From NCBI GenBank assembly GCA_907163375.1, contig CAJQUW010004480.1:1-64000 (forward strand): a stretch of DNA of 64,000 bases. The letters run 5' to 3'. This stretch comes from Prostheceraeus crozeri (Eukaryota > Platyhelminthes > Polycladida > Euryleptidae). The position numbers and the translations under genes are program-made. This document shows, in pieces, positions 1-64,000 of this stretch; within the stretch, counting starts at the first letter, position 1; every line of letters begins with the position of its first letter. A model generated the notes under the pieces. The model saw nothing but the letters and a program-made list of their open reading frames with translations. It was not told the DNA's origin and ran no database searches.

Positions 1-257
1 AGTATAGGAACAAAAAGTCCGACACATTCCGGAGGTTCTACAGAGGTTAAAAACACTCATAAGAGTGTAAGAATGCGAGTCCGGAATTAAAAAATAATAA
101 TTCCTAAATTTTTATTTTAAAAATATTAAATGAATAAAAACGAAAATTTGGAAGATTTATATTCACCCGGTTATAATTAAAAAGTAATAAAAGTAATAAA
201 AGTAATCTAAGTCGTCATAAATCTCTTAATGCAATAAAAGAAATAATAAATAATTAT

Positions 258-638
258 ATGAATAACACTGAGTTTCAAGATACACTAACCCCTCAAGATC
301 CGAATCTCAAAGATATTAATAATATTGTAGAAAATCCTATATATAATACTAAATATAATAATAATATAGATAAAAATATATATAATAATATAGATAAAAA
401 TATATATAATAATATAGATAAAAAATATTTAGAGACACTACCCCCTAATTCATCTCTTAATAAAAAAATACCACAATCAGATCTTACACCGTCTTTGGAA
501 TTTTTTAAAATTTCATTGTATAATAATATTGTTAGCATGTATGTTAAATATTTTGTATTTATCATCTTGTTATATGTATTGGGAAAATCAATGGGGTTAC
601 TTTCTAACAGAGGAACAAAAGAGAATAATTTTTTATAA
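258..638 (+). CDS. Small hypothetical membrane protein of the viral-type element
   Basis: An open frame of 126 codons starts just after an A-rich stretch. Seen: the middle holds a 24-bp tandem repeat (about 345-425) that encodes the octapeptide NNIDKNIY almost three times. The C-terminal third has one hydrophobic segment (VKYFVFIILLYVLG) followed by a basic tail, as in a single-pass membrane protein. No family is recognised. It lies at the left edge of the AT-rich region whose other genes are Polinton/adintovirus-like, so it may belong to that element. The repeat and extreme AT content mean the frame could also be open by chance. The reverse-strand ORF over the same bases is a shadow caused by the repeat. 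Confidence 0.3.
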   Translation: MNNTEFQDTLTPQDPNLKDINNIVENPIYNTKYNNNIDKNIYNNIDKNIYNNIDKKYLETLPPNSSLNKKIPQSDLTPSLEFFKISLYNNIVSMYVKYFVFIILLYVLGKSMGLLSNRGTKENNFL

Positions 639-639
639 T

Positions 640-2560
640 CAAGAAAAAAATTTTGAAGGATGGAAGACTGAGGAAGATAAGTTATGGATAAAAACTAATA
701 ATAAAATATTAAACAAGGTTATATGTATCAGAAAATTTACATTTCATTGTTTACCGTAAAACAATGGAAGTGGTAAGAATACGTTTATTTAACAAAATAT
801 TTATAAACCCAATATTATAAGGATGAAACAAAAGGAAATATTTTTTGTATATGCATACTTCTGAATGGCACAACTTTTACAACGTCATATAATGATAAAC
901 ATTAGATGATTTACAAGATATGGAAGTTTTGCTGGTACACCTGAAAATAAATCTTTATTAATTGGTAGATGATGTTGCAAGTTTATCAAAACAAAAAAAA
1001 TATGTTCAGAAATATTTAAAAAGGAAGACATCAAAATATTCAAATAGTTGTTTGTATTAGCTCATAAAGCTTGTGATGTAGATAATAAGAATTAGAGGAA
1101 TAAATTCAAACATTTTTTACAATACAACAAAATAATTGCAGGCATTCTTTTATGATATTATAAAAATTATAAATCTTAATATGCCTTTATCACTATTTTA
1201 CACATCATAATTATGGGAATAATACGTGTTGACACATAAGTGGACTATGCAAGTATATGATAAAGATTTAAATATATTAGTAGCTACGAACATGAAATAT
1301 ATAATAACTCTCAAGATTATGATATTAGAATGTATGATAATACAAAAACATTTATCAATCAAGTTATAGAACAAATAATTATCTTTTTAGAATCCGAAGC
1401 AAATAGTACCACTAAAATTATTCCTGATTACTTTTATTTTTATTTGTCATTATTTAAATGCAAAATTTGGTTTTTATACAATTACCAAACAGATTACAAG
1501 ATATCGAAAAATTAAACTATTAAATATTCGCAATAACATTGATGTGAGAAACGCCTTTAAGAAATGCTACACCATTAATATCTGTTGTTAAATCTAATTT
1601 TCTGATGCCTAATCTACCTTTGTTGAAGCAAAAAACTTTTAATGATATAAAACACCATTAATAAATGGTGTAGTGAAATTACTTAATAAATTAAACAAAT
1701 TTATCTTTAATCAAACCGATGGTTCTAGGGCTTCGCGCTTCGCACGATTTTGAAGATATATTAGATTTTTTCCATTATATATATTTAGAATTTTTTTTCT
1801 CTAAAAATTAAACAAAAATTTTTTTTAAAAAAAAAACTAAAAACACAAATTTTTTCTTTAAAAATAAAAAAATGAAAACGATTTTATTGTGTCTTATGTG
1901 AAAAAAAAATTGGTAAACAAAAACGAAGTTATCTATCTCATCTACAAAATAAATGGCTTTACAAAATGTAGAACGAGTTGATGAAGGAAATATTTTAAAA
2001 TTAATAGTTATAAAAAAATTATCTAGAAACATTGCTACTGATATAAAAGTTAAAAAAATGTTTTGATGATTATTCACATTCGGAAGTATAAAAAAATTTT
2101 TTTAAATATTGGAGATGAGTCAGAAACAGTTATAAATATTTTTTAGCGATACTGATGAATTAACGAAAGAGATGAATTTGATGAAGCCGTAATAGATATA
2201 AAATATTTATTAATGAATCGGTTGAATCGTTTGAATATAATGAAACCGTATTTAATAAAACTTTTTCTGATATTCTAACCAACTTTTATAATATATTTAA
2301 GAAATCTTTCAAATGTTATATGAATGTAGAAGTACTTTATACAAAAAAACTGGAACTGATGAATTCCTGAAGATTTAATACATGGACATTTTACAAATTC
2401 GCAAGAATTTCATTAATGTAAAGAATAAACCCATATTTGAATCGATGATACTTAAATTAGAAAAAATTTGTTATAATGAAAGCCCTAGTTACGTGAATCT
2501 GCGATGGAGGGATGATTTGTTAAAATAATATCTAAGAAAATAGTAATTGATAAATTAAAA
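640..2560. other. Degenerate AT-rich stretch without a supportable gene
   Basis: Stop codons are dense in all frames and the longest open frame is 89 codons of lysine/phenylalanine low complexity. The composition matches the neighbouring viral-type element, so this is probably more of its decayed coding sequence, but no conserved motif was found. The only structured item is a GC island at 1716-1746 (GGTTCTAGGGCTTCGCGC) related to hairpins seen later at 7331 and 10303. Confidence 0.5.
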
Positions 2561-2569
2561 ATATTACTG

Positions 2570-5500
2570 GTGGTTTTTATGTTCCTTTACCTTTCAGTTC
2601 ACCACAATTTATCAACATAAATTATGTAGATGATTATTGTTTTCTGTGGATTGTATTATAGCAAATTTAATCTTGCAGAATATCATCAAAGAAAGGACCT
2701 AAGTCATTATAATAAAAAAGAATACATTAAATGAATTTGATCTCTCTGATGGCTTAGATGAATTTCATTATTAGGTATAATGGTTACTAAGTTTCATAAA
2801 AAAGAATAAAACTTTAATTGAAGTAAATGTTTTTGAATTAATGTGATTATGTTTCTTTGTAAAAATTACTCAACTTACAGATTCAAAAAAATTTTATTTT
2901 GAAATAATAAAAATTTTTGGCCAATCAGAAATAGTAAATAATGATAGAGGAAGATTACATGCATCATAATATTTTTTACCAAGGAAATATCATATGTACT
3001 GAAAAATTTTGAACTTGTTAAACCAACTATCACCAATAATGATTAATCATAATAATTATAAAAAGGACGTACTGATGATTATAATTACAAATATTCATCT
3101 TTATCTTCAGAATATCAACAAAAATTAGAAAATTTAAATGAAAGTTTACAAAAAATGTAAAATAGATTCTCATCAACAAACAAAAATGTTACTACAAGAA
3201 TTCACCATAAATAATCAAAAAAGATAGAAACAATTCAAAAATTAATGAGAAATAATAATTAATTATATAATGAAGAATATGAAACCTAACAAAAAATAAA
3301 TGAATCTTTTAAAAAAATGTCTACAACAATATAAAGAAAAATGGATAAAGAATATATTTATCAGCTACAAATATTAAATCAAAATTATTATCAAATACAT
3401 TTAATCTTACAAAGAAATTAATGAAACACATGAAAATATAAAGATGAATTTGTAAATTAGAACAGTCAAAAAATCCAGCACAAGCGAAATATATTATAAT
3501 ATCAGGGTCATTTTATATTGTGTAAAGATCTTTCTATATTACAAAAACTTAGATAATAAAAATTTTCCTTGTCTTCAATGTCTATGGACAAGTTTTAGAA
3601 TTTAGAAGGAAAGAATAGACATTGGGTAAAATTGTCAACAAAACGAAGCAGTTTCAAAATACTTTTTCCTAAAGTGATATTGAATATAATAAAATGGTAT
3701 TTCTAAAATAAAAGTACCTTTACTATTTATGTGATTTTTGAAGGCATTTTAATGTTAATATGACACAAAATCAAACGGAAAGTTACAGGGCTTCACCAGA
3801 TTCTGAAAATTATAATCTGAAATTATAATTCTGAAAATTCTAATTCTGAAAAAGGGCGCCTGAAAGAAGTGCGCCTGGAAAAAACGTGCGCATGGTAAAA
3901 AGTTCAACTGAAAAGTAAAGAAAAATATTTATTTTGAACAAAAACCATTATGTTGGGGAATGTACATCTTTCAATTTATCCTGATTATTTAAATCAGAAC
4001 TATTTACATTACTATGGTGAAGACAGTTCAGAAATGTTTAAAAGAAAGTAGAAGATTCAAGGACGTTTTTCACAATTGCTTGAAACAAATAAAACAATGA
4101 TTCCATTAAGGAAGAAGAAAGAAAAGAATTTTATGATGAATAAATTGTTATTACGTGGAAGGTTTTTCAATAAATATAAAACTGGCAGAGTGTAGATATA
4201 TTGCTAAAGTAAAAGTCATGATATCTAAATGGATTAATATAGAGGTGCAGACATAATTCTTGTAATCTTTAATGCTAACAATTTAATAATATAACTTTGT
4301 TTTATATTTATACACTGGTTTCTAAATATGATTTCCATTAGTAATGAAAGATTTATTTTCATCAGAAAAAAAAATTACAACAACAAAAAATAAATGTAGT
4401 ATGTAACAAGAGATAGAATATTTTTCCAATGCAATTCTGTTTTGTTTTAGAATTTTAGTTGCATTTTGATTTTTTACTCCTTATTCATTAGATGTTATGG
4501 GGAAAAACTTTGAAACCTGAAACAATGTAAAATATTAAATAAATATTAATTTAAAAACCTTTAAAAGGAATATTTCCGTATGAGTACATAACTGGAGATT
4601 TTTAATTCGTGAATAAAAATTATGGAGGAAGAAGGAACAATTTCCTCCAATAAATAATTTAATCAACATTAAAACAATCCATTATCTGAAGAAGATTTTG
4701 CTGAAGCTGAAAAAAATTGGACGAGAGTGAATTTTGTTTTGTAAAAAAAAAAAAAACAATGTATGATTATACAAATGAAATTATCTAACAGATAGATGTA
4801 TAATACTTGCTGATCTTTTTGAAAACTTTCGTGATATGGTGTTTAGAATATTACGGAATGGATCCATGTTATTGTTATTCTTCAACAGGTTTAACAAGGG
4901 CTGCAGGATTAAAAACATACTGGTGTTCAAGCGATGGCTCTTGGACCAAATATGTCCGTTAACTTAAACATTATAAAGAAAATACATATGATAAATTATT
5001 ATTTTTTTGAATCTGGAATTAGAGGTGGAGTTCATCAGTTTTAGGTAATAGATATGTTTATATGTTATAATAAGAAAGTAAATTCCACATGAATATGGGA
5101 ATAATGAAACCCCTTATCTCCAGAAGAAAAAGAAATAATATTAGAATTTTTTCGAACGAAACGAAGAAGGGGTAGAACGTGAAATGCAATTTGATGAATT
5201 CATGAGAGAAAACTATGTACTTTATATTTGATTTTCAATAGCTTAATTCTTCTTGCATGATACAAGAATTACCAACAGGTGAAATGACACGGGTATAATC
5301 TTGTTTATCAAAGAACATCTGATGGTTGAAAATAATTTTGGGTTATGTCTATGAAGTTTTTGATTTAGTATACCCTGAATATATAAAAGAAGCAACAAAA
5401 ATATTATCCCTTTCTGTCCAGAAAGACAAAATTCCCAATATAGAAGATTTTTCAGATTATCAAAAATCTATAATTCCGAAAAAATACAGACCAACAAAAA

Positions 5501-6438
5501 AACTTATGTTAACACAAGTAATAAAGGAAAGTATGTTGTTGAAGGAAGAATGCTAGATTGGTATTTAGATCATGGCATGATTCTCACCGAAATACATCGA
5601 AAACTAGAGTATAGAAAATCTAAATGGTTAAAAAATTATATAGAGTTCAATATTGAAAAACGTAAAAATGCTAAAAGAAATAAAGATGATTTTGGAAACG
5701 TTTTCTTCAAATTAATGAATAATGCATTTTATGGTAAGACTTTAGAAAATGTGCGTAATAGACAAAATATTGAAATAGTTTATGATGAAGATAGGTTTCA
5801 AAATTTAACAAGGAAACCTACATATGAAAGAACTACTAGATTTAGTGATGAACTTTGTGCTGTTCATCTAAGAAGAAGCATTGTAAAACATGATAAGTTT
5901 AATTTCATTGGTTTCACTATATTAGAATTAGCTAAACTATTTATGTATAGTTTTATATATGATTATTTAGCGCCTGCTTATGGCAAAAACTATAAATTAC
6001 ACTTTACAGATACCGATTCTAATTTTCTTAGAATTAACAGTACCATATGGTTCTTCCACTAGATAAAGAAATTAATAAAATAAAAGATATTATTCATCCT
6101 TCTGATTTATGTAAAGTAAAGATGAATTAGAAGGAAATGAAGATTTCCTAACAGAAGCTATATTTTTAAAATCTAAATGTTACTGTTATGATACAACTAA
6201 TAATATTAAAACACATAAAACATTAAAAGGAATTTCAAAGGCATCAGTGGCTAATCAAATAACATTTCAAGATTATAAAAATGCATTATTTAATAATGAA
6301 ATAAAAACAGCATGTAATTATAGACTTAATTCAAAAAAACATAAAATGTATTTAAAAGAAGAACATAAATTAGCATTAGATCCATTTGATGATAAAAGAA
6401 AAATTTTACCTGATGGAATAACTACTTTACCTTTTTAA
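2570..6438 (+). pseudogene. Protein-primed DNA polymerase B of a Polinton/adintovirus-like element, many frameshifts
   Basis: This is a decayed family-B, protein-primed DNA polymerase (DNA_pol_B_2 type), the replicase of Polintons, adintoviruses and virophages. Pieces appear in order but in different frames. They are an N-terminal block with DYCFLW near 2628; a cysteine-rich block near 3560; an exonuclease I-like segment near 3708 where the acidic residues look damaged; an exonuclease III-like LADLFENFRD near 4808; the IRGG block near 5020; a broken motif A near 5229; motif B KLMNNAFYGK in the longest intact piece (5550-6062); motif C DTDS at 6009-6020; and the C-terminal FDDKRKILPDG near 6390. 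The intact piece alone is 170 residues. Many single-base indels separate the frames, so no full-length enzyme is made. It is an old copy of a viral-type gene. Identification of the 5550-6438 part is firm; the N-terminal part is weaker. Confidence 0.8.
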
Positions 6439-6514
6439 TTTTCTAATTTCTATTTTCTAAGTATAACAATATAACATTATAAAAATAAAAATATTATAAA
6501 ATTATCATATAAAA

Positions 6515-7345
6515 ATGGATAAAGTTAGAGCTGATAATTTTAAAAGAATAAAACAATTAGACGAATTAATAAAACAAAGAAATATTATGAAAGAAAATCA
6601 TCTTCACATAGAATGACAAAAGCTGTATTCAATCTGATATGTTTGATAAAATTAAAAATAACTGAAGAAGTAAAAACTGATTATGAAAAAACTGTCGAAC
6701 CATTTAAAACTCTTGAAAAGGAACTTAATGAAAAACGTGTTGATATAGCGATCTTGTACTTAAAACACTATTAGATGACTATGGTTTATTAGAGGTAAAC
6801 ATAGATAAAAAATTACCAAAATCTATGTTATTCGAACATTCTACTTTCCTTTTAGATAAAAAATTATTTGCAAGATTTTATCTTGGTGGTAAAGAAATAT
6901 ATCCACAACCTTTACGAGGATTAATTTTTACGCCAGATAAAAAACCTATTAGTTTAGATAGAAATTTTGTTGATCTGTTATGAGGAGCAGATTTAAAAAA
7001 TTATGCTGTAGAAGATCTAATAAAATATAAAAACTATATTAGATAGAGTTGGCACAGTAAAAACTCTTAGACGTTATAAACAATTAGAAAATTTATTATC
7101 AACGGGAGTTAAAGTAGGGAAAGGTTTATCTGAAAAACAGAAAACAAAAAAAACAGAAAACAGAAACAACCATATTTTTACCAGATGATCCACAAGAATT
7201 ACTAAATAGATTAAATATTTTAATAACTGCAATAAAAGAAGGGCATAATTCTAGTTTCAATGAAATTCATGCTATATTGAAAAGACTGTTAGAAAAAAAG
7301 ATTCTAAATGAAGAGGATTATAAAAGTATAACCGGTCATCTCTGA
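6515..7345 (+). pseudogene. Unidentified gene of the Polinton/adintovirus-like element, frameshifted
   Basis: Coding-like sequence begins at an ATG after an A-rich leader of the kind that precedes the two intact ORFs (…AAAAATG). The N-terminal part is lysine-rich and helical. A middle part contains LDKKLFARFYLGGKEIYPQP and the C-terminal part contains LLNRLNILITAIKEGH followed by KRLLEKKILNEEDY. The frames are interrupted near 6616, 6980, 7046 and 7150. A C-terminal segment of this kind is often found in small uncharacterised proteins next to PolB in invertebrate Polinton-like loci, as far as I recall; no function is established. It sits between PolB and the penton-like ORF, all on the plus strand. 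The stop lies inside the first of two GC hairpins at 7331-7403. Confidence 0.45.
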
Positions 7346-7403
7346 TGTCCTCCAGGGCTTCGCCCGAACCGGACATCTCTGATGTCCTCTAGGGCTTCGC
7401 CCG
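7331..7403 (+). repeat. Two tandem 36-37 bp copies of a double-hairpin motif
   Basis: Each copy has two inverted repeats: GACATC-TCT-GATGTC (the first copy reads GTCATC at its left arm) and GGGC-TTC-GCCC. They lie between two genes of the same strand. Related copies occur at 1716-1746, 10150-10185 (inverted) and 10303-10331. The GC content is striking against the AT-rich surroundings. They resemble bacterial REP elements or terminator hairpins in form only; their role here is unknown. Confidence 0.7.
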
Positions 7404-7482
7404 TAGCTGAAATATGTTGTTTCTAATTTTTTATAAAAAAATATTTCATAAAAAAATATTTATTTAATTTTTTAGTTTAAAA

Positions 7483-8271
7483 ATGTGTTCAGCAGATTTA
7501 GACAAAATTAATAATCATTTACAAAATTTAACAGAGATTTTGGGTTCATCAAAATTTAGTACGACGTTAAAAATTATAACAACTACTTCATCACACACTT
7601 GTAATTTAGAACCCATTCTACATTTGGAACAAAATAAAAATTATCAAATTGCATTGACTAGTTTCTCTACATTTAACACTATTCAAAACGTTATCAAAGA
7701 TGTGAATGATCAATTTAGATATTCTACTGATAAAGGCAAAACATGGAAAATATTAACTTTTCTTCCTGGTTCTTACGAAGTTGAAACAATATCAAATGAA
7801 ATTAAGAGACATTTAGGTATACCATTTAAAGATAAGAAACAATTACATTTTGAAGTTGAACCGGCAGTTAATAAATTTTCTCTTACTTTAGACGAAAATC
7901 ATCAAGTTGATTTTAATCATGATAGATCATTGTCAAAGCTATTAGGATTTAATAAACAAACTTACAGTCAAGGTTATCATTTAGGTGAGAAGATTCCAAA
8001 AATAACTGAAATAAATTCAATTGTTGTACATTGTGACATTATTGAAGGAGGATATATAAATGGTAAATTATCAAATTTAATATTCAGTTTTCCAGCTTTT
8101 ACTGTACCCATCGGTTATAGATTAAATGTAATTCCACAAACATTAATATATTTTCCTATTACAAGAAAAACTATTAACAACATTGGCATTAGAATCACTG
8201 ATGAAAAAGGACGAGAAATAAATTTTGGAGGTGAAGAGATTATGATAGATCTTTTGGTACGGGAGGTATAA
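7483..8271 (+). CDS. Penton-like minor capsid protein candidate (Polinton/adintovirus-like), intact ORF
   Basis: An uninterrupted 262-codon frame with beta-rich composition and no signal peptide or membrane segment. Landmarks are LPGSYEVETISNEIKRHLG near residues 104-122, a KLLGF block near 152, and YINGK with PIGYRLNVIP in the C-terminal third. Similar proteins sit beside PolB and the packaging ATPase in adintovirus-like loci of invertebrates, where they are regarded as penton or minor capsid proteins forming capsid vertices. That assignment is from memory of the family and is not proven here. The start follows an A-rich leader (TTTAAAAATG). It is the only large gene of this element on the plus strand without a frameshift. 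The stop codon is immediately followed by a 21-bp tandem repeat with a GGGAG/CTCCC hairpin. It may alternatively be another jelly-roll structural protein. Confidence 0.55.
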   Translation: MCSADLDKINNHLQNLTEILGSSKFSTTLKIITTTSSHTCNLEPILHLEQNKNYQIALTSFSTFNTIQNVIKDVNDQFRYSTDKGKTWKILTFLPGSYEVETISNEIKRHLGIPFKDKKQLHFEVEPAVNKFSLTLDENHQVDFNHDRSLSKLLGFNKQTYSQGYHLGEKIPKITEINSIVVHCDIIEGGYINGKLSNLIFSFPAFTVPIGYRLNVIPQTLIYFPITRKTINNIGIRITDEKGREINFGGEEIMIDLLVREV

Positions 8272-8320
8272 ACTCCCGTTCGAGAGGTATAAACTCCCGT
8301 TCGAGAGGTATAAACTTTTA
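8262..8320 (+). repeat. 21-bp tandem repeat with hairpins at the 3' end of the penton-like ORF
   Basis: The unit GAGGTATAAACTCCCGTTCGA is present about 2.7 times and starts inside the last codons of the penton-like gene. GGGAG and CTCCC pair around GTATAAA to give a small hairpin. It could mark the transcript end; this is inference. Confidence 0.6.
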
Positions 8321-8454
8321 CGCTACAATAGAGAAGTTTAATTTTTTTATCATTTTCATTATTAATCTTATTAATCTTATTATTAGAAACAAAAAATAAA
8401 CTTAAATTAAAATTTTATTTTTATTTTTTTGTTTCTAAAAACACTAATTCAATA

Positions 8455-9243
8455 ATGGATGAATTTATTACTTTAAAAATGAATGAAATGTCTTTAAATA
8501 AAAAAAAACTTAAATTTAATCATCATCCAAATTTATCTAATAAAGTTTTAGCAGTTATTTGCGGAAGATCAGGATGTGGAAAAACATATCTATTATTTAA
8601 AATTTTAACGACTCCAAATTTTTTTGGATTATAACAATCTTATAATTTATACAACAACGGCAGAACAACCCGTCTATCAATTTTTAAAATATGGATTTGA
8701 AAATAATCTTACAAAAACAGCAATTGCTTCTCTATTCGAAGAATACGAAAAATCTGAATATGAAGAAGAAATAAATTTGTGGTGTGAAGAAGCAGCAAAA
8801 AATAAACAATTAGTTGAATCCAATAAAAATAAGCATATAAAAATACAATTAATAGATGATAGTGGTATATGCAAGATCTAGTAAACTAGATAAAACAATG
8901 AAACATTGTGTAATTTTTGATGATTGTGTTAATGACAGAAATCAGTCAGTTCAAAGAAATTATTTCACAAGAGGTAGACATAATAACTGTAGTGTATTTT
9001 ATTTGACACAAAGTATGTATTCATTAGATGGAAGTGTTATTAGAAAGAATGCAAATATATTTTATACTATTTGAAATAAATGCAAGAAACTTAAGTGATT
9101 TGTTAAGAGATTTATGTATAAGAGATAAAGATGAATTTAAACAATCGTGTAATAATGCTTGGTCAAAAGATTATGGATTTATCACAATTAATATTGATAA
9201 AAAAATTCATGAAAGAGTTATCGAACAATTGTTTACCGAGTAA
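8455..9243 (+). pseudogene. FtsK/HerA-type DNA packaging ATPase, frameshifted
   Basis: This is the genome-packaging ATPase of the Polinton/adintovirus-like element (A32/FtsK-HerA group), which pumps DNA into the capsid. Seen: a Walker A motif GRSGCGKT at residues 37-44 of the first frame; a Walker B-like HCVIFDD at 8904-8924; and RHNNCSVFYLTQS near 8972-9010, the usual sensor region of this family. The C-terminal end (9028-9243) reads in a third frame. Frame breaks lie near 8630, 8865 and 9065, so the protein is not made intact. It follows the penton-like ORF by about 180 bp and precedes the minus-strand membrane protein, a convergent arrangement. Identification is firm because three conserved motifs occur in order at normal spacing. 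Confidence 0.8.
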
Positions 9244-9460
9244 TAAAAATATACAAATATAATGTTTTAATATTTTATTTTTTATTATCAGCTTTAATTT
9301 TATCCATTTTTAAAATATAATATTTGAATTTTGTGGTAACATTGGTATACAGCAAAAACATTTTACTGAACAAATTATTTTTTTATTGCTTTGTTGTTTG
9401 ACATCTTTTCGGGGTTTAAAGTTTTCACGTTTAAAGTTTCACGTTTAAAATTTTCTCGTA

Positions 9461-10129
9461 TTAAGTTTTGTTTAATAAAGTTTTGTCTAATAAAGTTTTT
9501 AGCTCTTCTAAAAAAATTTTATCATCACTAAAAGTTTTACCATCACTAGAAATTTTACCATCCTTTTTATTTTTATCATCAACTTTTTCTGTCTGTGATT
9601 GAAATGATATTTGATTTACTTCATTAGCTATTTGATCAAATTTTTCAATCTCATCTAACGTAATAACATTATCATCACATACTCTTTGAAAGTAGTAATG
9701 TAGTTTATCATATACTTCTTTAATATGTAAATGCTTAGTTTTTAATGATTTTCGTTTCTTAGTTATTAAAGATTTTTCTACCATTGTAGCAAGTGAAGTT
9801 GCAAAAACACCCGTACCTGTTAAAGCTGTAGCAACTACTGGAATTACTAAAACACCTGAAGATATAACAATTGTTAAAGCACCTAAACTTATTGTTAAGA
9901 ATATGCCAATTCCTTGTGTTACATTCTTAACTTTACTCCATCTCTTTCTTAATTTATTATAATGTTCTAATCTAAGTAATAATTGCGATTCCTTATCTTT
10001 CATATAACGTACTCTATCTTTGTGTTTTGCAATATCCATTTCATATGATAACGAAGGATATATTCTTGAGGTTCCTTCCATTTCTGAAGTTCCTTCCACT
10101 TTTGTTTCATCCACTTTTGTTTCATCCAT
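9461..10129 (-). CDS. Two-helix membrane protein of the viral-type element, intact ORF
   Basis: A frame of 222 codons from the chosen start; the frame stays open 21 codons further up to 10192. I chose the ATG at 10129 because it follows an A-rich leader like that of the other genes, while the extra codons are translated from a GC hairpin (10150-10185). Seen: a charged helical stretch (HKDRVRYMKDKESQLLLRL), then two adjacent hydrophobic segments of about 20 residues each (GIFLTISLGALTIVI and IPVVATALTGTGVFATSLA) rich in Gly and Ala, then a basic KKRKSLKTK block and an acidic tail with repeated DGK/DDK. This hairpin-like membrane layout is common for small proteins accompanying PolB in Polinton-like loci; a membrane-active capsid-associated role is possible but unproven. 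It is convergent with the packaging ATPase gene. Confidence 0.5.
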   Translation of the reverse strand: MDETKVDETKVEGTSEMEGTSRIYPSLSYEMDIAKHKDRVRYMKDKESQLLLRLEHYNKLRKRWSKVKNVTQGIGIFLTISLGALTIVISSGVLVIPVVATALTGTGVFATSLATMVEKSLITKKRKSLKTKHLHIKEVYDKLHYYFQRVCDDNVITLDEIEKFDQIANEVNQISFQSQTEKVDDKNKKDGKISSDGKTFSDDKIFLEELKTLLDKTLLNKT

Positions 10130-10149
10130 TTTTAAAGAAATATTTTTAA

Positions 10150-10331
10150 CGGGCGAAGCCCTGGAAGACATCTCCGATGTCCCGCTAGTCACATGATATA
10201 TTTTAAAAACCTGAAAGATGGATAAAATTCATGAATTTGAAATTCTCAACTTTTATAATTTTTTTCGGTGTCCTAGAACGGTCATGATTTAAGCAATGAA
10301 AATCGAACCGAAGGTTCTAGGGCTTCGCCCG
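10150..10331. repeat. Dispersed GC hairpins, inverted and direct copies
   Basis: 10150-10185 is an inverted copy of the 7331-7403 hairpin motif (GGGCGAAGCCC and GACATCTCCGATGTC). 10303-10331 is a direct copy of the 1716-1746 form (GGTTCTAGGGCTTCGCCC). A more diverged version is at 10552-10586. They cluster around gene ends of the viral-type element. Confidence 0.6.
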
Positions 10332-10800
10332 ATTGTTATTCTCAAATTTTGAGATACTCAACTTTTATAATTTTTAGTGTCCTAGAACGGTCATGATTTT
10401 AAGGGTGAAAATTGTAATTCTCAAATTTGAGATTCTTAACTTTTATGATTTTCGGTGTCCTGGAACGGTCATGATTTTGGGGGTGAAATGTCATAATCAC
10501 AAATTTGAGATTTTGAAAAATTTGAAAAATTGGGTATTTTTAAAAACGCCCAAATCGGAGCGAAGCTCCTCTGGCTTTAGCCGATTTATGAATTTAGGTC
10601 TTCATAACCTGAAAAAGGGTTCAAATTCATGAATTTATGTCGTTTTTAAAAATACCATTTTTTGAAAAAATGGTACTTTTTGAATGGACTAAATTCATGA
10701 ATTTAGGTCTTAAAAACCTGAAAAAGGGACTAAATTCATAAATTTATGTCGTTTTTAAAAGTACTAATTTTTTTGATTTTATGGTGTCCTGGAACGGTCT
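10200..10800 (+). repeat. Irregular tandem repeats at the right end of the viral-type element
   Basis: GTGTCCTAGAACGGTCATGA recurs near 10268, 10377 and 10455, with a partial copy near 10781. The first copies each follow CTCAACTTTTATAATTTTT-like sequence. A second motif, AAATTCATGAATTTA followed by AAAAACCTGAAAAAGGG, recurs near 10205, 10586, 10630 and 10690. The ORF at 10393-10632 is made of these repeats and is not a gene. The block separates the viral-type element from the Ty3 relic. Confidence 0.65.
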
Positions 10801-10809
10801 TTTGTCCAT

Positions 10810-10932
10810 TACTACTGCCAAACGCAGATCAAAGTCCATATTCGGCCAATAATAGGTGTCAGACACTTGCTTAAGTGTTTTCCTTATACCGAAATATGCA
10901 AAATTCTCATGAATCATTTTCACTAATTTCAT
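10810..10932 (-). pseudogene. Ty3/gypsy integrase zinc-finger fragment
   Basis: The minus-strand frame contains MIHENFAYFGIRKTL followed by YYWPNM, the usual H-H region and YYWP block of the retroviral-type integrase N-terminal domain, which binds zinc. The catalytic core is missing: coding similarity ends at about 10,810, where repeats of the neighbouring block begin. Between this piece and RNase H (10,950-11,390) lies degenerate tether sequence including a stretch resembling the end of the connection domain. Confidence 0.6.
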
Positions 10933-11396
10933 CCTATCTTAGGAACCAAAAGTCGATAAATGTCATTCTTGTCAATGAGGTACAAAAGGCCGTAGTCCAC
11001 GCCTTAATTTCCATAACATTTCGTATTCTTCATCTGTGATTATCATTTCATTAGGCTCTTGTTCATCAATTTTCCCATTCTTCATCAACTTCATTATTCT
11101 TTTCAAGTTCTCATCCTGTTTCTGAATAATTTCACTTTCAAATGACAGCACACCCTAACAGAATACTTCGTCTCTTTTATCGTTGCTCACAAAAATCAAA
11201 TTTTCAAACATTTCTTAAAAAATGCAAAAGCAATTTTACGGTCCCTTCTTCCGCAGGCGACTACAAATACATCCAAATGATTGAAAAAAAATATTTATAA
11301 AATCACCAGGGATCGAGAAAGTGGTTGACGTGCTGTACTCCTGGTCGATACTGAATTTCCATATCGCAAATTTCCAGTTTAAGGTTTTCCTTCCAG

Positions 11397-12743
11397 CTAC
11401 AATACTGAGATGTGTTGGGACCAGTTTAGCATCCAACATAAAACTCTATGATCAGTCCTGACAATAAATCGTCGCCCCAAAAGATAATGTTTAAAATGAT
11501 TCACGAAATAATAGACAGCATACAATTCTTTTCTAGTAATGCAATATTTCTTTTGTGTCTGCGAAAGTTTCTTTGACCCATAAGATAAAACCTCTTCAAC
11601 GCCATCTTGTACTTGTGAGAGGACACTGCCTATCACTTCATGAGAGGCATCTGTGTCCAAAATGTAAGTTCCTGCATCAGTTGGAAAGGATAATACTGGA
11701 GCACTTGTGAAAGCTTGTTTCAATTTCACGAAGGCTTCATCTTGCACTGGATTAAGTTGCAAAGGATATTTAATCAGTGATTTTGACTTTTTATTCCATA
11801 CTGCTCTACAAAGGTTTTCCAAAGGATTCGACAACTTAGCGTAGTTTTTAATAAGCCTTCTATAATACCCACAGAGCCCAAGAAAAGATCGCAAATCTTC
11901 CACACACGTTGGAGTTGGCCAAGATATGATTTTCTCAATTTTGCTTGGATCTGTTTAAGTGTACATCCTTTTGATATTGTGTAGCCCAGATATGACACCC
12001 GATTTTGCACAAATTCTCATTTATCAGGAGATAATTTCAATCCAGATTCTCTGATCTTCGAAAAAATGATGCTGTCTTTCAATTTGTTCGTTCAAATCCT
12101 TAGAAAATACCAGAATATCGTCCAAATATATCAACCATTGTTTCCAGCTCTCTTTATGAAATATGAAGCACATTAATTTTTGAAATGTTGCTGGAGCCGT
12201 GGATAGTCCCATCACCATACGTAAAAATTCGTACTGATTTGTCTATGCACTAAAAGCAGTTTTTATATCATTTTTGTTCATTGGAATATTATAATAGCCC
12301 GATGAAAGGTCCAATGTGGTATAGAAAGCTGAACCACTTAAGGTGTCGAGCAACTCACTAGTATTGGAAATAGGAAAAATAGGCCGCTCTGTAATTGAAT
12401 TCAATTTTCGATAATCAACTGTTCGGCGAATATCTCCATTTTTCTTTGGCACGACCACTAGAGGTGCGTTCCACGGTGAAGCGCTTGAATGAATCACACC
12501 TTGATTCTCAAAATCTCTTACCATGCTTTCCACCTTGCTTTCAAGTCATGTTGGCATCCTTCGGTAAGCGCAAGCTATTGGCTTTTTATCTCCTGTATCA
12601 ATTTCATGACTGACTAATGAAGTATAACAAATGTCATGTTTAGTTATACTAAATATATCAGCATACTTCTTCAATAATTGAGATAGCATCATGCTTTGGT
12701 CATTGGGTAAACCATCTAGTTGTTGAAATTTCGGATGCAACAA
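11397..12743 (-). pseudogene. Ty3/gypsy reverse transcriptase and RNase H, broken
   Basis: Minus-strand pieces in order: KYADIF and HEIDTG before the RT (12546-12743); the RT fingers/palm with WNAPLVVVPKKNG, RRTVDYRKLN and TTLDLSSGYY (12243-12533); MGLSTAPATFQKLM and the catalytic YLDDILVFSKD (12024-12218); thumb sequence; then RNase H with LDTDAS, ITRKELYAV and VRTDHR (11397-11903). Shown residues include the two Asp of YLDD and the first Asp of RNase H. At least three frame changes separate the pieces, so no active polyprotein is made. The lineage within Ty3 is not decidable by eye. Confidence 0.8.
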
Positions 12744-12761
12744 ATTCCATCTCTCACTATT

Positions 12762-13265
12762 TTAAGGAACAGATAACTTTGCAAGCATTTCGACTTTTTC
12801 CGATTCAACCTTCAATGGATGAAATTCACCAAGTTTAGTGCCTTTAGTCAAGCGAACTTCATCTTGTGTTGTCCATATTCTTATCGGAATTACGTTTCTG
12901 TGATCAAGTTTAGCCAGTCCTGCAGAAGCTATAATTTCACTATTTTCACATTGAAATAACGGCTCGTATAATCCCGTCTCGACATCATCAACAGTTTCAA
13001 TGATTCCTCTTATGAAATACTCTCCACACTTCCCGAGCTTCACATTATCAAAGCATCGAACTAGCATATGAGTCCTTTCTTCAGCGACTGCCTGCTCCCG
13101 ACTCGTAGAACACACAGGTTCTAGTTTACCAATTTCAATTTTTCAGAACAAATCGACTGTGGCCTGATTTGCGACAAAAATGGAATAACTTTTCGGCTAA
13201 CTTCGATGCAGTCGTTTGGAGGACTAACGTTAATATTTAGATCCTTTAATGCGCGCATTCCAAGT
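12762..13265 (-). pseudogene. Ty3/gypsy protease end and PR-RT linker
   Basis: The minus-strand frame 13121-13265 begins with ILGMRALKDLNI, typical of the end of an LTR-element aspartic protease (ILG motif). After a stop it continues at 12762-13115 with a region containing GLYEPL, RNVIPIRI and LTKGTKLGE, typical of the stretch between protease and RT in Ty3 elements. The upstream half of the protease lies beyond the LINE insertion at 13960-14205. Confidence 0.6.
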
Positions 13266-13273
13266 ATTACCCT

Positions 13274-13951
13274 CAATTTGTCCTCTCCTGTCGATTCTGT
13301 CAGATGCGTTGGAGTCCAATTTGACCCAGTGTTGTCATTTCGAACGCACATCATTAAGACCGTCGCCTCCTGCTTTGCCATGCTTCGCAGGATAAGATCG
13401 ATACGCCGCTCAGTCAGTCCAGCTCTTCTGACATCCATCATCGTGGATTTAGTTCACACTTGTCGGGACTACTGCATCTCTGTCCTCGCTGGCGTCCCAT
13501 CCACTCAGCTCTGTCGTCTTCAGGCCGTTCTCAATGCTGCCGCCAGACTCATTTATGGATACTCCTCGGTTTCGCCTTTGCTCAGAGAACTTAAGTGGCT
13601 ACCGATACATGCAAGAATCCAGCAACGTATAGCGGCCATCGTTCACTCCTGTCTCAGTAGAGCTGCTCCCGACTACCTGCTCAGTGAGGTCCATCTCGTT
13701 TCACAAGCTGAGGGGCGATCCCGCTTGCACTCTGCACGAGGGCCTTTCCTCCTGACGTCTTCCGTGCGTCGTCCTACACTCGGTGGACGATCCTTCACAG
13801 AAACTGCACGTCGAGTCTGGAACTCTTTGCCGGTTGATATCACCAAAGAAGTCGTATTTTTTGTCAAATCATTAATTAAATGTAAAATGTCCTAGAAGTC
13901 TCTGTGATATAACGACACTCTAATAAAGCTCATGAATGAATGAATGAATGA
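13274..13951 (+). mobile_element. 5'-truncated CR1/L2-like LINE inserted in the Ty3 protease, 8-bp target duplication
   Basis: The insert is flanked by ATTACCCT at 13266-13273 and 13952-13959, and the Ty3 protease reading resumes on each side, which fixes both ends. The plus-strand frame encodes the C-terminal end of a LINE RT: GVQFDPVLSF, LLRRIRSIRRSVSPALL, LNAAARLIYGY, LKWLPIHARIQQRI, and a terminal block WNSLPVDI. The 3' end carries AATAAA followed by a (TGAA)n tail, as in several CR1/L2 clade LINEs. Only 678 bp remain, so it was dead on arrival, as is usual for target-primed insertion. The frame is open throughout, which suggests a moderately recent copy. Confidence 0.8.
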
Positions 13952-13959
13952 ATTACCCT

Positions 13960-14205
13960 GGGAAAGAGCCCAGGTGGAACACACATCTTGCACAGTCCTT
14001 TACTTCCACCTACCTCCAGTTCCATTATTGACCAACCCTGTACATTCAAAGTTGTATCGTTGGCACAACGAATGATTTTGTTGCATGTTTTGTATAACTT
14101 CAATGAACTATTGTTTCGCTGTAAAATATTCAGAATCGTGCACTGAGTCGCACAATTCAGAAACGTGCGAAGCTCTAATCGCGCCCGCCACTGTTCAAGA
14201 GTCAT
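13960..14205 (-). pseudogene. Ty3/gypsy protease, upstream fragment
   Basis: The minus-strand frame contains NKIIRCANDTTLNVQGWSI and then PPGLFPRV, which joins in sense to the ILG block on the far side of the LINE insertion. The catalytic D-T/S-G triad was not recognised, so it lies farther up in decayed sequence or is lost. Confidence 0.5.
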
Positions 14206-14383
14206 TTATTTTGCTTGAAAACTCAAAAAGTAGATTCTACCATGATACTTACGCGGATATCAGTTTTGATTTACCATTATTGATATCTGTGAATTTACAT
14301 GTAGATCTGTTTGTTAGACTTGATGAAAGTTACTTTTATTTATATCTAATTTTATATATTTCGAGATAGTCGTCAGTGCAGAC

Positions 14384-15219
14384 TTGATGAAAGTTACTTT
14401 AATACCGCAATTGTCAGACAAGGTCTGTGTTGTCACTTCCCGTGAAGTTGTGTTTACACAGACATTTTCTCGGATTCACAAAAGAAAACCAGCAGAACAT
14501 TTAGCAGCTGTTTGGGATGAAGTAACTGCTGGACAAGATGCTGTAGAGATTGCAACCATTCACGTTTACAGTTGTGCTGCACAAAATAAAAACTGGCTCT
14601 TCTTTTGCTCATTGCTTCGCATTGTAAATGATGAGAACTTCGCTTGTAATCCATTCATATGAAATACTTAGTTGCTGGTCACACCTTCATGTCAGCCGAT
14701 GCTGACCATGCATCGATCGAAAAGTCTTTGAAGAAGAAGAAAAAAGTGATTTATGGTTTAAATGATTTCTGCGAATCAGTTGAAGACACGGGAATTTCTA
14801 TAAACGTCCAGTATTTCCTCACATGGTCAGACGATGTTTCCCGTCATCAACTGCTAAAGTTAGATGAAAGACGACCTTTCTTGAAGGACGTTTGCTATTT
14901 CAAGGTCATTTGGGGATCAATGCAACTCTTTCTTAAGAAAAACTATTCTGACGAGGGCTTTCAAAATTTTTATTTGCTGAAGAATAATGTTGATTTGTGT
15001 CTTCCTAAGCCCAAAATAAAGGCTCAGGAAATTCTAAAGTCAAAGAAGGAAAACTCAGCCTTGTTCACAGAATTAGGTTCATCGATTTTAAATGAAGAAG
15101 CGATAGATCGGAATATTGTGATGTATTTCATTCTGTACATCCTCTGGATGATTTCGAACAACTCTGCAGGAAGGGGACCTTTTCCTGAAAGAAAAAATCG
15201 AAACATTAAAGGTTGTTAG
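14384..15219 (+). pseudogene. DDE-like transposase fragment (DUF7869-like)
   Basis: Two overlapping plus-strand frames (14384-14662 and 14659-15219) form one coding unit. Recognised motifs are WDEVTAGQDAVEIATIHV, then CAAQNKNWLFF, then GHTFMSADADHASIE and YGLNDFCESVE. This spacing (a D/S-N-C-AxQNKN block followed by GHTxMSxD) is seen in an uncharacterised DDE-type transposase-derived family common in invertebrate genomes. The acidic residue before NCA is changed (Y-S-C-A), so it may not be catalytic. A frame change occurs near 14655. The N-terminal half and any terminal repeats are missing. Family naming is from memory and moderate in confidence; a retrotransposon origin is unlikely. Confidence 0.45.
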
Positions 15220-15229
15220 ATTCATCTGC

Positions 15230-15710
15230 GCGCGTCTTCGGTTTCCTAGAAAGGAAGGGTTATATGTAACCTTAATATCGAAATGGCACATCACAGAATT
15301 AGACAACTTGCTCTTTCTCGAATTGATAATTCGTGTATCGCTTGCTATTGGAAATGGCAAACAATGAGCTGGCAGCAGAGGACACCAGAACCAGTGAGAG
15401 ATGCGTGCGTGCTGTGATATCACGTCGCACACACCAAAACACACATCGATGTCTGGCTTCGATTCAGTGTATGCACCATGCAGTGAGAAATGCCGAGGAG
15501 AGGATGTGAAATCATCAAGTGAACTAATTTTCGTACGCCTGCTACTTTCTTTAATAATGATCGGAAGGGCCAACATTATGGAGAAAACTTGTGCGCAATG
15601 ATCTGAATTCTTCGAATCTGAAGGAATTTTGGCAATCGAAGCACTTTGCTGGAACTCACATTAATCCGCAAGCGACGCACGACTTTTTTTCCTATCCCTA
15701 AGGTATTAGG
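15230..15710 (+). repeat. Dispersed repeat family A, copy 1
   Basis: This stretch shares long colinear similarity with 21,600-21,990 (same orientation) and 61,790-62,165 (inverted). Anchors are CTAGAAAGGAA, GCGCAATGATCTGAATTCTT, TCGAATCTGAAGGA and GCAAGCGACGCACGAC. No coding frame is conserved among the copies. Confidence 0.7.
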
Positions 15711-17555
15711 AATTCCTTTTTGCCCACTTAATAGGCTCCTCAATGTGACGTCGATTTCGTAATAATCACACTTCTAGCAAACCGAAGCAGATAAACAAAA
15801 TATTTAATTCTGTGGCCTTGTTGCCTTTGATATCGAACGATCGACGCTTCTTTTATACACGCTTTCCAGAATGCGAGCAAAGTCACTACCCTTTGCAATC
15901 TCGAGATAATGTTCAAACCAACGTATATTGATTCGATTTCAAAATCATTAACATAAAGTTTGTGATGATGTCATGTGAGTACTGTCATGTGATGTGATGT
16001 GAGTATGTCATGTGAGTATAGTTTTCACATACAGATGAATGATTTGCGGCGACATATAAAATCTATTAATTTTCATATAATATAGTAGAAATTTCACTAA
16101 TTGCTTGGCTTGATGCTATTTTGCATTTGAACAAATCTTTTTTTTTCAGCACTTATTTGATATATTTGCAGTTGTGGGGAATAATGCGCAATCTACCCTT
16201 TACTCTTTTATTATGGCTATTATTTTAGTGTTTTTAAGCATACTTTTGCACGATATTTTCAATATGAAAAGTGACAGAAAGTGAATTAGGAGTTAACTAG
16301 GCAAAATAGATAAGTTCTGTGCAAGATACCCACACGGAGCACCCTCAAGAAAATTTTTCATGAAAACTCATGAAATTCAATGCGAATTCATGAGATTTTG
16401 ATGAGGACATAATGAGTGGTAATGATGACATTTATGATGATGATATCTCATGATCGCGTTTATGAGAAAATCATGATCGCATTTATGAGGTCTTCGTGAA
16501 AATCAGCTTATAAATAGTAAGTTATGCATGCTAGCCGCGAAAGAAGTATTTTACTATAAAATATTTCTTCACTTGATGCATTATCGGTACGATCAGCTTC
16601 AGAAAATATCAATCAATTTAGCTCCATCTCTGGTGATTTTGAATTTCCTAGCAATTTAATTTGTAATATATATACCTGTAATAGGATTCAGACTGTAATA
16701 CATTTTATAAATTATGGTTTGTATCAAACCGATATTGATTTTAAATTATCAACTTCATTAGACTCATTCAATTCAGTTGTACTATTTAATATAAAGTAAT
16801 CTCGCGTGCACTACTAAAAGCATTCAATCCTAAGATATCACTTTCATTTAAGGTCTGGCTTGCAATGTTATTAATGCAATCACACGACAAGTGACATGGA
16901 ATGCGATTACCAACTTTCCAGACAGGTAAGTGAGACTCAATTGTGACTGCAGAAGATATCAAAATAATTGATATTTGAATTAACACACATTACTTCCGGG
17001 GAAAAAATATCCTAGATCATGCACATTTGTATGCATATCCTAAGAGACAAAATGTAACCGCACTTTATCACAGGTAATCCAATGGCAACGTCACAATATG
17101 TGAGCAAGTCCCATTTTCCAAATGCTCCAATTGATCATCAAATTGACTTCAATTATTCCATTAGATCAATTTTCATTGAGCCAGGCATATCGCATTGATT
17201 GGATCAACAGGCGGACTGTTCAAATTTGAATTCACAACATATTAATTATGCTATGTTTCCTAAGTTTCCATCATCACAGTACACAAAGAAATCGACGCCA
17301 GCTAATCACAGCCACAGATATCCATGTCACAGCTAATCAAGAAGGTGACAGAAATCGAGCAATAATGCAGTATGCAAAATTCAATAACACATGTTAACCA
17401 AAGAAGTCAATGCACGCTTTTGAAACAATTTCTATGAATTGGAAAACAGCTGTAGTCTATATGGGTGTCTTATTGTTGCCACTCAGTGCATAATTGATTA
17501 GAATGGAGCATAACTGACTTCAGTTCCACAGATCGTGACACCAGTCTAAGATTGA
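15710..17555. other. Gene-free interval with TCATGA-rich patch
   Basis: No frame above 66 codons. Around 16350-16495 the words TCATGA and ATGATGA recur many times, giving short overlapping palindromes. Around 15970-16020 the words GTCATGTGAGTA repeat. Nothing else was recognised. Confidence 0.5.
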
Positions 17556-17559
17556 GCAA

Positions 17560-17670
17560 CAACACGTGTATTGCACGTGTAAAAGTAGTGTATTTGTATG
17601 CAAAGATAGTATGTGTAAAAGTAGTGTATTTTCATTTACACCAAATACACGTGTATTACACGTGTACGGG
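17560..17670. repeat. Inverted pair of CACGTG-containing repeats
   Basis: Four CACGTG palindromes (17563, 17574, 17648, 17659) occur as two pairs in ACACGTGTATT-CACGTGTA sequence, arranged roughly as an inverted repeat around AAAAGTAGTGTATTT. It may be a small foldback or MITE remnant. The E-box match may be incidental. Confidence 0.45.
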
Positions 17671-18269
17671 TTGAATGGGTCAATATAATAATAATAATAT
17701 TAATAATTTATAATTTTCTATAATATTTTAACCCTAGAAAGACCATACCGGTCAATTGACCGGTAGCCGTTACTTTTTTGCTTATACTTATGAAGCTATT
17801 AAATTTAAAGCTACAAAATTTTAAGATTTTGTTAAAAATAATGTGTGAAATAAAATCATTGCTTTTGTAAGCATAATTATTATACATTAGCGTAATTATA
17901 TATTGTTATACCTAGAACGACCGTAGCCGGTCAATTGACTGGCAATAAAATATGAAAAAACAATTATTCCTGAAAACTTTTGGCTTGCTATATTTTGATA
18001 CACAATGTAACTAGCACATCTAACTGCTTCTATTCTATATAAAAAAAGTTAAAAAACATGAACATACACTGTCCATTTCAAAAAAACTACTGGTCTTTCT
18101 CAAGCACTCAGTCACGAGATTGAAAACGAGAATCACAAACAGTATTTACACAAGGTCCACAAATGAACTTAGAACATGTCTGACTCTTTTATAAATGGAA
18201 GGACTGTACGCTCGGCAGTTCATTTCAAATCAGAAGTGTTCTCAGCGTGCTATGCTTTATTTCCTGAAT

Positions 18270-18300
18270 TTTCGTCCGCCAGAACGATGGACATCATCAG
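18270..18300 (-). ncRNA. Hammerhead-ribozyme-type core at the Penelope 3' end
   Basis: On the minus strand: CUGAUGA (18294-18300), one base, GUCC (18289-18292), an 11-nt loop, GGAC (18274-18277), GAAA (18270-18273). This is the exact order of the hammerhead core and stem II. It lies about 100 bp past the stop codon of the GIY-YIG ORF, where Penelope-like elements are known to carry hammerheads. I could not find a convincing stem III with a cleavage triplet or stem I, so it may be decayed. Confidence 0.5.
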
Positions 18301-18398
18301 AGGTAAACAGTTTCGATATGCTATCTACATTTAAGAATAACGAATGAAGACAATACAGCGTAAATTAGAAAGTTATATAAGAACAACAAAATCATCGT

Positions 18399-19290
18399 TC
18401 ACTGCTGAAGCAGACCTCGATAGCAGGAAGGAATCGGCTCTGTTTTATTGACGCGGTTATTGTTTCCGATGTGCACTGATTCTAAAAATAGACGCTCTCT
18501 GTACCGCCTTTGTTGAACAAGAATCTCCGGATTTCCCCAATCAATGCAATGACCTTGATCGATTGTGTGTTCAGCAATGGCAGATTTCTCAGGCTGACAA
18601 AGATTGTACGCGGAGCGGTGTTGTTTCACGCGAGCAGAAAGTGCATTTCCCGTTTGACCCACATAACATTTTTCGCAGTCCTTACAGTTCAGTCTGTAGA
18701 CCACACCTTTGCGCTTGTCTTTAGGGGGGGGCCGATCTTTGATAATGGGCAAGATATCTGAGAGTCTGGTAGCTGGACGGTAATGAACGTTGACATTGCA
18801 GCCTCTCAAGACTCTTGCTACTTTGTCAGTGACTCCACAAACATAGGGCAGAGAACATGAAGATTTCCACTCAGTCTTTGTCTCACCAGCACGACCACAT
18901 CCACCACTTGACTTGATGAAATTGTGAGGATATCCATTAGCTTTCAGCGCGTCCCCGACCAGACGGGCTTCTGTTTCTGACTCCTGTGGATCAGAGTAAT
19001 GAGTTTGGACTCGATCCATCAGACTTCTTACCACTGACCGTTTGTGTGCAGGAGGATGATGTGATTGGAAGTTGAGATATTTGTTGGTGTGAGTTAATTT
19101 CCTGTAAACTTTATAATTGATGCCACCATCCAACCGTCTCTGTATCTCAACATCAAGGAATGGTAGTTTCCGTTCTGAGTCTTCTTTCTCCATGGTAAAC
19201 TGAACATGTCTGACATGTTGATTTTGTTTTGTTGGTTTGGCACTGACAACATGTAGTACACTTTCGTAATGTGTGGCATGCTCCATGCAT
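18399..19290 (-). CDS. Penelope-like RT C-terminus with GIY-YIG endonuclease
   Basis: The frame is open to 19343 but the first residues are piggyBac-derived; Penelope similarity starts near MEHATHYE. Seen: FLDVEIQRRLDGG and YRKLTHTNKYLN (thumb region of Penelope-like RTs), SHHPPAHKRSVVRSL, then a cysteine linker and the nuclease KGVVYRLNCKDCEKC with YVGQTGNALSARVKQH. The later EHTIDQGHCIDW and a Glu-rich end complete the GIY-YIG fold. In this family the nuclease makes the priming nick for target-primed reverse transcription. About 297 codons are intact, ending at TGA/TAG near 18399. The RT palm is absent so the protein could not retrotranspose alone. The identification is firm. Confidence 0.75.
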
Positions 19291-20003
19291 ACCATCATCA
19301 GATATCGAAGGTACTTGATGCATTGATGAGAAGAGGTAAACAATTTTGCTTCTTTTGGCTTTGTATGAAAGAAGCATAATATTCTCTTCAGAAAAAAATG
19401 AACTTTAAAAAATTATGTGCAATGTCTTTTTTCTTCAATTGCGACGGAATTTCGCGACGATTTTGTCGAAGGGTCCCAACAATGGTGATACCTTCACTCA
19501 GTAGTCCGTTAGCGATTCGAAGGGAGGTAAAAAATTATCTTGGTGACATTGATACCAGATCTGTGGCATGGTTCCATGAGATGTTCCACGACATGTTCTC
19601 CAAGTGCCAATCCAGCTCGATTATCTTCTCTCCCAACATAAGGATAGGCTTGAAGGACATAGGAAGTTTTTGAATCGCACAGTAGCCAAAATTTGATGCC
19701 AAGTTTTGATGTCTTGCTTGGCATGTGCTGTATAAACGCATAGCGTGACCGACAAGGGAATAGTTGTTCGTCGATTGTCACATATTCATAAAGATAAAAA
19801 CACTTCTGAGCATTGTCCATCACATTCTGCCACAATTCTCGGATTGGCGCAAATTTGTCTTCCGACTTCCGTCTCTCCCTTGTCAGCTTATTGTCAAATC
19901 GTATTGTCTGTAGTATTACAATGCGTTGGTCATGGTGGGAAGCAGCTTCACTACACAGCTCCTCCCAATTCGCTCGACGGTAATTCACTGATAATTGAGG
20001 CAA
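19290..20003 (-). pseudogene. piggyBac transposase, truncated and frameshifted
   Basis: This is part of the DDD transposase that cuts and pastes at TTAA. The minus-strand frame 19509-20003 has ILQTIRFDNK, RELWQNVMDNAQKCF, then the first catalytic Asp region TIDEQLFPCRSR, followed by MPSKTSKLGIKFW and LCDSKTSYVLQAYPYVG. A frameshift near 19550 separates the second Asp region. Farther down (19290-19377) the block MLLSYKAKRSK then SISDD fits the later part of the family. The C-terminal cysteine-rich domain is not seen because the Penelope-like fragment starts near 19,290. The N-terminal 100 or more residues are also missing. Confidence 0.75.
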
Positions 20004-20009
20004 CAGACT

Positions 20010-21595
20010 GACGGGTTAAACGGCCGGAACGAGTTGATGCTGGCCCAGGATGAAATGGCGAAGGAGAAATGATTGCGTCATCCTGCAGGAGTCTGACAAG
20101 GGAACGGATAAGGAGGAAGGTTCGTTGCGTAAATATATTGTATAACTTCCAACGGTCGCTTATTCAGTTGTTTCCTTATTAAAACATAATACATGAGCTA
20201 CAATTCAAAGTTGAGTTTTCCTTGCAACATCTGGAAGTAAAAATATAAATTCACATATCGCATTGCTGTTATGGCATCTTGCGCAGTGCAAAGTTACGGA
20301 ATAAAGCGGGTGACCTGCAAATGATCCCTTGATTAGTGACTAGTAGCCTATTGAGTGCTATAGGAATTGCGTGGTGTTAATAACATCGGAAAATCACGTT
20401 CTCCCCCGCTATCATGATGTTTTTGTTTCGAGTTACTTCAAAATTTCTCGAGAAACCTAACTTGCAACCTCTTGCATCGGCACGTGTAAACGCACCTTCA
20501 GAGAGCTCTGGTTATAGCATTGCACCTTTCTTGGAATTTCTCACTTTATATTCTACTGTTTGTACTCCCTGTGAAAGGAGTTTTGAAGTAATCTTTGCAG
20601 CTAATTTGTTACCACCTCTAGAGCACTAACACTGACATAAAATTGCGTCTTGTTGCTAAACAATCCTTTCTCTGTACTTGTGAATTGATAAAATCTGAAT
20701 ACTATCTTCGCATGAGTAGACATTGATTCATATCAGCAGATTGCAAGTTTCAAGGCAGTCATTTTTTGTCATCAATTGATTTATGGTCCTAATAATTGCT
20801 TAAATTGAAAGATGCACTGTCAATCCACTTGTCCTATATATCCACTAATCACAATCTTAATCAACCGCGGAGGAAAGAAAGGTTCGCAAAGGTCTTTCAG
20901 TGAAAAGAATTTATGCGAACAAAAATACTTGAAGTCAAGCGGAAGGTGGGGTTTTGAGGGAATGTTCTCTCTCTCTCCCTCTACCTCCCTCTCCCTGTAC
21001 CTCCCCCCTCTCTCTCTCTCTCAAATGTCCTCAAAAATCCATGCTAATGTTGTATTGTTTCACTGAAACAAATGAATGAAATGAAATAAATGAATTAATA
21101 AATTATGTAATAGACAACCGTTCAAAGATGTAGCCAATAATCATAGTGAATCGTTAAGAGGAGATCAATACCTTTCAGATGATGAACTGAACAGCTGCAG
21201 ACACTGAGATATCTCAGCAGTTGTAGTGATGCAACATTGATTTTGTTAAACAGTGTATATTTCGTGACCTTTCGGGTTGCTGGACGAATTTCGGCTCTGA
21301 AGGTATGAGTGTACTTCCAAAATTATTCTTGGACCAGGAAATCCCGAAGAAATCACCTGCTGAAATCTTTGTCAAAACAATAACAGAGCCTAGAGTTGAA
21401 AGCACATGCTAAGTCTTGATGTCGAGTTTCTTGAGACTTATACAGGACTCCGCGCAACTTCACGAGCTTCAGCCATCAATTCAGAGACCATTTCAACACT
21501 TCGATGACTGAGAACCGGCATTCGCCATCGGTGTAACTACTTCATAATTTAATGAAACATGCCATGCAAAGTCGCAAATGTTGAGACCACAGAAT
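20010..21595. other. Gene-free interval with pyrimidine-rich tract
   Basis: No recognised coding sequence. A CT-rich low-complexity tract (CTCTCTCTC and CCTCCCTC words) lies at 20966-21022, followed by ATGAATGAAATGAAATAAATGAATTAATAAA, which resembles a LINE 3' tail but has no LINE coding beside it. Confidence 0.45.
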
Positions 21596-21599
21596 TAGA

Positions 21600-21990
21600 C
21601 TGGTCGTCTCTTCTTCCGTTTGACTAGAAAGGAAACATTGGAACATGTAACGTAAATGAAATGACACAATCTGCTGACTAAATATCATAGCAATCGAACG
21701 AGCAGCCAGTTCAACATTAAACACGCCAAATTGTGCGGAATTTCAGTGACTGTTATCAACCGGATCACACAGCAAAGAGACACAGACGATGTCAAGTTCT
21801 ACAGAGAAGTTTGTGAACGTTTTTTCATGCGCCTGCTAACTTTTTTTGAAATGATCGGAGTGCCCAACATTATCGAGAAAACTTTTGCGCAATGATCTCA
21901 ATTCTTCGAATCTGAAGGAGTCGTGGCGATCGGAGCATTTTGAATGAATTCAGAGCAATCCCCAAGCGACGCACGACAATTTTTCCTACG
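21600..21990 (+). repeat. Dispersed repeat family A, copy 2
   Basis: Best matched by the inverted copy at 61,790-62,165: shared anchors include GACGATGTCAAGTT, GTGAACGTTT, GCGCCTGCTAAC, AACATTATCGAGAAAACTTT, GGCGATCGGAGCATTTTGAA and AAGCGACGCACGAC. Copy 1 is more diverged. Confidence 0.75.
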
Positions 21991-22242
21991 ATTTTTGACT
22001 AATTTTTGATACGATTAAACAATCTAATTCTGTGGTTGAGACCGATATCAGCCGTAAAAGCTGATGATTAATTGTTGTTTACGCAACTGATGAGTGATTG
22101 CTTCTTTACAGCATTCCACGAGTTAGAGATCTTAAATGCCCGAGCCCGTAGGGTGAGAGCTATTTAAATCTAGCGAGTTCGAATGCTATGATGAAGCAAT
22201 CTCATGCACGAGTTGCGGAGAGAATTTTATTTGACGACGTGC

Positions 22243-22500
22243 TATGATGATCAAGGACAGATTGTGATTGATATGTCTATGATTATCAAGGACAGATTGT
22301 GATTGATATGTCTATGATGATCAAGGACAGATTGTGATTGATATGTCTATGATGATGAAGGACAGATTGTGATTTGCATGTCTATGATGATCAAGGACAG
22401 ATTGTGATTGACATGTCTATGATGATCAAGGACAGATTGTGATTGACATGTCTATGATGATCAAGGACAGATTGTGATTGACATGTCTATGATTATCAAG
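22243..22500 (+). repeat. 35-bp minisatellite, about 7 copies
   Basis: The unit ATGATGATCAAGGACAGATT GTGATTGACATGTCT repeats with few changes (TGATATG for TGACATG in early copies, GATTATC for GATGATC in some). It contains no open frame. Origin is local slippage or duplication. Confidence 0.85.
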
Positions 22501-22509
22501 AGTATTTGA

Positions 22510-23350
22510 ATAGAAATTTAGCTTCATCAATCGTGAAAATATCTATTCACAGATCTAGTCTATACTAAAGCAGGACAAGAGCACTCATAATTGGCATAGA
22601 TTGCGCTCCTTCCCGTGCATTGGAGTAAATATTATTTCCCGCGGGCAATAATCTGCTTTACAGGTCAAATAAAGCGATAGGATATGTACATTATACGCAC
22701 GGTGAAAAATAAAGAATATTATTCGTTTTTCATGTGCAACAGTATCAGATCTGTATCATCCTCCCACCAAGATCCCTCACTTATCTGCATAGGGTATAGA
22801 TATTATTAAGACAACGGTTTCGTTTCGGAGAATGATACACATGATACCTCCATCAATGAAGATTGAAATTTTACTTCATTAAAAAACATTCAGAATTTAG
22901 AAATTGCCGACATTTCATTTTTGAGACATCGGTAGCTTGATGTGAATATCAGTATCAGATCTTCTTTGATGCTAATCTGTTCATCTTTTCACTTGAGAAT
23001 CAATTTTGATGGATTATTTCGTCCATTTATCGCTAATTGTACCGAATATGGTTGCTTTATCAATTTCCAACATGTCAAATAAAGATATGCCACTTGATGA
23101 ACTTATGATGGATCTGTTTTCAGATGACTTTCTTATCACTGATTCTCTCAACTTTATCTAACTTTGCAAATGATGTGATATCCAAGTTGTCTAATGAAGT
23201 AAATACATGGATTTCATAAATGTCAGCAATACAGCTCCTTTATATACATTTCCCACAACCGATCAGAAAAGTGCTGGGGACAATGTTAGCCGTGATGATT
23301 CAACCAAAATACTTCTGCAATTAAGGCCCTCTAATTTGGAATTGCAGATA
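22510..23350. other. Interval without recognised features
   Basis: No frame above 60 codons and no repeat or motif recognised by eye. Confidence 0.5.
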
Positions 23351-23352
23351 TA

Positions 23353-25769
23353 CAGTCGGACCTGCGTATAAGGACCCCGTATGTAAGGACAAACCGCTTA
23401 TAAGGAACATATCTGTGCATCCCACTCACACTTCAATTCATCTATGCACAATCGGACCCGCGTATAAGGAAACCGCATGTAAGGACAACCCGGCTCTAAG
23501 GCAGGGCATTTCATATCTCATCCACAGTAAAACTTCACAATAAAGCCCCTTATATTAGGAAATACCCGTCAGTGGGGACATGGTTGTTTGTCTAAGCATT
23601 TCTATGATTTCAACTATCCGTAGACAATATAGACTACCACATGTATACTGTCTCTGTAGCTATCTATACCTTGCAATTTTCTTTATTCATTCATGGATAT
23701 CCATGATTTGACTGTTGTAGCAGATATCCATGGTTGTAGTTACATATGAATGCAATTGTTGAAGCAGGATTCGAAAATTAAAAACAACAATCCAAAACAA
23801 TGTTGTTTTGGCTTGACACGACAGAAGATATCTAGGAGGAAAGCAAAGCAGAGCAACACATTACGAATTAGCGTTGCAGTGACAAAACCTCGATTTGATC
23901 TCGCCATCTCCGAAGTGCTGTCATTTGAGCCAACGATGTCTAACAAGCGTAAATGCCTTACCGTCCAAGAGAAATATTGCGAGGAATATGGCATCAGACT
24001 TTCTTCAATTTCGAAATTTTTTAAAGACGAGGCCAAACTCCGAAACAAAGCATTTCAAAACAAGAATTTAAGCTCCAAGCGCTTCCGCCCTAGTAATTAC
24101 GAAAGTGTCAACAATGCCTTGACATTGTGGTTTAACCAAGCTCGAGCTTCAAGTATTCCTATAAGTGGTCCACTTATAACGGAAAAAGCCAAGAAACTTG
24201 CTCAAGAATTGAATGTAGATTTTGAACCAAACAATGGATGGTTGCAAAGGTGGAAGACATCCTACAACATAACCTTTCAAAAGATGCAAGGAGAGAGAGC
24301 ATCTGCAGACACTGAAGGTGCTAATAACTGGGTGGATAATGTGCTACCGAACTTGTGTAGGAACTATGCAGCCTGTGACATTTATAACGCCGACGAGTCT
24401 GCGCTATTCTACAAAGCCCTCCCTCAGGAACTATGGCTGTTGCTGGCTCAAAGCCCACATCTACTAAAGTTCCTAAGACCGTATAACGGCCCTGTTTTTA
24501 ACAAACCAGGATGGCAGTGATAAGAAAACATTCATTATTGGCAAAGTTAGAAGACCAAGATGCTTCACTGGTGTAAAGCAACTTCCTCTGCCATATTATA
24601 ATAACACCAAGGCATGGATGACTAGTTCCATCTGGACTCAAATATTGGCGCAATGGGACAGAAGTCTGACCCGCAAAGTTGTTCTACTTTGCGACAACGC
24701 GGCATGTCATAAGTATTCTGGAACTTCTCTGAGAAACATAGAGATTATCTTCCTACCCGCAAACACGACTTCTCTTCTTCAACCGCTCGACCAGGGATTC
24801 ATTCACTGTACAAAAGTGTATTATCGAAAGAACATTTGTCGTCGGCAGCTTAGGCAAACGAGAAATACAATTCCGTTGAAACGTTTTTGAAAGGCTTCAA
24901 CCTGCTTACAGCAATGCACGTGCTGAAGCAAAGTTGGTGGTTTGTCAGACCAGAGACAATTCAAAATTGTTTTAGAAAGGCCGGATTTGCCGTGAAAGAG
25001 CATTCGCCAGATATTGTGGTCAACGAACTGGAGCCTGATGTGAGTGAATTGCCCGAAGGTCTGGAGAAAAAAGATTTCATGGATTTTGTTGACCTTGATC
25101 TCCTTTGCGAAACGCATGGATCTATGACTGACACTGAAATTTGTGATCAAATTTGCTGCAATATTGGTAGTGACGATCAACATGACGAAAACGATGGTGA
25201 AAGTATTACGGAAGTTGTTGCTCCAGTGTCATTTGCTACGGTGTTAGTGTGTTGATCAAATTCGCATCTTCATTGGTCAACAATCAAGTGGGTCTTTTGC
25301 TATGAATCGCCTTGACGACTTGGAACGTGATTTAGTGAAAATTTCCAGTTGTAAAGGTACACAAAAGAAATTGACCGACTTCTTTTCTCCTTTATGACTG
25401 TTCTAATCTCTGTACTTCGCAAATAATTTACATGCATTGTGTATATTTGCAATTCAAACAATTTTTATGTTCTAATTGGATACTGAGTTTTTGATATATA
25501 GAATTCAGCTAGGATGAAAGGTTTAATCATGGGGGCATTATTATTTTGTCATCACAATTGTAATAAAATTTGCATGCATATAATTGCGCATACTGTTGCA
25601 GATTACAATAATACAGCAAAAAATACTTTCAAAATTGAAAAGTAGTATAAAACTTACTTAATAATTCTCATTGATTAAATCAAATATTCCACATATTATA
25701 TTTACTACTCATCTCTTCATTGAAAGGAGCCCAAATATTAAATTTACAGAAACCTCGCATGTAAGACTG
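23353..25769 (+). mobile_element. pogo/Tigger DNA transposon with TA duplication
   Basis: The left end is TA (23351-23352) then CAGTCGGACCTGCGTATAAG, with a second, internal copy of the same words near 23450 (CGGACCCGCGTATAAGGA). The right end reads, in reverse, TA then CAGTCTTACATGCGAGG (25749-25769). The ends are diverged. The 2.4-kb body encodes a pogo-type transposase. Confidence 0.75.
23936..25397 (+). pseudogene. pogo/Tigger-type DDE transposase, frameshifted
   Basis: The start at 23936 gives MSNKRKCLTVQEKY, the typical beginning of CENP-B/Tigger proteins. The first helix-turn-helix appears shortened, because only about 12 residues separate QEK from SSISKFFKD. A Tc5-type second DNA-binding domain follows (ITEKAKKLA, GWLQRWK). 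The catalytic domain shows IYNADESALFY (first Asp), a frameshift near 24430, LLCDNAACH (second Asp), and LLQPLDQGFI (third Asp). Another frame change lies near 24885. After an acidic stretch and one more frame change near 25250, the end is QKKLTDFFSPL, a match to the PCNA-binding PIP box (Q-x-x-L-x-x-F-F), which is known in pogo-type transposases. With at least three breaks, it is inactive. Confidence 0.8.
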
Positions 25770-25771
25770 TA

Positions 25772-27400
25772 TAAGCAACTTTTATAGAAAACTGACAGGT
25801 GAAATATCGGATGACAACCCTACTTACTCAGTAACAATGGAAGTTTGATATCTTGCCTATGTACAATAATGACACATGGAAAAATCTATGGTTTGTAGAT
25901 CAGTCTTGATCTAAAACATTATAGGAACATTGTCATAGTTTAGAGGACGATATTGCTCTTAGTTTCAATATTGTCCGTGAAATGCCATGATATTCCTATA
26001 GAAAGAAAGAGACAATGCCGCTGCCACAGATGTTTCAGTGATTCATTTATCACAGTGCATTAAGCATTGCCGTTGTAGGCTGTAATATGATTGCTTAAAC
26101 AAATCGCAATGCAAAGTTCTCCATGACCAAAGAATGAGATCATTTGCGATTTTTATGTTTCTTTTGATCTGCCATTTGGATCCACCCATCGTCTATTGGT
26201 GTTGATATGAAGAATGGATTCAATACATTCAAGTGCATAGATGACTTGTAAAACGTGGAAACAATCATTTGGGGCCTGTGTTTATGTGACTTCACATGCA
26301 AAATTACACTAGCAGATTTGTGTCTAAGTCACAGGATATCATTTACTTTTAGAATGTGAGGGATTTCTATGCACATGCTTCGTCCTCTGATAAATTTCAT
26401 GCATAATATCAGCATCCTAAGACATCGTGACGTGAATTTTGATTGTAATTTTAAATCGCATCAATTGTTGTTGAATCAATTGCTTGAACTACATGCTGTA
26501 ATGTCCATGCATGATAAAATATCCCTTTTCTCAAATCTTTCTATGAAGATTAGCATTCCGGATGGTGTCAGTTGTTATCCATTAATGGAATTCACCCTTA
26601 TGAAAATTATGATTATAAACAAATTCTGCCTTCTTACTCAGCCACCATTTTTTGAAATGCAGTGATGAAACTAGAGAAAGTATAAATAACCAAACCGAAT
26701 GAAACAGAAGTACTCCTATTCACTTTTAATTGCCATTCTGTTCACGTTATAGCACTGCTTTCTCTCTTCATGTTGACTAACCATTGCTGGATCCAGCCTG
26801 TAGTCTGGAAAATTTTGAACAATGTGAAATGAAACTTCCACAGCCAGGAGTTTGAATTCTAATGTTCTATGTCATCTTCAACATATTGTTGTCATTTTCA
26901 ACATAGTCAGAGCCATTACCGTGGATGAATTATAATAGCACTATTTTCATAGTTTTATGGGACAATTCCAATGGGAACTCTTGAGCTGACGAATCGCATA
27001 ATCGCTAATCGGAACTTCATTTTTCCGAATCGCGCCCATCTCTCAAATTCACAATTAAGCTAAGATAGGCATTACTGAATTTGCCTCGAGTATCAAGGGT
27101 CAACATTTTACAAATGTAATGGATTCCTGAGGTAATACTGCCATAAAGTCACGCAGGATGTTTAAAACAGCCTGTTCCCAGGCATTCTCACCTATACAAA
27201 TCCAAATACTGTGAATATATTCTCCTTATCATGGCAAATTGTCTGGTATCTCGCGATACCCCCTTGTACAAAGAACTTTGACAAAGATCTGCCTCAAAAC
27301 AAGTACTGTATTTACGTCACTCAATCTATCTTCTAAGATATAATTCAACTCTTCATTCTTATTCAATTAAAGTTGGTGAATTTGGTGAATTGCAGCTCGA
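25772..27400. other. Interval without recognised features
   Basis: The longest frame (98 codons at 26369) has no recognisable motif and looks accidental. No repeats stand out. Confidence 0.5.
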
Positions 27401-29370
27401 AAGACCATCAAAGAATTGAAAGACTCCTTTTATCCCAATCAGATGGGTGTTGGCTCACCAAAAGGTGCGGAGGCCATAGTACACACAATACGAAATTATT
27501 TGAAAGAGAAATTGTTGATCAACGAACCTTTCGTGATGATCAAAGTTGACTTTTCTAACGCCTTCAATACTATTAGAAGGGATATGGTTCTGCATAAGGT
27601 CAAAGAAAGAGCCAGCAGTATTTTTCCTTTTATGTGGCAAATGTACAATAACGACACTAACCTTTTTATTGATGGTGAAATCCTTTTATCGAGGGATGGC
27701 ATGCAACAGGGTGACCCTATGGGTCCGGTCGGTTTCTCCTTGGCGATAAATGATATGGTCAAAAGTTTGACAAGTAAAGTCAATTGTTGGTACTTAGACG
27801 ACGGTTGTATCGCAGGCACTGTGGCTGAAGTGACAAAGGATCTGAACACAATCATTGCTCTCCAGGCGGACCTCGGTCTAAGCATGAACTTGCAAAAGTG
27901 TGAGGTGTATGACCTAATGTCTCTAACAACTTCTGTCACATCCTCCTTTTTCCATCAGATGAAGGCTATTTCAATGATAGATGCTACACTCCTGGGATCG
28001 CCTCTTTTCCCTCAAAGTGCCGGGTCGGTGTTCACGGACAAACTCAATTCTATCAATATACTCATTGATCGTCTAAGTGATATTGACTCCCACAGTGCTT
28101 TCTACATATTGAAAAACTGTTTCTCAATACCGAAACTTTTATATCTTTTGCGAACATTTCCATTTTATCAATTCCCTCATTTGTTAATTAGATTCGATGA
28201 TCTTCAACGAAGTGCTTTAGAGAACATACTCAACTGCTCATTGTCTCCTCGGTCCTGTGATCAAGCTTTTTTCCCTGTCTCAAAGGGAGGTTTGGGTCTT
28301 AGACGGGCAACGAACGTGGCACTTCCGGCTTTTCTGGCATTTTCACACGGTGTAGAAGCTTTTCTACGAGATGTTTTACCTGGTTTCCAATCTGATCAGG
28401 ACAAGCTTGACGCCCTTCATTCTTGGAAAGTAAAGCTTCCAAGTCAAAATGAGCCAGAACATCAATTGAGGTCTTTACAACGTTCATGGGACAAACCATT
28501 AATCGACGACAAATTTGAGAAAATTTTGAGCCAAATATCGACCCAGTAAACAGAAGTCGCTTGCTTTGCGTATCTTCTCCAGACGCGGGTGCATGGTTGA
28601 ACTCAATCCCAATTTCATGTTTGGGCCTCAAACTCAACAACGAGAATCTGCGAATTGCCATCGCTCTGCGACTAGGAGCTCCTGTGTGTTTTCCTCACAA
28701 ATGCAGATGTGGTGCCGACGTCGATCTTTACGGCAATCACGGTTTGAGTTGTAAACTGAACAGTGGACGAATTATTCGACACAGTGAAGCAAATGACATT
28801 ATCAGACGATCATATGCCACCGCCGGGATACCTGCTGTCCTTGAACCTCACGGCCTTAGTCGTGATGACGGCAAAAGACCGGATGGCGTGACTCTGATAC
28901 CTTGGAAGTCCGGTAGAGCTTTAATGTGGGATTTCACATGCGTGGATACGCTCGCCACTAGCAACATCCCAAATTCAAGACAAGGTGGAGGAATTCTGGC
29001 ATCGAAAGCAGGAGATAAGAAGCGACGGAAGTATGAGAGTCTAGCTCATGATTTTTGCTTTTGTCCTTTTGCGATGGAGACTCTCGGAGCATGGGGAACT
29101 GACGCTCGAGCCCTCGTGAGGATGCTCGGAAGAAGAATAAGTGAAGTCACCGGAGAGACCAGAGCAACTGAGTTCCTGAAGCAACGTCTGAGCTTAGCCG
29201 TTCAAAGGGGAAATGCAACTAGCATTATGTCATGCATACCTCGATCGAGCCCTCTTAGTGAAATTGACTATGTCTTGTGACTTTTAAATTTACTCTGTCT
29301 GTAAAAAGAACTTGATTATGTATTTTCAAAAAAAAAATAAAAAAAAGAGAGACAAAAAAATAGAAAGATT
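27400..29370 (+). mobile_element. REL-endonuclease LINE, 5'-truncated
   Basis: A 5'-truncated non-LTR retrotransposon: RT followed by a zinc knuckle and a PD-(D/E)XK-type nuclease, and an A-rich 3' tail (29327-29370). This architecture belongs to the R2/R4/NeSL-type superclade rather than the APE-endonuclease LINEs found elsewhere in the window. Target duplications were not found. Confidence 0.75.
27416..29280 (+). pseudogene. LINE reverse transcriptase and restriction-like endonuclease, one frameshift
   Basis: First frame, 377 codons: VDFSNAFNTI (motif A), RDGMQQGDPMGP (motif B), CWYLDDG (catalytic YLDD), GLSMNLQKCEV (motif D), then thumb sequence. It stops at 28549. The next frame (28561-29280) continues with AWLNSIPI, a cysteine/histidine cluster CRCGADVDLYGNHGLSC then RHSEAND, and the nuclease signature KRPDGVTLIPW followed by WDFTCVD, matching the P-D ... 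D-x-T layout of restriction-like endonucleases, which nick the target site in R2-type elements. A single frameshift near 28550 and 5' loss make it inactive. RT motifs are all intact, so the copy is fairly young. Confidence 0.8.
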
Positions 29371-30185
29371 TCCATTAACGACGCCCAGACGCCGAGCCGC
29401 GCTTCCGTGTGCGTGCGTGCATTCTTCCCTAGCAGTCACTGCACGGTTAAGCAGCTGTTGTTCAGTGTAGTTGACAATATCGACAACATCTGTGTAATTT
29501 CCATTGACAACGTTGAATCTTGTAGTGTTGAGAATCCATATATATCTAAATTTCTGATAAAAATGCAGACAAATCTAGCATTCAGAATTGTTATTTGTCC
29601 TCGGAAAGTATATTTATTTCTATGTCAAATCAACTATCAACCTTGTATCAACGCTCTGGTAACCATAGAAATGGATCTTCATCTCATGTTTTTGTCTTCC
29701 AAACGTCTACGGATAACTATGTAATTTTTCACTGATTCATAGTTTTGACATAGCTATTCATTCATTCATTCCCTTCCATCTCATAGTTCAATAACAATCT
29801 GTTGTCAATTGCGATATCATCAAATGAAACTGCTTATAAACGAGAAGACTTTTCCAGAATTTTCCATTGCTACTGCGTAAGTAGGGTTGTCAGCCGATAT
29901 TTCACATGTCATTTCAGACGACCTGAATTGCATGATCAAGGCCGTCTAATTTGCTATGTAGCACCATTGAGGTAGGAGCACTCACCATCCATCTCCACAT
30001 TCCCAGAGAAAATGGCATTGAGATGATTCCTATGGTTCACAATTTGGACGCGTAGATATCTCAAGCTTGACATGCTTCAATGTTCTGAGCTGCATGGGCT
30101 ATGTAGAAAATTATCATAGATTTGAGTCAGATCAAAATCTTGGAATTTTTGATGTCAGAGATTTTAGGTTCAGTAACAATGCATG
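29371..30185. other. Interval without recognised features
   Basis: The 105-codon frame at 29407 has no recognisable motif. A short (CATT)n stretch lies at 29756-29772. Nothing else is seen. Confidence 0.45.
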
Positions 30186-30258
30186 TATTACCTTTCAAAT
30201 GATCAGCCTAAATCGTCTGGCGCTACGCACCGACCAAGCTGTCATTTGAAAGGTAATA
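30186..30258. repeat. 17-bp perfect inverted repeat with 39-bp loop
   Basis: TATTACCTTTCAAATGA at 30186-30202 is exactly complementary to TCATTTGAAAGGTAATA at 30242-30258. It could be a small foldback element or a hairpin RNA; no flanking duplication is evident. Confidence 0.7.
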
Positions 30259-30345
30259 TAATTATCTTCCTTGTCGACTACTCTCTTGACAGTAAATTTG
30301 AATCAAAGCAATGACATAATAGTAGTTAGCTACAAATTCAGATTA

Positions 30346-31905
30346 CAGTGGACTTCGCTTAATACGATATTGAATGAACCACTAAAAAATATTGTAATAA
30401 GCGATATATCGTATTAACCGATATTTGTTATAAGGAGCTGTTAATATAGTCTACGTACGTATGACATGTTACCTAGTATGTATTTGAGTTTAGAGATTTG
30501 AAAAATGTCTTCTAGAACACGGTAAGCATGTATTTGAGTTAGAGAGCTGAAAAAAAAAACATCTCGTAGAACACGGTATGTATTTGAGTTGAAAAAAATT
30601 CCATAGGACATGTTCAGGATATACAGTGATTTCAAATTTAGTGTCAGAGAAAGTAGTCCGTGATGGGTTTTTGAACAGCAGGTACTCGTGCTTTGATAAT
30701 CATATCTTCAATTTCATACGTTGATTCCAGCGGCAAATTTTTCTTTTCCATGTACTTACGCACTTGACCGAGTGCTTTTAATGCATCCTTGGCGCTGATT
30801 TCGACATCGTTCGCCACCAACGTCGGTGGTTCGTCCTCTACGTCAGATCCATCTTGGTGTTGATTACTGATACTTTCACATATTTCAATGTCTGTAAGTG
30901 TTGCTGAACATTGTTCATAACTATCACAAATACAGAATTCGTCGAATGTCGATCGGTCGATGATGTCACTCACCTCAATGGGTTCATCATCCTCGTCGTC
31001 AAATTCTGTATCGTCATGCTGACGTATAAAGCCACATTTTCTTAAAATATTAGAAATAGACTCCGGCTTAACTAAGAACCATTCGCGTTTTACGAGGTAT
31101 AGAGCCTGCAACACTTCGACTGTCTGTGCGAAGTCGTTGATACTTTTGTCAGGATTATCATCTATAAATGTCAGCATTCGGCGAAGGATGTTTTGTCTGT
31201 AGTATGACTTGAGTGTCTTAATTATACCTTGGTCGGCTGGTTGGATCAGTGACGTTGTATTTGGAGGTAAGTATTGAATGGAGACATTACGCAACTCTGG
31301 GCAACCGTAATGACAAGTAGCGTTGTCAACGAATAACAGCACTTTCCGATTTTCTTTGGCCATGCGATCATCAAAATTCTTCACAATTTCGTGAAAGATT
31401 CGTTGCGTCATCCAAGCCTTTGAATTGTGAAAATATGGCAATGGTGGAGACTTACGTTTGAAACATCGTGGATTTTTGAAGCGACCGATGGTGAATAAGT
31501 TCTTATCCGAGCCGTCAGCGTTGGTGAGGACTAGCAATGTTATTCGCGCTTTCATTTCCTTAAAACCTTTTACTCTGTCAAGGCGTCGAACACAGAGTGT
31601 GCCAGAGGGTAAAGCCTTATAGAATAACGCTGTCTCATCGGCATTATAAACGTCTTTTGGCGAGAAACCATTAAGAATTCCCGGGAGCGTTGTTGCAATA
31701 TATTGTTCGGCAGCTGGAGAATCAGCGCTGGCCACCTCACCTGAGATCACTCTATGATGAATATTGTGCCGCTTACTCACTTACTCACATATGTATCGTA
31801 ATATGCAGTGTAAATATAATGGAAAATTACCGGACGGGGATTTTTGTGATATCGCAATAAGCAATATATCGTAATAAGCGATATCGTATTAAAGGAAGTC
31901 CACTG
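30346..31905 (-). mobile_element. Tigger-type element with intact termini and internal deletion
   Basis: Both ends read CAGTGGACTTC (left, 30346) and, in reverse, CAGTGGACTTCC (right, ending 31905), each next to a TA (30344-30345 and 31906-31907). Subterminal sequence on both sides contains repeated AATACGATAT and TAATAAGCGATATATCG words. The body, 1,560 bp, encodes the catalytic part of a transposase on the minus strand but lacks the DNA-binding part, so it is an internally deleted copy. Confidence 0.85.
30644..31780 (-). CDS. Tigger-type transposase lacking its DNA-binding domain, intact DDE domain
   Basis: An open frame of 378 codons. It starts MSKRHNIHHRVISGE, which in full-length relatives lies just after the second helix-turn-helix, so the N-terminal CENP-B/Tc5 domains are missing. 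The catalytic triad is present: VYNADETALFY (first Asp), LLFVDNATCH (second Asp), and LIQPADQGII (third Asp). An acidic linker (DDTEFDDEDDEP) and a helical tail follow, ending VQKPITDYFL, a PIP-box match (Q-x-x-I-x-x-Y-F). No stops or frameshifts occur across the domain. The product, if made, could dimerise or bind PCNA but should not recognise the terminal repeats. It may act as an inhibitor or simply be a young deleted copy. Confidence 0.8.
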   Translation of the reverse strand: MSKRHNIHHRVISGEVASADSPAAEQYIATTLPGILNGFSPKDVYNADETALFYKALPSGTLCVRRLDRVKGFKEMKARITLLVLTNADGSDKNLFTIGRFKNPRCFKRKSPPLPYFHNSKAWMTQRIFHEIVKNFDDRMAKENRKVLLFVDNATCHYGCPELRNVSIQYLPPNTTSLIQPADQGIIKTLKSYYRQNILRRMLTFIDDNPDKSINDFAQTVEVLQALYLVKREWFLVKPESISNILRKCGFIRQHDDTEFDDEDDEPIEVSDIIDRSTFDEFCICDSYEQCSATLTDIEICESISNQHQDGSDVEDEPPTLVANDVEISAKDALKALGQVRKYMEKKNLPLESTYEIEDMIIKARVPAVQKPITDYFL

Positions 31906-32098
31906 TATATAGTCTGAAATCATTGTGCAGAAGGTCAGTTCTATTCATTTTACATGTAGATATGCAGCTTGATTAGCAATAAGATTCTATTGACTTCCTT
32001 CGACAATTCAATACTTATCATAAGCGCTGGCTAAAAAGTGATATCATAGCTGTCACCACAAATGAACCATTGATTCCATACTTCCTATACTTACTGCT

Positions 32099-33056
32099 TT
32101 GAATCGTCTGAAGCGCCGTTCTCTGATGTCGGATCTGACCGATAGTAACTACGGGCGCAGATCTCGAACTTTAGCCTTATCTATTGAGGTTGTGGCGGCG
32201 TCATTCGCATGGATAACAGGAAGAAGGCGCTCCTCCCACTTCCCTTCTTCCTCGCTGACTGATAGTGAAGTGAAAGAAGCGTTGATTAGGTTAAAATCTA
32301 AGCGGCTTCAACGGGCCAACTAATTACAGCGATTCCGTTTCATTTAACTCATTTGTTGACATGCGACCACAATGATGCCGCAGATAACGGTGAACTCAGT
32401 ATATCTGATAATCATCTTGAGAAAAAATGAGAGACCTGCGAAGCTGCGAGATAAAATTTGACTCAAAATTAGAAAAATACAATTAATTGCAAATTGCCGC
32501 TGATATGTCCGGCTCCAAGTGTTTGAAGTTCGTGGACATCTAATAGAAAATGATAATGCTCGCCATTTATAGTGCAAAGTTCCATAGTGGACTTTTAAAC
32601 ATAATTTCAAGCATTTACTAACAGTTATTGTCAGATTCATGATCGTCGCTTTTTTATACTTGGAAAAATGAAATATTATACCAACAAGCATGAATTACTA
32701 TGTATTTACAATGCATACATACGATCTGTAATGGAATATGCGTATCCGCTGTTACTTGGTTTACCTAAAGGACTCGAAAACAAGCTCAAGAGAATACACA
32801 GACGAGCGATTAAGCTAATTGAAATTGAGAAAGAAAGTCAAATTGATTCCATCAAAAAGAAAACGAAGAGACTATGATCAAAAAGTTGTTTAGAAATATA
32901 AGTTTAAATGGTCGGCATCTTCTATTCAAGTTCATACCAAAACGGTTGCGGTACTCCAGGCATTTCGAACTGCACCTCAGTCGCTCAAAGAAGTGTAAGC
33001 GATCTTTCTTTCCTCAAATGCTCATGAACAGTGACATTAATTGTGCGCGGAAATAA
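32099..33056 (+). pseudogene. LINE RT relic, internally deleted
   Basis: The frame 32099-32323 ends with LTDSEVKEALIRLKSKR, a match to the start of CR1/L2/Jockey-type RT domains. After about 340 bp of non-coding sequence, 32668-32877 shows IYNAYIRSVMEYAYPLLLGL and LKRIHRRAIKLIEI, the C-terminal end of the same kind of RT, and 32874-33056 shows a basic tail (HFELHLSRSKKCKRSFFPQ) typical of LINE 3' ends. The catalytic core between them is missing. The two pieces may be from one deleted copy or two copies. Confidence 0.55.
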
Positions 33057-33115
33057 TTTTCTTCCAATTTCCGTTTGATTTCTCTTATGTGCATATCAGT
33101 TGCTAACTGTAGACG

Positions 33116-34907
33116 GAGTTGGAAGTGGGTCAACGAAACTTGACCCCATGACCCACCTGACCCACCGACTTTTAACGAAAACATGACCTACGACCCACCT
33201 GACCCACGGGGTACCCTGACCCACGACCCACCACATCTTTGACCCACTTGACCCACCTAACCCACATGCTGCAAGGTGAATGATGTGAGTGCAATTCCCT
33301 TTTCTGGCATCATCTTTAGTTTCATTTTCATTCAAGATTTCAGGTCTATCTACGTGTAGGTAGTGGCCTCGTAGTATCAGAATTGTTGTTAAGATTTGTT
33401 ATGAAGATTCAAATGTATCAGATCTCTTGTCACATGATAAATAGACATGCAACCTCATCAAAATGATCTTATAATCAAAGTTCATGTACCACAAATGCCG
33501 AAGGTTCTAAAAAATTCAAAATATTCTGTTTCTTGTTATAATTCTTGACCATCCTTTTTAGTGACATCTATTTAACTCGTACAGAGATGATTAGTTAAGC
33601 CCTACAGACTAAATTTTAAATGTTACATTTCTTAATCAAATGAAGTTAAAAAATAAGATTGCAGTAGGCTTAAATCATTTATTCATGCATATATTATGTT
33701 AGATACTACATGTGTGAACATTATCCCACGAAATTCCTCAAACTAACGAAATTCTTTTGTTTCTTCTGAGAATGCAAGAACGACATTCATAGAAAAGCAA
33801 CTGGAGTAAGCATGCGCAACGCGTGAATATTGCACCATTTACAATTCAAGTTCAGTCAATCAAATTCAAGTTGGTCAATCAGAAGGCAAGTTCGTCCACA
33901 AAGTTGATTGACTGAACTTAAATTCTAAATGGTGTATTATAATATTATTGTAATTCAAGCTTACAAAACACATAGATGAACTGATATATTTGAGTGGAGC
34001 TACATGTAAGTGTACGTTGTGTAAGTAAACATTCCAACTTTTATCGATACCAAATCAAATATCAAAACGAAACTTTTTATTGATACGAAGTGTCAAAAAA
34101 TATCTCTTCACAGAGCTCTGCCGTAATAAGTCTGTGTGAAAGGGATAAGTCTATATCAATGACCGTCGCATGAATTAGCGTATTTCAGATTATCATGCAT
34201 CGAATGAGCAATGAGATACATGGAACGTGTATGATGCGAAAGTAGATTGAACGGCTAAATACTTCAGATGTGAAGCATGTATATTATCAAGATATTTTGA
34301 TCAATTACATATTTCGAAATTATTTAGGCTGTGATCAATCTTTACAAGAGGATATTTTCTACGAAATACCAACAAAACAAACGAAACAAACAAAACGAAG
34401 GCCAGCTAGCATTGCAAGAAAATTTTCAAGATGAATAAAACCTCTGAATACCTGACTTCTTCAGTAGCTGTATCTCTGAAATCAAGGTCACACATCATTG
34501 GGTATCGTCAGCCATGGCGGCAGAGAATCGAGCATACACAATTGTAAAACAACTTAATCTCTCCACTAACCAACATCTCTCAGTAGACAACAGTAATTGT
34601 TTTCTAGCCTTTCATTTGTGTGAATTCCGCCCCCTTTCGAAACTGTATGAGGCTTGTGAAAGTCAATAGTGTTGCATATTTTGACTGTGTGCATCCATCA
34701 CCCCTTTCAGTGACACTGACTCAATCATTTTTCATGAATGATAAGAATACGAATAAATGAAATTTACTGTAATTGAAATTTTCAAATCTATCATGGGTCA
34801 AAATGTTTGGAAGTGGGTCACCGAAGTCTGACACGACCCACGTGACTCACACTAAATGTGACCAACGACCCACGTGACACACCTGACCCATGACCCACTT
34901 CCAACTG
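33116..34907. mobile_element. Inverted-repeat element with TGACCCAC subterminal arrays
   Basis: The left end has GTTGGAAGTGGGTCA (33118-33132) and the right end its exact complement TGACCCACTTCCAAC (34891-34905). Inside each end the 8-9 bp word TGACCCAC(CT) repeats many times (33140-33270 and 34800-34900). The interior has no coding capacity. This suggests a non-autonomous DNA transposon, with the repeated word as a possible transposase-binding site. A clean target duplication was not found. Confidence 0.5.
33834..33933. repeat. 30-bp imperfect inverted repeat (28 of 30 pairs)
   Basis: ACCATTTACAATTCAAGTTC... at 33834-33863 pairs with ...GAACTTAAATTCTAAATGGT at 33904-33933 with two mismatches around a 40-bp loop that itself contains a partial repeat of the arm (TTCAAGTTGGTCAATCA). 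It looks like a tiny foldback element. Confidence 0.65.
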
Positions 34908-35090
34908 TGGCTGTAGAATCTGAAGGTTTTAATTGGACTGACTAAATGTCATTACTGTTTTGTGAAAAATACACACATTTCGTAAACTTTCGATGTGCAG
35001 TATACCTGTGTCTGGTGTTCAGTAGAAGTGCTTTCTTCTGTACATAATTGAGATGATCCTGCATGCTTTATTGAGATTTTTCAAATGATG

Positions 35091-35098
35091 TGATACAA
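35091..35098 (+). repeat. Target-site duplication, left copy
   Basis: TGATACAA immediately before the left terminal inverted repeat; the identical octamer follows the right terminus at 57853-57860. Confidence 0.9.
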
Positions 35099-35280
35099 GT
35101 AGTAACAAAAGGTCCAGAATAAACACAGCGCGCCCCCCCTCCCCCCCTCCCCCCCTCTGGAACGACAGAGGTTGTGGTCTGTCGTGGTGTGCCGGCCAGG
35201 TGGGTTCGCAAACTGTTCGCTGACTCCCCCCCCCCTCTGCAACGACAGAGTGTGAGACTCGAGTGAGTTGGTCGGACCGC
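35099..35280 (+). repeat. Left terminal inverted repeat and C-tract region
   Basis: The outer 34 bases are identical in both termini. They run into tracts of seven or more C separated by single T (35132-35155), then ACGACAGAG and a second C10 tract near 35227. On the opposite strand the G-runs could form a quadruplex. Confidence 0.75.
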
Positions 35281-35283
35281 CTG

Positions 35284-35371
35284 GTTGACTTGGGCGACCG
35301 TCTAGGTTGACGTGGGCGACCGTCTAGGTTGACGTGGGCGACCGTCTAGGTTGACATGGGCGACCGCCTAG
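35284..35371 (+). repeat. 22-bp minisatellite, four copies
   Basis: The unit GTTGACGTGGGCGACCGTCTAG repeats four times with single-base changes. The inverted counterpart is at about 57580-57670. Confidence 0.8.
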
Positions 35372-35389
35372 GTTGTCTTGGATGGTGAA

Positions 35390-37590
35390 ACGGTGGCCAG
35401 ATTCGGATTCAGCGTCAAATTCTGCATCTGTGATGTGATTTCCAGCTCAATCGGCGAGAAAAACTGTTTCTTCAAAATTTTGGCAGAGTTAAAATTTGGG
35501 ACGTTTTGGTGTGTAGGGCCCAAACGAAGCCTCGGATGAGAAAACGGAGGCCAGATTCGGATTCAGCGTGAAATTCTGCATCTGTATGGTGAATTTGAAA
35601 GCAATCGGAGAGAAAAAATTTTTCGCTGACGCCCCCCCCCCTCTGGACAGCTTGCTTCGATTTTGGCTTCCAGTGGATGGATTTTGTCGTGCGATAGCTC
35701 GTTTGAAAGCTAAGAGTGAGACAAATTCAGTGAAAGAATCGGCTTGTTCCTATCTGTCTTCGTTTAGATGTGAGACGCCATTTAAGATTTTGGGACATTG
35801 GCGAAAAACGACAGAGTTAGAATTTGGGACGTTTTGGGCTCTAGCTTCAAAACGAAGCATCGGATTGGAAAACGGATTTCAGATTTGGAATCAGCGTGAA
35901 ATTCTTTATCTGTATGGTGAGTTTCAAGTCAATCGGAGAGAAAAAATTTCCAACATTTTTCGAAAAAACGACAGAGTTAGAATTTGGGACGTTTTGGTGT
36001 GTAGCGCCCAAACGAAGCATCGGATGAGAAAACGGAGGCCAGATTCGGAATCTACGTGAAATTTTGGGTTAGGAAGGATGTTTCCAGCGAAATCGGAGAG
36101 AAAAAATTTTCACTGACGTCCCCCCCCCTCTGGACAGCTTGCTTCGATTTTGGCTTCCAGTGGACGGATTTTGTCGTGCGATAGCTCGTTTGAAAGCTAA
36201 GAGTGAGACAAATTCACTGAAAGAATCGGCTTGTTCCTATCTGTCTTCGTTTAGATGTGAGACGCCATTTAAGATTTTGGGACATTGGCGAAAAACGACA
36301 GAGTTAGAATTTGGGACGTTTTGGGCTCTAGCTTCAAAACGAAGCATCGGATTGGAAAACGGATTTCAGATTTGGAATCAGCGTGAAATTCTTTATCTGT
36401 ATGGTGAGTTTCAAGTCAATCGGAGAGAAAAAATTTTCAACATTTTTCGAAAAAACGACAGAGTTAGAATTTGGGACGTTTTGGTGTGTAGCGCCCAAAC
36501 GAAGCATCGGATGAGAAAACGGAGGCCAGATTCGGAATCTACGTGAAATTTTGGGTTAGGAAGGATGTTTCCAGCGAAATCGGAGAGAAAAAATTTTCAC
36601 TGACGTCCCCCCCCCTCTGGACAGCTTGCTTCGATTTTGGCTTCCAGTGGACGGATTTTGTCGTGCGATAGCTCGTTTGAAAGCTAAGAGTGAGACAAAT
36701 TCAGTGAAAGAATCGGCTTGTTCCTATCTGTCTTCGTTTAGATGTGAGACGCCATTTAAGATTTTGGGACATTGGCGAAAAACGACAGAGTTAGAATTTG
36801 GGACGTTTTGGGCTCTAGCTTCAAAACGAAGCATCGGATTGGAAAACGGATTTCAGATTTGGAATCAGCGTGAAATTCTTTATCTGTATGGTGAGTTTCA
36901 AGTCAATCGGAGAGAAAAAATTTTCAACATTTTTCGAAAAAACGACAGAGTTAGAATTTGGGACGTTTTGGTGTGTAGCGCCCAAACGAAGCATCGGATG
37001 AGAAAACGGAGGCCAGATTCGGAATCTACGTGAAATTGTGGGTTAGGAAGGATGTTTCCAGCGAAATCGGAGAGAAAAAATTTTCACTGACGTCCCCCCC
37101 CCTCTGGACAGCTTGCTTCGATTTTGGCTTCCAGTGGACGGATTTTGTCGTGCGATAGCTCGTTTGAAAGCTAAGAGTGAGACAAATTCAGTGAAAGAAT
37201 CGGCTTGTTCCTATCTGTCTTCGTTTAGATGTGAGACGCCATTTAAGATTTTGGGACATTGGCGAAAAACGACAGAGTTAGAATTTGGGACGTTTTGGGC
37301 TCTAGCTTCAAAACGAAGCATCGGATTGGAAAACGGATTTCAGATTTGGAATCAGCGTGAAATTCTTTATCTGTATGGTGAGTTTCAAGTCAATCGGAGA
37401 GTTTCAAGTCAATCGGCGAGAAAAATGTTCAACATTTTTCGGAAAAACGACAGAGTTAGAATTTTTGCGATGGCTGCCTACTGTAGAGCCAAAACGAAGC
37501 ATCGGATGGGAAAACGGAGGCCAGATTCGGATTCAGCGTCAAATTCTACATGGAAATGGTGTATTTCCAGCTCAATCGGAGCACTAGAAC
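35390..37590 (+). repeat. 487-bp tandem repeat block, left arm (four units)
   Basis: Each unit starts with a C9-C10 tract followed by CTCTGGACAGCTTGCTTCGA (near 35641, 36127, 36614 and 37101); the spacing is 487 bp. Units have an inner repeat of about 150-170 bp (CGACAGAGTTAGAATTTGGG ... AACGAAGCATCGGAT). Each carries a 135-codon open frame that follows from unit near-identity; its codons show no domain or motif, and the frame changes in the outermost and innermost partial units. I treat it as non-coding. Confidence 0.8.
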
Positions 37591-37629
37591 CGGAGATAGA
37601 CGGGATTTTTAGTGTTTGGATGATGGGTA

Positions 37630-37664
37630 TTACGTCATCAGCTGATCGCCACACACTATATAAG
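37630..37664 (+). promoter_or_regulatory. Candidate promoter: TTACGTCA, CAGCTG and TATATAAG
   Basis: TTACGTCA (37630-37637), a CRE/ATF-like site, overlaps the approach to CAGCTG (37639-37644), and TATATAAG lies at 37657-37664. A start would fall near 37690, directed into the core. The mirror copy lies at 55777-55811 on the minus strand. Prediction by motif only. Confidence 0.45.
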
Positions 37665-38149
37665 CTGGGAACCGACGGAGACTTTTCATTTAGAGGAGAA
37701 CGATTGTCAGAGGTAGGTCGTCTCTCTGAGCTCCGATGATAGCTTCGGACATTCCAAATCCCGAGTTTCTGTAAGAAACCGACTTAGAAAATTTCATTGC
37801 TGATATCAGCTAAGGCGTCAGACTTCGAGGTTCGCCAGGAGATGGCCTTCGTCTCCAGGCCATAAAAGACTCCAAAACTTTAAAGGCTTGTAACTTTGCT
37901 TCTACAAGTCCGTTTGACTTGATTCAAAAAAGGTTCGGTCGCTATTGACCTGCCCTAAGTGATGGACTACTTATAAAATTTCATAAGTAGTGCTAAAAAG
38001 TTGAAAAATTTAAATTCACTATTTTTGGAGGTTTTCTGGGGTTTTCGACCCTGCTGAAGTCAATGAAAGCATTTTTAATGATGTCTGAGCCAGTCTTCTC
38101 ATGCTATAAGCGGCTTTTCACTGAAAGCGAGCAAGACACGGAGAGTTTT

Positions 38150-38295
38150 GCTGTAATATTCCACTGACAGGGTGTTCCTTCGGGACGGCGGACGATGCCG
38201 TAGTGATAAGTGTGGCAAGGGAATGTGTCATATTTGAGACCGTAACCGCTGGGGCAACTCATGTTGGGCATTTGACACAGCTCTCAACGTAGCAC
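38150..38295 (+). ncRNA. Structured module M, copy 1
   Basis: Shared skeleton with 38821-38970 and 39766-39915: GTAATA..TCC, GTTCC-TTCG-GGAC hairpin (UUCG at 38179-38182), CGGC-(7 nt)-GCCG hairpin (38186-38200), CATGTTGGGC near 38260 and CTCAACGTAGC near 38283. The last two can pair (AUGUUG with CAACGU). The reading frames are not conserved among the copies, while the hairpins are. Transcription is not shown. Confidence 0.45.
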
Positions 38296-38388
38296 TTTGA
38301 ACGCCAATCGGTTGAGTCTTAGCTATCTTGTCATGGGTGGCCTCTAAACATCTCCATTGCAAAACGCTGGTGAATCAAGCTCTCTACG

Positions 38389-38475
38389 GCTTGCTATCAA
38401 GCTGATCAAAGCAATAACTTGGGATGTTTCCTCAAGGTTTTCAAGTATGCTGAGTTCAAATCTGCTATCAGATTT
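38389..38475 (+). other. Two perfect hairpins with loop CTAT
   Basis: GCTTG-CTAT-CAAGC at 38389-38402 and AAATCTG-CTAT-CAGATTT at 38458-38475. Further members of the same family are at 38734-38745, 38775-38792, 39244-39269 and 39720-39745. Confidence 0.7.
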
Positions 38476-38519
38476 CAAATTTAGCTAAGTCTAAGGCAGC
38501 TTTGAGGGGTTAGATCCCA

Positions 38520-38639
38520 GCTACTGATCACTACCTTTGACTCGGCGTTCCTGTTACCACTTCGGGGCAGTGACAATGATGTCTTCAGCTGTAAAGAGCG
38601 GGTATCGGGGAAGATCTCTCACTTCCCTAGTGATCAGTA
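38520..38639 (+). other. 12-bp stem enclosing an internal structured region
   Basis: TACTGATCACTA near 38522-38533 pairs exactly with TAGTGATCAGTA near 38628-38639. Between them lie CGTTCC and CACTTCGGGGCAGTG-type sequence. A further C(UUCG)G hairpin GCC-TTCG-GGC follows at 38644-38653. Confidence 0.65.
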
Positions 38640-38733
38640 CAAGGCCTTCGGGCTGTCGACGGGATCGAGTGCCACTCACTACACTCAAATCTATCATTCC
38701 TCACTAAGTGTAAATTACTGACTATACATTTGT

Positions 38734-38792
38734 CCTGCTATCAGGTTGTTTTGACTTGGTATCTAGTTGAATAGTCTCTTGCTATCAAGAGA
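38734..38792 (+). other. Two more hairpins with loop CTAT
   Basis: CCTG-CTAT-CAGG at 38734-38745 and TCTCTTG-CTAT-CAAGAGA at 38775-38792, the latter with a perfect 7-bp stem. Confidence 0.7.
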
Positions 38793-38820
38793 TTCACTTC
38801 TGCTCATAAAGCACATCATC

Positions 38821-38970
38821 GCTGTAATACCTCCTTTGCTCGAGCGTTCCTTCGGGACGGCGGGTACTGCCGTAGAGGGATTGTGTTGCACGGGTTGTTC
38901 GTCGTTTGTTAGACCGAAACCTCTGAGCCGTTGCTCATGTTGGGCGTTCGACTTCATACTCAACGTGACG
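38821..38970 (+). ncRNA. Structured module M, copy 2
   Basis: Same skeleton as copy 1: GCTGTAATACCTCC, CGTTCC-TTCG-GGACG (UUCG at 38851-38854), CGGC-GGGTACT-GCCG (38858-38872), CATGTTGGGC near 38936 and CTCAACGTG (38959-38967). CATGTTG pairs with CAACGTG over seven positions including one G-U. The two overlapping ORFs here (one per strand) are by-products of this module. Confidence 0.45.
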
Positions 38971-39012
38971 TTTTCTCTCGCCAGGTCAGAGTACTTCAGC
39001 CATTCGACAAAG

Positions 39013-39130
39013 GTTAGTCTTTATGATATGGAGTAGAGTGAAATGTAATTCATTAGATGCCCCTTCAATGATTGCTCCCATGATAAACGTTGATGAGACA
39101 AATGAAATGATTCTCATCTTCCTTTTTCAG
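39013..39130 (+). other. Possible 118-bp intron in the core
   Basis: A donor-like AAAG|GTTAGT at 39012/39013 and an acceptor with a strong pyrimidine tract, CTTCCTTTTTCAG, ending at 39130. Length and signals suit a short invertebrate intron. An alternative donor is AG|GTAGGT at 37712/37713. No transcript evidence. Confidence 0.3.
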
Positions 39131-39180
39131 TGATTGAAATCTACTAACACACTACCGTATAATCGTCCACTATGGGACAA

Positions 39181-39270
39181 GACATGATAGAGCCTCCACG
39201 CGCTTTGCCCTGGGCAGTCTTCGGACTGGCGAATACTATCATTAAGTTGAATCTGCTATCAGTCAACTTG
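39181..39270 (+). ncRNA. Three-stem module B, copy 1
   Basis: Outer stem ATGATAG (39184-39190) with CTATCAT (39236-39242) encloses the perfect tetraloop hairpin CAGTC-TTCG-GACTG (39215-39228). Directly after it, AAGTTGA-AT-CTG-CTAT-CAG-TCAACTT (39244-39269) forms a 10-bp stem with a 2-nt bulge and loop CTAT. The loop-side CTATCA could alternatively pair with TGATAG of the outer stem. Confidence 0.5.
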
Positions 39271-39293
39271 AACGTTGCGTCGCGTTAGAGGGG

Positions 39294-39301
39294 TATATAA
39301 A
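39294..39301 (+). promoter_or_regulatory. TATA box before the 88-codon ORF
   Basis: TATATAAA lies 32 bp before the ATG at 39333. The expected start (about 25-31 bp downstream of the box) falls in CATTTCATTTCATTTCAATC, giving a very short leader. The same box is kept in the right arm (54140-54147, minus strand). Confidence 0.5.
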
Positions 39302-39332
39302 CCACTGCCTCTCATTTCATTTCATTTCAATC

Positions 39333-39599
39333 ATGCAGACGCCGAACAGTCAAGTCAGCTCTCCTCGCGGACCGCAGTTAAGGCCGCGAAATTTATTTGA
39401 GGAGTTTGTCAGGCTAGAGGAGCAAGACAGAGTTTTTAATAATCTTGCTCGGATTGGCAATCCGATGACAGCAACTGCTGTCAATCCAACGGAATGGCGC
39501 TACATTCCACTTTTTAGCCATGTGCCAGCTAGTGTGGAAGTCGACAGTGCTACCAAAGAGAGAGTCAAAGACTCTCTCAGCAGAATTGGTAGGGTGTAA
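39333..39599 (+). CDS. 88-residue ORF of the palindromic element, left copy
   Basis: The frame encodes a small soluble protein: a Pro/Ser/Arg-rich N-terminus (NSQVSSPRGPQLRPRN), an acidic-basic helical segment (LFEEFVRLEEQDRVFNNLAR), and a C-terminal TKERVKDSLSRIGRV. It has no signal peptide, membrane segment or known domain, and I do not recognise it. Support for coding: a TATA box at the right place, an ATG as first start, the same 88 residues unchanged in the other arm, and AATAAA signals downstream. It is framed by the two B modules (39181-39270 and 39656-39746). Against: high arm identity would keep any ORF open. The overlapping reverse frame (39500-39979) differs by one residue between the arms and is probably a shadow. 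Confidence 0.4.
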   Translation: MQTPNSQVSSPRGPQLRPRNLFEEFVRLEEQDRVFNNLARIGNPMTATAVNPTEWRYIPLFSHVPASVEVDSATKERVKDSLSRIGRV

Positions 39600-39655
39600 G
39601 ATGACGTTACTCCCGAGAACGAACCATCGGCTCTCTTAAGGGCCACCATGGGGCA

Positions 39656-39746
39656 AGACATGATAGAACCTCCTCGCGGTTTGCCCTGGGCAGTCTTCGG
39701 ACTGGCGAATACTATCATTAAGTTGAATCTGCTATCAGTCAACTTG
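39656..39746 (+). ncRNA. Three-stem module B, copy 2
   Basis: Starts about 55 bp after the ORF stop and repeats copy 1 with few changes: ATGATAG (39660-39666) with CTATCAT (39712-39718), CAGTC-TTCG-GACTG (39691-39704), AAGTTGA..CTG-CTAT-CAG-TCAACTT (39720-39745). It forms a direct repeat around the 88-codon ORF. Confidence 0.5.
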
Positions 39747-39765
39747 AACGTTGCAAATGAAGTTC

Positions 39766-39915
39766 GGTGTAATACTTCCTTTCGACGGGCGTTCCTGTAA
39801 AGGGCGGCGGTGAAACCCGTAGCTATGTATACCGCAAGGGACATTCGGCAATGGTCAATCTTGTTAAACCTCTCTGCGTCATGTTTGCAAGTGATTGCCT
39901 CTGTCTCAACGTAGT
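39766..39915 (+). ncRNA. Structured module M, copy 3 (diverged)
   Basis: Keeps GGTGTAATACTTCC, CGTTCC, GGCGG...CCGTAG, CATGTT and CTCAACGTAG in the same order and spacing as copies 1 and 2, but the UUCG loop is replaced by TGTAAA. The stems remain possible, which favours conservation at RNA or DNA-structure level. Confidence 0.4.
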
Positions 39916-40229
39916 ATGCATTCGCGCCAGGGCGACATTTAGCCAACTGTCGAAGGTTGCCTAAAACTTTCCATTGCATACGTTATGAGAACCATGAGTT
40001 CTACCTGTCTCTATCAATGAGACGAATTGATGAATGGAATGAAATGGGAGGACACTCACGCGCCACACGCAACATAACACACTTCTCTCTTCCGTAGTCT
40101 AACAAGCTCTTTACACATGGATCGCAGTCGATTGCTATCCCTGTATCAGAAGTGTAAGCTATCTTAATTTATTTGACACTATTTCATCTATTATCATCAT
40201 CGTCCATATGAAATGTTTTAAGATTTACA

Positions 40230-43200
40230 AGTTAGACTAAGCGTTCTACTATTTGTAAATGAAAGATATAGTTTCAACAGTTTACAGATTGAAAATAAAG
40301 TTTCAATAGTGTGTGTGTGTGTATGTTAAGAATAAAGTTTTATCTGTTTGTATGTTAGAAATAGAATGAAGTTTCACCAGTTTACAAGTTAAGAATAAAG
40401 TTCTATCTGTTTATATGTTAGAAATAAAATAAAGTTTCAATAGTTTGCAAGTTAAAAATAAAGTTTCAATAGTTTACAAGTTTTAAAATAAAGTTTAAAT
40501 AGTGTGCAAGATAAAAAATAAAGTTTGAACAGTTTACAAGCTGAAATAAAGTTTTAATAGTGTACACGTTGGAAATAAAGTTTTAATAGTTTATGTGCTT
40601 CAAAATAGAGTTATAACAGTTTATATGTTAGAAATAAAATGAAGTTTCATCAGTTTACAAGTTAAGAATAAAGTTCTATCTGTTTGTCTGATAGAAATAA
40701 AACAAAGTTTCAACCGTTTACAAGTTAAAAATAAAGTTTCAACAGTTTACAAGTTAAAATTAAAGCTTCAACAATTACAAGTTAAAAATAAAACTTCAAA
40801 AGTTTACCAGTTAGAAATAAAGTTTCATCAGTTTACAAGTCAAAATAAAGTTTCAACAGATTATAAGTTAAAAGAAAAGTTCCAATAGTATGTGCATTAG
40901 AAATAACGTTTCAGCTGTTTGTATGTTAGAAATAAGATAAAGTTTCAATTGTGTGTACGTTAGAAATAAAGTTCTATCTGTTTCTATGATAGAAATAAAA
41001 CAAAGTTTCAACCGTTAACAAGTTAAAAATAAAGTTTCAAGAGTTTACAAGTTAAAACTAATGTTTCAATAGTGTATGTATGTTAAGAATAAAGTTAGAA
41101 CAGTTTACAAGCTGAAATAAAGTTTTAATAGTGTACACGTTGGAAATAAAGTTTTAATAGTTTATGTGCTTCAAAATAGAGTTATAACAGTTTATATGTT
41201 AGAAATAAAGTTTCAACAGTCTACAAGTTAAAAATAAAATTATAACTGTTTCAAGAGTTTACAAGTTAGAAATTAAGTTTCAATGGTGTATGCGTTAGAA
41301 ATAAAGTTTTAGCTGTTTGTATATCAAAATAAAGTTTCAAGAGTTTACAAGTTAGAAATAAAATGAAGGTTCACCAGTTTACAAGTTAAGAATGAAGTTC
41401 TATCTGTTTGTATGTTAGAAATAAAACAAAGTTTCAACCGTTAACAAGTTAAAAATAAAGTTTTAAGAGTTACAAGTTAAAACTAATGTTTCAATAGTGT
41501 GTGTATGTTAAGAATAAAGTTTTATCTGTTTGTATGTTAGAAATAGAATGAAGTTTCACCAGTTTACAAGTTAAGAATAAAGTTCTATCTGTTTATATGT
41601 TAGAAATAAAATAAAGTTTCAATAGTTTGCAAGTTAAAAATAAAGTTTCAATAGTTTACAAGTTTTAAAATAAAGTTTAAATAGTGTGCAAGATAAAAAA
41701 TAAAGTTTGAACAGTTTACAAGCTGAAATAAAGTTTTAATAGTGTACACGTTGGAAATAAAGTTTTAATAGTTTATGTGCTTCAAAATAGAGTTATAACA
41801 GTTTATATGTTAGAAATAAAATGAAGTTTCATCAGTTTACAAGTTAAGAATAAAGTTCTATCTGTTTGTATGTTAGAAATAAAACAAAGTTTCAACCGTT
41901 TACAAGTTAAAATAAAGTTTCAACAGTTTACAAGTTAAAATTAAAGCTTCAACAATTACAAGTTAAAAATAAAACTTCAAAAGTTTACCAGTTAGAAATA
42001 AAGTTTCATCAGTTTACAAGTCAAAATAAAGTTTCAACAGATTATAAGTTAAAAGAAAAGTTCCAATAGTATGTGCATTAGAAATAACGTTTCAGCTGTT
42101 TGTATGTTAGAAATAAGATAAAGTTTCAATTGTGTGTACGTTAGAAATAAAGTTCTATCTGTTTCTATGATAGAAATAAAACAAAGTTTCAACCGTTAAC
42201 AAGTTAAAAATAAAGTTTTAAGAGTTTACAAGTTAAAACTAATGTTTCAATAGTGTATGTATGTTAAGAATAAAGTTAGAACAGTTTACAAGCTGAAATA
42301 AAGTTTTAATAGTGTACACGTTGGAAATAAAGTTTTAATAGTTTATGTGCTTCAAAATAGAGTTATAACAGTTTATATGTTAGAAATAAAATGAAGTTTC
42401 ATCAGTTTACAAGTTAAGAATAAAGTTCTATCTGTTTGTATGTTAGAAATAAAACAAAGTTTCAACCGTTAACAAGTTAAAAATAAAGTTTTAAGAGTTT
42501 ACAAGTTAAACTAATGTTTCAATAGTGTGTGTATGTTAAGAATAAAGTTTTATCTGTTTGTATGTTAGAAATAGAATGAAGTTTCACCAGTTTACAAGTT
42601 ACGAATAAAGTTCTATCTCTTTAAGTTTATAAGTTAAGAATAAAGTTCTATCTGTTTATATGTTAGAAATAGAATGAAGTTTCACCAGTTTACAAGTTAA
42701 GAATAAAGTTCTATCTGTTTATATGTTAGAAATAAAATAAAGTTTCAACAGTCTACAAGTTAAAAATAAAATTATAACTGTTTCAAGAGTTTACAAGTTA
42801 GAAATTAAGTTTCAATGGTGTATGCGTTAGAAATAAAGTTTTAGCTGTTTGTATATCAAAATAAAGTTTCAAGAGTTTACAAGTTAGAAATAAAATGAAG
42901 GTTCACCAGTTTACAAGTTAAGAATGAAGTTCTATCTGTTTGTATGTTAGAAATAAAACAAAGTTTCAACCGTTAACAAGTTAAAAATAAAGTTTTAAGA
43001 GTTACAAGTTAAAACTAATGTTTCAATAGTGTGTGTATGTTAAGAATAAAGTTTTATCTGTTTGTATGTTAGAAATAGAATGAAGTTTCACCAGTTTACA
43101 AGTTAAGAATAAAGTTCTATCTGTTTATATGTTAGAAATAAAATAAAGTTTCAATAGTTTGCAAGTTAAAAATAAAGTTTCAATAGTTTACAAGTTTTAA

Positions 43201-45705
43201 AATAAAGTTTAAATAGTGTGCAAGATAAAAAATAAAGTTTGAACAGTTTACAAGCTGAAATAAAGTTTTAATAGTGTACACGTTGGAAATAAAGTTTTAA
43301 TAGTTTATGTGCTTCAAAATAGAGTTATAACAGTTTATATGTTAGAAATAAAATGAAGTTTCATCAGTTTACAAGTTAAGAATAAAGTTCTATCTGTTTG
43401 TATGATAGAAATAAAACAAAGTTTCAACCGTTTACAAGTTAAAATAAAGTTTCATCAGTTTACAAGTTAAGAATAAAGTTCTATCTGTTTGTATGATAGA
43501 AATAAAACAAAGTTTCAACCGTTTACAAGTTAAAATAAAGTTTCACCAGTGTACAAGTTAGAAATAAAGTTTCAATAGTGTATATGTTAGAAATAAAGTT
43601 TTAGCTGTTTGTATATGAAAAACTAAGTTTCAAGAGTTTACAAGTTAAAAAATAAAGTTTCAATGGTGTATACGTTAGAAATAAAGTTTTAGCTGTTTGT
43701 ATATCAAAATAAAGTTTCAAGAGTTTACAAGTTAGAAATAAAGTTTCAACAGTGTGCACGTTAAGAATAAAGTTTCAATAGTGTGTATGTTAAGAATAAA
43801 GTTCTATCTGTTTATATGTTAGAAATAAAAATGAAGGTTCATCAGTTTACAAGTTAAGAATAAAGTTTTATCTGTTTGTATGTTAGAAATAAAATAAAGT
43901 TTCGACCGTTAACAAGTTAAAAATAAAGTTTCAGATTAAAATAAAGTTTCAATAGTGTGTATGATGGAAATAAAGTTTAAGCGCTTTGTGCGTCAGAAAT
44001 AAAGTTTCAACCGTTTACAAGTTAAAAATAAAGTTTCAACAGTGTGTACGTTAAGAATAAAGTTCTATCTGTTTATATGTTAGAAATAAAAATAAAGGTT
44101 CACCAGTTTACAGGTTAAGAATAAAGTTTTATCTGCTTGTATGTCAGAAATGAAATAAAGTTTCACCAGTTTAAAAGTTAAGAATAAAGTTTCAATAGTG
44201 TGTATGTTAGAAATAAAGTTTCAATAGTGTGTATGTTAAGAATAAAGTTCTATCTGTTTATATGTTAGAAATAAAAATGAAGGTTCACCAGTTTGCAAGT
44301 TAAGAATAAAGTTTTATCTGCTTGCATGTCAGAAATGAAATAAAGTTTCACCAGTTTAAAAGTTAAGAATAAAGTTTCACCAGTTTAAAAGTTAAGAATA
44401 AAGTTTCAATAGTGTGTATGTTAAGAATAAAGTTCTATCTGTTTATATGTTAGAAATAAAATGAAGTTTCAATAGTGTGTATGTTAAGAATAAAGTTCTA
44501 TCTGTTTATATGTTAGAAATAAAATGAAGGTTCACCAGTTTACAAGTTAAGAATAAATTTTATCTGCTTGTATGTTAGAAATAAAATAAAGTTTCACCGA
44601 TTTACAAGTTAAAAAATAAAGTTTCAATAGTTAACACGTTAAAAATAAAGTTTCAATAGTGTGTATGTTAAGAATAAAGTTCTATCTGTTTGTATATTAG
44701 AAAGAAAATGAAGGTTCATCAGTTTACAAGTTAATAATAAAGTTTTATCTGTTTGTATGTTAGAAATAAAACATAGTTTCAACCGTTGACAAGTTAAAAA
44801 TAAAGTTTCAATAGTTTGCGAGTTAAAACTAATGTTTCAATAGTGCGTATGTTAAGAATAAAGTTTTATCTGTTTGTATGTTAGAAATAAAATGAAGCTT
44901 CGCCAGTTTACAAGTTTAGAATAAAGTTTTATCAGCTTGTATGTTAGAAATAAAATGAAGTTTCACCAGTTTACAAATTAAAAATAAAGTTTCAATAGTG
45001 TGTACGTTAGAAATAAAGTTTCAACCGTTTACAAGTTAAAATAAAGTTTCAACAGTGTCTACGTTAGAAATAAAGTTTTATCTGTTTGTAAAGTTCGATC
45101 GTAGGATTTACTAGTTTGCAAGTTAGACTCAGCATTCTACTAGTTGTAAATGAAAATAACGTTTCAACAGTTTACAGATTAAAATAAAGTTTCAATAGTG
45201 TGTATGATGGAAATAAAGTTTAAGCGCTTTGTGCGTTAGAAATAAAGTTTCAGCCGTTGACAAGTTAAAAATAAAGTTTCAACAGTGTGTACGTTAGAAA
45301 TAAAGTTTCAACAGTTTACAAGTTGAAAAATAAAGTTTCAACAGTGTGTACGTTAGAAATAAATGAAAGTAAGAACTTCATCGTATGAGTATTCAAAGCA
45401 TGTTTTGTAAATCAAATGTGTGTAGTCCTGACATGATAGAATCGCGTTAGAAATAAAGTTTCAGCCGTTTACAAGTTAAAGATAAAGTTTCAACAGTGTG
45501 TACGTTAGAAATAAAGTTTTAGCTGTTTATATGTTAGAAACAAAATAAAGTTTCACAGTTTACAAGTTGAAAAATAAAGTTTCAACAGTGTGTACGTTAG
45601 AAATAAATGAAAGTAAGAACTTCATCGTATGAGTATTCAAAACATGTTTTGTAAATCAAATGTGTGTAGTCCTGACATGATAGAATCAAATGAACTTGAC
45701 AAACG
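40230..45705 (+). repeat. AATAAA-rich minisatellite, left arm
   Basis: Units of about 29 bp built on AGAAATAAAGTTTCAACAGT plus TTACAAGTT, with variants (GTGTGTACG for TTTACAAG, TCTATCTGTTTGTATG, and others). Higher-order copies exist: sequence from 40307 recurs near 41491 and again, in part, near 42515 and 43030. Nearly every unit contains AATAAA on the plus strand, which is the direction of transcription from the left core. A different patch near 45085-45170 repeats the words found at the array start (GTTAGACT.AGC.TTCTACTA). Confidence 0.85.
45366..45705 (+). repeat. Inner segment with GACATGATAGAATC
   Basis: A 77-bp segment (AAGTAAGAACTTCATCGTAT ... CTGACATGATAGAATC) occurs at about 45366-45442 and again at about 45607-45688. 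GACATGATAGA also starts both B modules. It is complementary in part (TGATAG) to the CTATCA of the hairpin loops. Confidence 0.65.
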
Positions 45706-45716
45706 CGTTTGTCAAG
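45695..45716. repeat. Centre of the palindrome
   Basis: CTTGACAAACG|CGTTTGTCAAG is a perfect 22-bp palindrome with no loop. Outside it the arms show a small mismatch (ATGAA on the left only) and then pair again. Confidence 0.85.
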
Positions 45717-48700
45717 CTTGATTCTATCATGTCAGGACTACACACATTTGATTTACAAAACATGTTTTGAATACTCATACGATGAAGTTCTTACTTTCAT
45801 TTATTTCTAACGTACACACTGTTGAAACTTTATTTTTCAACTTGTAAACTGTGAAACTTTATTTTGTTTCTAACATATAAACAGCTAAAACTTTATTTCT
45901 AACGTACACACTGTTGAAACTTTATCTTTAACTTGTAAACGGCTGAAACTTTATTTCTAACGCGATTCTATCATGTCAGGACTACACACATTTGATTTAC
46001 AAAACATGCTTTGAATACTCATACGATGAAGTTCTTACTTTCATTTATTTCTAACGTACACACTGTTGAAACTTTATTTTTCAACTTGTAAACTGTTGAA
46101 ACTTTATTTCTAACGTACACACTGTTGAAACTTTATTTTTAACTTGTCAACGGCTGAAACTTTATTTCTAACGCACAAAGCGCTTAAACTTTATTTCCAT
46201 CATACACACTATTGAAACTTTATTTTAATCTGTAAACTGTTGAAACGTTATTTTCATTTACAACTAGTAGAATGCTGAGTCTAACTTGCAAACTAGTAAA
46301 TCCTACGATCGAACTTTACAAACAGATAAAACTTTATTTCTAACGTAGACACTGTTGAAACTTTATTTTAACTTGTAAACGGTTGAAACTTTATTTCTAA
46401 CGTACACACTATTGAAACTTTATTTTTAATTTGTAAACTGGTGAAACTTCATTTTATTTCTAACATACAAGCTGATAAAACTTTATTCTAAACTTGTAAA
46501 CTGGCGAAGCTTCATTTTATTTCTAACATACAAACAGATAAAACTTTATTCTTAACATACGCACTATTGAAACATTAGTTTTAACTCGCAAACTATTGAA
46601 ACTTTATTTTTAACTTGTCAACGGTTGAAACTATGTTTTATTTCTAACATACAAACAGATAAAACTTTATTATTAACTTGTAAACTGATGAACCTTCATT
46701 TTCTTTCTAATATACAAACAGATAGAACTTTATTCTTAACATACACACTATTGAAACTTTATTTTTAACGTGTTAACTATTGAAACTTTATTTTTTAACT
46801 TGTAAATCGGTGAAACTTTATTTTATTTCTAACATACAAGCAGATAAAATTTATTCTTAACTTGTAAACTGGTGAACCTTCATTTTATTTCTAACATATA
46901 AACAGATAGAACTTTATTCTTAACATACACACTATTGAAACTTCATTTTATTTCTAACATATAAACAGATAGAACTTTATTCTTAACATACACACTATTG
47001 AAACTTTATTCTTAACTTTTAAACTGGTGAAACTTTATTCTTAACTTTTAAACTGGTGAAACTTTATTTCATTTCTGACATGCAAGCAGATAAAACTTTA
47101 TTCTTAACTTGCAAACTGGTGAACCTTCATTTTTATTTCTAACATATAAACAGATAGAACTTTATTCTTAACATACACACTATTGAAACTTTATTTCTAA
47201 CATACACACTATTGAAACTTTATTCTTAACTTTTAAACTGGTGAAACTTTATTTCATTTCTGACATACAAGCAGATAAAACTTTATTCTTAACCTGTAAA
47301 CTGGTGAACCTTTATTTTTATTTCTAACATATAAACAGATAGAACTTTATTCTTAACGTACACACTGTTGAAACTTTATTTTTAACTTGTAAACGGTTGA
47401 AACTTTATTTCTGACGCACAAAGCGCTTAAACTTTATTTCCATCATACACACTATTGAAACTTTATTTTAATCTGAAACTTTATTTTTAACTTGTTAACG
47501 GTCGAAACTTTATTTTATTTCTAACATACAAACAGATAAAACTTTATTCTTAACTTGTAAACTGATGAACCTTCATTTTTATTTCTAACATATAAACAGA
47601 TAGAACTTTATTCTTAACATACACACTATTGAAACTTTATTCTTAACGTGCACACTGTTGAAACTTTATTTCTAACTTGTAAACTCTTGAAACTTTATTT
47701 TGATATACAAACAGCTAAAACTTTATTTCTAACGTATACACCATTGAAACTTTATTTTTTAACTTGTAAACTCTTGAAACTTAGTTTTTCATATACAAAC
47801 AGCTAAAACTTTATTTCTAACATATACACTATTGAAACTTTATTTCTAACTTGTACACTGGTGAAACTTTATTTTAACTTGTAAACGGTTGAAACTTTGT
47901 TTTATTTCTATCATACAAACAGATAGAACTTTATTCTTAACTTGTAAACTGATGAAACTTTATTTTAACTTGTAAACGGTTGAAACTTTGTTTTATTTCT
48001 ATCATACAAACAGATAGAACTTTATTCTTAACTTGTAAACTGATGAAACTTCATTTTATTTCTAACATATAAACTGTTATAACTCTATTTTGAAGCACAT
48101 AAACTATTAAAACTTTATTTCCAACGTGTACACTATTAAAACTTTATTTCAGCTTGTAAACTGTTCAAACTTTATTTTTTATCTTGCACACTATTTAAAC
48201 TTTATTTTAAAACTTGTAAACTATTGAAACTTTATTTTTAACTTGCAAACTATTGAAACTTTATTTTATTTCTAACATATAAACAGATAGAACTTTATTC
48301 TTAACTTGTAAACTGGTGAAACTTCATTCTATTTCTAACATACAAACAGATAAAACTTTATTCTTAACATACACACACTATTGAAACATTAGTTTTAACT
48401 TGTAACTCTTAAAACTTTATTTTTAACTTGTTAACGGTTGAAACTTTGTTTTATTTCTAACATACAAACAGATAGAACTTCATTCTTAACTTGTAAACTG
48501 GTGAACCTTCATTTTATTTCTAACTTGTAAACTCTTGAAACTTTATTTTGATATACAAACAGCTAAAACTTTATTTCTAACGCATACACCATTGAAACTT
48601 AATTTCTAACTTGTAAACTCTTGAAACAGTTATAATTTTATTTTTAACTTGTAGACTGTTGAAACTTTATTTTATTTCTAACATATAAACAGATAGAACT

Positions 48701-51700
48701 TTATTCTTAACTTGTAAACTGATGAACCTTCATTTTCTTTCTAATATACAAACAGATAGAACTTTATTCTTAACATACACACTATTGAAACTTTATTTTT
48801 AACGTGTTAACTATTGAAACTTTATTTTTTAACTTGTAAATCGGTGAAACTTTATTTTATTTCTAACATACAAGCAGATAAAATTTATTCTTAACTTGTA
48901 AACTGGTGAACCTTCATTTTATTTCTAACATATAAACAGATAGAACTTTATTCTTAACATACACACTATTGAAACTTCATTTTATTTCTAACATATAAAC
49001 AGATAGAACTTTATTCTTAACATACACACTATTGAAACTTTATTCTTAACTTTTAAACTGGTGAAACTTTATTCTTAACTTTTAAACTGGTGAAACTTTA
49101 TTTCATTTCTGACATGCAAGCAGATAAAACTTTATTCTTAACTTGTAAACTGATGAACCTTCATTTTTATTTCTAACATATAAACAGATAGAACTTTATT
49201 CTTAACATACACACTATTGAAACTTTATTTCTAACATACACACTATTGAAACTTTATTCTTAACTTTTAAACTGGTGAAACTTTATTTCATTTCTGACAT
49301 ACAAGCAGATAAAACTTTATTCTTAACCTGTAAACTGGTGAACCTTTATTTTTATTTCTAACATATAAACAGATAGAACTTTATTCTTAACGTACACACT
49401 GTTGAAACTTTATTTTTAACTTGTAAACGGTTGAAACTTTATTTCTGACGCACAAAGCGCTTAAACTTTATTTCCATCATACACACTATTGAAACTTTAT
49501 TTTAATCTGAAACTTTATTTTTAACTTGTTAACGGTCGAAACTTTATTTTATTTCTAACATACAAACAGATAAAACTTTATTCTTAACTTGTAAACTGAT
49601 GAACCTTCATTTTTATTTCTAACATATAAACAGATAGAACTTTATTCTTAACATACACACTATTGAAACTTTATTCTTAACGTGCACACTGTTGAAACTT
49701 TATTTCTAACTTGTAAACTCTTGAAACTTTATTTTGATATACAAACAGCTAAAACTTTATTTCTAACGTATACACCATTGAAACTTTATTTTTTAACTTG
49801 TAAACTCTTGAAACTTAGTTTTTCATATACAAACAGCTAAAACTTTATTTCTAACATATACACTATTGAAACTTTATTTCTAACTTGTACACTGGTGAAA
49901 CTTTATTTTAACTTGTAAACGGTTGAAACTTTGTTTTATTTCTATCATACAAACAGATAGAACTTTATTCTTAACTTGTAAACTGATGAAACTTTATTTT
50001 AACTTGTAAACGGTTGAAACTTTGTTTTATTTCTATCATACAAACAGATAGAACTTTATTCTTAACTTGTAAACTGATGAAACTTCATTTTATTTCTAAC
50101 ATATAAACTGTTATAACTCTATTTTGAAGCACATAAACTATTAAAACTTTATTTCCAACGTGTACACTATTAAAACTTTATTTCAGCTTGTAAACTGTTC
50201 AAACTTTATTTTTTATCTTGCACACTATTTAAACTTTATTTTAAAACTTGTAAACTATTGAAACTTTATTTTTAACTTGCAAACTATTGAAACTTTATTT
50301 TATTTCTAACATATAAACAGATAGAACTTTATTCTTAACTTGTAAACTGGTGAAACTTCATTCTATTTCTAACATACAAACAGATAAAACTTTATTCTTA
50401 ACATACACACACTATTGAAACATTAGTTTTAACTTGTAACTCTTAAAACTTTATTTTTAACTTGTTAACGGTTGAAACTTTGTTTTATTTCTAACATACA
50501 AACAGATAGAACTTCATTCTTAACTTGTAAACTGGTGAACCTTCATTTTATTTCTAACTTGTAAACTCTTGAAACTTTATTTTGATATACAAACAGCTAA
50601 AACTTTATTTCTAACGCATACACCATTGAAACTTAATTTCTAACTTGTAAACTCTTGAAACAGTTATAATTTTATTTTTAACTTGTAGACTGTTGAAACT
50701 TTATTTTATTTCTAACATATAAACAGATAGAACTTTATTCTTAACTTGTAAACTGGTGAAACTTCATTCTATTTCTAACATATAAACAGATAGAACTTTA
50801 TTCTTAACTTATAAACTTAAAGAGATAGAACTTTATTCGTAACTTGTAAACTGGTGAAACTTCATTCTATTTCTAACATACAAACAGATAAAACTTTATT
50901 CTTAACATACACACACTATTGAAACATTAGTTTAACTTGTAAACTCTTAAAACTTTATTTTTAACTTGTTAACGGTTGAAACTTTGTTTTATTTCTAACA
51001 TACAAACAGATAGAACTTTATTCTTAACTTGTAAACTGATGAAACTTCATTTTATTTCTAACATATAAACTGTTATAACTCTATTTTGAAGCACATAAAC
51101 TATTAAAACTTTATTTCCAACGTGTACACTATTAAAACTTTATTTCAGCTTGTAAACTGTTCTAACTTTATTCTTAACATACATACACTATTGAAACATT
51201 AGTTTTAACTTGTAAACTCTTGAAACTTTATTTTTAACTTGTTAACGGTTGAAACTTTGTTTTATTTCTATCATAGAAACAGATAGAACTTTATTTCTAA
51301 CGTACACACAATTGAAACTTTATCTTATTTCTAACATACAAACAGCTGAAACGTTATTTCTAATGCACATACTATTGGAACTTTTCTTTTAACTTATAAT
51401 CTGTTGAAACTTTATTTTGACTTGTAAACTGATGAAACTTTATTTCTAACTGGTAAACTTTTGAAGTTTTATTTTTAACTTGTAATTGTTGAAGCTTTAA
51501 TTTTAACTTGTAAACTGTTGAAACTTTATTTTAACTTGTAAACGGTTGAAACTTTGTTTTATTTCTATCATACAAACAGATAGAACTTTATTCTTAACTT
51601 GTAAACTGATGAAACTTCATTTTATTTCTAACATATAAACTGTTATAACTCTATTTTGAAGCACATAAACTATTAAAACTTTATTTCCAACGTGTACACT

Positions 51701-53200
51701 ATTAAAACTTTATTTCAGCTTGTAAACTGTTCAAACTTTATTTTTTATCTTGCACACTATTTAAACTTTATTTTAAAACTTGTAAACTATTGAAACTTTA
51801 TTTTTAACTTGCAAACTATTGAAACTTTATTTTATTTCTAACATATAAACAGATAGAACTTTATTCTTAACTTGTAAACTGGTGAAACTTCATTCTATTT
51901 CTAACATACAAACAGATAAAACTTTATTCTTAACATACACACACTATTGAAACATTAGTTTTAACTTGTAACTCTTAAAACTTTATTTTTAACTTGTTAA
52001 CGGTTGAAACTTTGTTTTATTTCTAACATACAAACAGATAGAACTTCATTCTTAACTTGTAAACTGGTGAACCTTCATTTTATTTCTAACTTGTAAACTC
52101 TTGAAACTTTATTTTGATATACAAACAGCTAAAACTTTATTTCTAACGCATACACCATTGAAACTTAATTTCTAACTTGTAAACTCTTGAAACAGTTATA
52201 ATTTTATTTTTAACTTGTAGACTGTTGAAACTTTATTTCTAACATATAAACTGTTATAACTCTATTTTGAAGCACATAAACTATTAAAACTTTATTTCCA
52301 ACGTGTACACTATTAAAACTTTATTTCAGCTTGTAAACTGTTCTAACTTTATTCTTAACATACATACACTATTGAAACATTAGTTTTAACTTGTAAACTC
52401 TTGAAACTTTATTTTTAACTTGTTAACGGTTGAAACTTTGTTTTATTTCTATCATAGAAACAGATAGAACTTTATTTCTAACGTACACACAATTGAAACT
52501 TTATCTTATTTCTAACATACAAACAGCTGAAACGTTATTTCTAATGCACATACTATTGGAACTTTTCTTTTAACTTATAATCTGTTGAAACTTTATTTTG
52601 ACTTGTAAACTGATGAAACTTTATTTCTAACTGGTAAACTTTTGAAGTTTTATTTTTAACTTGTAATTGTTGAAGCTTTAATTTTAACTTGTAAACTGTT
52701 GAAACTTTATTTTTAACTTGTAAACGGTTGAAACTTTGTTTTATTTCTATCAGACAAACAGATAGAACTTTATTCTTAACTTGTAAACTGATGAAACTTC
52801 ATTTTATTTCTAACATATAAACTGTTATAACTCTATTTTGAAGCACATAAACTATTAAAACTTTATTTCCAACGTGTACACTATTAAAACTTTATTTCAG
52901 CTTGTAAACTGTTCAAACTTTATTTTTTATCTTGCACACTATTTAAACTTTATTTTAAAACTTGTAAACTATTGAAACTTTATTTTTAACTTGCAAACTA
53001 TTGAAACTTTATTTTATTTCTAACATATAAACAGATAGAACTTTATTCTTAACTTGTAAACTGGTGAAACTTCATTCTATTTCTAACATACAAACAGATA
53101 AAACTTTATTCTTAACATACACACACACACACTATTGAAACTTTATTTTCAATCTGTAAACTGTTGAAACTATATCTTTCATTTACAAATAGTAGAACGC
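45706..53200 (-). repeat. AATAAA-rich minisatellite, right arm, with 2,034-bp duplication
   Basis: Inverted counterpart of the left array. AATAAA now reads on the minus strand (TTTATT on plus), again toward the centre. Three landmark pairs are offset by exactly 2,034 bp (46687/48721, 47411/49445, 48651/50685), showing a tandem duplication of about 46,677-48,710 that the left arm does not have. Confidence 0.85.
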
Positions 53201-53460
53201 TTAGTCTAACTTGTAAATCTTAAAACATTTCATATGGACGATGATGATAATAGATGAAATAGTGTCAAATAAATTAAGATAGCTTACACTTCTGATACAG
53301 GGATAGCAATCGACTGCGATCCATGTGTAAAGAGCTTGTTAGACTACGGAAGAGAGAAGTGTGTTATGTTGCGTGTGGCGCGTGAGTGTCCTCCCATTTC
53401 ATTCCATTCATCAATTCGTCTCATTGATAGAGACAGGTAGAACTCATGGTTCTCATAACG

Positions 53461-55850
53461 TATGCAATGGAAAGTTTTAGGCAACCTTCGACAGTTGGCT
53501 AAATGTCGCCCTGGCGCGAATGCATACTACGTTGAGACAGAGGCAATCACTTGCAAACATGACGCAGAGAGGTTTAACAAGATTGACCATTGCCGAATGT
53601 CCCCTGCGGTATACATAGCTACGGGTTTCACCGCCGCCCTTTACAGGAACGCCCGTCGAAAGGAAGTATTACACCGAACTTCATTTGCAACGTTCAAGTT
53701 GACTGATAGCAGATTCAACTTAATGATAGTATTCGCCAGTCCGAAGACTGCCCAGGGCAAACCGCGAGGAGGTTCTATCATGTCTTGCCCCATGGTGGCC
53801 CTTAAGAGAGCCGATGGTTCGTTCTCGGGAGTAACGTCATCTTACACCCTACCAATTCTGCTGAGAGAGTCTTTGACTCTCTCTTTGGTAGCACTGTCGA
53901 CTTCCACACTAGCTGGCACATGGCTAAAAAGTGGAATGTAGCGCCATTCCGTTGGATTGACAGCAGTTGCTGTCATCGGATTGCCAATCCGAGCAAGATT
54001 ATTAAAAACTCTGTCTTGCTCCTCTAGCCTGACAAACTCCTCAAATAAATTTCGCGGCCTTAACTGCGGTCCGCGAGGAGAGCTGACTTGACTGTTCGGC
54101 GTCTGCATGATTGAAATGAAATGAAATGAGAGGCAGTGGTTTATATACCCCTCTAACGCGACGCAACGTTCAAGTTGACTGATAGCAGATTCAACTTAAT
54201 GATAGTATTCGCCAGTCCGAAGACTGCCCAGGGCAAAGCGCGTGGAGGCTCTATCATGTCTTGTCCCATAGTGGACGATTATACGGTAGTGTGTTAGTAG
54301 ATTTCAATCACTGAAAAAGGAAGATGAGAATCATTTCATTTGTCTCATCAACGTTTATCATGGGAGCAATCATTGAAGGGGCATCTAATGAATTACATTT
54401 CACTCTACTCCATATCATAAAGACTAACCTTTGTCGAATGGCTGAAGTACTCTGACCTGGCGAGAGAAAACGTCACGTTGAGTATGAAGTCGAACGCCCA
54501 ACATGAGCAACGGCTCAGAGGTTTCGGTCTAACAAACGACGAACAACCCGTGCAACACAATCCCTCTACGGCAGTACCCGCCGTCCCGAAGGAACGCTCG
54601 AGCAAAGGAGGTATTACAGCGATGATGTGCTTTATGAGCAGAAGTGAATCTCTTGATAGCAAGAGACTATTCAACTAGATACCAAGTCAAAACAACCTGA
54701 TAGCAGGACAAATGTATAGTCAGTAATTTACACTTAGTGAGGAATGATAGATTTGAGTGTAGTGAGTGGCACTCGATCCCGTCGACAGCCCGAAGGCCTT
54801 GTACTGATCACTAGGGAAGTGAGAGATCTTCCCCGATACCCGCTCTTTACAGCTGAAGACATCATTGTCACTGTCCCGAAGTGGTAACAGGAACGCCGAG
54901 TCAAAGGTAGTGATCAGTAGCTGGGATCTAACCCCTCAAAGCTGCCTTAGACTTAGCTAAATTTGAAATCTGATAGCAGATTTGAACTCAGCATACTTGA
55001 AAACCTTGAGGAAACATCCCAAGTTATTGCTTTGATCAGCTTGATAGCAAGCCGTAGAGAGCTTGATTCACCAGCGTTTTGCAATGGAGATGTTTAGAGG
55101 CCACCCATGACAAGATAGCTAAGACTCAACCGATTGGCGTTCAAAGTGCTACGTTGAGAGCTGTGTCAAATGCCCAACATGAGTTGCCCCAGCGGTTACG
55201 GTCTCAAATATGACACATTCCCTTGCCACACTTATCACTACGGCATCGTCCGCCGTCCCGAAGGAACACCCTGTCAGTGGAATATTACAGCAAAACTCTC
55301 CGTGTCTTGCTCGCTTTCAGTGAAAAGCCGCTTATAGCATGAGAAGACTGGCTCAGACATCATTAAAAATGCTTTCATTGACTTCAGCAGGGTCGAAAAC
55401 CCCAGAAAACCTCCAAAAATAGTGAATTTAAATTTTTCAACTTTTTAGCACTACTTATGAAATTTTATAAGTAGTCCATCACTTAGGGCAGGTCAATAGC
55501 GACCGAACCTTTTTTGAATCAAGTCAAACGGACTTGTAGAAGCAAAGTTACAAGCCTTTAAAGTTTTGGAGTCTTTTATGGCCTGGAGACGAAGGCCATC
55601 TCCTGGCGAACCTCGAAGTCTGACGTCTTAGCTGATATCAGCAATGAAATTTTCTAAGTCGGTTTCTTACAGAAACTCGGGATTTGGAATGTCCGAAGCT
55701 ATCATCGGAGCTCAGAGAGACGACCTACCTCTGACAATCGTTCTCCTCTAAATGAAAAGTCTCCGTCGGTTCCCAGCTTATATAGTGTGTGGCGATCAGC
55801 TGATGACGTAATATCCATCATCCAAACACTAAAAATCCCGTCTATCTCCG
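53461..55850 (-). other. Single-copy core of the right arm
   Basis: Mirror of 37591-39980 with no net length change. It contains the mirror M modules (53526-53675, 54471-54620, 55146-55291), B modules (53695-53785, 54171-54260), hairpins and promoters on the minus strand. Base changes seen include TTGCGGTATA/CTGCGGTATA near 53605. Confidence 0.8.
53842..54108 (-). CDS. 88-residue ORF of the palindromic element, right copy
   Basis: The same 88 residues as the left copy without any change, read toward the centre from a TATA box at 54140-54147. See the left copy for composition. Being identical in both arms is expected from recent arm homogenisation, so this alone does not prove selection on the protein. 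Confidence 0.4.
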   Translation of the reverse strand: MQTPNSQVSSPRGPQLRPRNLFEEFVRLEEQDRVFNNLARIGNPMTATAVNPTEWRYIPLFSHVPASVEVDSATKERVKDSLSRIGRV

Positions 55851-57570
55851 GTTCTAGTGCTCCGATTGAGCTGGAAATACACCATTTCCATGTAGAATTT
55901 GACGCTGAATCCGAATCTGGCCTCCGTTTTCCCATCCGATGCTTCGTTTTGGCTCTACAGTAGGCAGCCATCGCAAAAATTCTAACTCTGTCGTTTTTCC
56001 GAAAAATGTTGAACATTTTTCTCGCCGATTGACTTGAAACTCTCCGATTGACTTGAAACTCACCATACAGATTAAGAATTTGACGCTGATTCCAAATCTG
56101 AAATCCGTTTTCTCATCCGATGCTTCGTTTTGAAGCTAGAGCCCAAAACGTCCCAAATTCTAACTCTGTCGTTTTTTGCCAATGTCCCAAAATCTTAAAT
56201 GGCGTCTCACATCTAAACGAAGACAGATAGGAACAAGCCGATTCTTTCACTGAATTTGTCTCACTCTTAGCTTTCAAACGAGCTATCGCACGACAAAATC
56301 CGTCCACTGGAAGCCAAAATCGAAGCAAGCTGTCCAGAGGGGGGGGGACGTCAGTGAAAATTTTTTCTCTCCGATTTCGCTGGAAACATCCGTCCTAACC
56401 CAAAATTTCACGTAGATTCCGAATCTGGCCTCCGTTTTCTCATCCGATGCTTCGTTTGGGCGCTACACACCAACACGTCCCAAATTCTAACTCTGTCGTT
56501 TTTTCGAAAAATGTTGAAAATTTTTTCTCTCCGATTGACTTGAAACTCACCATACAGATAAAGAATTTCACGCTGATTCCAAATCTGAAATCCGTTTTCC
56601 AATCCGATGCTTCGTTTTGAAGCTAGAGCCCAAAACGTCCCAAATTCTAACTCTGTCGTTTTTCACCAATGTCCCAAAATCTTAAATGGTGTCTCACATC
56701 TAAACGAAGACAGATAGGAACAAGCCGATTCTTTCATTGAATTTGTCTCACTCTTAGCTTTCAAACGAGCTATCGCACGACAAAATCCATCCACTGGAAG
56801 CCAAAATCGAAGCAAGCTGTCCAGAGGGGGGGGGACGTCAGTGAAAATTTTTTCTCTCCGATTTCGCTGGAAACATCCGTCCTAACCCAAAATTTCACGT
56901 AGATTCCGAATCTGGCCTCCGTTTTCTCATCCGATGCTTCGTTTGGGCGCTACACACCAAAACGTCCCAAATTCTAACTCTGCCAAAATTTTTTCGAAAA
57001 ATGTTGGAAATTTTTTCTCTCCGATTGACTTGAAACTCACCATACAGATAAAGAATTTCACGCTGATTCCAAATCTGAAATCCGTTTTCCAATCCGATGC
57101 TTCGTTTTGAAGCTAGAGCCCAAAACGTCCCAAATTCTAACTCTGTCGTTTTTCACCAATGTCCCAAAATCTTAAATGGTGTCTCACATCTAAACGAAGA
57201 CAGATAGGAACAAGCCGATTCTTTCATTGAATTTGTCTCACTCTTAGCTTTCAAACGAGCTATCGCACGACAAAATCCATCCACTGGAAGCCAAAATCGA
57301 AGCAAGCTGTCCAGAGGGGGGGGGGACGTCAGTGAAAAATTTTTCTCTCCGATTTCGCTGGAAACATCCGTCCTAACCCAAAATTTCACGTAGATTCCGA
57401 ATCTGGCCTCCGTTTTCTCATCCGATGCTTCGTTTGGGCGCTACACACCAACACGTCCCAAATTCTAACTCTGCCAAAATTTTGAAGAAACAGTTTTTCT
57501 CGCCGATTGAGCTGGAAATCACATCACAGATGCAGAATTTGACGCTGAATCCGAATCTGGCCACCGTTTC
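55851..57570 (-). repeat. 487-bp tandem repeat block, right arm (three units)
   Basis: C/G-tract junctions (GTCCAGAGGGGGGG) at about 56332, 56819 and 57306. One unit fewer than the left arm. Several units carry small changes (for example TTTTTTCGAAA replaced by CCAAAATTTTTTCG near 56985) that break or shift the open frame seen on the left. Confidence 0.8.
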
Positions 57571-57579
57571 ACCATCCAA

Positions 57580-57852
57580 GACAACCTAGGCGGTCGCCCA
57601 TGTCAACCTAGACGGTCGCCCACGTCAACCTAGACGGTCGCCCACGTCAACCTAGACGGTCGCCCAAGTCAACCAGGCGGTCCGACCAACTCACTCGAGT
57701 CTCACACTCTGTCGTTGCAGAGGGGGGGGGAGTCAGCGAACAGTTTGCGAACCCACCTGGCCGGCACACCACGACAGACCACAACCTCTGTCGTTCCAGA
57801 GGGGGGGGAGGGGGGGGGCGCGCTGTGTTTATTCTGGACCTTTTGTTACTAC
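57580..57852 (-). repeat. Right 22-bp minisatellite, G-tract and terminal inverted repeat
   Basis: Inverted copies of the 22-bp unit (57580-57670), G-tracts at 57721-57730 and 57801-57818 with quadruplex-like spacing, and the terminal sequence ending ...GGACCTTTTGTTACTAC at 57852. Confidence 0.8.
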
Positions 57853-57860
57853 TGATACAA
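57853..57860 (+). repeat. Target-site duplication, right copy
   Basis: TGATACAA directly after the right terminus, identical to 35091-35098. Confidence 0.9.
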
Positions 57861-57879
57861 AATGACTATTTTCAAACTA

Positions 57880-58679
57880 GTGTTAGTCCTGTAAGTTCAG
57901 GGCATCATATTATGTACATAGATGATGCTAGGACGTTATTTCACCCAATACCATTGTTTAAGCAAGCAAATAATTTTCAATTGCTATCTCAATTCTACCC
58001 ATCGAGTCGTATCAACTCCAAACTACATTTAATTAATGATTGGGCAATTGAGCACAAAATGAAATTGAATCATACCAAAACGCAAGAAATGAGAATCTCC
58101 TTTAATAAATCGGAGCCGGAGTGGGAACCTTTATCTGTAAATGGCGACCAAATAACTGCAGCCTCTAGTATAAAGCTCTTTGGTGTGACAATAAGCAACA
58201 ACCTAACTTGGAACAAACATGTTGAAGATCTCGTGAAGAAAGCTAACAAGCGAATCTATTTCCTTGTTCAGATGAAAAGAGCAAGATTTTCTCAAATTGA
58301 CATTCATTTCTACTGTGCGTCGATCCAAAGCTTGCTAGAGTATGCTGCCCCTGTTTGGCATTACGGACTTTCCAAGAAGTTTTCAGACCTGTTGGAAGGA
58401 GTTCAAAAACGGGCTTTGAAAATGATATGTGGAATACGCTACCAAGACCATAGCTATAATTATGAAAATATACTTGAAGTCTGTAAGCTGCAAAAACTGT
58501 GTGACAGACGAGAGCTATTGTGCCGGAAAGCAATGCTGAATCTCTCCAGTGACCTGAAGCAGAAGATTCCTCAGAAGAGCGAATATTCGAGGAGATTACG
58601 ACGGACCACAACGACAATACGGACAAGAACTGAGCGATATCGTAGATCTTTTTTACCTTCTGCAGTGAAATTTTTATGA
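57880..58679 (+). pseudogene. CR1/L2-like LINE RT C-terminal part
   Basis: The open frame runs from inside the palindromic element (57825), but LINE similarity starts only after the insertion site. Seen: MYIDDARTLF near 57912 (catalytic YxDD with the usual T replaced by A-R), LINDWAIEHKMKLNHTKTQ, LFGVTISNNLTWNKHVEDL, YCASIQSLLEYAAPVW, LLEGVQKRALKMICG and a terminal RRSFLPSAVKFL. This is the palm end, thumb and C-terminal tail of a CR1/L2-type RT. No stop interrupts the 260 codons after the YIDD, so it is a fairly young, 5'-truncated copy. No matching upstream LINE sequence was found left of 35,091, so the palindromic element does not clearly split it. Confidence 0.7.
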
Positions 58680-58797
58680 TTGTACATGTGCATTTTTTAT
58701 TGTAAAACTATCAGCCCTGCTGTAATTTTAAAGGAAAAGGAAAATACATGTATATTTTTCAAAATGAGAATCATAAAGTACAAATGAGAAGGAATGA

Positions 58798-59490
58798 TTA
58801 TGTCGGTAAGCAAGTCAAATCAGAGTGTCCATTTATGAGTAGAGTGACAAGAACAGTAAAACAATTCTGCCTTCTGGTAGTTCTAGAAAAAGGTACAGTT
58901 ACACCACCGTTACGGTGTTGAGGAACGAGGGGAAAAAGAGGATGAGCAACATCTTGAGTTTTCCAGTACAGGGATTCGAAAGCTCGGAAACGTACAGTGC
59001 AAAAATTAGACATATCATTATTACAGCCACAATCCCTCCTGCAAATAATTCGACGCGATCGTTTAAAAATTCTTGTGATATGTCTACGTGTTTCAAAACT
59101 ATAAACACCAAAAAGTTGCGTACAATACAATAAAATGCTCTCTATTGTTGCCTTAAAAACGTACCATAACTCGTCATGACTCAACAATCTTCTTAAAACT
59201 TTGAGTGCATACATACGCTTGTTACATAGTGAAAAAACGTTCAGAAAATGAGACTTTCACTTCAAGTCGGAACTCCAGGTTACTCCAAGAATTTTCAATT
59301 CGTCTACAATTTTAAATGGAAACGGAAAAAATACCTGACAACTTTTCTTAAGAACACACATAGCTTTTGTTTTACTTTAAGATATTTTCGGAAATAAAGA
59401 CATAAAGACATACCTGACATTAAGGTTGTGAAAATCCTAACATTCTCGGTGTCATCTGGTCTGACAACTTCTGCTGGAACGAGCATTTTA
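58798..59490 (-). pseudogene. LINE RT C-terminal relic, minus strand
   Basis: Minus-strand pieces: LKILGV near 59280, then CNKRMYALKVLRRLLSHDELWYVF, ILLYCTQLFGVY, IFKRSRRIIC, a cysteine pattern CGCNND and HPLFPLVP. These are the end of a CR1-type RT domain and tail. A frameshift separates an upstream piece (59304-59486). It faces a related piece on the plus strand at 59560. Confidence 0.55.
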
Positions 59491-59559
59491 AATCCATTTC
59501 GAAATTATGTTCACAAAGACTTTCCGGTTTTCATCGTCTAAAGCTGTATTTATCTAACA

Positions 59560-59880
59560 GCCAGTTTGTTGAAGTGTAGCGCCATAATCTCATCTGTATT
59601 CAAGTACACTGATCCCATTTTTTGTTACCGAACACAAAGTTTACAATCTAAGATTCGCCGCATTGCGAAACGTGCTCACCATATTATCTGCGGTTTTAAA
59701 TGTAATTGCAAAATATTGTGTGATATTGATGACTTGTCCACCAAGTTAATTTTTTCTATTTTATTGAAATGTGAAAACCCACTTCACCCTATGAGAGGAA
59801 TCGTTGCTCGTCGCCTACGTTTTTAAGACACTTTGTAATGTACATCCTTCGCACCGCTAGAAGAAGCAACACATTTTTAA
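59560..59880 (+). pseudogene. LINE RT C-terminal relic, plus strand
   Basis: The frame shows LKCSAIISSVFKYTDPIF, IRRIAKRAHHIICG, CNCKILCDIDDL and HPMRG, closely matching in layout the minus-strand relic at 58798-59490 (IIC, C-x-C, HPL). The two form a head-to-head pair of truncated LINE copies. The tail has AATAAAAGA near 59877. Confidence 0.5.
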
Positions 59881-60080
59881 TAAAAGATTGTCATGACTAC
59901 GATGCGTTCTTCCAATGCTGTGACTGAACACTTGAGTAACTACAACTTTATATGTCTGTATATTGCACACTTTACCTTATGTGATTTGTATTGGCATTTG
60001 TATTGATGATTAATATTTTTTATGAGTAGCAACAAAACTGAGAACCACCTAAAACGCAGCACTAGCTATAACTTTGATAA

Positions 60081-61075
60081 TTGAAAAGACATTTTGACAT
60101 ATCATGCCCAGCTTCAGATACAAAACTGCCTTGGCTCATTTGGATTCCAAAGTTGAATAAAAAACCTTTTAAGCTTCGCTTCATCACAGCTGTCCGTGAT
60201 TGTAGTACGAAGGGTCTTTCTGTTGTTCACAATAGACCCCTGTCAGTCATGAGATTTAATTTTGCGACTTATTGTGACAGCATCCGAAAAAACACCGGGT
60301 TTGATTTATTCTGGAGCGTCAAATCTTCCACCGAATTTCTTAGTAAACTTTATACGTACAGCGCCAATAGACTTTTTTCTGTACAAGTTTTTTGATTTTT
60401 CAACTCTGTGCACGAATCTCAACCAACAACAGGTTTTCTCACATTTGTTTAGTCTATTTGATATTGTTTTCAATTCCACTTCACGAAAATATCTGTGTGT
60501 TGGTTGGAATGAATAATTCTGTGCTAATAAGGTCTATAATAGTTACACTTGTTTGTTTGTTCGGTTTAAAGAAGTTATTCAACAGATTGTGTCAGAAGAA
60601 CGTCACTTTTGCTGGTGAAGTTTTCAAACAAGCTCGAGGCCTTCCGATGAGAGGTAACTGTAGCCCTTTACTAGCGGATTTGCTCTGAGCACATTGTGAA
60701 TCTGTTTTTATGAACTCTTTGTTATCAGAAAGGAAATTTGGGCTTTTTGTCAAGTACATCTCGTTATATAGATAACATTTGTGTTATTAACTACGTGAAA
60801 ATTTGCTTCCCAAAATATATTCCACAACGATCTGAAGGCCGAAAGAAGGGTGAATGATACATCCACTGAATATTTAGATGTTGAAATCAATATTGTTTCA
60901 GATTGTTTACAGTATATTACAAGGTGGACAATTTTCCATCTCTCTGTGGTGTTTTTAACTTTCCCAGATAACCTTATCCCCAGAAATAAGGGTATTAAGG
61001 TATTCGCGAGCCAAATACTTAAAATTTCACGTATTTGCATTATAAAAACATTTTCCATATGTTGTTGAAAGGACA
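60081..61075 (+). pseudogene. Penelope-like reverse transcriptase relic
   Basis: The frame 60081-60395 has IPKLNKKPFKLRFITA, CSTKGLSVV, and NTGFDLFWSVKSSTEFLSKL, the N-terminal RT blocks of Penelope-like elements. After a frame change, FDFSTLCTNL (motif A) appears near 60395, then RGNCSPLLADLL near 60650 (motif B), and near 60850 STEYLDVEINIV followed by LIPRNKGIKVFASQILKISRIC, a thumb block. The catalytic YxDD region near 60755 is damaged. At least four frame breaks occur. No GIY-YIG nuclease was found downstream. It is unrelated in position to the Penelope-like fragment at 18.3-19.3 kb. Confidence 0.6.
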
Positions 61076-61785
61076 CATAAGAATGTTAAATTCTTGTCAA
61101 CAGAGGTTATTTTGTTAAAGATTTACGTCGTGGTGCCACACATATAGATTTGCCATCTCATTTATCATAGGAACAGTGGAAATGATTTTAAACAAGAAGA
61201 ATTTTACTTTTACGATAACATCATCCCACAAATCTCAGGGACTGTCAAGGGGCTATATGATGCAGAGCAATCCATTCTACAGAGCAGCAAATGACGTACA
61301 TGACTCATTGAAGACTTTTTTCAAATCTTTGTGGATCAGAGATTTATACGACTGCTTTGTCTCATGGCTTGACGATTTCGGTGACATCGAAATGTTCATT
61401 ACCTTTTAAATGGCATTCATCCAGTTTTCTAGAGAAGTCGGTGATAATAGCATTGATTACTTAGATGTTGCTGCCTATAAAGGTCATGGAGGAATTGCGA
61501 AAACCGACAGTTCCACATCGTTCGAGTCATCCTTGACATACACTGTACATGAAATGATATACTTTGCACGTCTGTAAAGAGAATGCTATCGCATAAAATA
61601 AAGATATCAAATCTTCGAGAACTTGACAATTCTCATGCTTCAATAAATGATGCGAATGGAAAAGTCATGCGTGACAAGCACAGAATTAGATTGTTTAATC
61701 GTATCACTTTGCTAGAAGTGCAAGCCGATTCAAAACGATGGCACATGCAGGAACTTACTAAGTCAGCAAAAGGGAATTCCTTTTA
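61076..61785. other. Interval without recognised features
   Basis: Two frames of 60-80 codons have no motif. Nothing else is seen. Confidence 0.4.
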
Positions 61786-61789
61786 CCTT

Positions 61790-62165
61790 ACAGAAATCGG
61801 AAAAATAGTCGTGCGTCGCTTGCGGATTTCTGTGAATTCCTTCAAAATGCTCCGATCGCCACGATTCCTTCAGATACGAAGAATTCAGATCATTGGGAAA
61901 AAGTTTTCTCGATAATGTTAGGCCCTCCGATCATTATGAAAAAGGTTAGCAGGCGCACGAAGAAACGTTCACAAACTTGACATCGTCTGTGTCTCTTTGC
62001 TGTGTGATCAGATTGATGACAGTCACTGAAACTTCGCACAATTTGGCGTGTTTAATGTTGAACTGCCTGCTCATTGTTCGATTGCTATGGTATTATGTCA
62101 GCAGATTGTGTCACTTCATTAACGCTACATGTTCCACTGTTTCCTTTCTAGTCAAGCACAAAAAG
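61790..62165 (-). repeat. Dispersed repeat family A, copy 3 (inverted)
   Basis: Reverse complement of the family seen at 15230-15710 and 21600-21990. Closest to copy 2 over its whole length; its outer end (AAGGTAAAAGGAATTCC on the minus strand) instead matches copy 1, so the family extends past copy 2's right edge. Confidence 0.75.
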
Positions 62166-62169
62166 GGAT

Positions 62170-62715
62170 GACCTATCTAATTCTGTGATTTTACCATTTG
62201 TTGACACTTGTAATCTAAACAATTCTAATGCCTATAATTAAATAGCATGTCCTATGACTTAATTTGTTGAGCACTTTCAAAGACAGAAGAATAATAAGGT
62301 CCTTCGTCAAAGCAAATCTTTGCTGAGTATATTAAAAAGGAAACATAAAGAACTAACTAATGTCATAAGCCGGTGCAGAGATGAAAAGTACAAATGTTGA
62401 TTGCTGGGAACAACATAAAAGTCAACGCTGCCTTTATGAATTTCAAAATTAGGTTTAACTTCAATTGCAGTTCCAGTAATACATTCTAAAATGCAAAGAC
62501 TGTGATGATTTCTCTATTCACCAAATATAACCTTCTTGCTTGGTTCATGGCCACGCTTGCTCCCACGTGAACAAGTAATAGTAACGGATTGTACTTGCAT
62601 TTCACAATTTGCGTTAATTCACTTCACGCTACTACCTCGACAGGCACTTCAAAGTCATGGTAAATCAAAACACAGTTAATTCAGAGATCTCACAAGTCTG
62701 CAGCACATATTAAAC
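62170..62715. other. Interval without recognised features
   Basis: No frame above 60 codons and no repeat recognised. Confidence 0.4.
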
Positions 62716-62720
62716 CGTAT

Positions 62721-63151
62721 ACTGTAAACCGTTGACTGACAATTGACAGACATTTATCCTACAAAATCTATTTTGTCGGTCATTGTTAGTTCTTGCAGGA
62801 TGATTGCCACTGAACACCTACAATATCTGACAAAAAGCGGCAAAATGAAAAGCAATGAATTATAGCTTAAATTTCATCAAAAATGCAGGTAATTAAGTAT
62901 ATTATGTCAAAATAAATCATGGTTTTGCCACACAATAATACAGATTGCCCAAAAGTCAAGCAATCACTAATCGAAGAAATCAGTCAATATTCAACAGTTT
63001 TTGTTTATTTAATTTGCATACAAAACATCTGTTTCGATGTCGGTGGAGAACCTACAAACTCGTCGGATATCGCAGGATATTGGAGTTGACAATCGTCTGG
63101 TTGATTTTGTCAGCAATTTTGTAGGACAATTGTCGGTCTACGGTTTACAGT
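62721..63151. mobile_element. MITE-like 431-bp inverted-repeat element
   Basis: ACTGTAAACCGTTGACTGAC... at 62721 pairs with ...GGTCTACGGTTTACAGT ending at 63151 (22 of the outer 25 bases). Inner arm words (CCTACAAAAT, TTTTGTCGG) also recur inverted. It has no coding capacity and no clear target duplication. Confidence 0.5.
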
Positions 63152-63349
63152 GCAGTGTCAAATACAATGCGGTATGCTCTAAACCACTAAACGTCAGTAG
63201 GTGACAAATATAAAATAATGCCAAGTAATGCAAATTATATAGCAGGTAATCATGTAAAGGCAAATGAAAATGCAGGCAAAAATGAGTGAATGGAACCATC
63301 AACGAGTTAAGTGAATATCAATGAGAAGATAGACAAGTTATAAATCATT

Positions 63350-63392
63350 ATTATAAATTATAATAATATATTATTATTATTATTAAAAACCA
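63350..63392. repeat. AT-rich microsatellite (ATT)n
   Basis: ATAATATATTATTATTATTATTA. A simple repeat. Confidence 0.7.
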
Positions 63393-63536
63393 AAGAAATG
63401 ACAAATGTTAACTGCTTAGTGGAAGAGAAAAATACATCTATTAATTAGAACCTAAGGAATAAAAATACAAAAATAAACTTTGAAGAAATACTAAAAATAT
63501 AATACTAGAAAATATACTATATTCCAACACTACAAT

Positions 63537-63977
63537 GTGAAGACCGAAAAGGAATACTGGAAACACAAACCAGAAAAGGTGACTGACAATGAGAAAGTCA
63601 AGATTCTCAGGGATTTCGGAATTCGGACTGACAGAAGAATAAATGCAGACCGGCCGGACATCACAATAACAGACAAAGAAAAGAAGGAAGTCAAGTTAAT
63701 AGACATTTCAATTCCAGCAGATAGAAACATTAAGAACAAAGAAAAGGAAAATATTCAAAAATACCAAGACCTTCAGATCGAAATGCAAAGACGATGGAAA
63801 GCGAAAACTGAAGTCGCACCAATTGTCATAGGCGCGCTTGGAGCAATAACTCCAAAGTTGAAGGACTACCTCTGCAGACTACCAGGAAGCCATGTAATTC
63901 ACAAGCTGCAGAAAGCAGCGCTTGTCGGAAGTGCACATATCCTCCGAATGCACCTAGGTCTCCCAGAGACTTGGTAA
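63537..63977 (+). pseudogene. LINE C-terminal nuclease-like domain
   Basis: An open frame of 146 codons, probably the 3' end of a longer LINE ORF whose upstream part is lost. Seen: KILRDFGIRTDRRINADRPD, then ITDKEKKEVKLIDISIPAD, KYQDLQIEMQRRWKAK, VVIGALG-like VIGALGAITPKLKDYL, and a terminal SAHILRMHLGLPE. The R-P-D ... (13) ... K-L-I-D-I layout resembles the PD-(D/E)XK fold. This domain is widespread at the C-terminus of retrotransposon RT proteins in cnidarians, flatworms and other invertebrates. It is intact but lacks an RT, so it is a truncated insertion. Confidence 0.6.
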
Positions 63978-64000
63978 GTTTCCGAGACTAGATATGTATC

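Follow-up and report, generated by a model that had tools for sequence, protein, structure and literature searches.

Replication-dependent histone genes are short, intronless, TATA-led and clustered, and they end in a 6-bp GGYYYU/ARRRCC stem followed by an ACC tail. To our knowledge, ribozyme-made histone-type mRNA ends are known only from laboratory constructs. Among mobile elements, Tm1-HH of root-knot nematodes, a DNA element with inverted repeats, is described as having a histone hairpin close to the 3' end of its short transcript; conservation is highest 3' of the hairpin, and the sequence upstream of it varies (PMC3169594). HDV-like ribozymes, nested double pseudoknots (P1–P4) cut at their 5' edge, are described from R2, L1Tc and other retroelements, where they free the 5' end of the element (PMC8256844). 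Tetris-like foldbacks are characterized by inverted repeats that are long and composite and contain tandem arrays (PMC4079207), and vertebrate Mavericks/Polintons are reported to carry (AGT)2//(ACT)2 ends and 6-bp duplications (PMC8097293).

The window (the whole stretch of DNA analysed, 64,000 nucleotides) contains an element that can be compared with each of these systems. Its mini-genes are intronless, short, TATA-led, stem-loop-ended and clustered like histone genes, whereas their proteins match no Pfam family and their 3' end would be made by a ribozyme. That putative ribozyme shares the layout and the cut position at the 5' edge with the retroelement ribozymes, but here the predicted cut would form an mRNA 3' end, and in a DNA element. 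Tm1-HH, which shares the features given above, differs in its size (~1.2 kb), in a duplication of mostly 9 bp (8–10), in having a Mutator (Phantom) transposase in the family and in a hairpin transcript without a clear ORF, and the word ribozyme is absent from the paper that describes it (PMC3169594). Composite repeats with tandem arrays are likewise shared with Tetris-like foldbacks; in contrast to these, the duplication is 6 bp instead of 8–10 bp, the arms meet at the centre, and the element is far larger, as a sequence-only reading of the locus had held (PMC4079207). With Mavericks/Polintons it has in common the 6-bp target-site duplication, the 5'-(AGT)2//(ACT)2-3' ends, the giant size and the intronless genes (PMC8097293); unlike them, it is palindromic to its centre, has a very high copy number and encodes 83- to 88-aa proteins without a known family, and no PolB, integrase, ATPase or capsid gene was recognised in it. 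We read the element as probably a satellite of Mavericks, non-autonomous, palindromic, of giant size and mobilised in trans, with arms that would serve as vectors of mini-genes with ribozyme-made, histone-like ends.

Mini-genes and their 3' cassette

The internal promoters and ORF that had been noticed earlier are present. In the left arm, an 88-aa ORF (39333–39599, forward strand) is preceded by a TATATAA box (39294–39300, forward; mirror copy at 54141–54147) that is kept in a diverged lineage (L080), and the right arm encodes an identical protein (53842–54108, reverse strand). Another TATATAA, promoter-like by consensus match only, is found at 37657–37663 (forward; mirror 55778–55784). The 88-aa gene comprises two lineages that are 71% identical (the relatives P0001 and P0002 show 97% and 71% identity to the window's protein), with a dN/dS of 0.45 in the comparison of lineages, and 144 of the best 150 relatives of P0002 in the genome, among 6620 candidates, have no internal stop. 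Searches of Pfam with this protein and with the 83-aa protein described below gave no family, histones included; against the PDB, the 88-aa protein gave weak matches only (best E 0.13), and its AlphaFold model is poor (mean pLDDT 51.7). An antisense ORF of 159 aa (39500–39979) was rejected as a gene, since its relatives P0003 and P0004, 97–98% identical over their length, end near the stem-loop, and it is thus read as a shadow of the cassette.

The cassette contains a histone-type stem-loop, GGCTCT-CTTA-AGGGCC (39629–39644, forward; right arm 53797–53812, reverse). It has the 6-bp GGYYYU/ARRRCC stem, the 4-nt loop and the ACC 3' flank of the consensus and of the RF00032 alignment, and it scored 18.1 bits with RF00032 (E 0.022 for 341 nt), below the gathering threshold of 34. 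The host's own histone stem-loops may not share this exact loop, CTTA. A 5-nt tail, ACCAT (39645–39649, forward), separates the stem-loop from a predicted HDV-like ribozyme (39650–39718, forward; same sequence in the right arm, 53723–53791, reverse), so that the predicted cut, between 39649 and 39650 on the forward strand, is exactly 5 nt 3' of the stem-loop. The ribozyme can be folded into P1 (39650–39656/39681–39687, with G at the cut), P1.1, P2 (39661–39666/39712–39717), P3 (39668–39670/39678–39680) and P4 (39691–39695/39700–39704), with CC in L3 and a J4/2 in which the predicted catalytic C would be 39706. Its scores were 27.5 bits with RF00094 (E 0.037; gathering threshold 50) and 26.5 bits with RF02682 (E 0.0045; threshold 44). 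An upstream copy (39174–39242, forward), part of a 112-nt repeat of the second copy, is degenerate, with a mismatch in P1 and C.C in P3; it matched the ribozyme descriptor with 1 mismatch, and Rfam gave no hit to it up to an E value of 2.

The cassette also occurs in tandem. One other locus (L081) holds tandem mini-gene units of 476 bp and another (L082) units of 519 bp with an unrelated 83-aa gene, each unit having its TATA box, ORF, stem-loop and ribozyme, and the same 3' cassette stands behind the two unrelated genes. Such units could also be read as templates of small circular RNAs, retrozyme- or viroid-like, excised by the ribozymes as molecules of 476 or 519 nt, with the palindrome as their DNA carrier only. 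This is in line with the ribozymes at both unit ends in L081 and L082 and with the derivation of animal small circular RNAs with ribozymes from retrozyme-like elements, as described in PMC7229834. We nevertheless consider it unlikely, because the upstream ribozyme of the window is degenerate, a separate TATA box stands between ribozyme and ORF in every unit, and a stem-loop exactly 5 nt before the cut would be needless for a circle.

Slightly less likely still is that the stem-loop and ribozyme look-alikes arose by chance or are non-functional relics spread through copying, a reading suggested by scores below the Rfam gathering thresholds for both motifs and by the manner of their conservation. 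In the other lineage, with an ORF of 78% nucleotide identity, the stem-loop and tail are identical at 21/21 positions and the ribozyme at 68/69, but the 247 nt downstream of the cassette are also 98% identical, and gene conversion may account for this conservation. Against the reading as relics, two independent motifs stand in exact register, which changes neither with the unrelated gene in front of them nor in a lineage at a dS of ~0.46. The zero-mismatch ribozyme descriptor found at 39650–39718 had no match in 10 Mb of random sequence, nor had the strict stem-loop pattern in 20 Mb, both patterns having been composed after the sequence had been seen. The variants observed also preserve the pairs: in five ribozymes besides that of the window, all changes fall in J1/2, L3 or the P4 loop, or are a C-to-U substitution that still pairs as G.U. 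These variants were gathered by the stem-loop pattern, which by its nature passes over any copy whose stem is broken.

We favour the cassette as a former of mRNA ends. The TATA promoter would drive the short intronless ORF in each arm, and the transcript would pass the histone-type stem-loop and enter the ribozyme, whose self-cleavage 5 nt past the stem-loop would give the mRNA a 3' end like that of histone messages, not polyadenylated and formed without U7 snRNP or CPSF73. Binding of SLBP to this end would couple expression to S phase, and several mini-genes, each closed by its own ribozyme, could stand in tandem.

Termini, target-site duplications and probable relation to Mavericks

The whole element (35098–57853; 22,756 bp) has exact inverted termini, 5'-AGTAGTAAC...GTTACTACT-3', starting with AGTAGTAA and ending with TTACTACT, and lies between identical copies of GATACA (35092–35097 and 57854–57859). 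It had been interpreted as a palindromic insertion with a perfect 8-bp duplication. The octamer TGATACAA is indeed present at 35091 and 57853, and the termini are exact reverse complements as claimed; the octamer, however, is made up of a 6-bp duplication plus one element-terminal base and one chance base per side, and in 9/9 copies with both ends located the two flanks agree over exactly 6 bp and no more. The palindrome was real, and the length of the duplication had to be corrected. Copies with the same termini, on which the earlier claim had been made to depend, were found elsewhere in the assembly: a first look for the left end gave 2600 candidates, and the 40 of them that were scored are all 95–100% identical, two being the window's own. 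The ends were located by searching for the motif AGTAGTAA, with which three terminal subfamilies begin, the second of them first noticed before the motif-based search; an A precedes GTAGTAA in 20/20 element ends fetched. The motif was absent from 8 of the 20 pieces searched for ends; either some copies have lost their ends or have different ones, or the ends lie outside the piece.

The terminus, previously held to match no recognised family, is the Maverick end motif: AGTAGTAA, in the window as in the three subfamilies, agrees with (AGT)2//(ACT)2, a motif published for vertebrates, to which the host does not belong. A PolB-bearing Maverick fragment in the window also ends in TTACTACT, at 10816, where it borders an open stretch resembling a Gypsy integrase (named by eye). 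It has only 8 bases in common with the element, and the comparison is with this fragment and not with a complete Maverick having both ends. PolB is present elsewhere in the genome (88 of 18,708 first-look candidates were scored, many with open frames of ~1,200 aa), and one locus (L079) has frames like the capsid- and ATPase-like ones of the window plus the start of a PolB frame, as judged by eye and position. No known transposase was recognised in the element, in agreement with the earlier reading, and four of its frames scanned for pPolB, integrase, ATPase and capsid genes gave no Pfam family above cut-off; it is thus read as a satellite and not as an autonomous Maverick.

It is improbable that the element is a foldback of the Mutator (or hAT or P) type, inserted with an 8-bp duplication by a cut-and-paste transposase. 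Tandem arrays within long inverted repeats of composite build make its arms similar to those of foldbacks, most of which are thought to be Mutator elements with duplications of 8–10 bp (PMC4079207, PMC3169594), and Tm1-HH elements are described as foldback-like, with a histone hairpin (PMC3169594). The duplication of exactly 6 bp in 9/9 pairs falls outside that 8–10 bp range and led us to reject the 8-bp, foldback, hAT, P and Mutator assignments, and the ends are those of Mavericks. What stands of the earlier interpretation is a large mobile palindromic insertion without a recognised transposase. That interpretation had not taken in the ribozyme, the histone stem-loop or the arrangement in mini-genes.

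As a Maverick satellite, the element would be inserted by the Maverick integrase and copied by protein-primed replication from its two identical ends; the same replication might have produced, or might keep, the palindrome, as in snap-back or panhandle copying. On the sequence evidence, we regard as about evenly balanced the broader proposal of a new route of mRNA 3'-end formation, in which a DNA-virus satellite would make histone-like messages without poly(A) by means of an HDV-like ribozyme lying exactly 5 nt past a histone stem-loop, would set its tandem mini-genes apart with this pair, would reach its huge palindromic copy number on the integrase and polymerase of Mavericks, and would form with them a virus-satellite pair, its genes tied to S phase without the host U7/CPSF73. 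If true, this would provide natural ribozyme-made histone-type mRNA ends and a class of satellites for Mavericks, transposons that are also viruses, and the palindromic form would be relevant to how symmetric genomes arise from protein-primed linear DNA.

The palindrome and its copies

The claim of an inverted repeat to the very centre proved nearly exact, but the arms are unequal, the left one (35098–45689, forward) being separated from its inverted copy (45718–57853, reverse) by a 28-nt centre (45690–45717), itself largely palindromic and spanned by CTTGACAAACGCGTTTGTCAAG. There are 34 differences in 8359 aligned bases between 36459–44817 and 48624–56982, and 9 in 3066 between 42624–45689 and 45718–48783; an alignment of the whole arms has 41, among them an extra ~488-bp repeat unit in the left arm and an extra 2034-bp block in the right one. 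A fold-back chimera of a single arm is scarcely credible, for although the arms are nearly identical and fold-back read artefacts are described (PMC12870357), the flanks differ and carry a short duplication (6 bp in 9/9 pairs), tens of sites and two tandem blocks distinguish the arms, and the cassettes are convergent, plus before minus and at differing spacings, in 13/13 contigs listing both orientations.

The 34-nt junction of stem-loop and ribozyme has 7,347 exact copies in the 2.05-Gb assembly and none when reversed as a control. One relative (L067) appears asymmetric, with a left arm without the ORF region, so the full palindrome is not universal among copies. No copies were found in the viral_contigs of IMG/VR (three DNA patterns, one query by protein alignment), in bacterial genome_contigs (one DNA pattern) or in phage records (one distant blastn).

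The outer part of each arm is a 487-bp tandem array, with 3.9 copies on the left (35484–37401, forward) and 3.0 on the right (56040–57483); the left arm has 10 copies of ACGACAGAG, and ~41 kb of flanks, both strands counted, have a single one. Towards the centre, the left arm is an AT-rich minisatellite (40200–45689, forward) with 141 AATAAA on the sense strand of the arm and 0 on the opposite one, as against 202 and 0 in the right arm (45718–53200). Because the bias resides in the unit that is repeated, it lends weak support to a polyadenylation block. Three structured repeats, A (38160–38310, forward), B (38832–38985) and C (39776–39930), could be aligned with each other. A search of Rfam with 38100–39170, which holds A and B, gave a single match that is not meaningful (E 2.8), and C had no match of its own; in the alignment, of these three sequences only, 13/40 predicted pairs are changed on both sides.

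Ends and symmetry of the palindrome

The assembly searched comprises 2.05 Gb in 14,165 contigs, the window being the start of contig C3718, and in the genome searches the best-ranked candidates alone were scored. A query with the insertion's initial 310 bases gave 2600 first-look candidates; all 40 that were scored were 95–100% identical across almost the whole query. Two of these are the window's own ends, and the others are the further copies that the sequence-only reading had proposed to look for. The base outside GTAGTAA was A in all 20 ends fetched. In another set of 20 pieces, the AGTAGTAA end adjoining a C-run was present in 12 and not found in eight. Both ends are known for nine copies, including that of the window, and in each the flanks match over exactly six bases: GATACA (window), GACGTC, TAGGTC, ATCCGA, GTTGAT, GATGAT, CATGGC, CCGGTA, and GACGGA. 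The element was therefore placed at 35098–57853, starting with AGTAGTAAC and ending with GTTACTACT. The 8-bp target duplication first proposed is not borne out by these nine copies, the octamer being the 6-bp duplication plus neighbouring bases. The first eight bases are common to two more terminal subfamilies, AGTAGTAAGCAAGTGACAAAC and AGTAGTAAGGAAGTGACAAAC, in a search made partly with the motif itself.

The description of the insertion as a palindrome with exact reverse-complement termini was confirmed, and the inverted repeat is near-perfect. Between the long arms (36459–44817 and 48624–56982), 34 of 8359 aligned bases are different, and between the inner arms (42624–45689 and 45718–48783), which are separated by 28 nt, 9 of 3066. 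Tandem-repeat content is also unequal, with one additional unit of about 488 bp in the left arm and an additional 2034-bp block in the right. In the alignment showing this inequality, substitutions lie mostly within the outer repeat region. In the inner arrays of the arms, AATAAA occurs 141 and 202 times on the sense strand and never on the opposite one, a bias that arises because it is a property of the repeated unit; these signals might block read-through into the centre.

Relationship to Mavericks and genomic copies

In vertebrates, Mavericks are flanked by 6-bp duplications and carry terminal motifs, of which (AGT)2//(ACT)2 is the most frequent (PMC8097293). The palindrome shares both the duplication and this motif, described from vertebrates, yet none of its four frames scanned gave a Pfam match above the cut-off, and on these features we call it a non-autonomous Maverick satellite rather than a Maverick proper. 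Maverick proteins would work in trans on its ends; protein-primed replication would have two identical origins in the palindrome, which snap-back copying might generate or renew.

A Maverick fragment truncated by the contig start occupies 1–10816 of the window, starting on the minus strand at 10816/10817. It carries PolB (5379–6062; Pfam DNA_pol_B_2, E 3.7e-6) and ATPase-like and capsid-like frames, both named by eye. A Gypsy-integrase-like open stretch (FGIRKTLKQVSDTYYWPNMDFDLRL; named by eye) extends to 10817, and the fragment, which starts at its edge with AGTAGTAATGGACAAAAGACC (the palindrome starts with AGTAGTAACAAAAGGTCC), was apparently inserted in a Gypsy integrase. PolB genes are very numerous in the genome (18,708 first-look candidates), and many of the 88 scored have open frames near 1,200 aa. 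A 3.6-kb locus adjoining one PolB, L079, contains capsid- and ATPase-like frames resembling the window's, as well as the start of a PolB frame, as judged by eye and position.

When the cassette (39280–39760) was used as the query, 794 first-look candidates were found, and the 40 scored were all printed as 100% identical. Among the matches listed, 27 of these 40 fall in 13 contigs with both orientations and the other 13 are single. In all 13 two-orientation contigs the plus copy precedes the minus copy, as in a palindrome, with start-to-start spacings of about 9.5 to 23.6 kb, so that total element lengths vary. Several more copies were read in the outer arms on both sides. At L067:6097 (C8968:648096), a neighbouring end, AGTAGTAATCCCCTGACAAAATCAAGG, opens an asymmetric-looking relative whose left arm seems to be without the ORF region.

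The mini-gene cassette

Internal promoters and an ORF had been noticed at the outset; TATATAA lies at 39294 and, downstream of it, an 88-aa ORF at 39333–39599. Starting 29 nt past its stop is a histone-type stem-loop (39629–39644; GGCTCTCTTAAGGGCC), which fits the histone stem rule and has an ACC flank; all three are mirrored exactly in the right arm. The stem-loop scored 18.1 bits (E 0.022) against RF00032, for which gathering is 34, and the strict stem-loop pattern had no match in 20 Mb of random sequence. Just downstream, 39650–39718 shows a complete HDV-like layout. Its scores against RF02682 (26.5 bits, E 0.0045) and RF00094 (27.5 bits, E 0.037), each over 341 nt, are suggestive, though below gathering; no Rfam match at gathering level was found anywhere in the window. 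A home-made ribozyme descriptor, composed after the site had been seen, matched four times in the window, always in the element and twice with no mismatch; 10 Mb of random sequence gave two one-mismatch matches and no perfect one. Five further ribozyme variants carry two altered bases in J1/2, a U-to-A change in L3, two altered bases in the P4 loop, or a C-to-U change in P1 that retains a G·U pair. None breaks a pair, in a sample drawn from fetched loci gathered by the stem-loop pattern, which broken stems would evade. Stem-loops collected by this pattern differ in their loops (CTTA, CATA, and GATA).

Transcripts from the TATA boxes would terminate at the ribozyme cut and thereby gain histone-like ends. 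After cutting at the predicted site, the stem-loop would keep a tail of 5 nt, and histone pre-mRNA is likewise cut about 5 nt past the stem. There, 3'hExo trims two nucleotides and the tail is maintained at three (PMC10388802). Across the genome, the 34-nt sequence joining stem-loop, tail, and the beginning of the ribozyme has 3800 + 3547 exact copies, and the reversed-pattern control has 0.

The 88-aa protein has two relatives, P0001 (97% identical) and P0002 (71%), and a profile search found none beyond them. The P0002 lineage occurs in this genome (6620 candidates); the best 150, which were scored, are 94–100% identical to P0002, and 144 of them have no internal stop. Between the two lineages, dN is 0.20 and dS 0.46 (Nei-Gojobori, one pair), and the ratio of 0.45 indicates that the protein is probably under constraint. 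The stem-loop with its tail (21/21) and the ribozyme (68/69) are nearly identical between lineages. Homogenisation may be an alternative source of this conservation, since the 247 nt downstream are also 98% identical.

The cassette appears to be modular. At locus L081, tandem 476-bp units repeat the order stem-loop, ribozyme, TATA, 88-aa ORF, stem-loop, ribozyme. In L082 the units measure 519 bp; their promoter differs, they carry another, acidic ORF of 83 aa (MEATSADN...), with no relative in Pfam or PDB, and they close with the same CCGAGAACGAACCATC, stem-loop, ACCAT, and ribozyme. P0003 and P0004, relatives of the antisense 159-aa ORF, show the same cassette with differing upstream sequence. 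A cassette variant at L056, with the tail ACCTA and other upstream sequence, is perhaps a third gene type.

The Tm1-HH elements of root-knot nematodes likewise combine inverted repeats with a histone hairpin; conservation within them is highest 3' of the hairpin, on which their authors comment (PMC3169594). A ribozyme in Tm1-HH, if present, would account for this conservation. HDV-like ribozymes are known from the 5' ends of retroelements (PMC8256844), and no publication among those listed by searches of a partial literature collection combined a histone stem-loop with an HDV-like ribozyme in a mobile element.

Other features of the window

All 12 window copies of TGCTATCA are inside the element, on the sense strands of the arms (38392, 38463, 38736, 38780, 39254, 39730, and mirrors). 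Four of the six in the left arm are flanked by at least two pairing bases, which points to a recurrent hairpin; in 1000 random sequences, no 8-mer reached four such copies. A structured repeat of about 150 nt (GCGTTCCT..CTCAACGTAG..CGCCA), with no Rfam family, has three diverged copies (38160–38310, 38832–38985, and 39776–39930).

Outside the element are a 35-bp tandem array (7.4 copies; 22242–22500), pogo/Tigger-like frames at 23750–25255 (plus strand) and 30644–31780 (minus strand; Pfam DDE_1, E 3e-36), and a plus-strand reverse transcriptase at 27389–29280 (RVT_1, E 6e-14 for 27389–28549), of non-LTR type by eye. The host has Maverick, Gypsy, pogo/Tigger-like, and non-LTR elements, as expected of an animal. 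In the right flank, a non-LTR RT-like fragment with a YIDD motif was recognised by eye at 57861–58679, and Pfam gave ALKBH8_N (E 1.9e-6) for the frame 57612–58679. This RT-like frame seems to have been split by the insertion: with the left and right flanks joined it reads SNDVIQNDYFQ, and a stop lies a few codons upstream.
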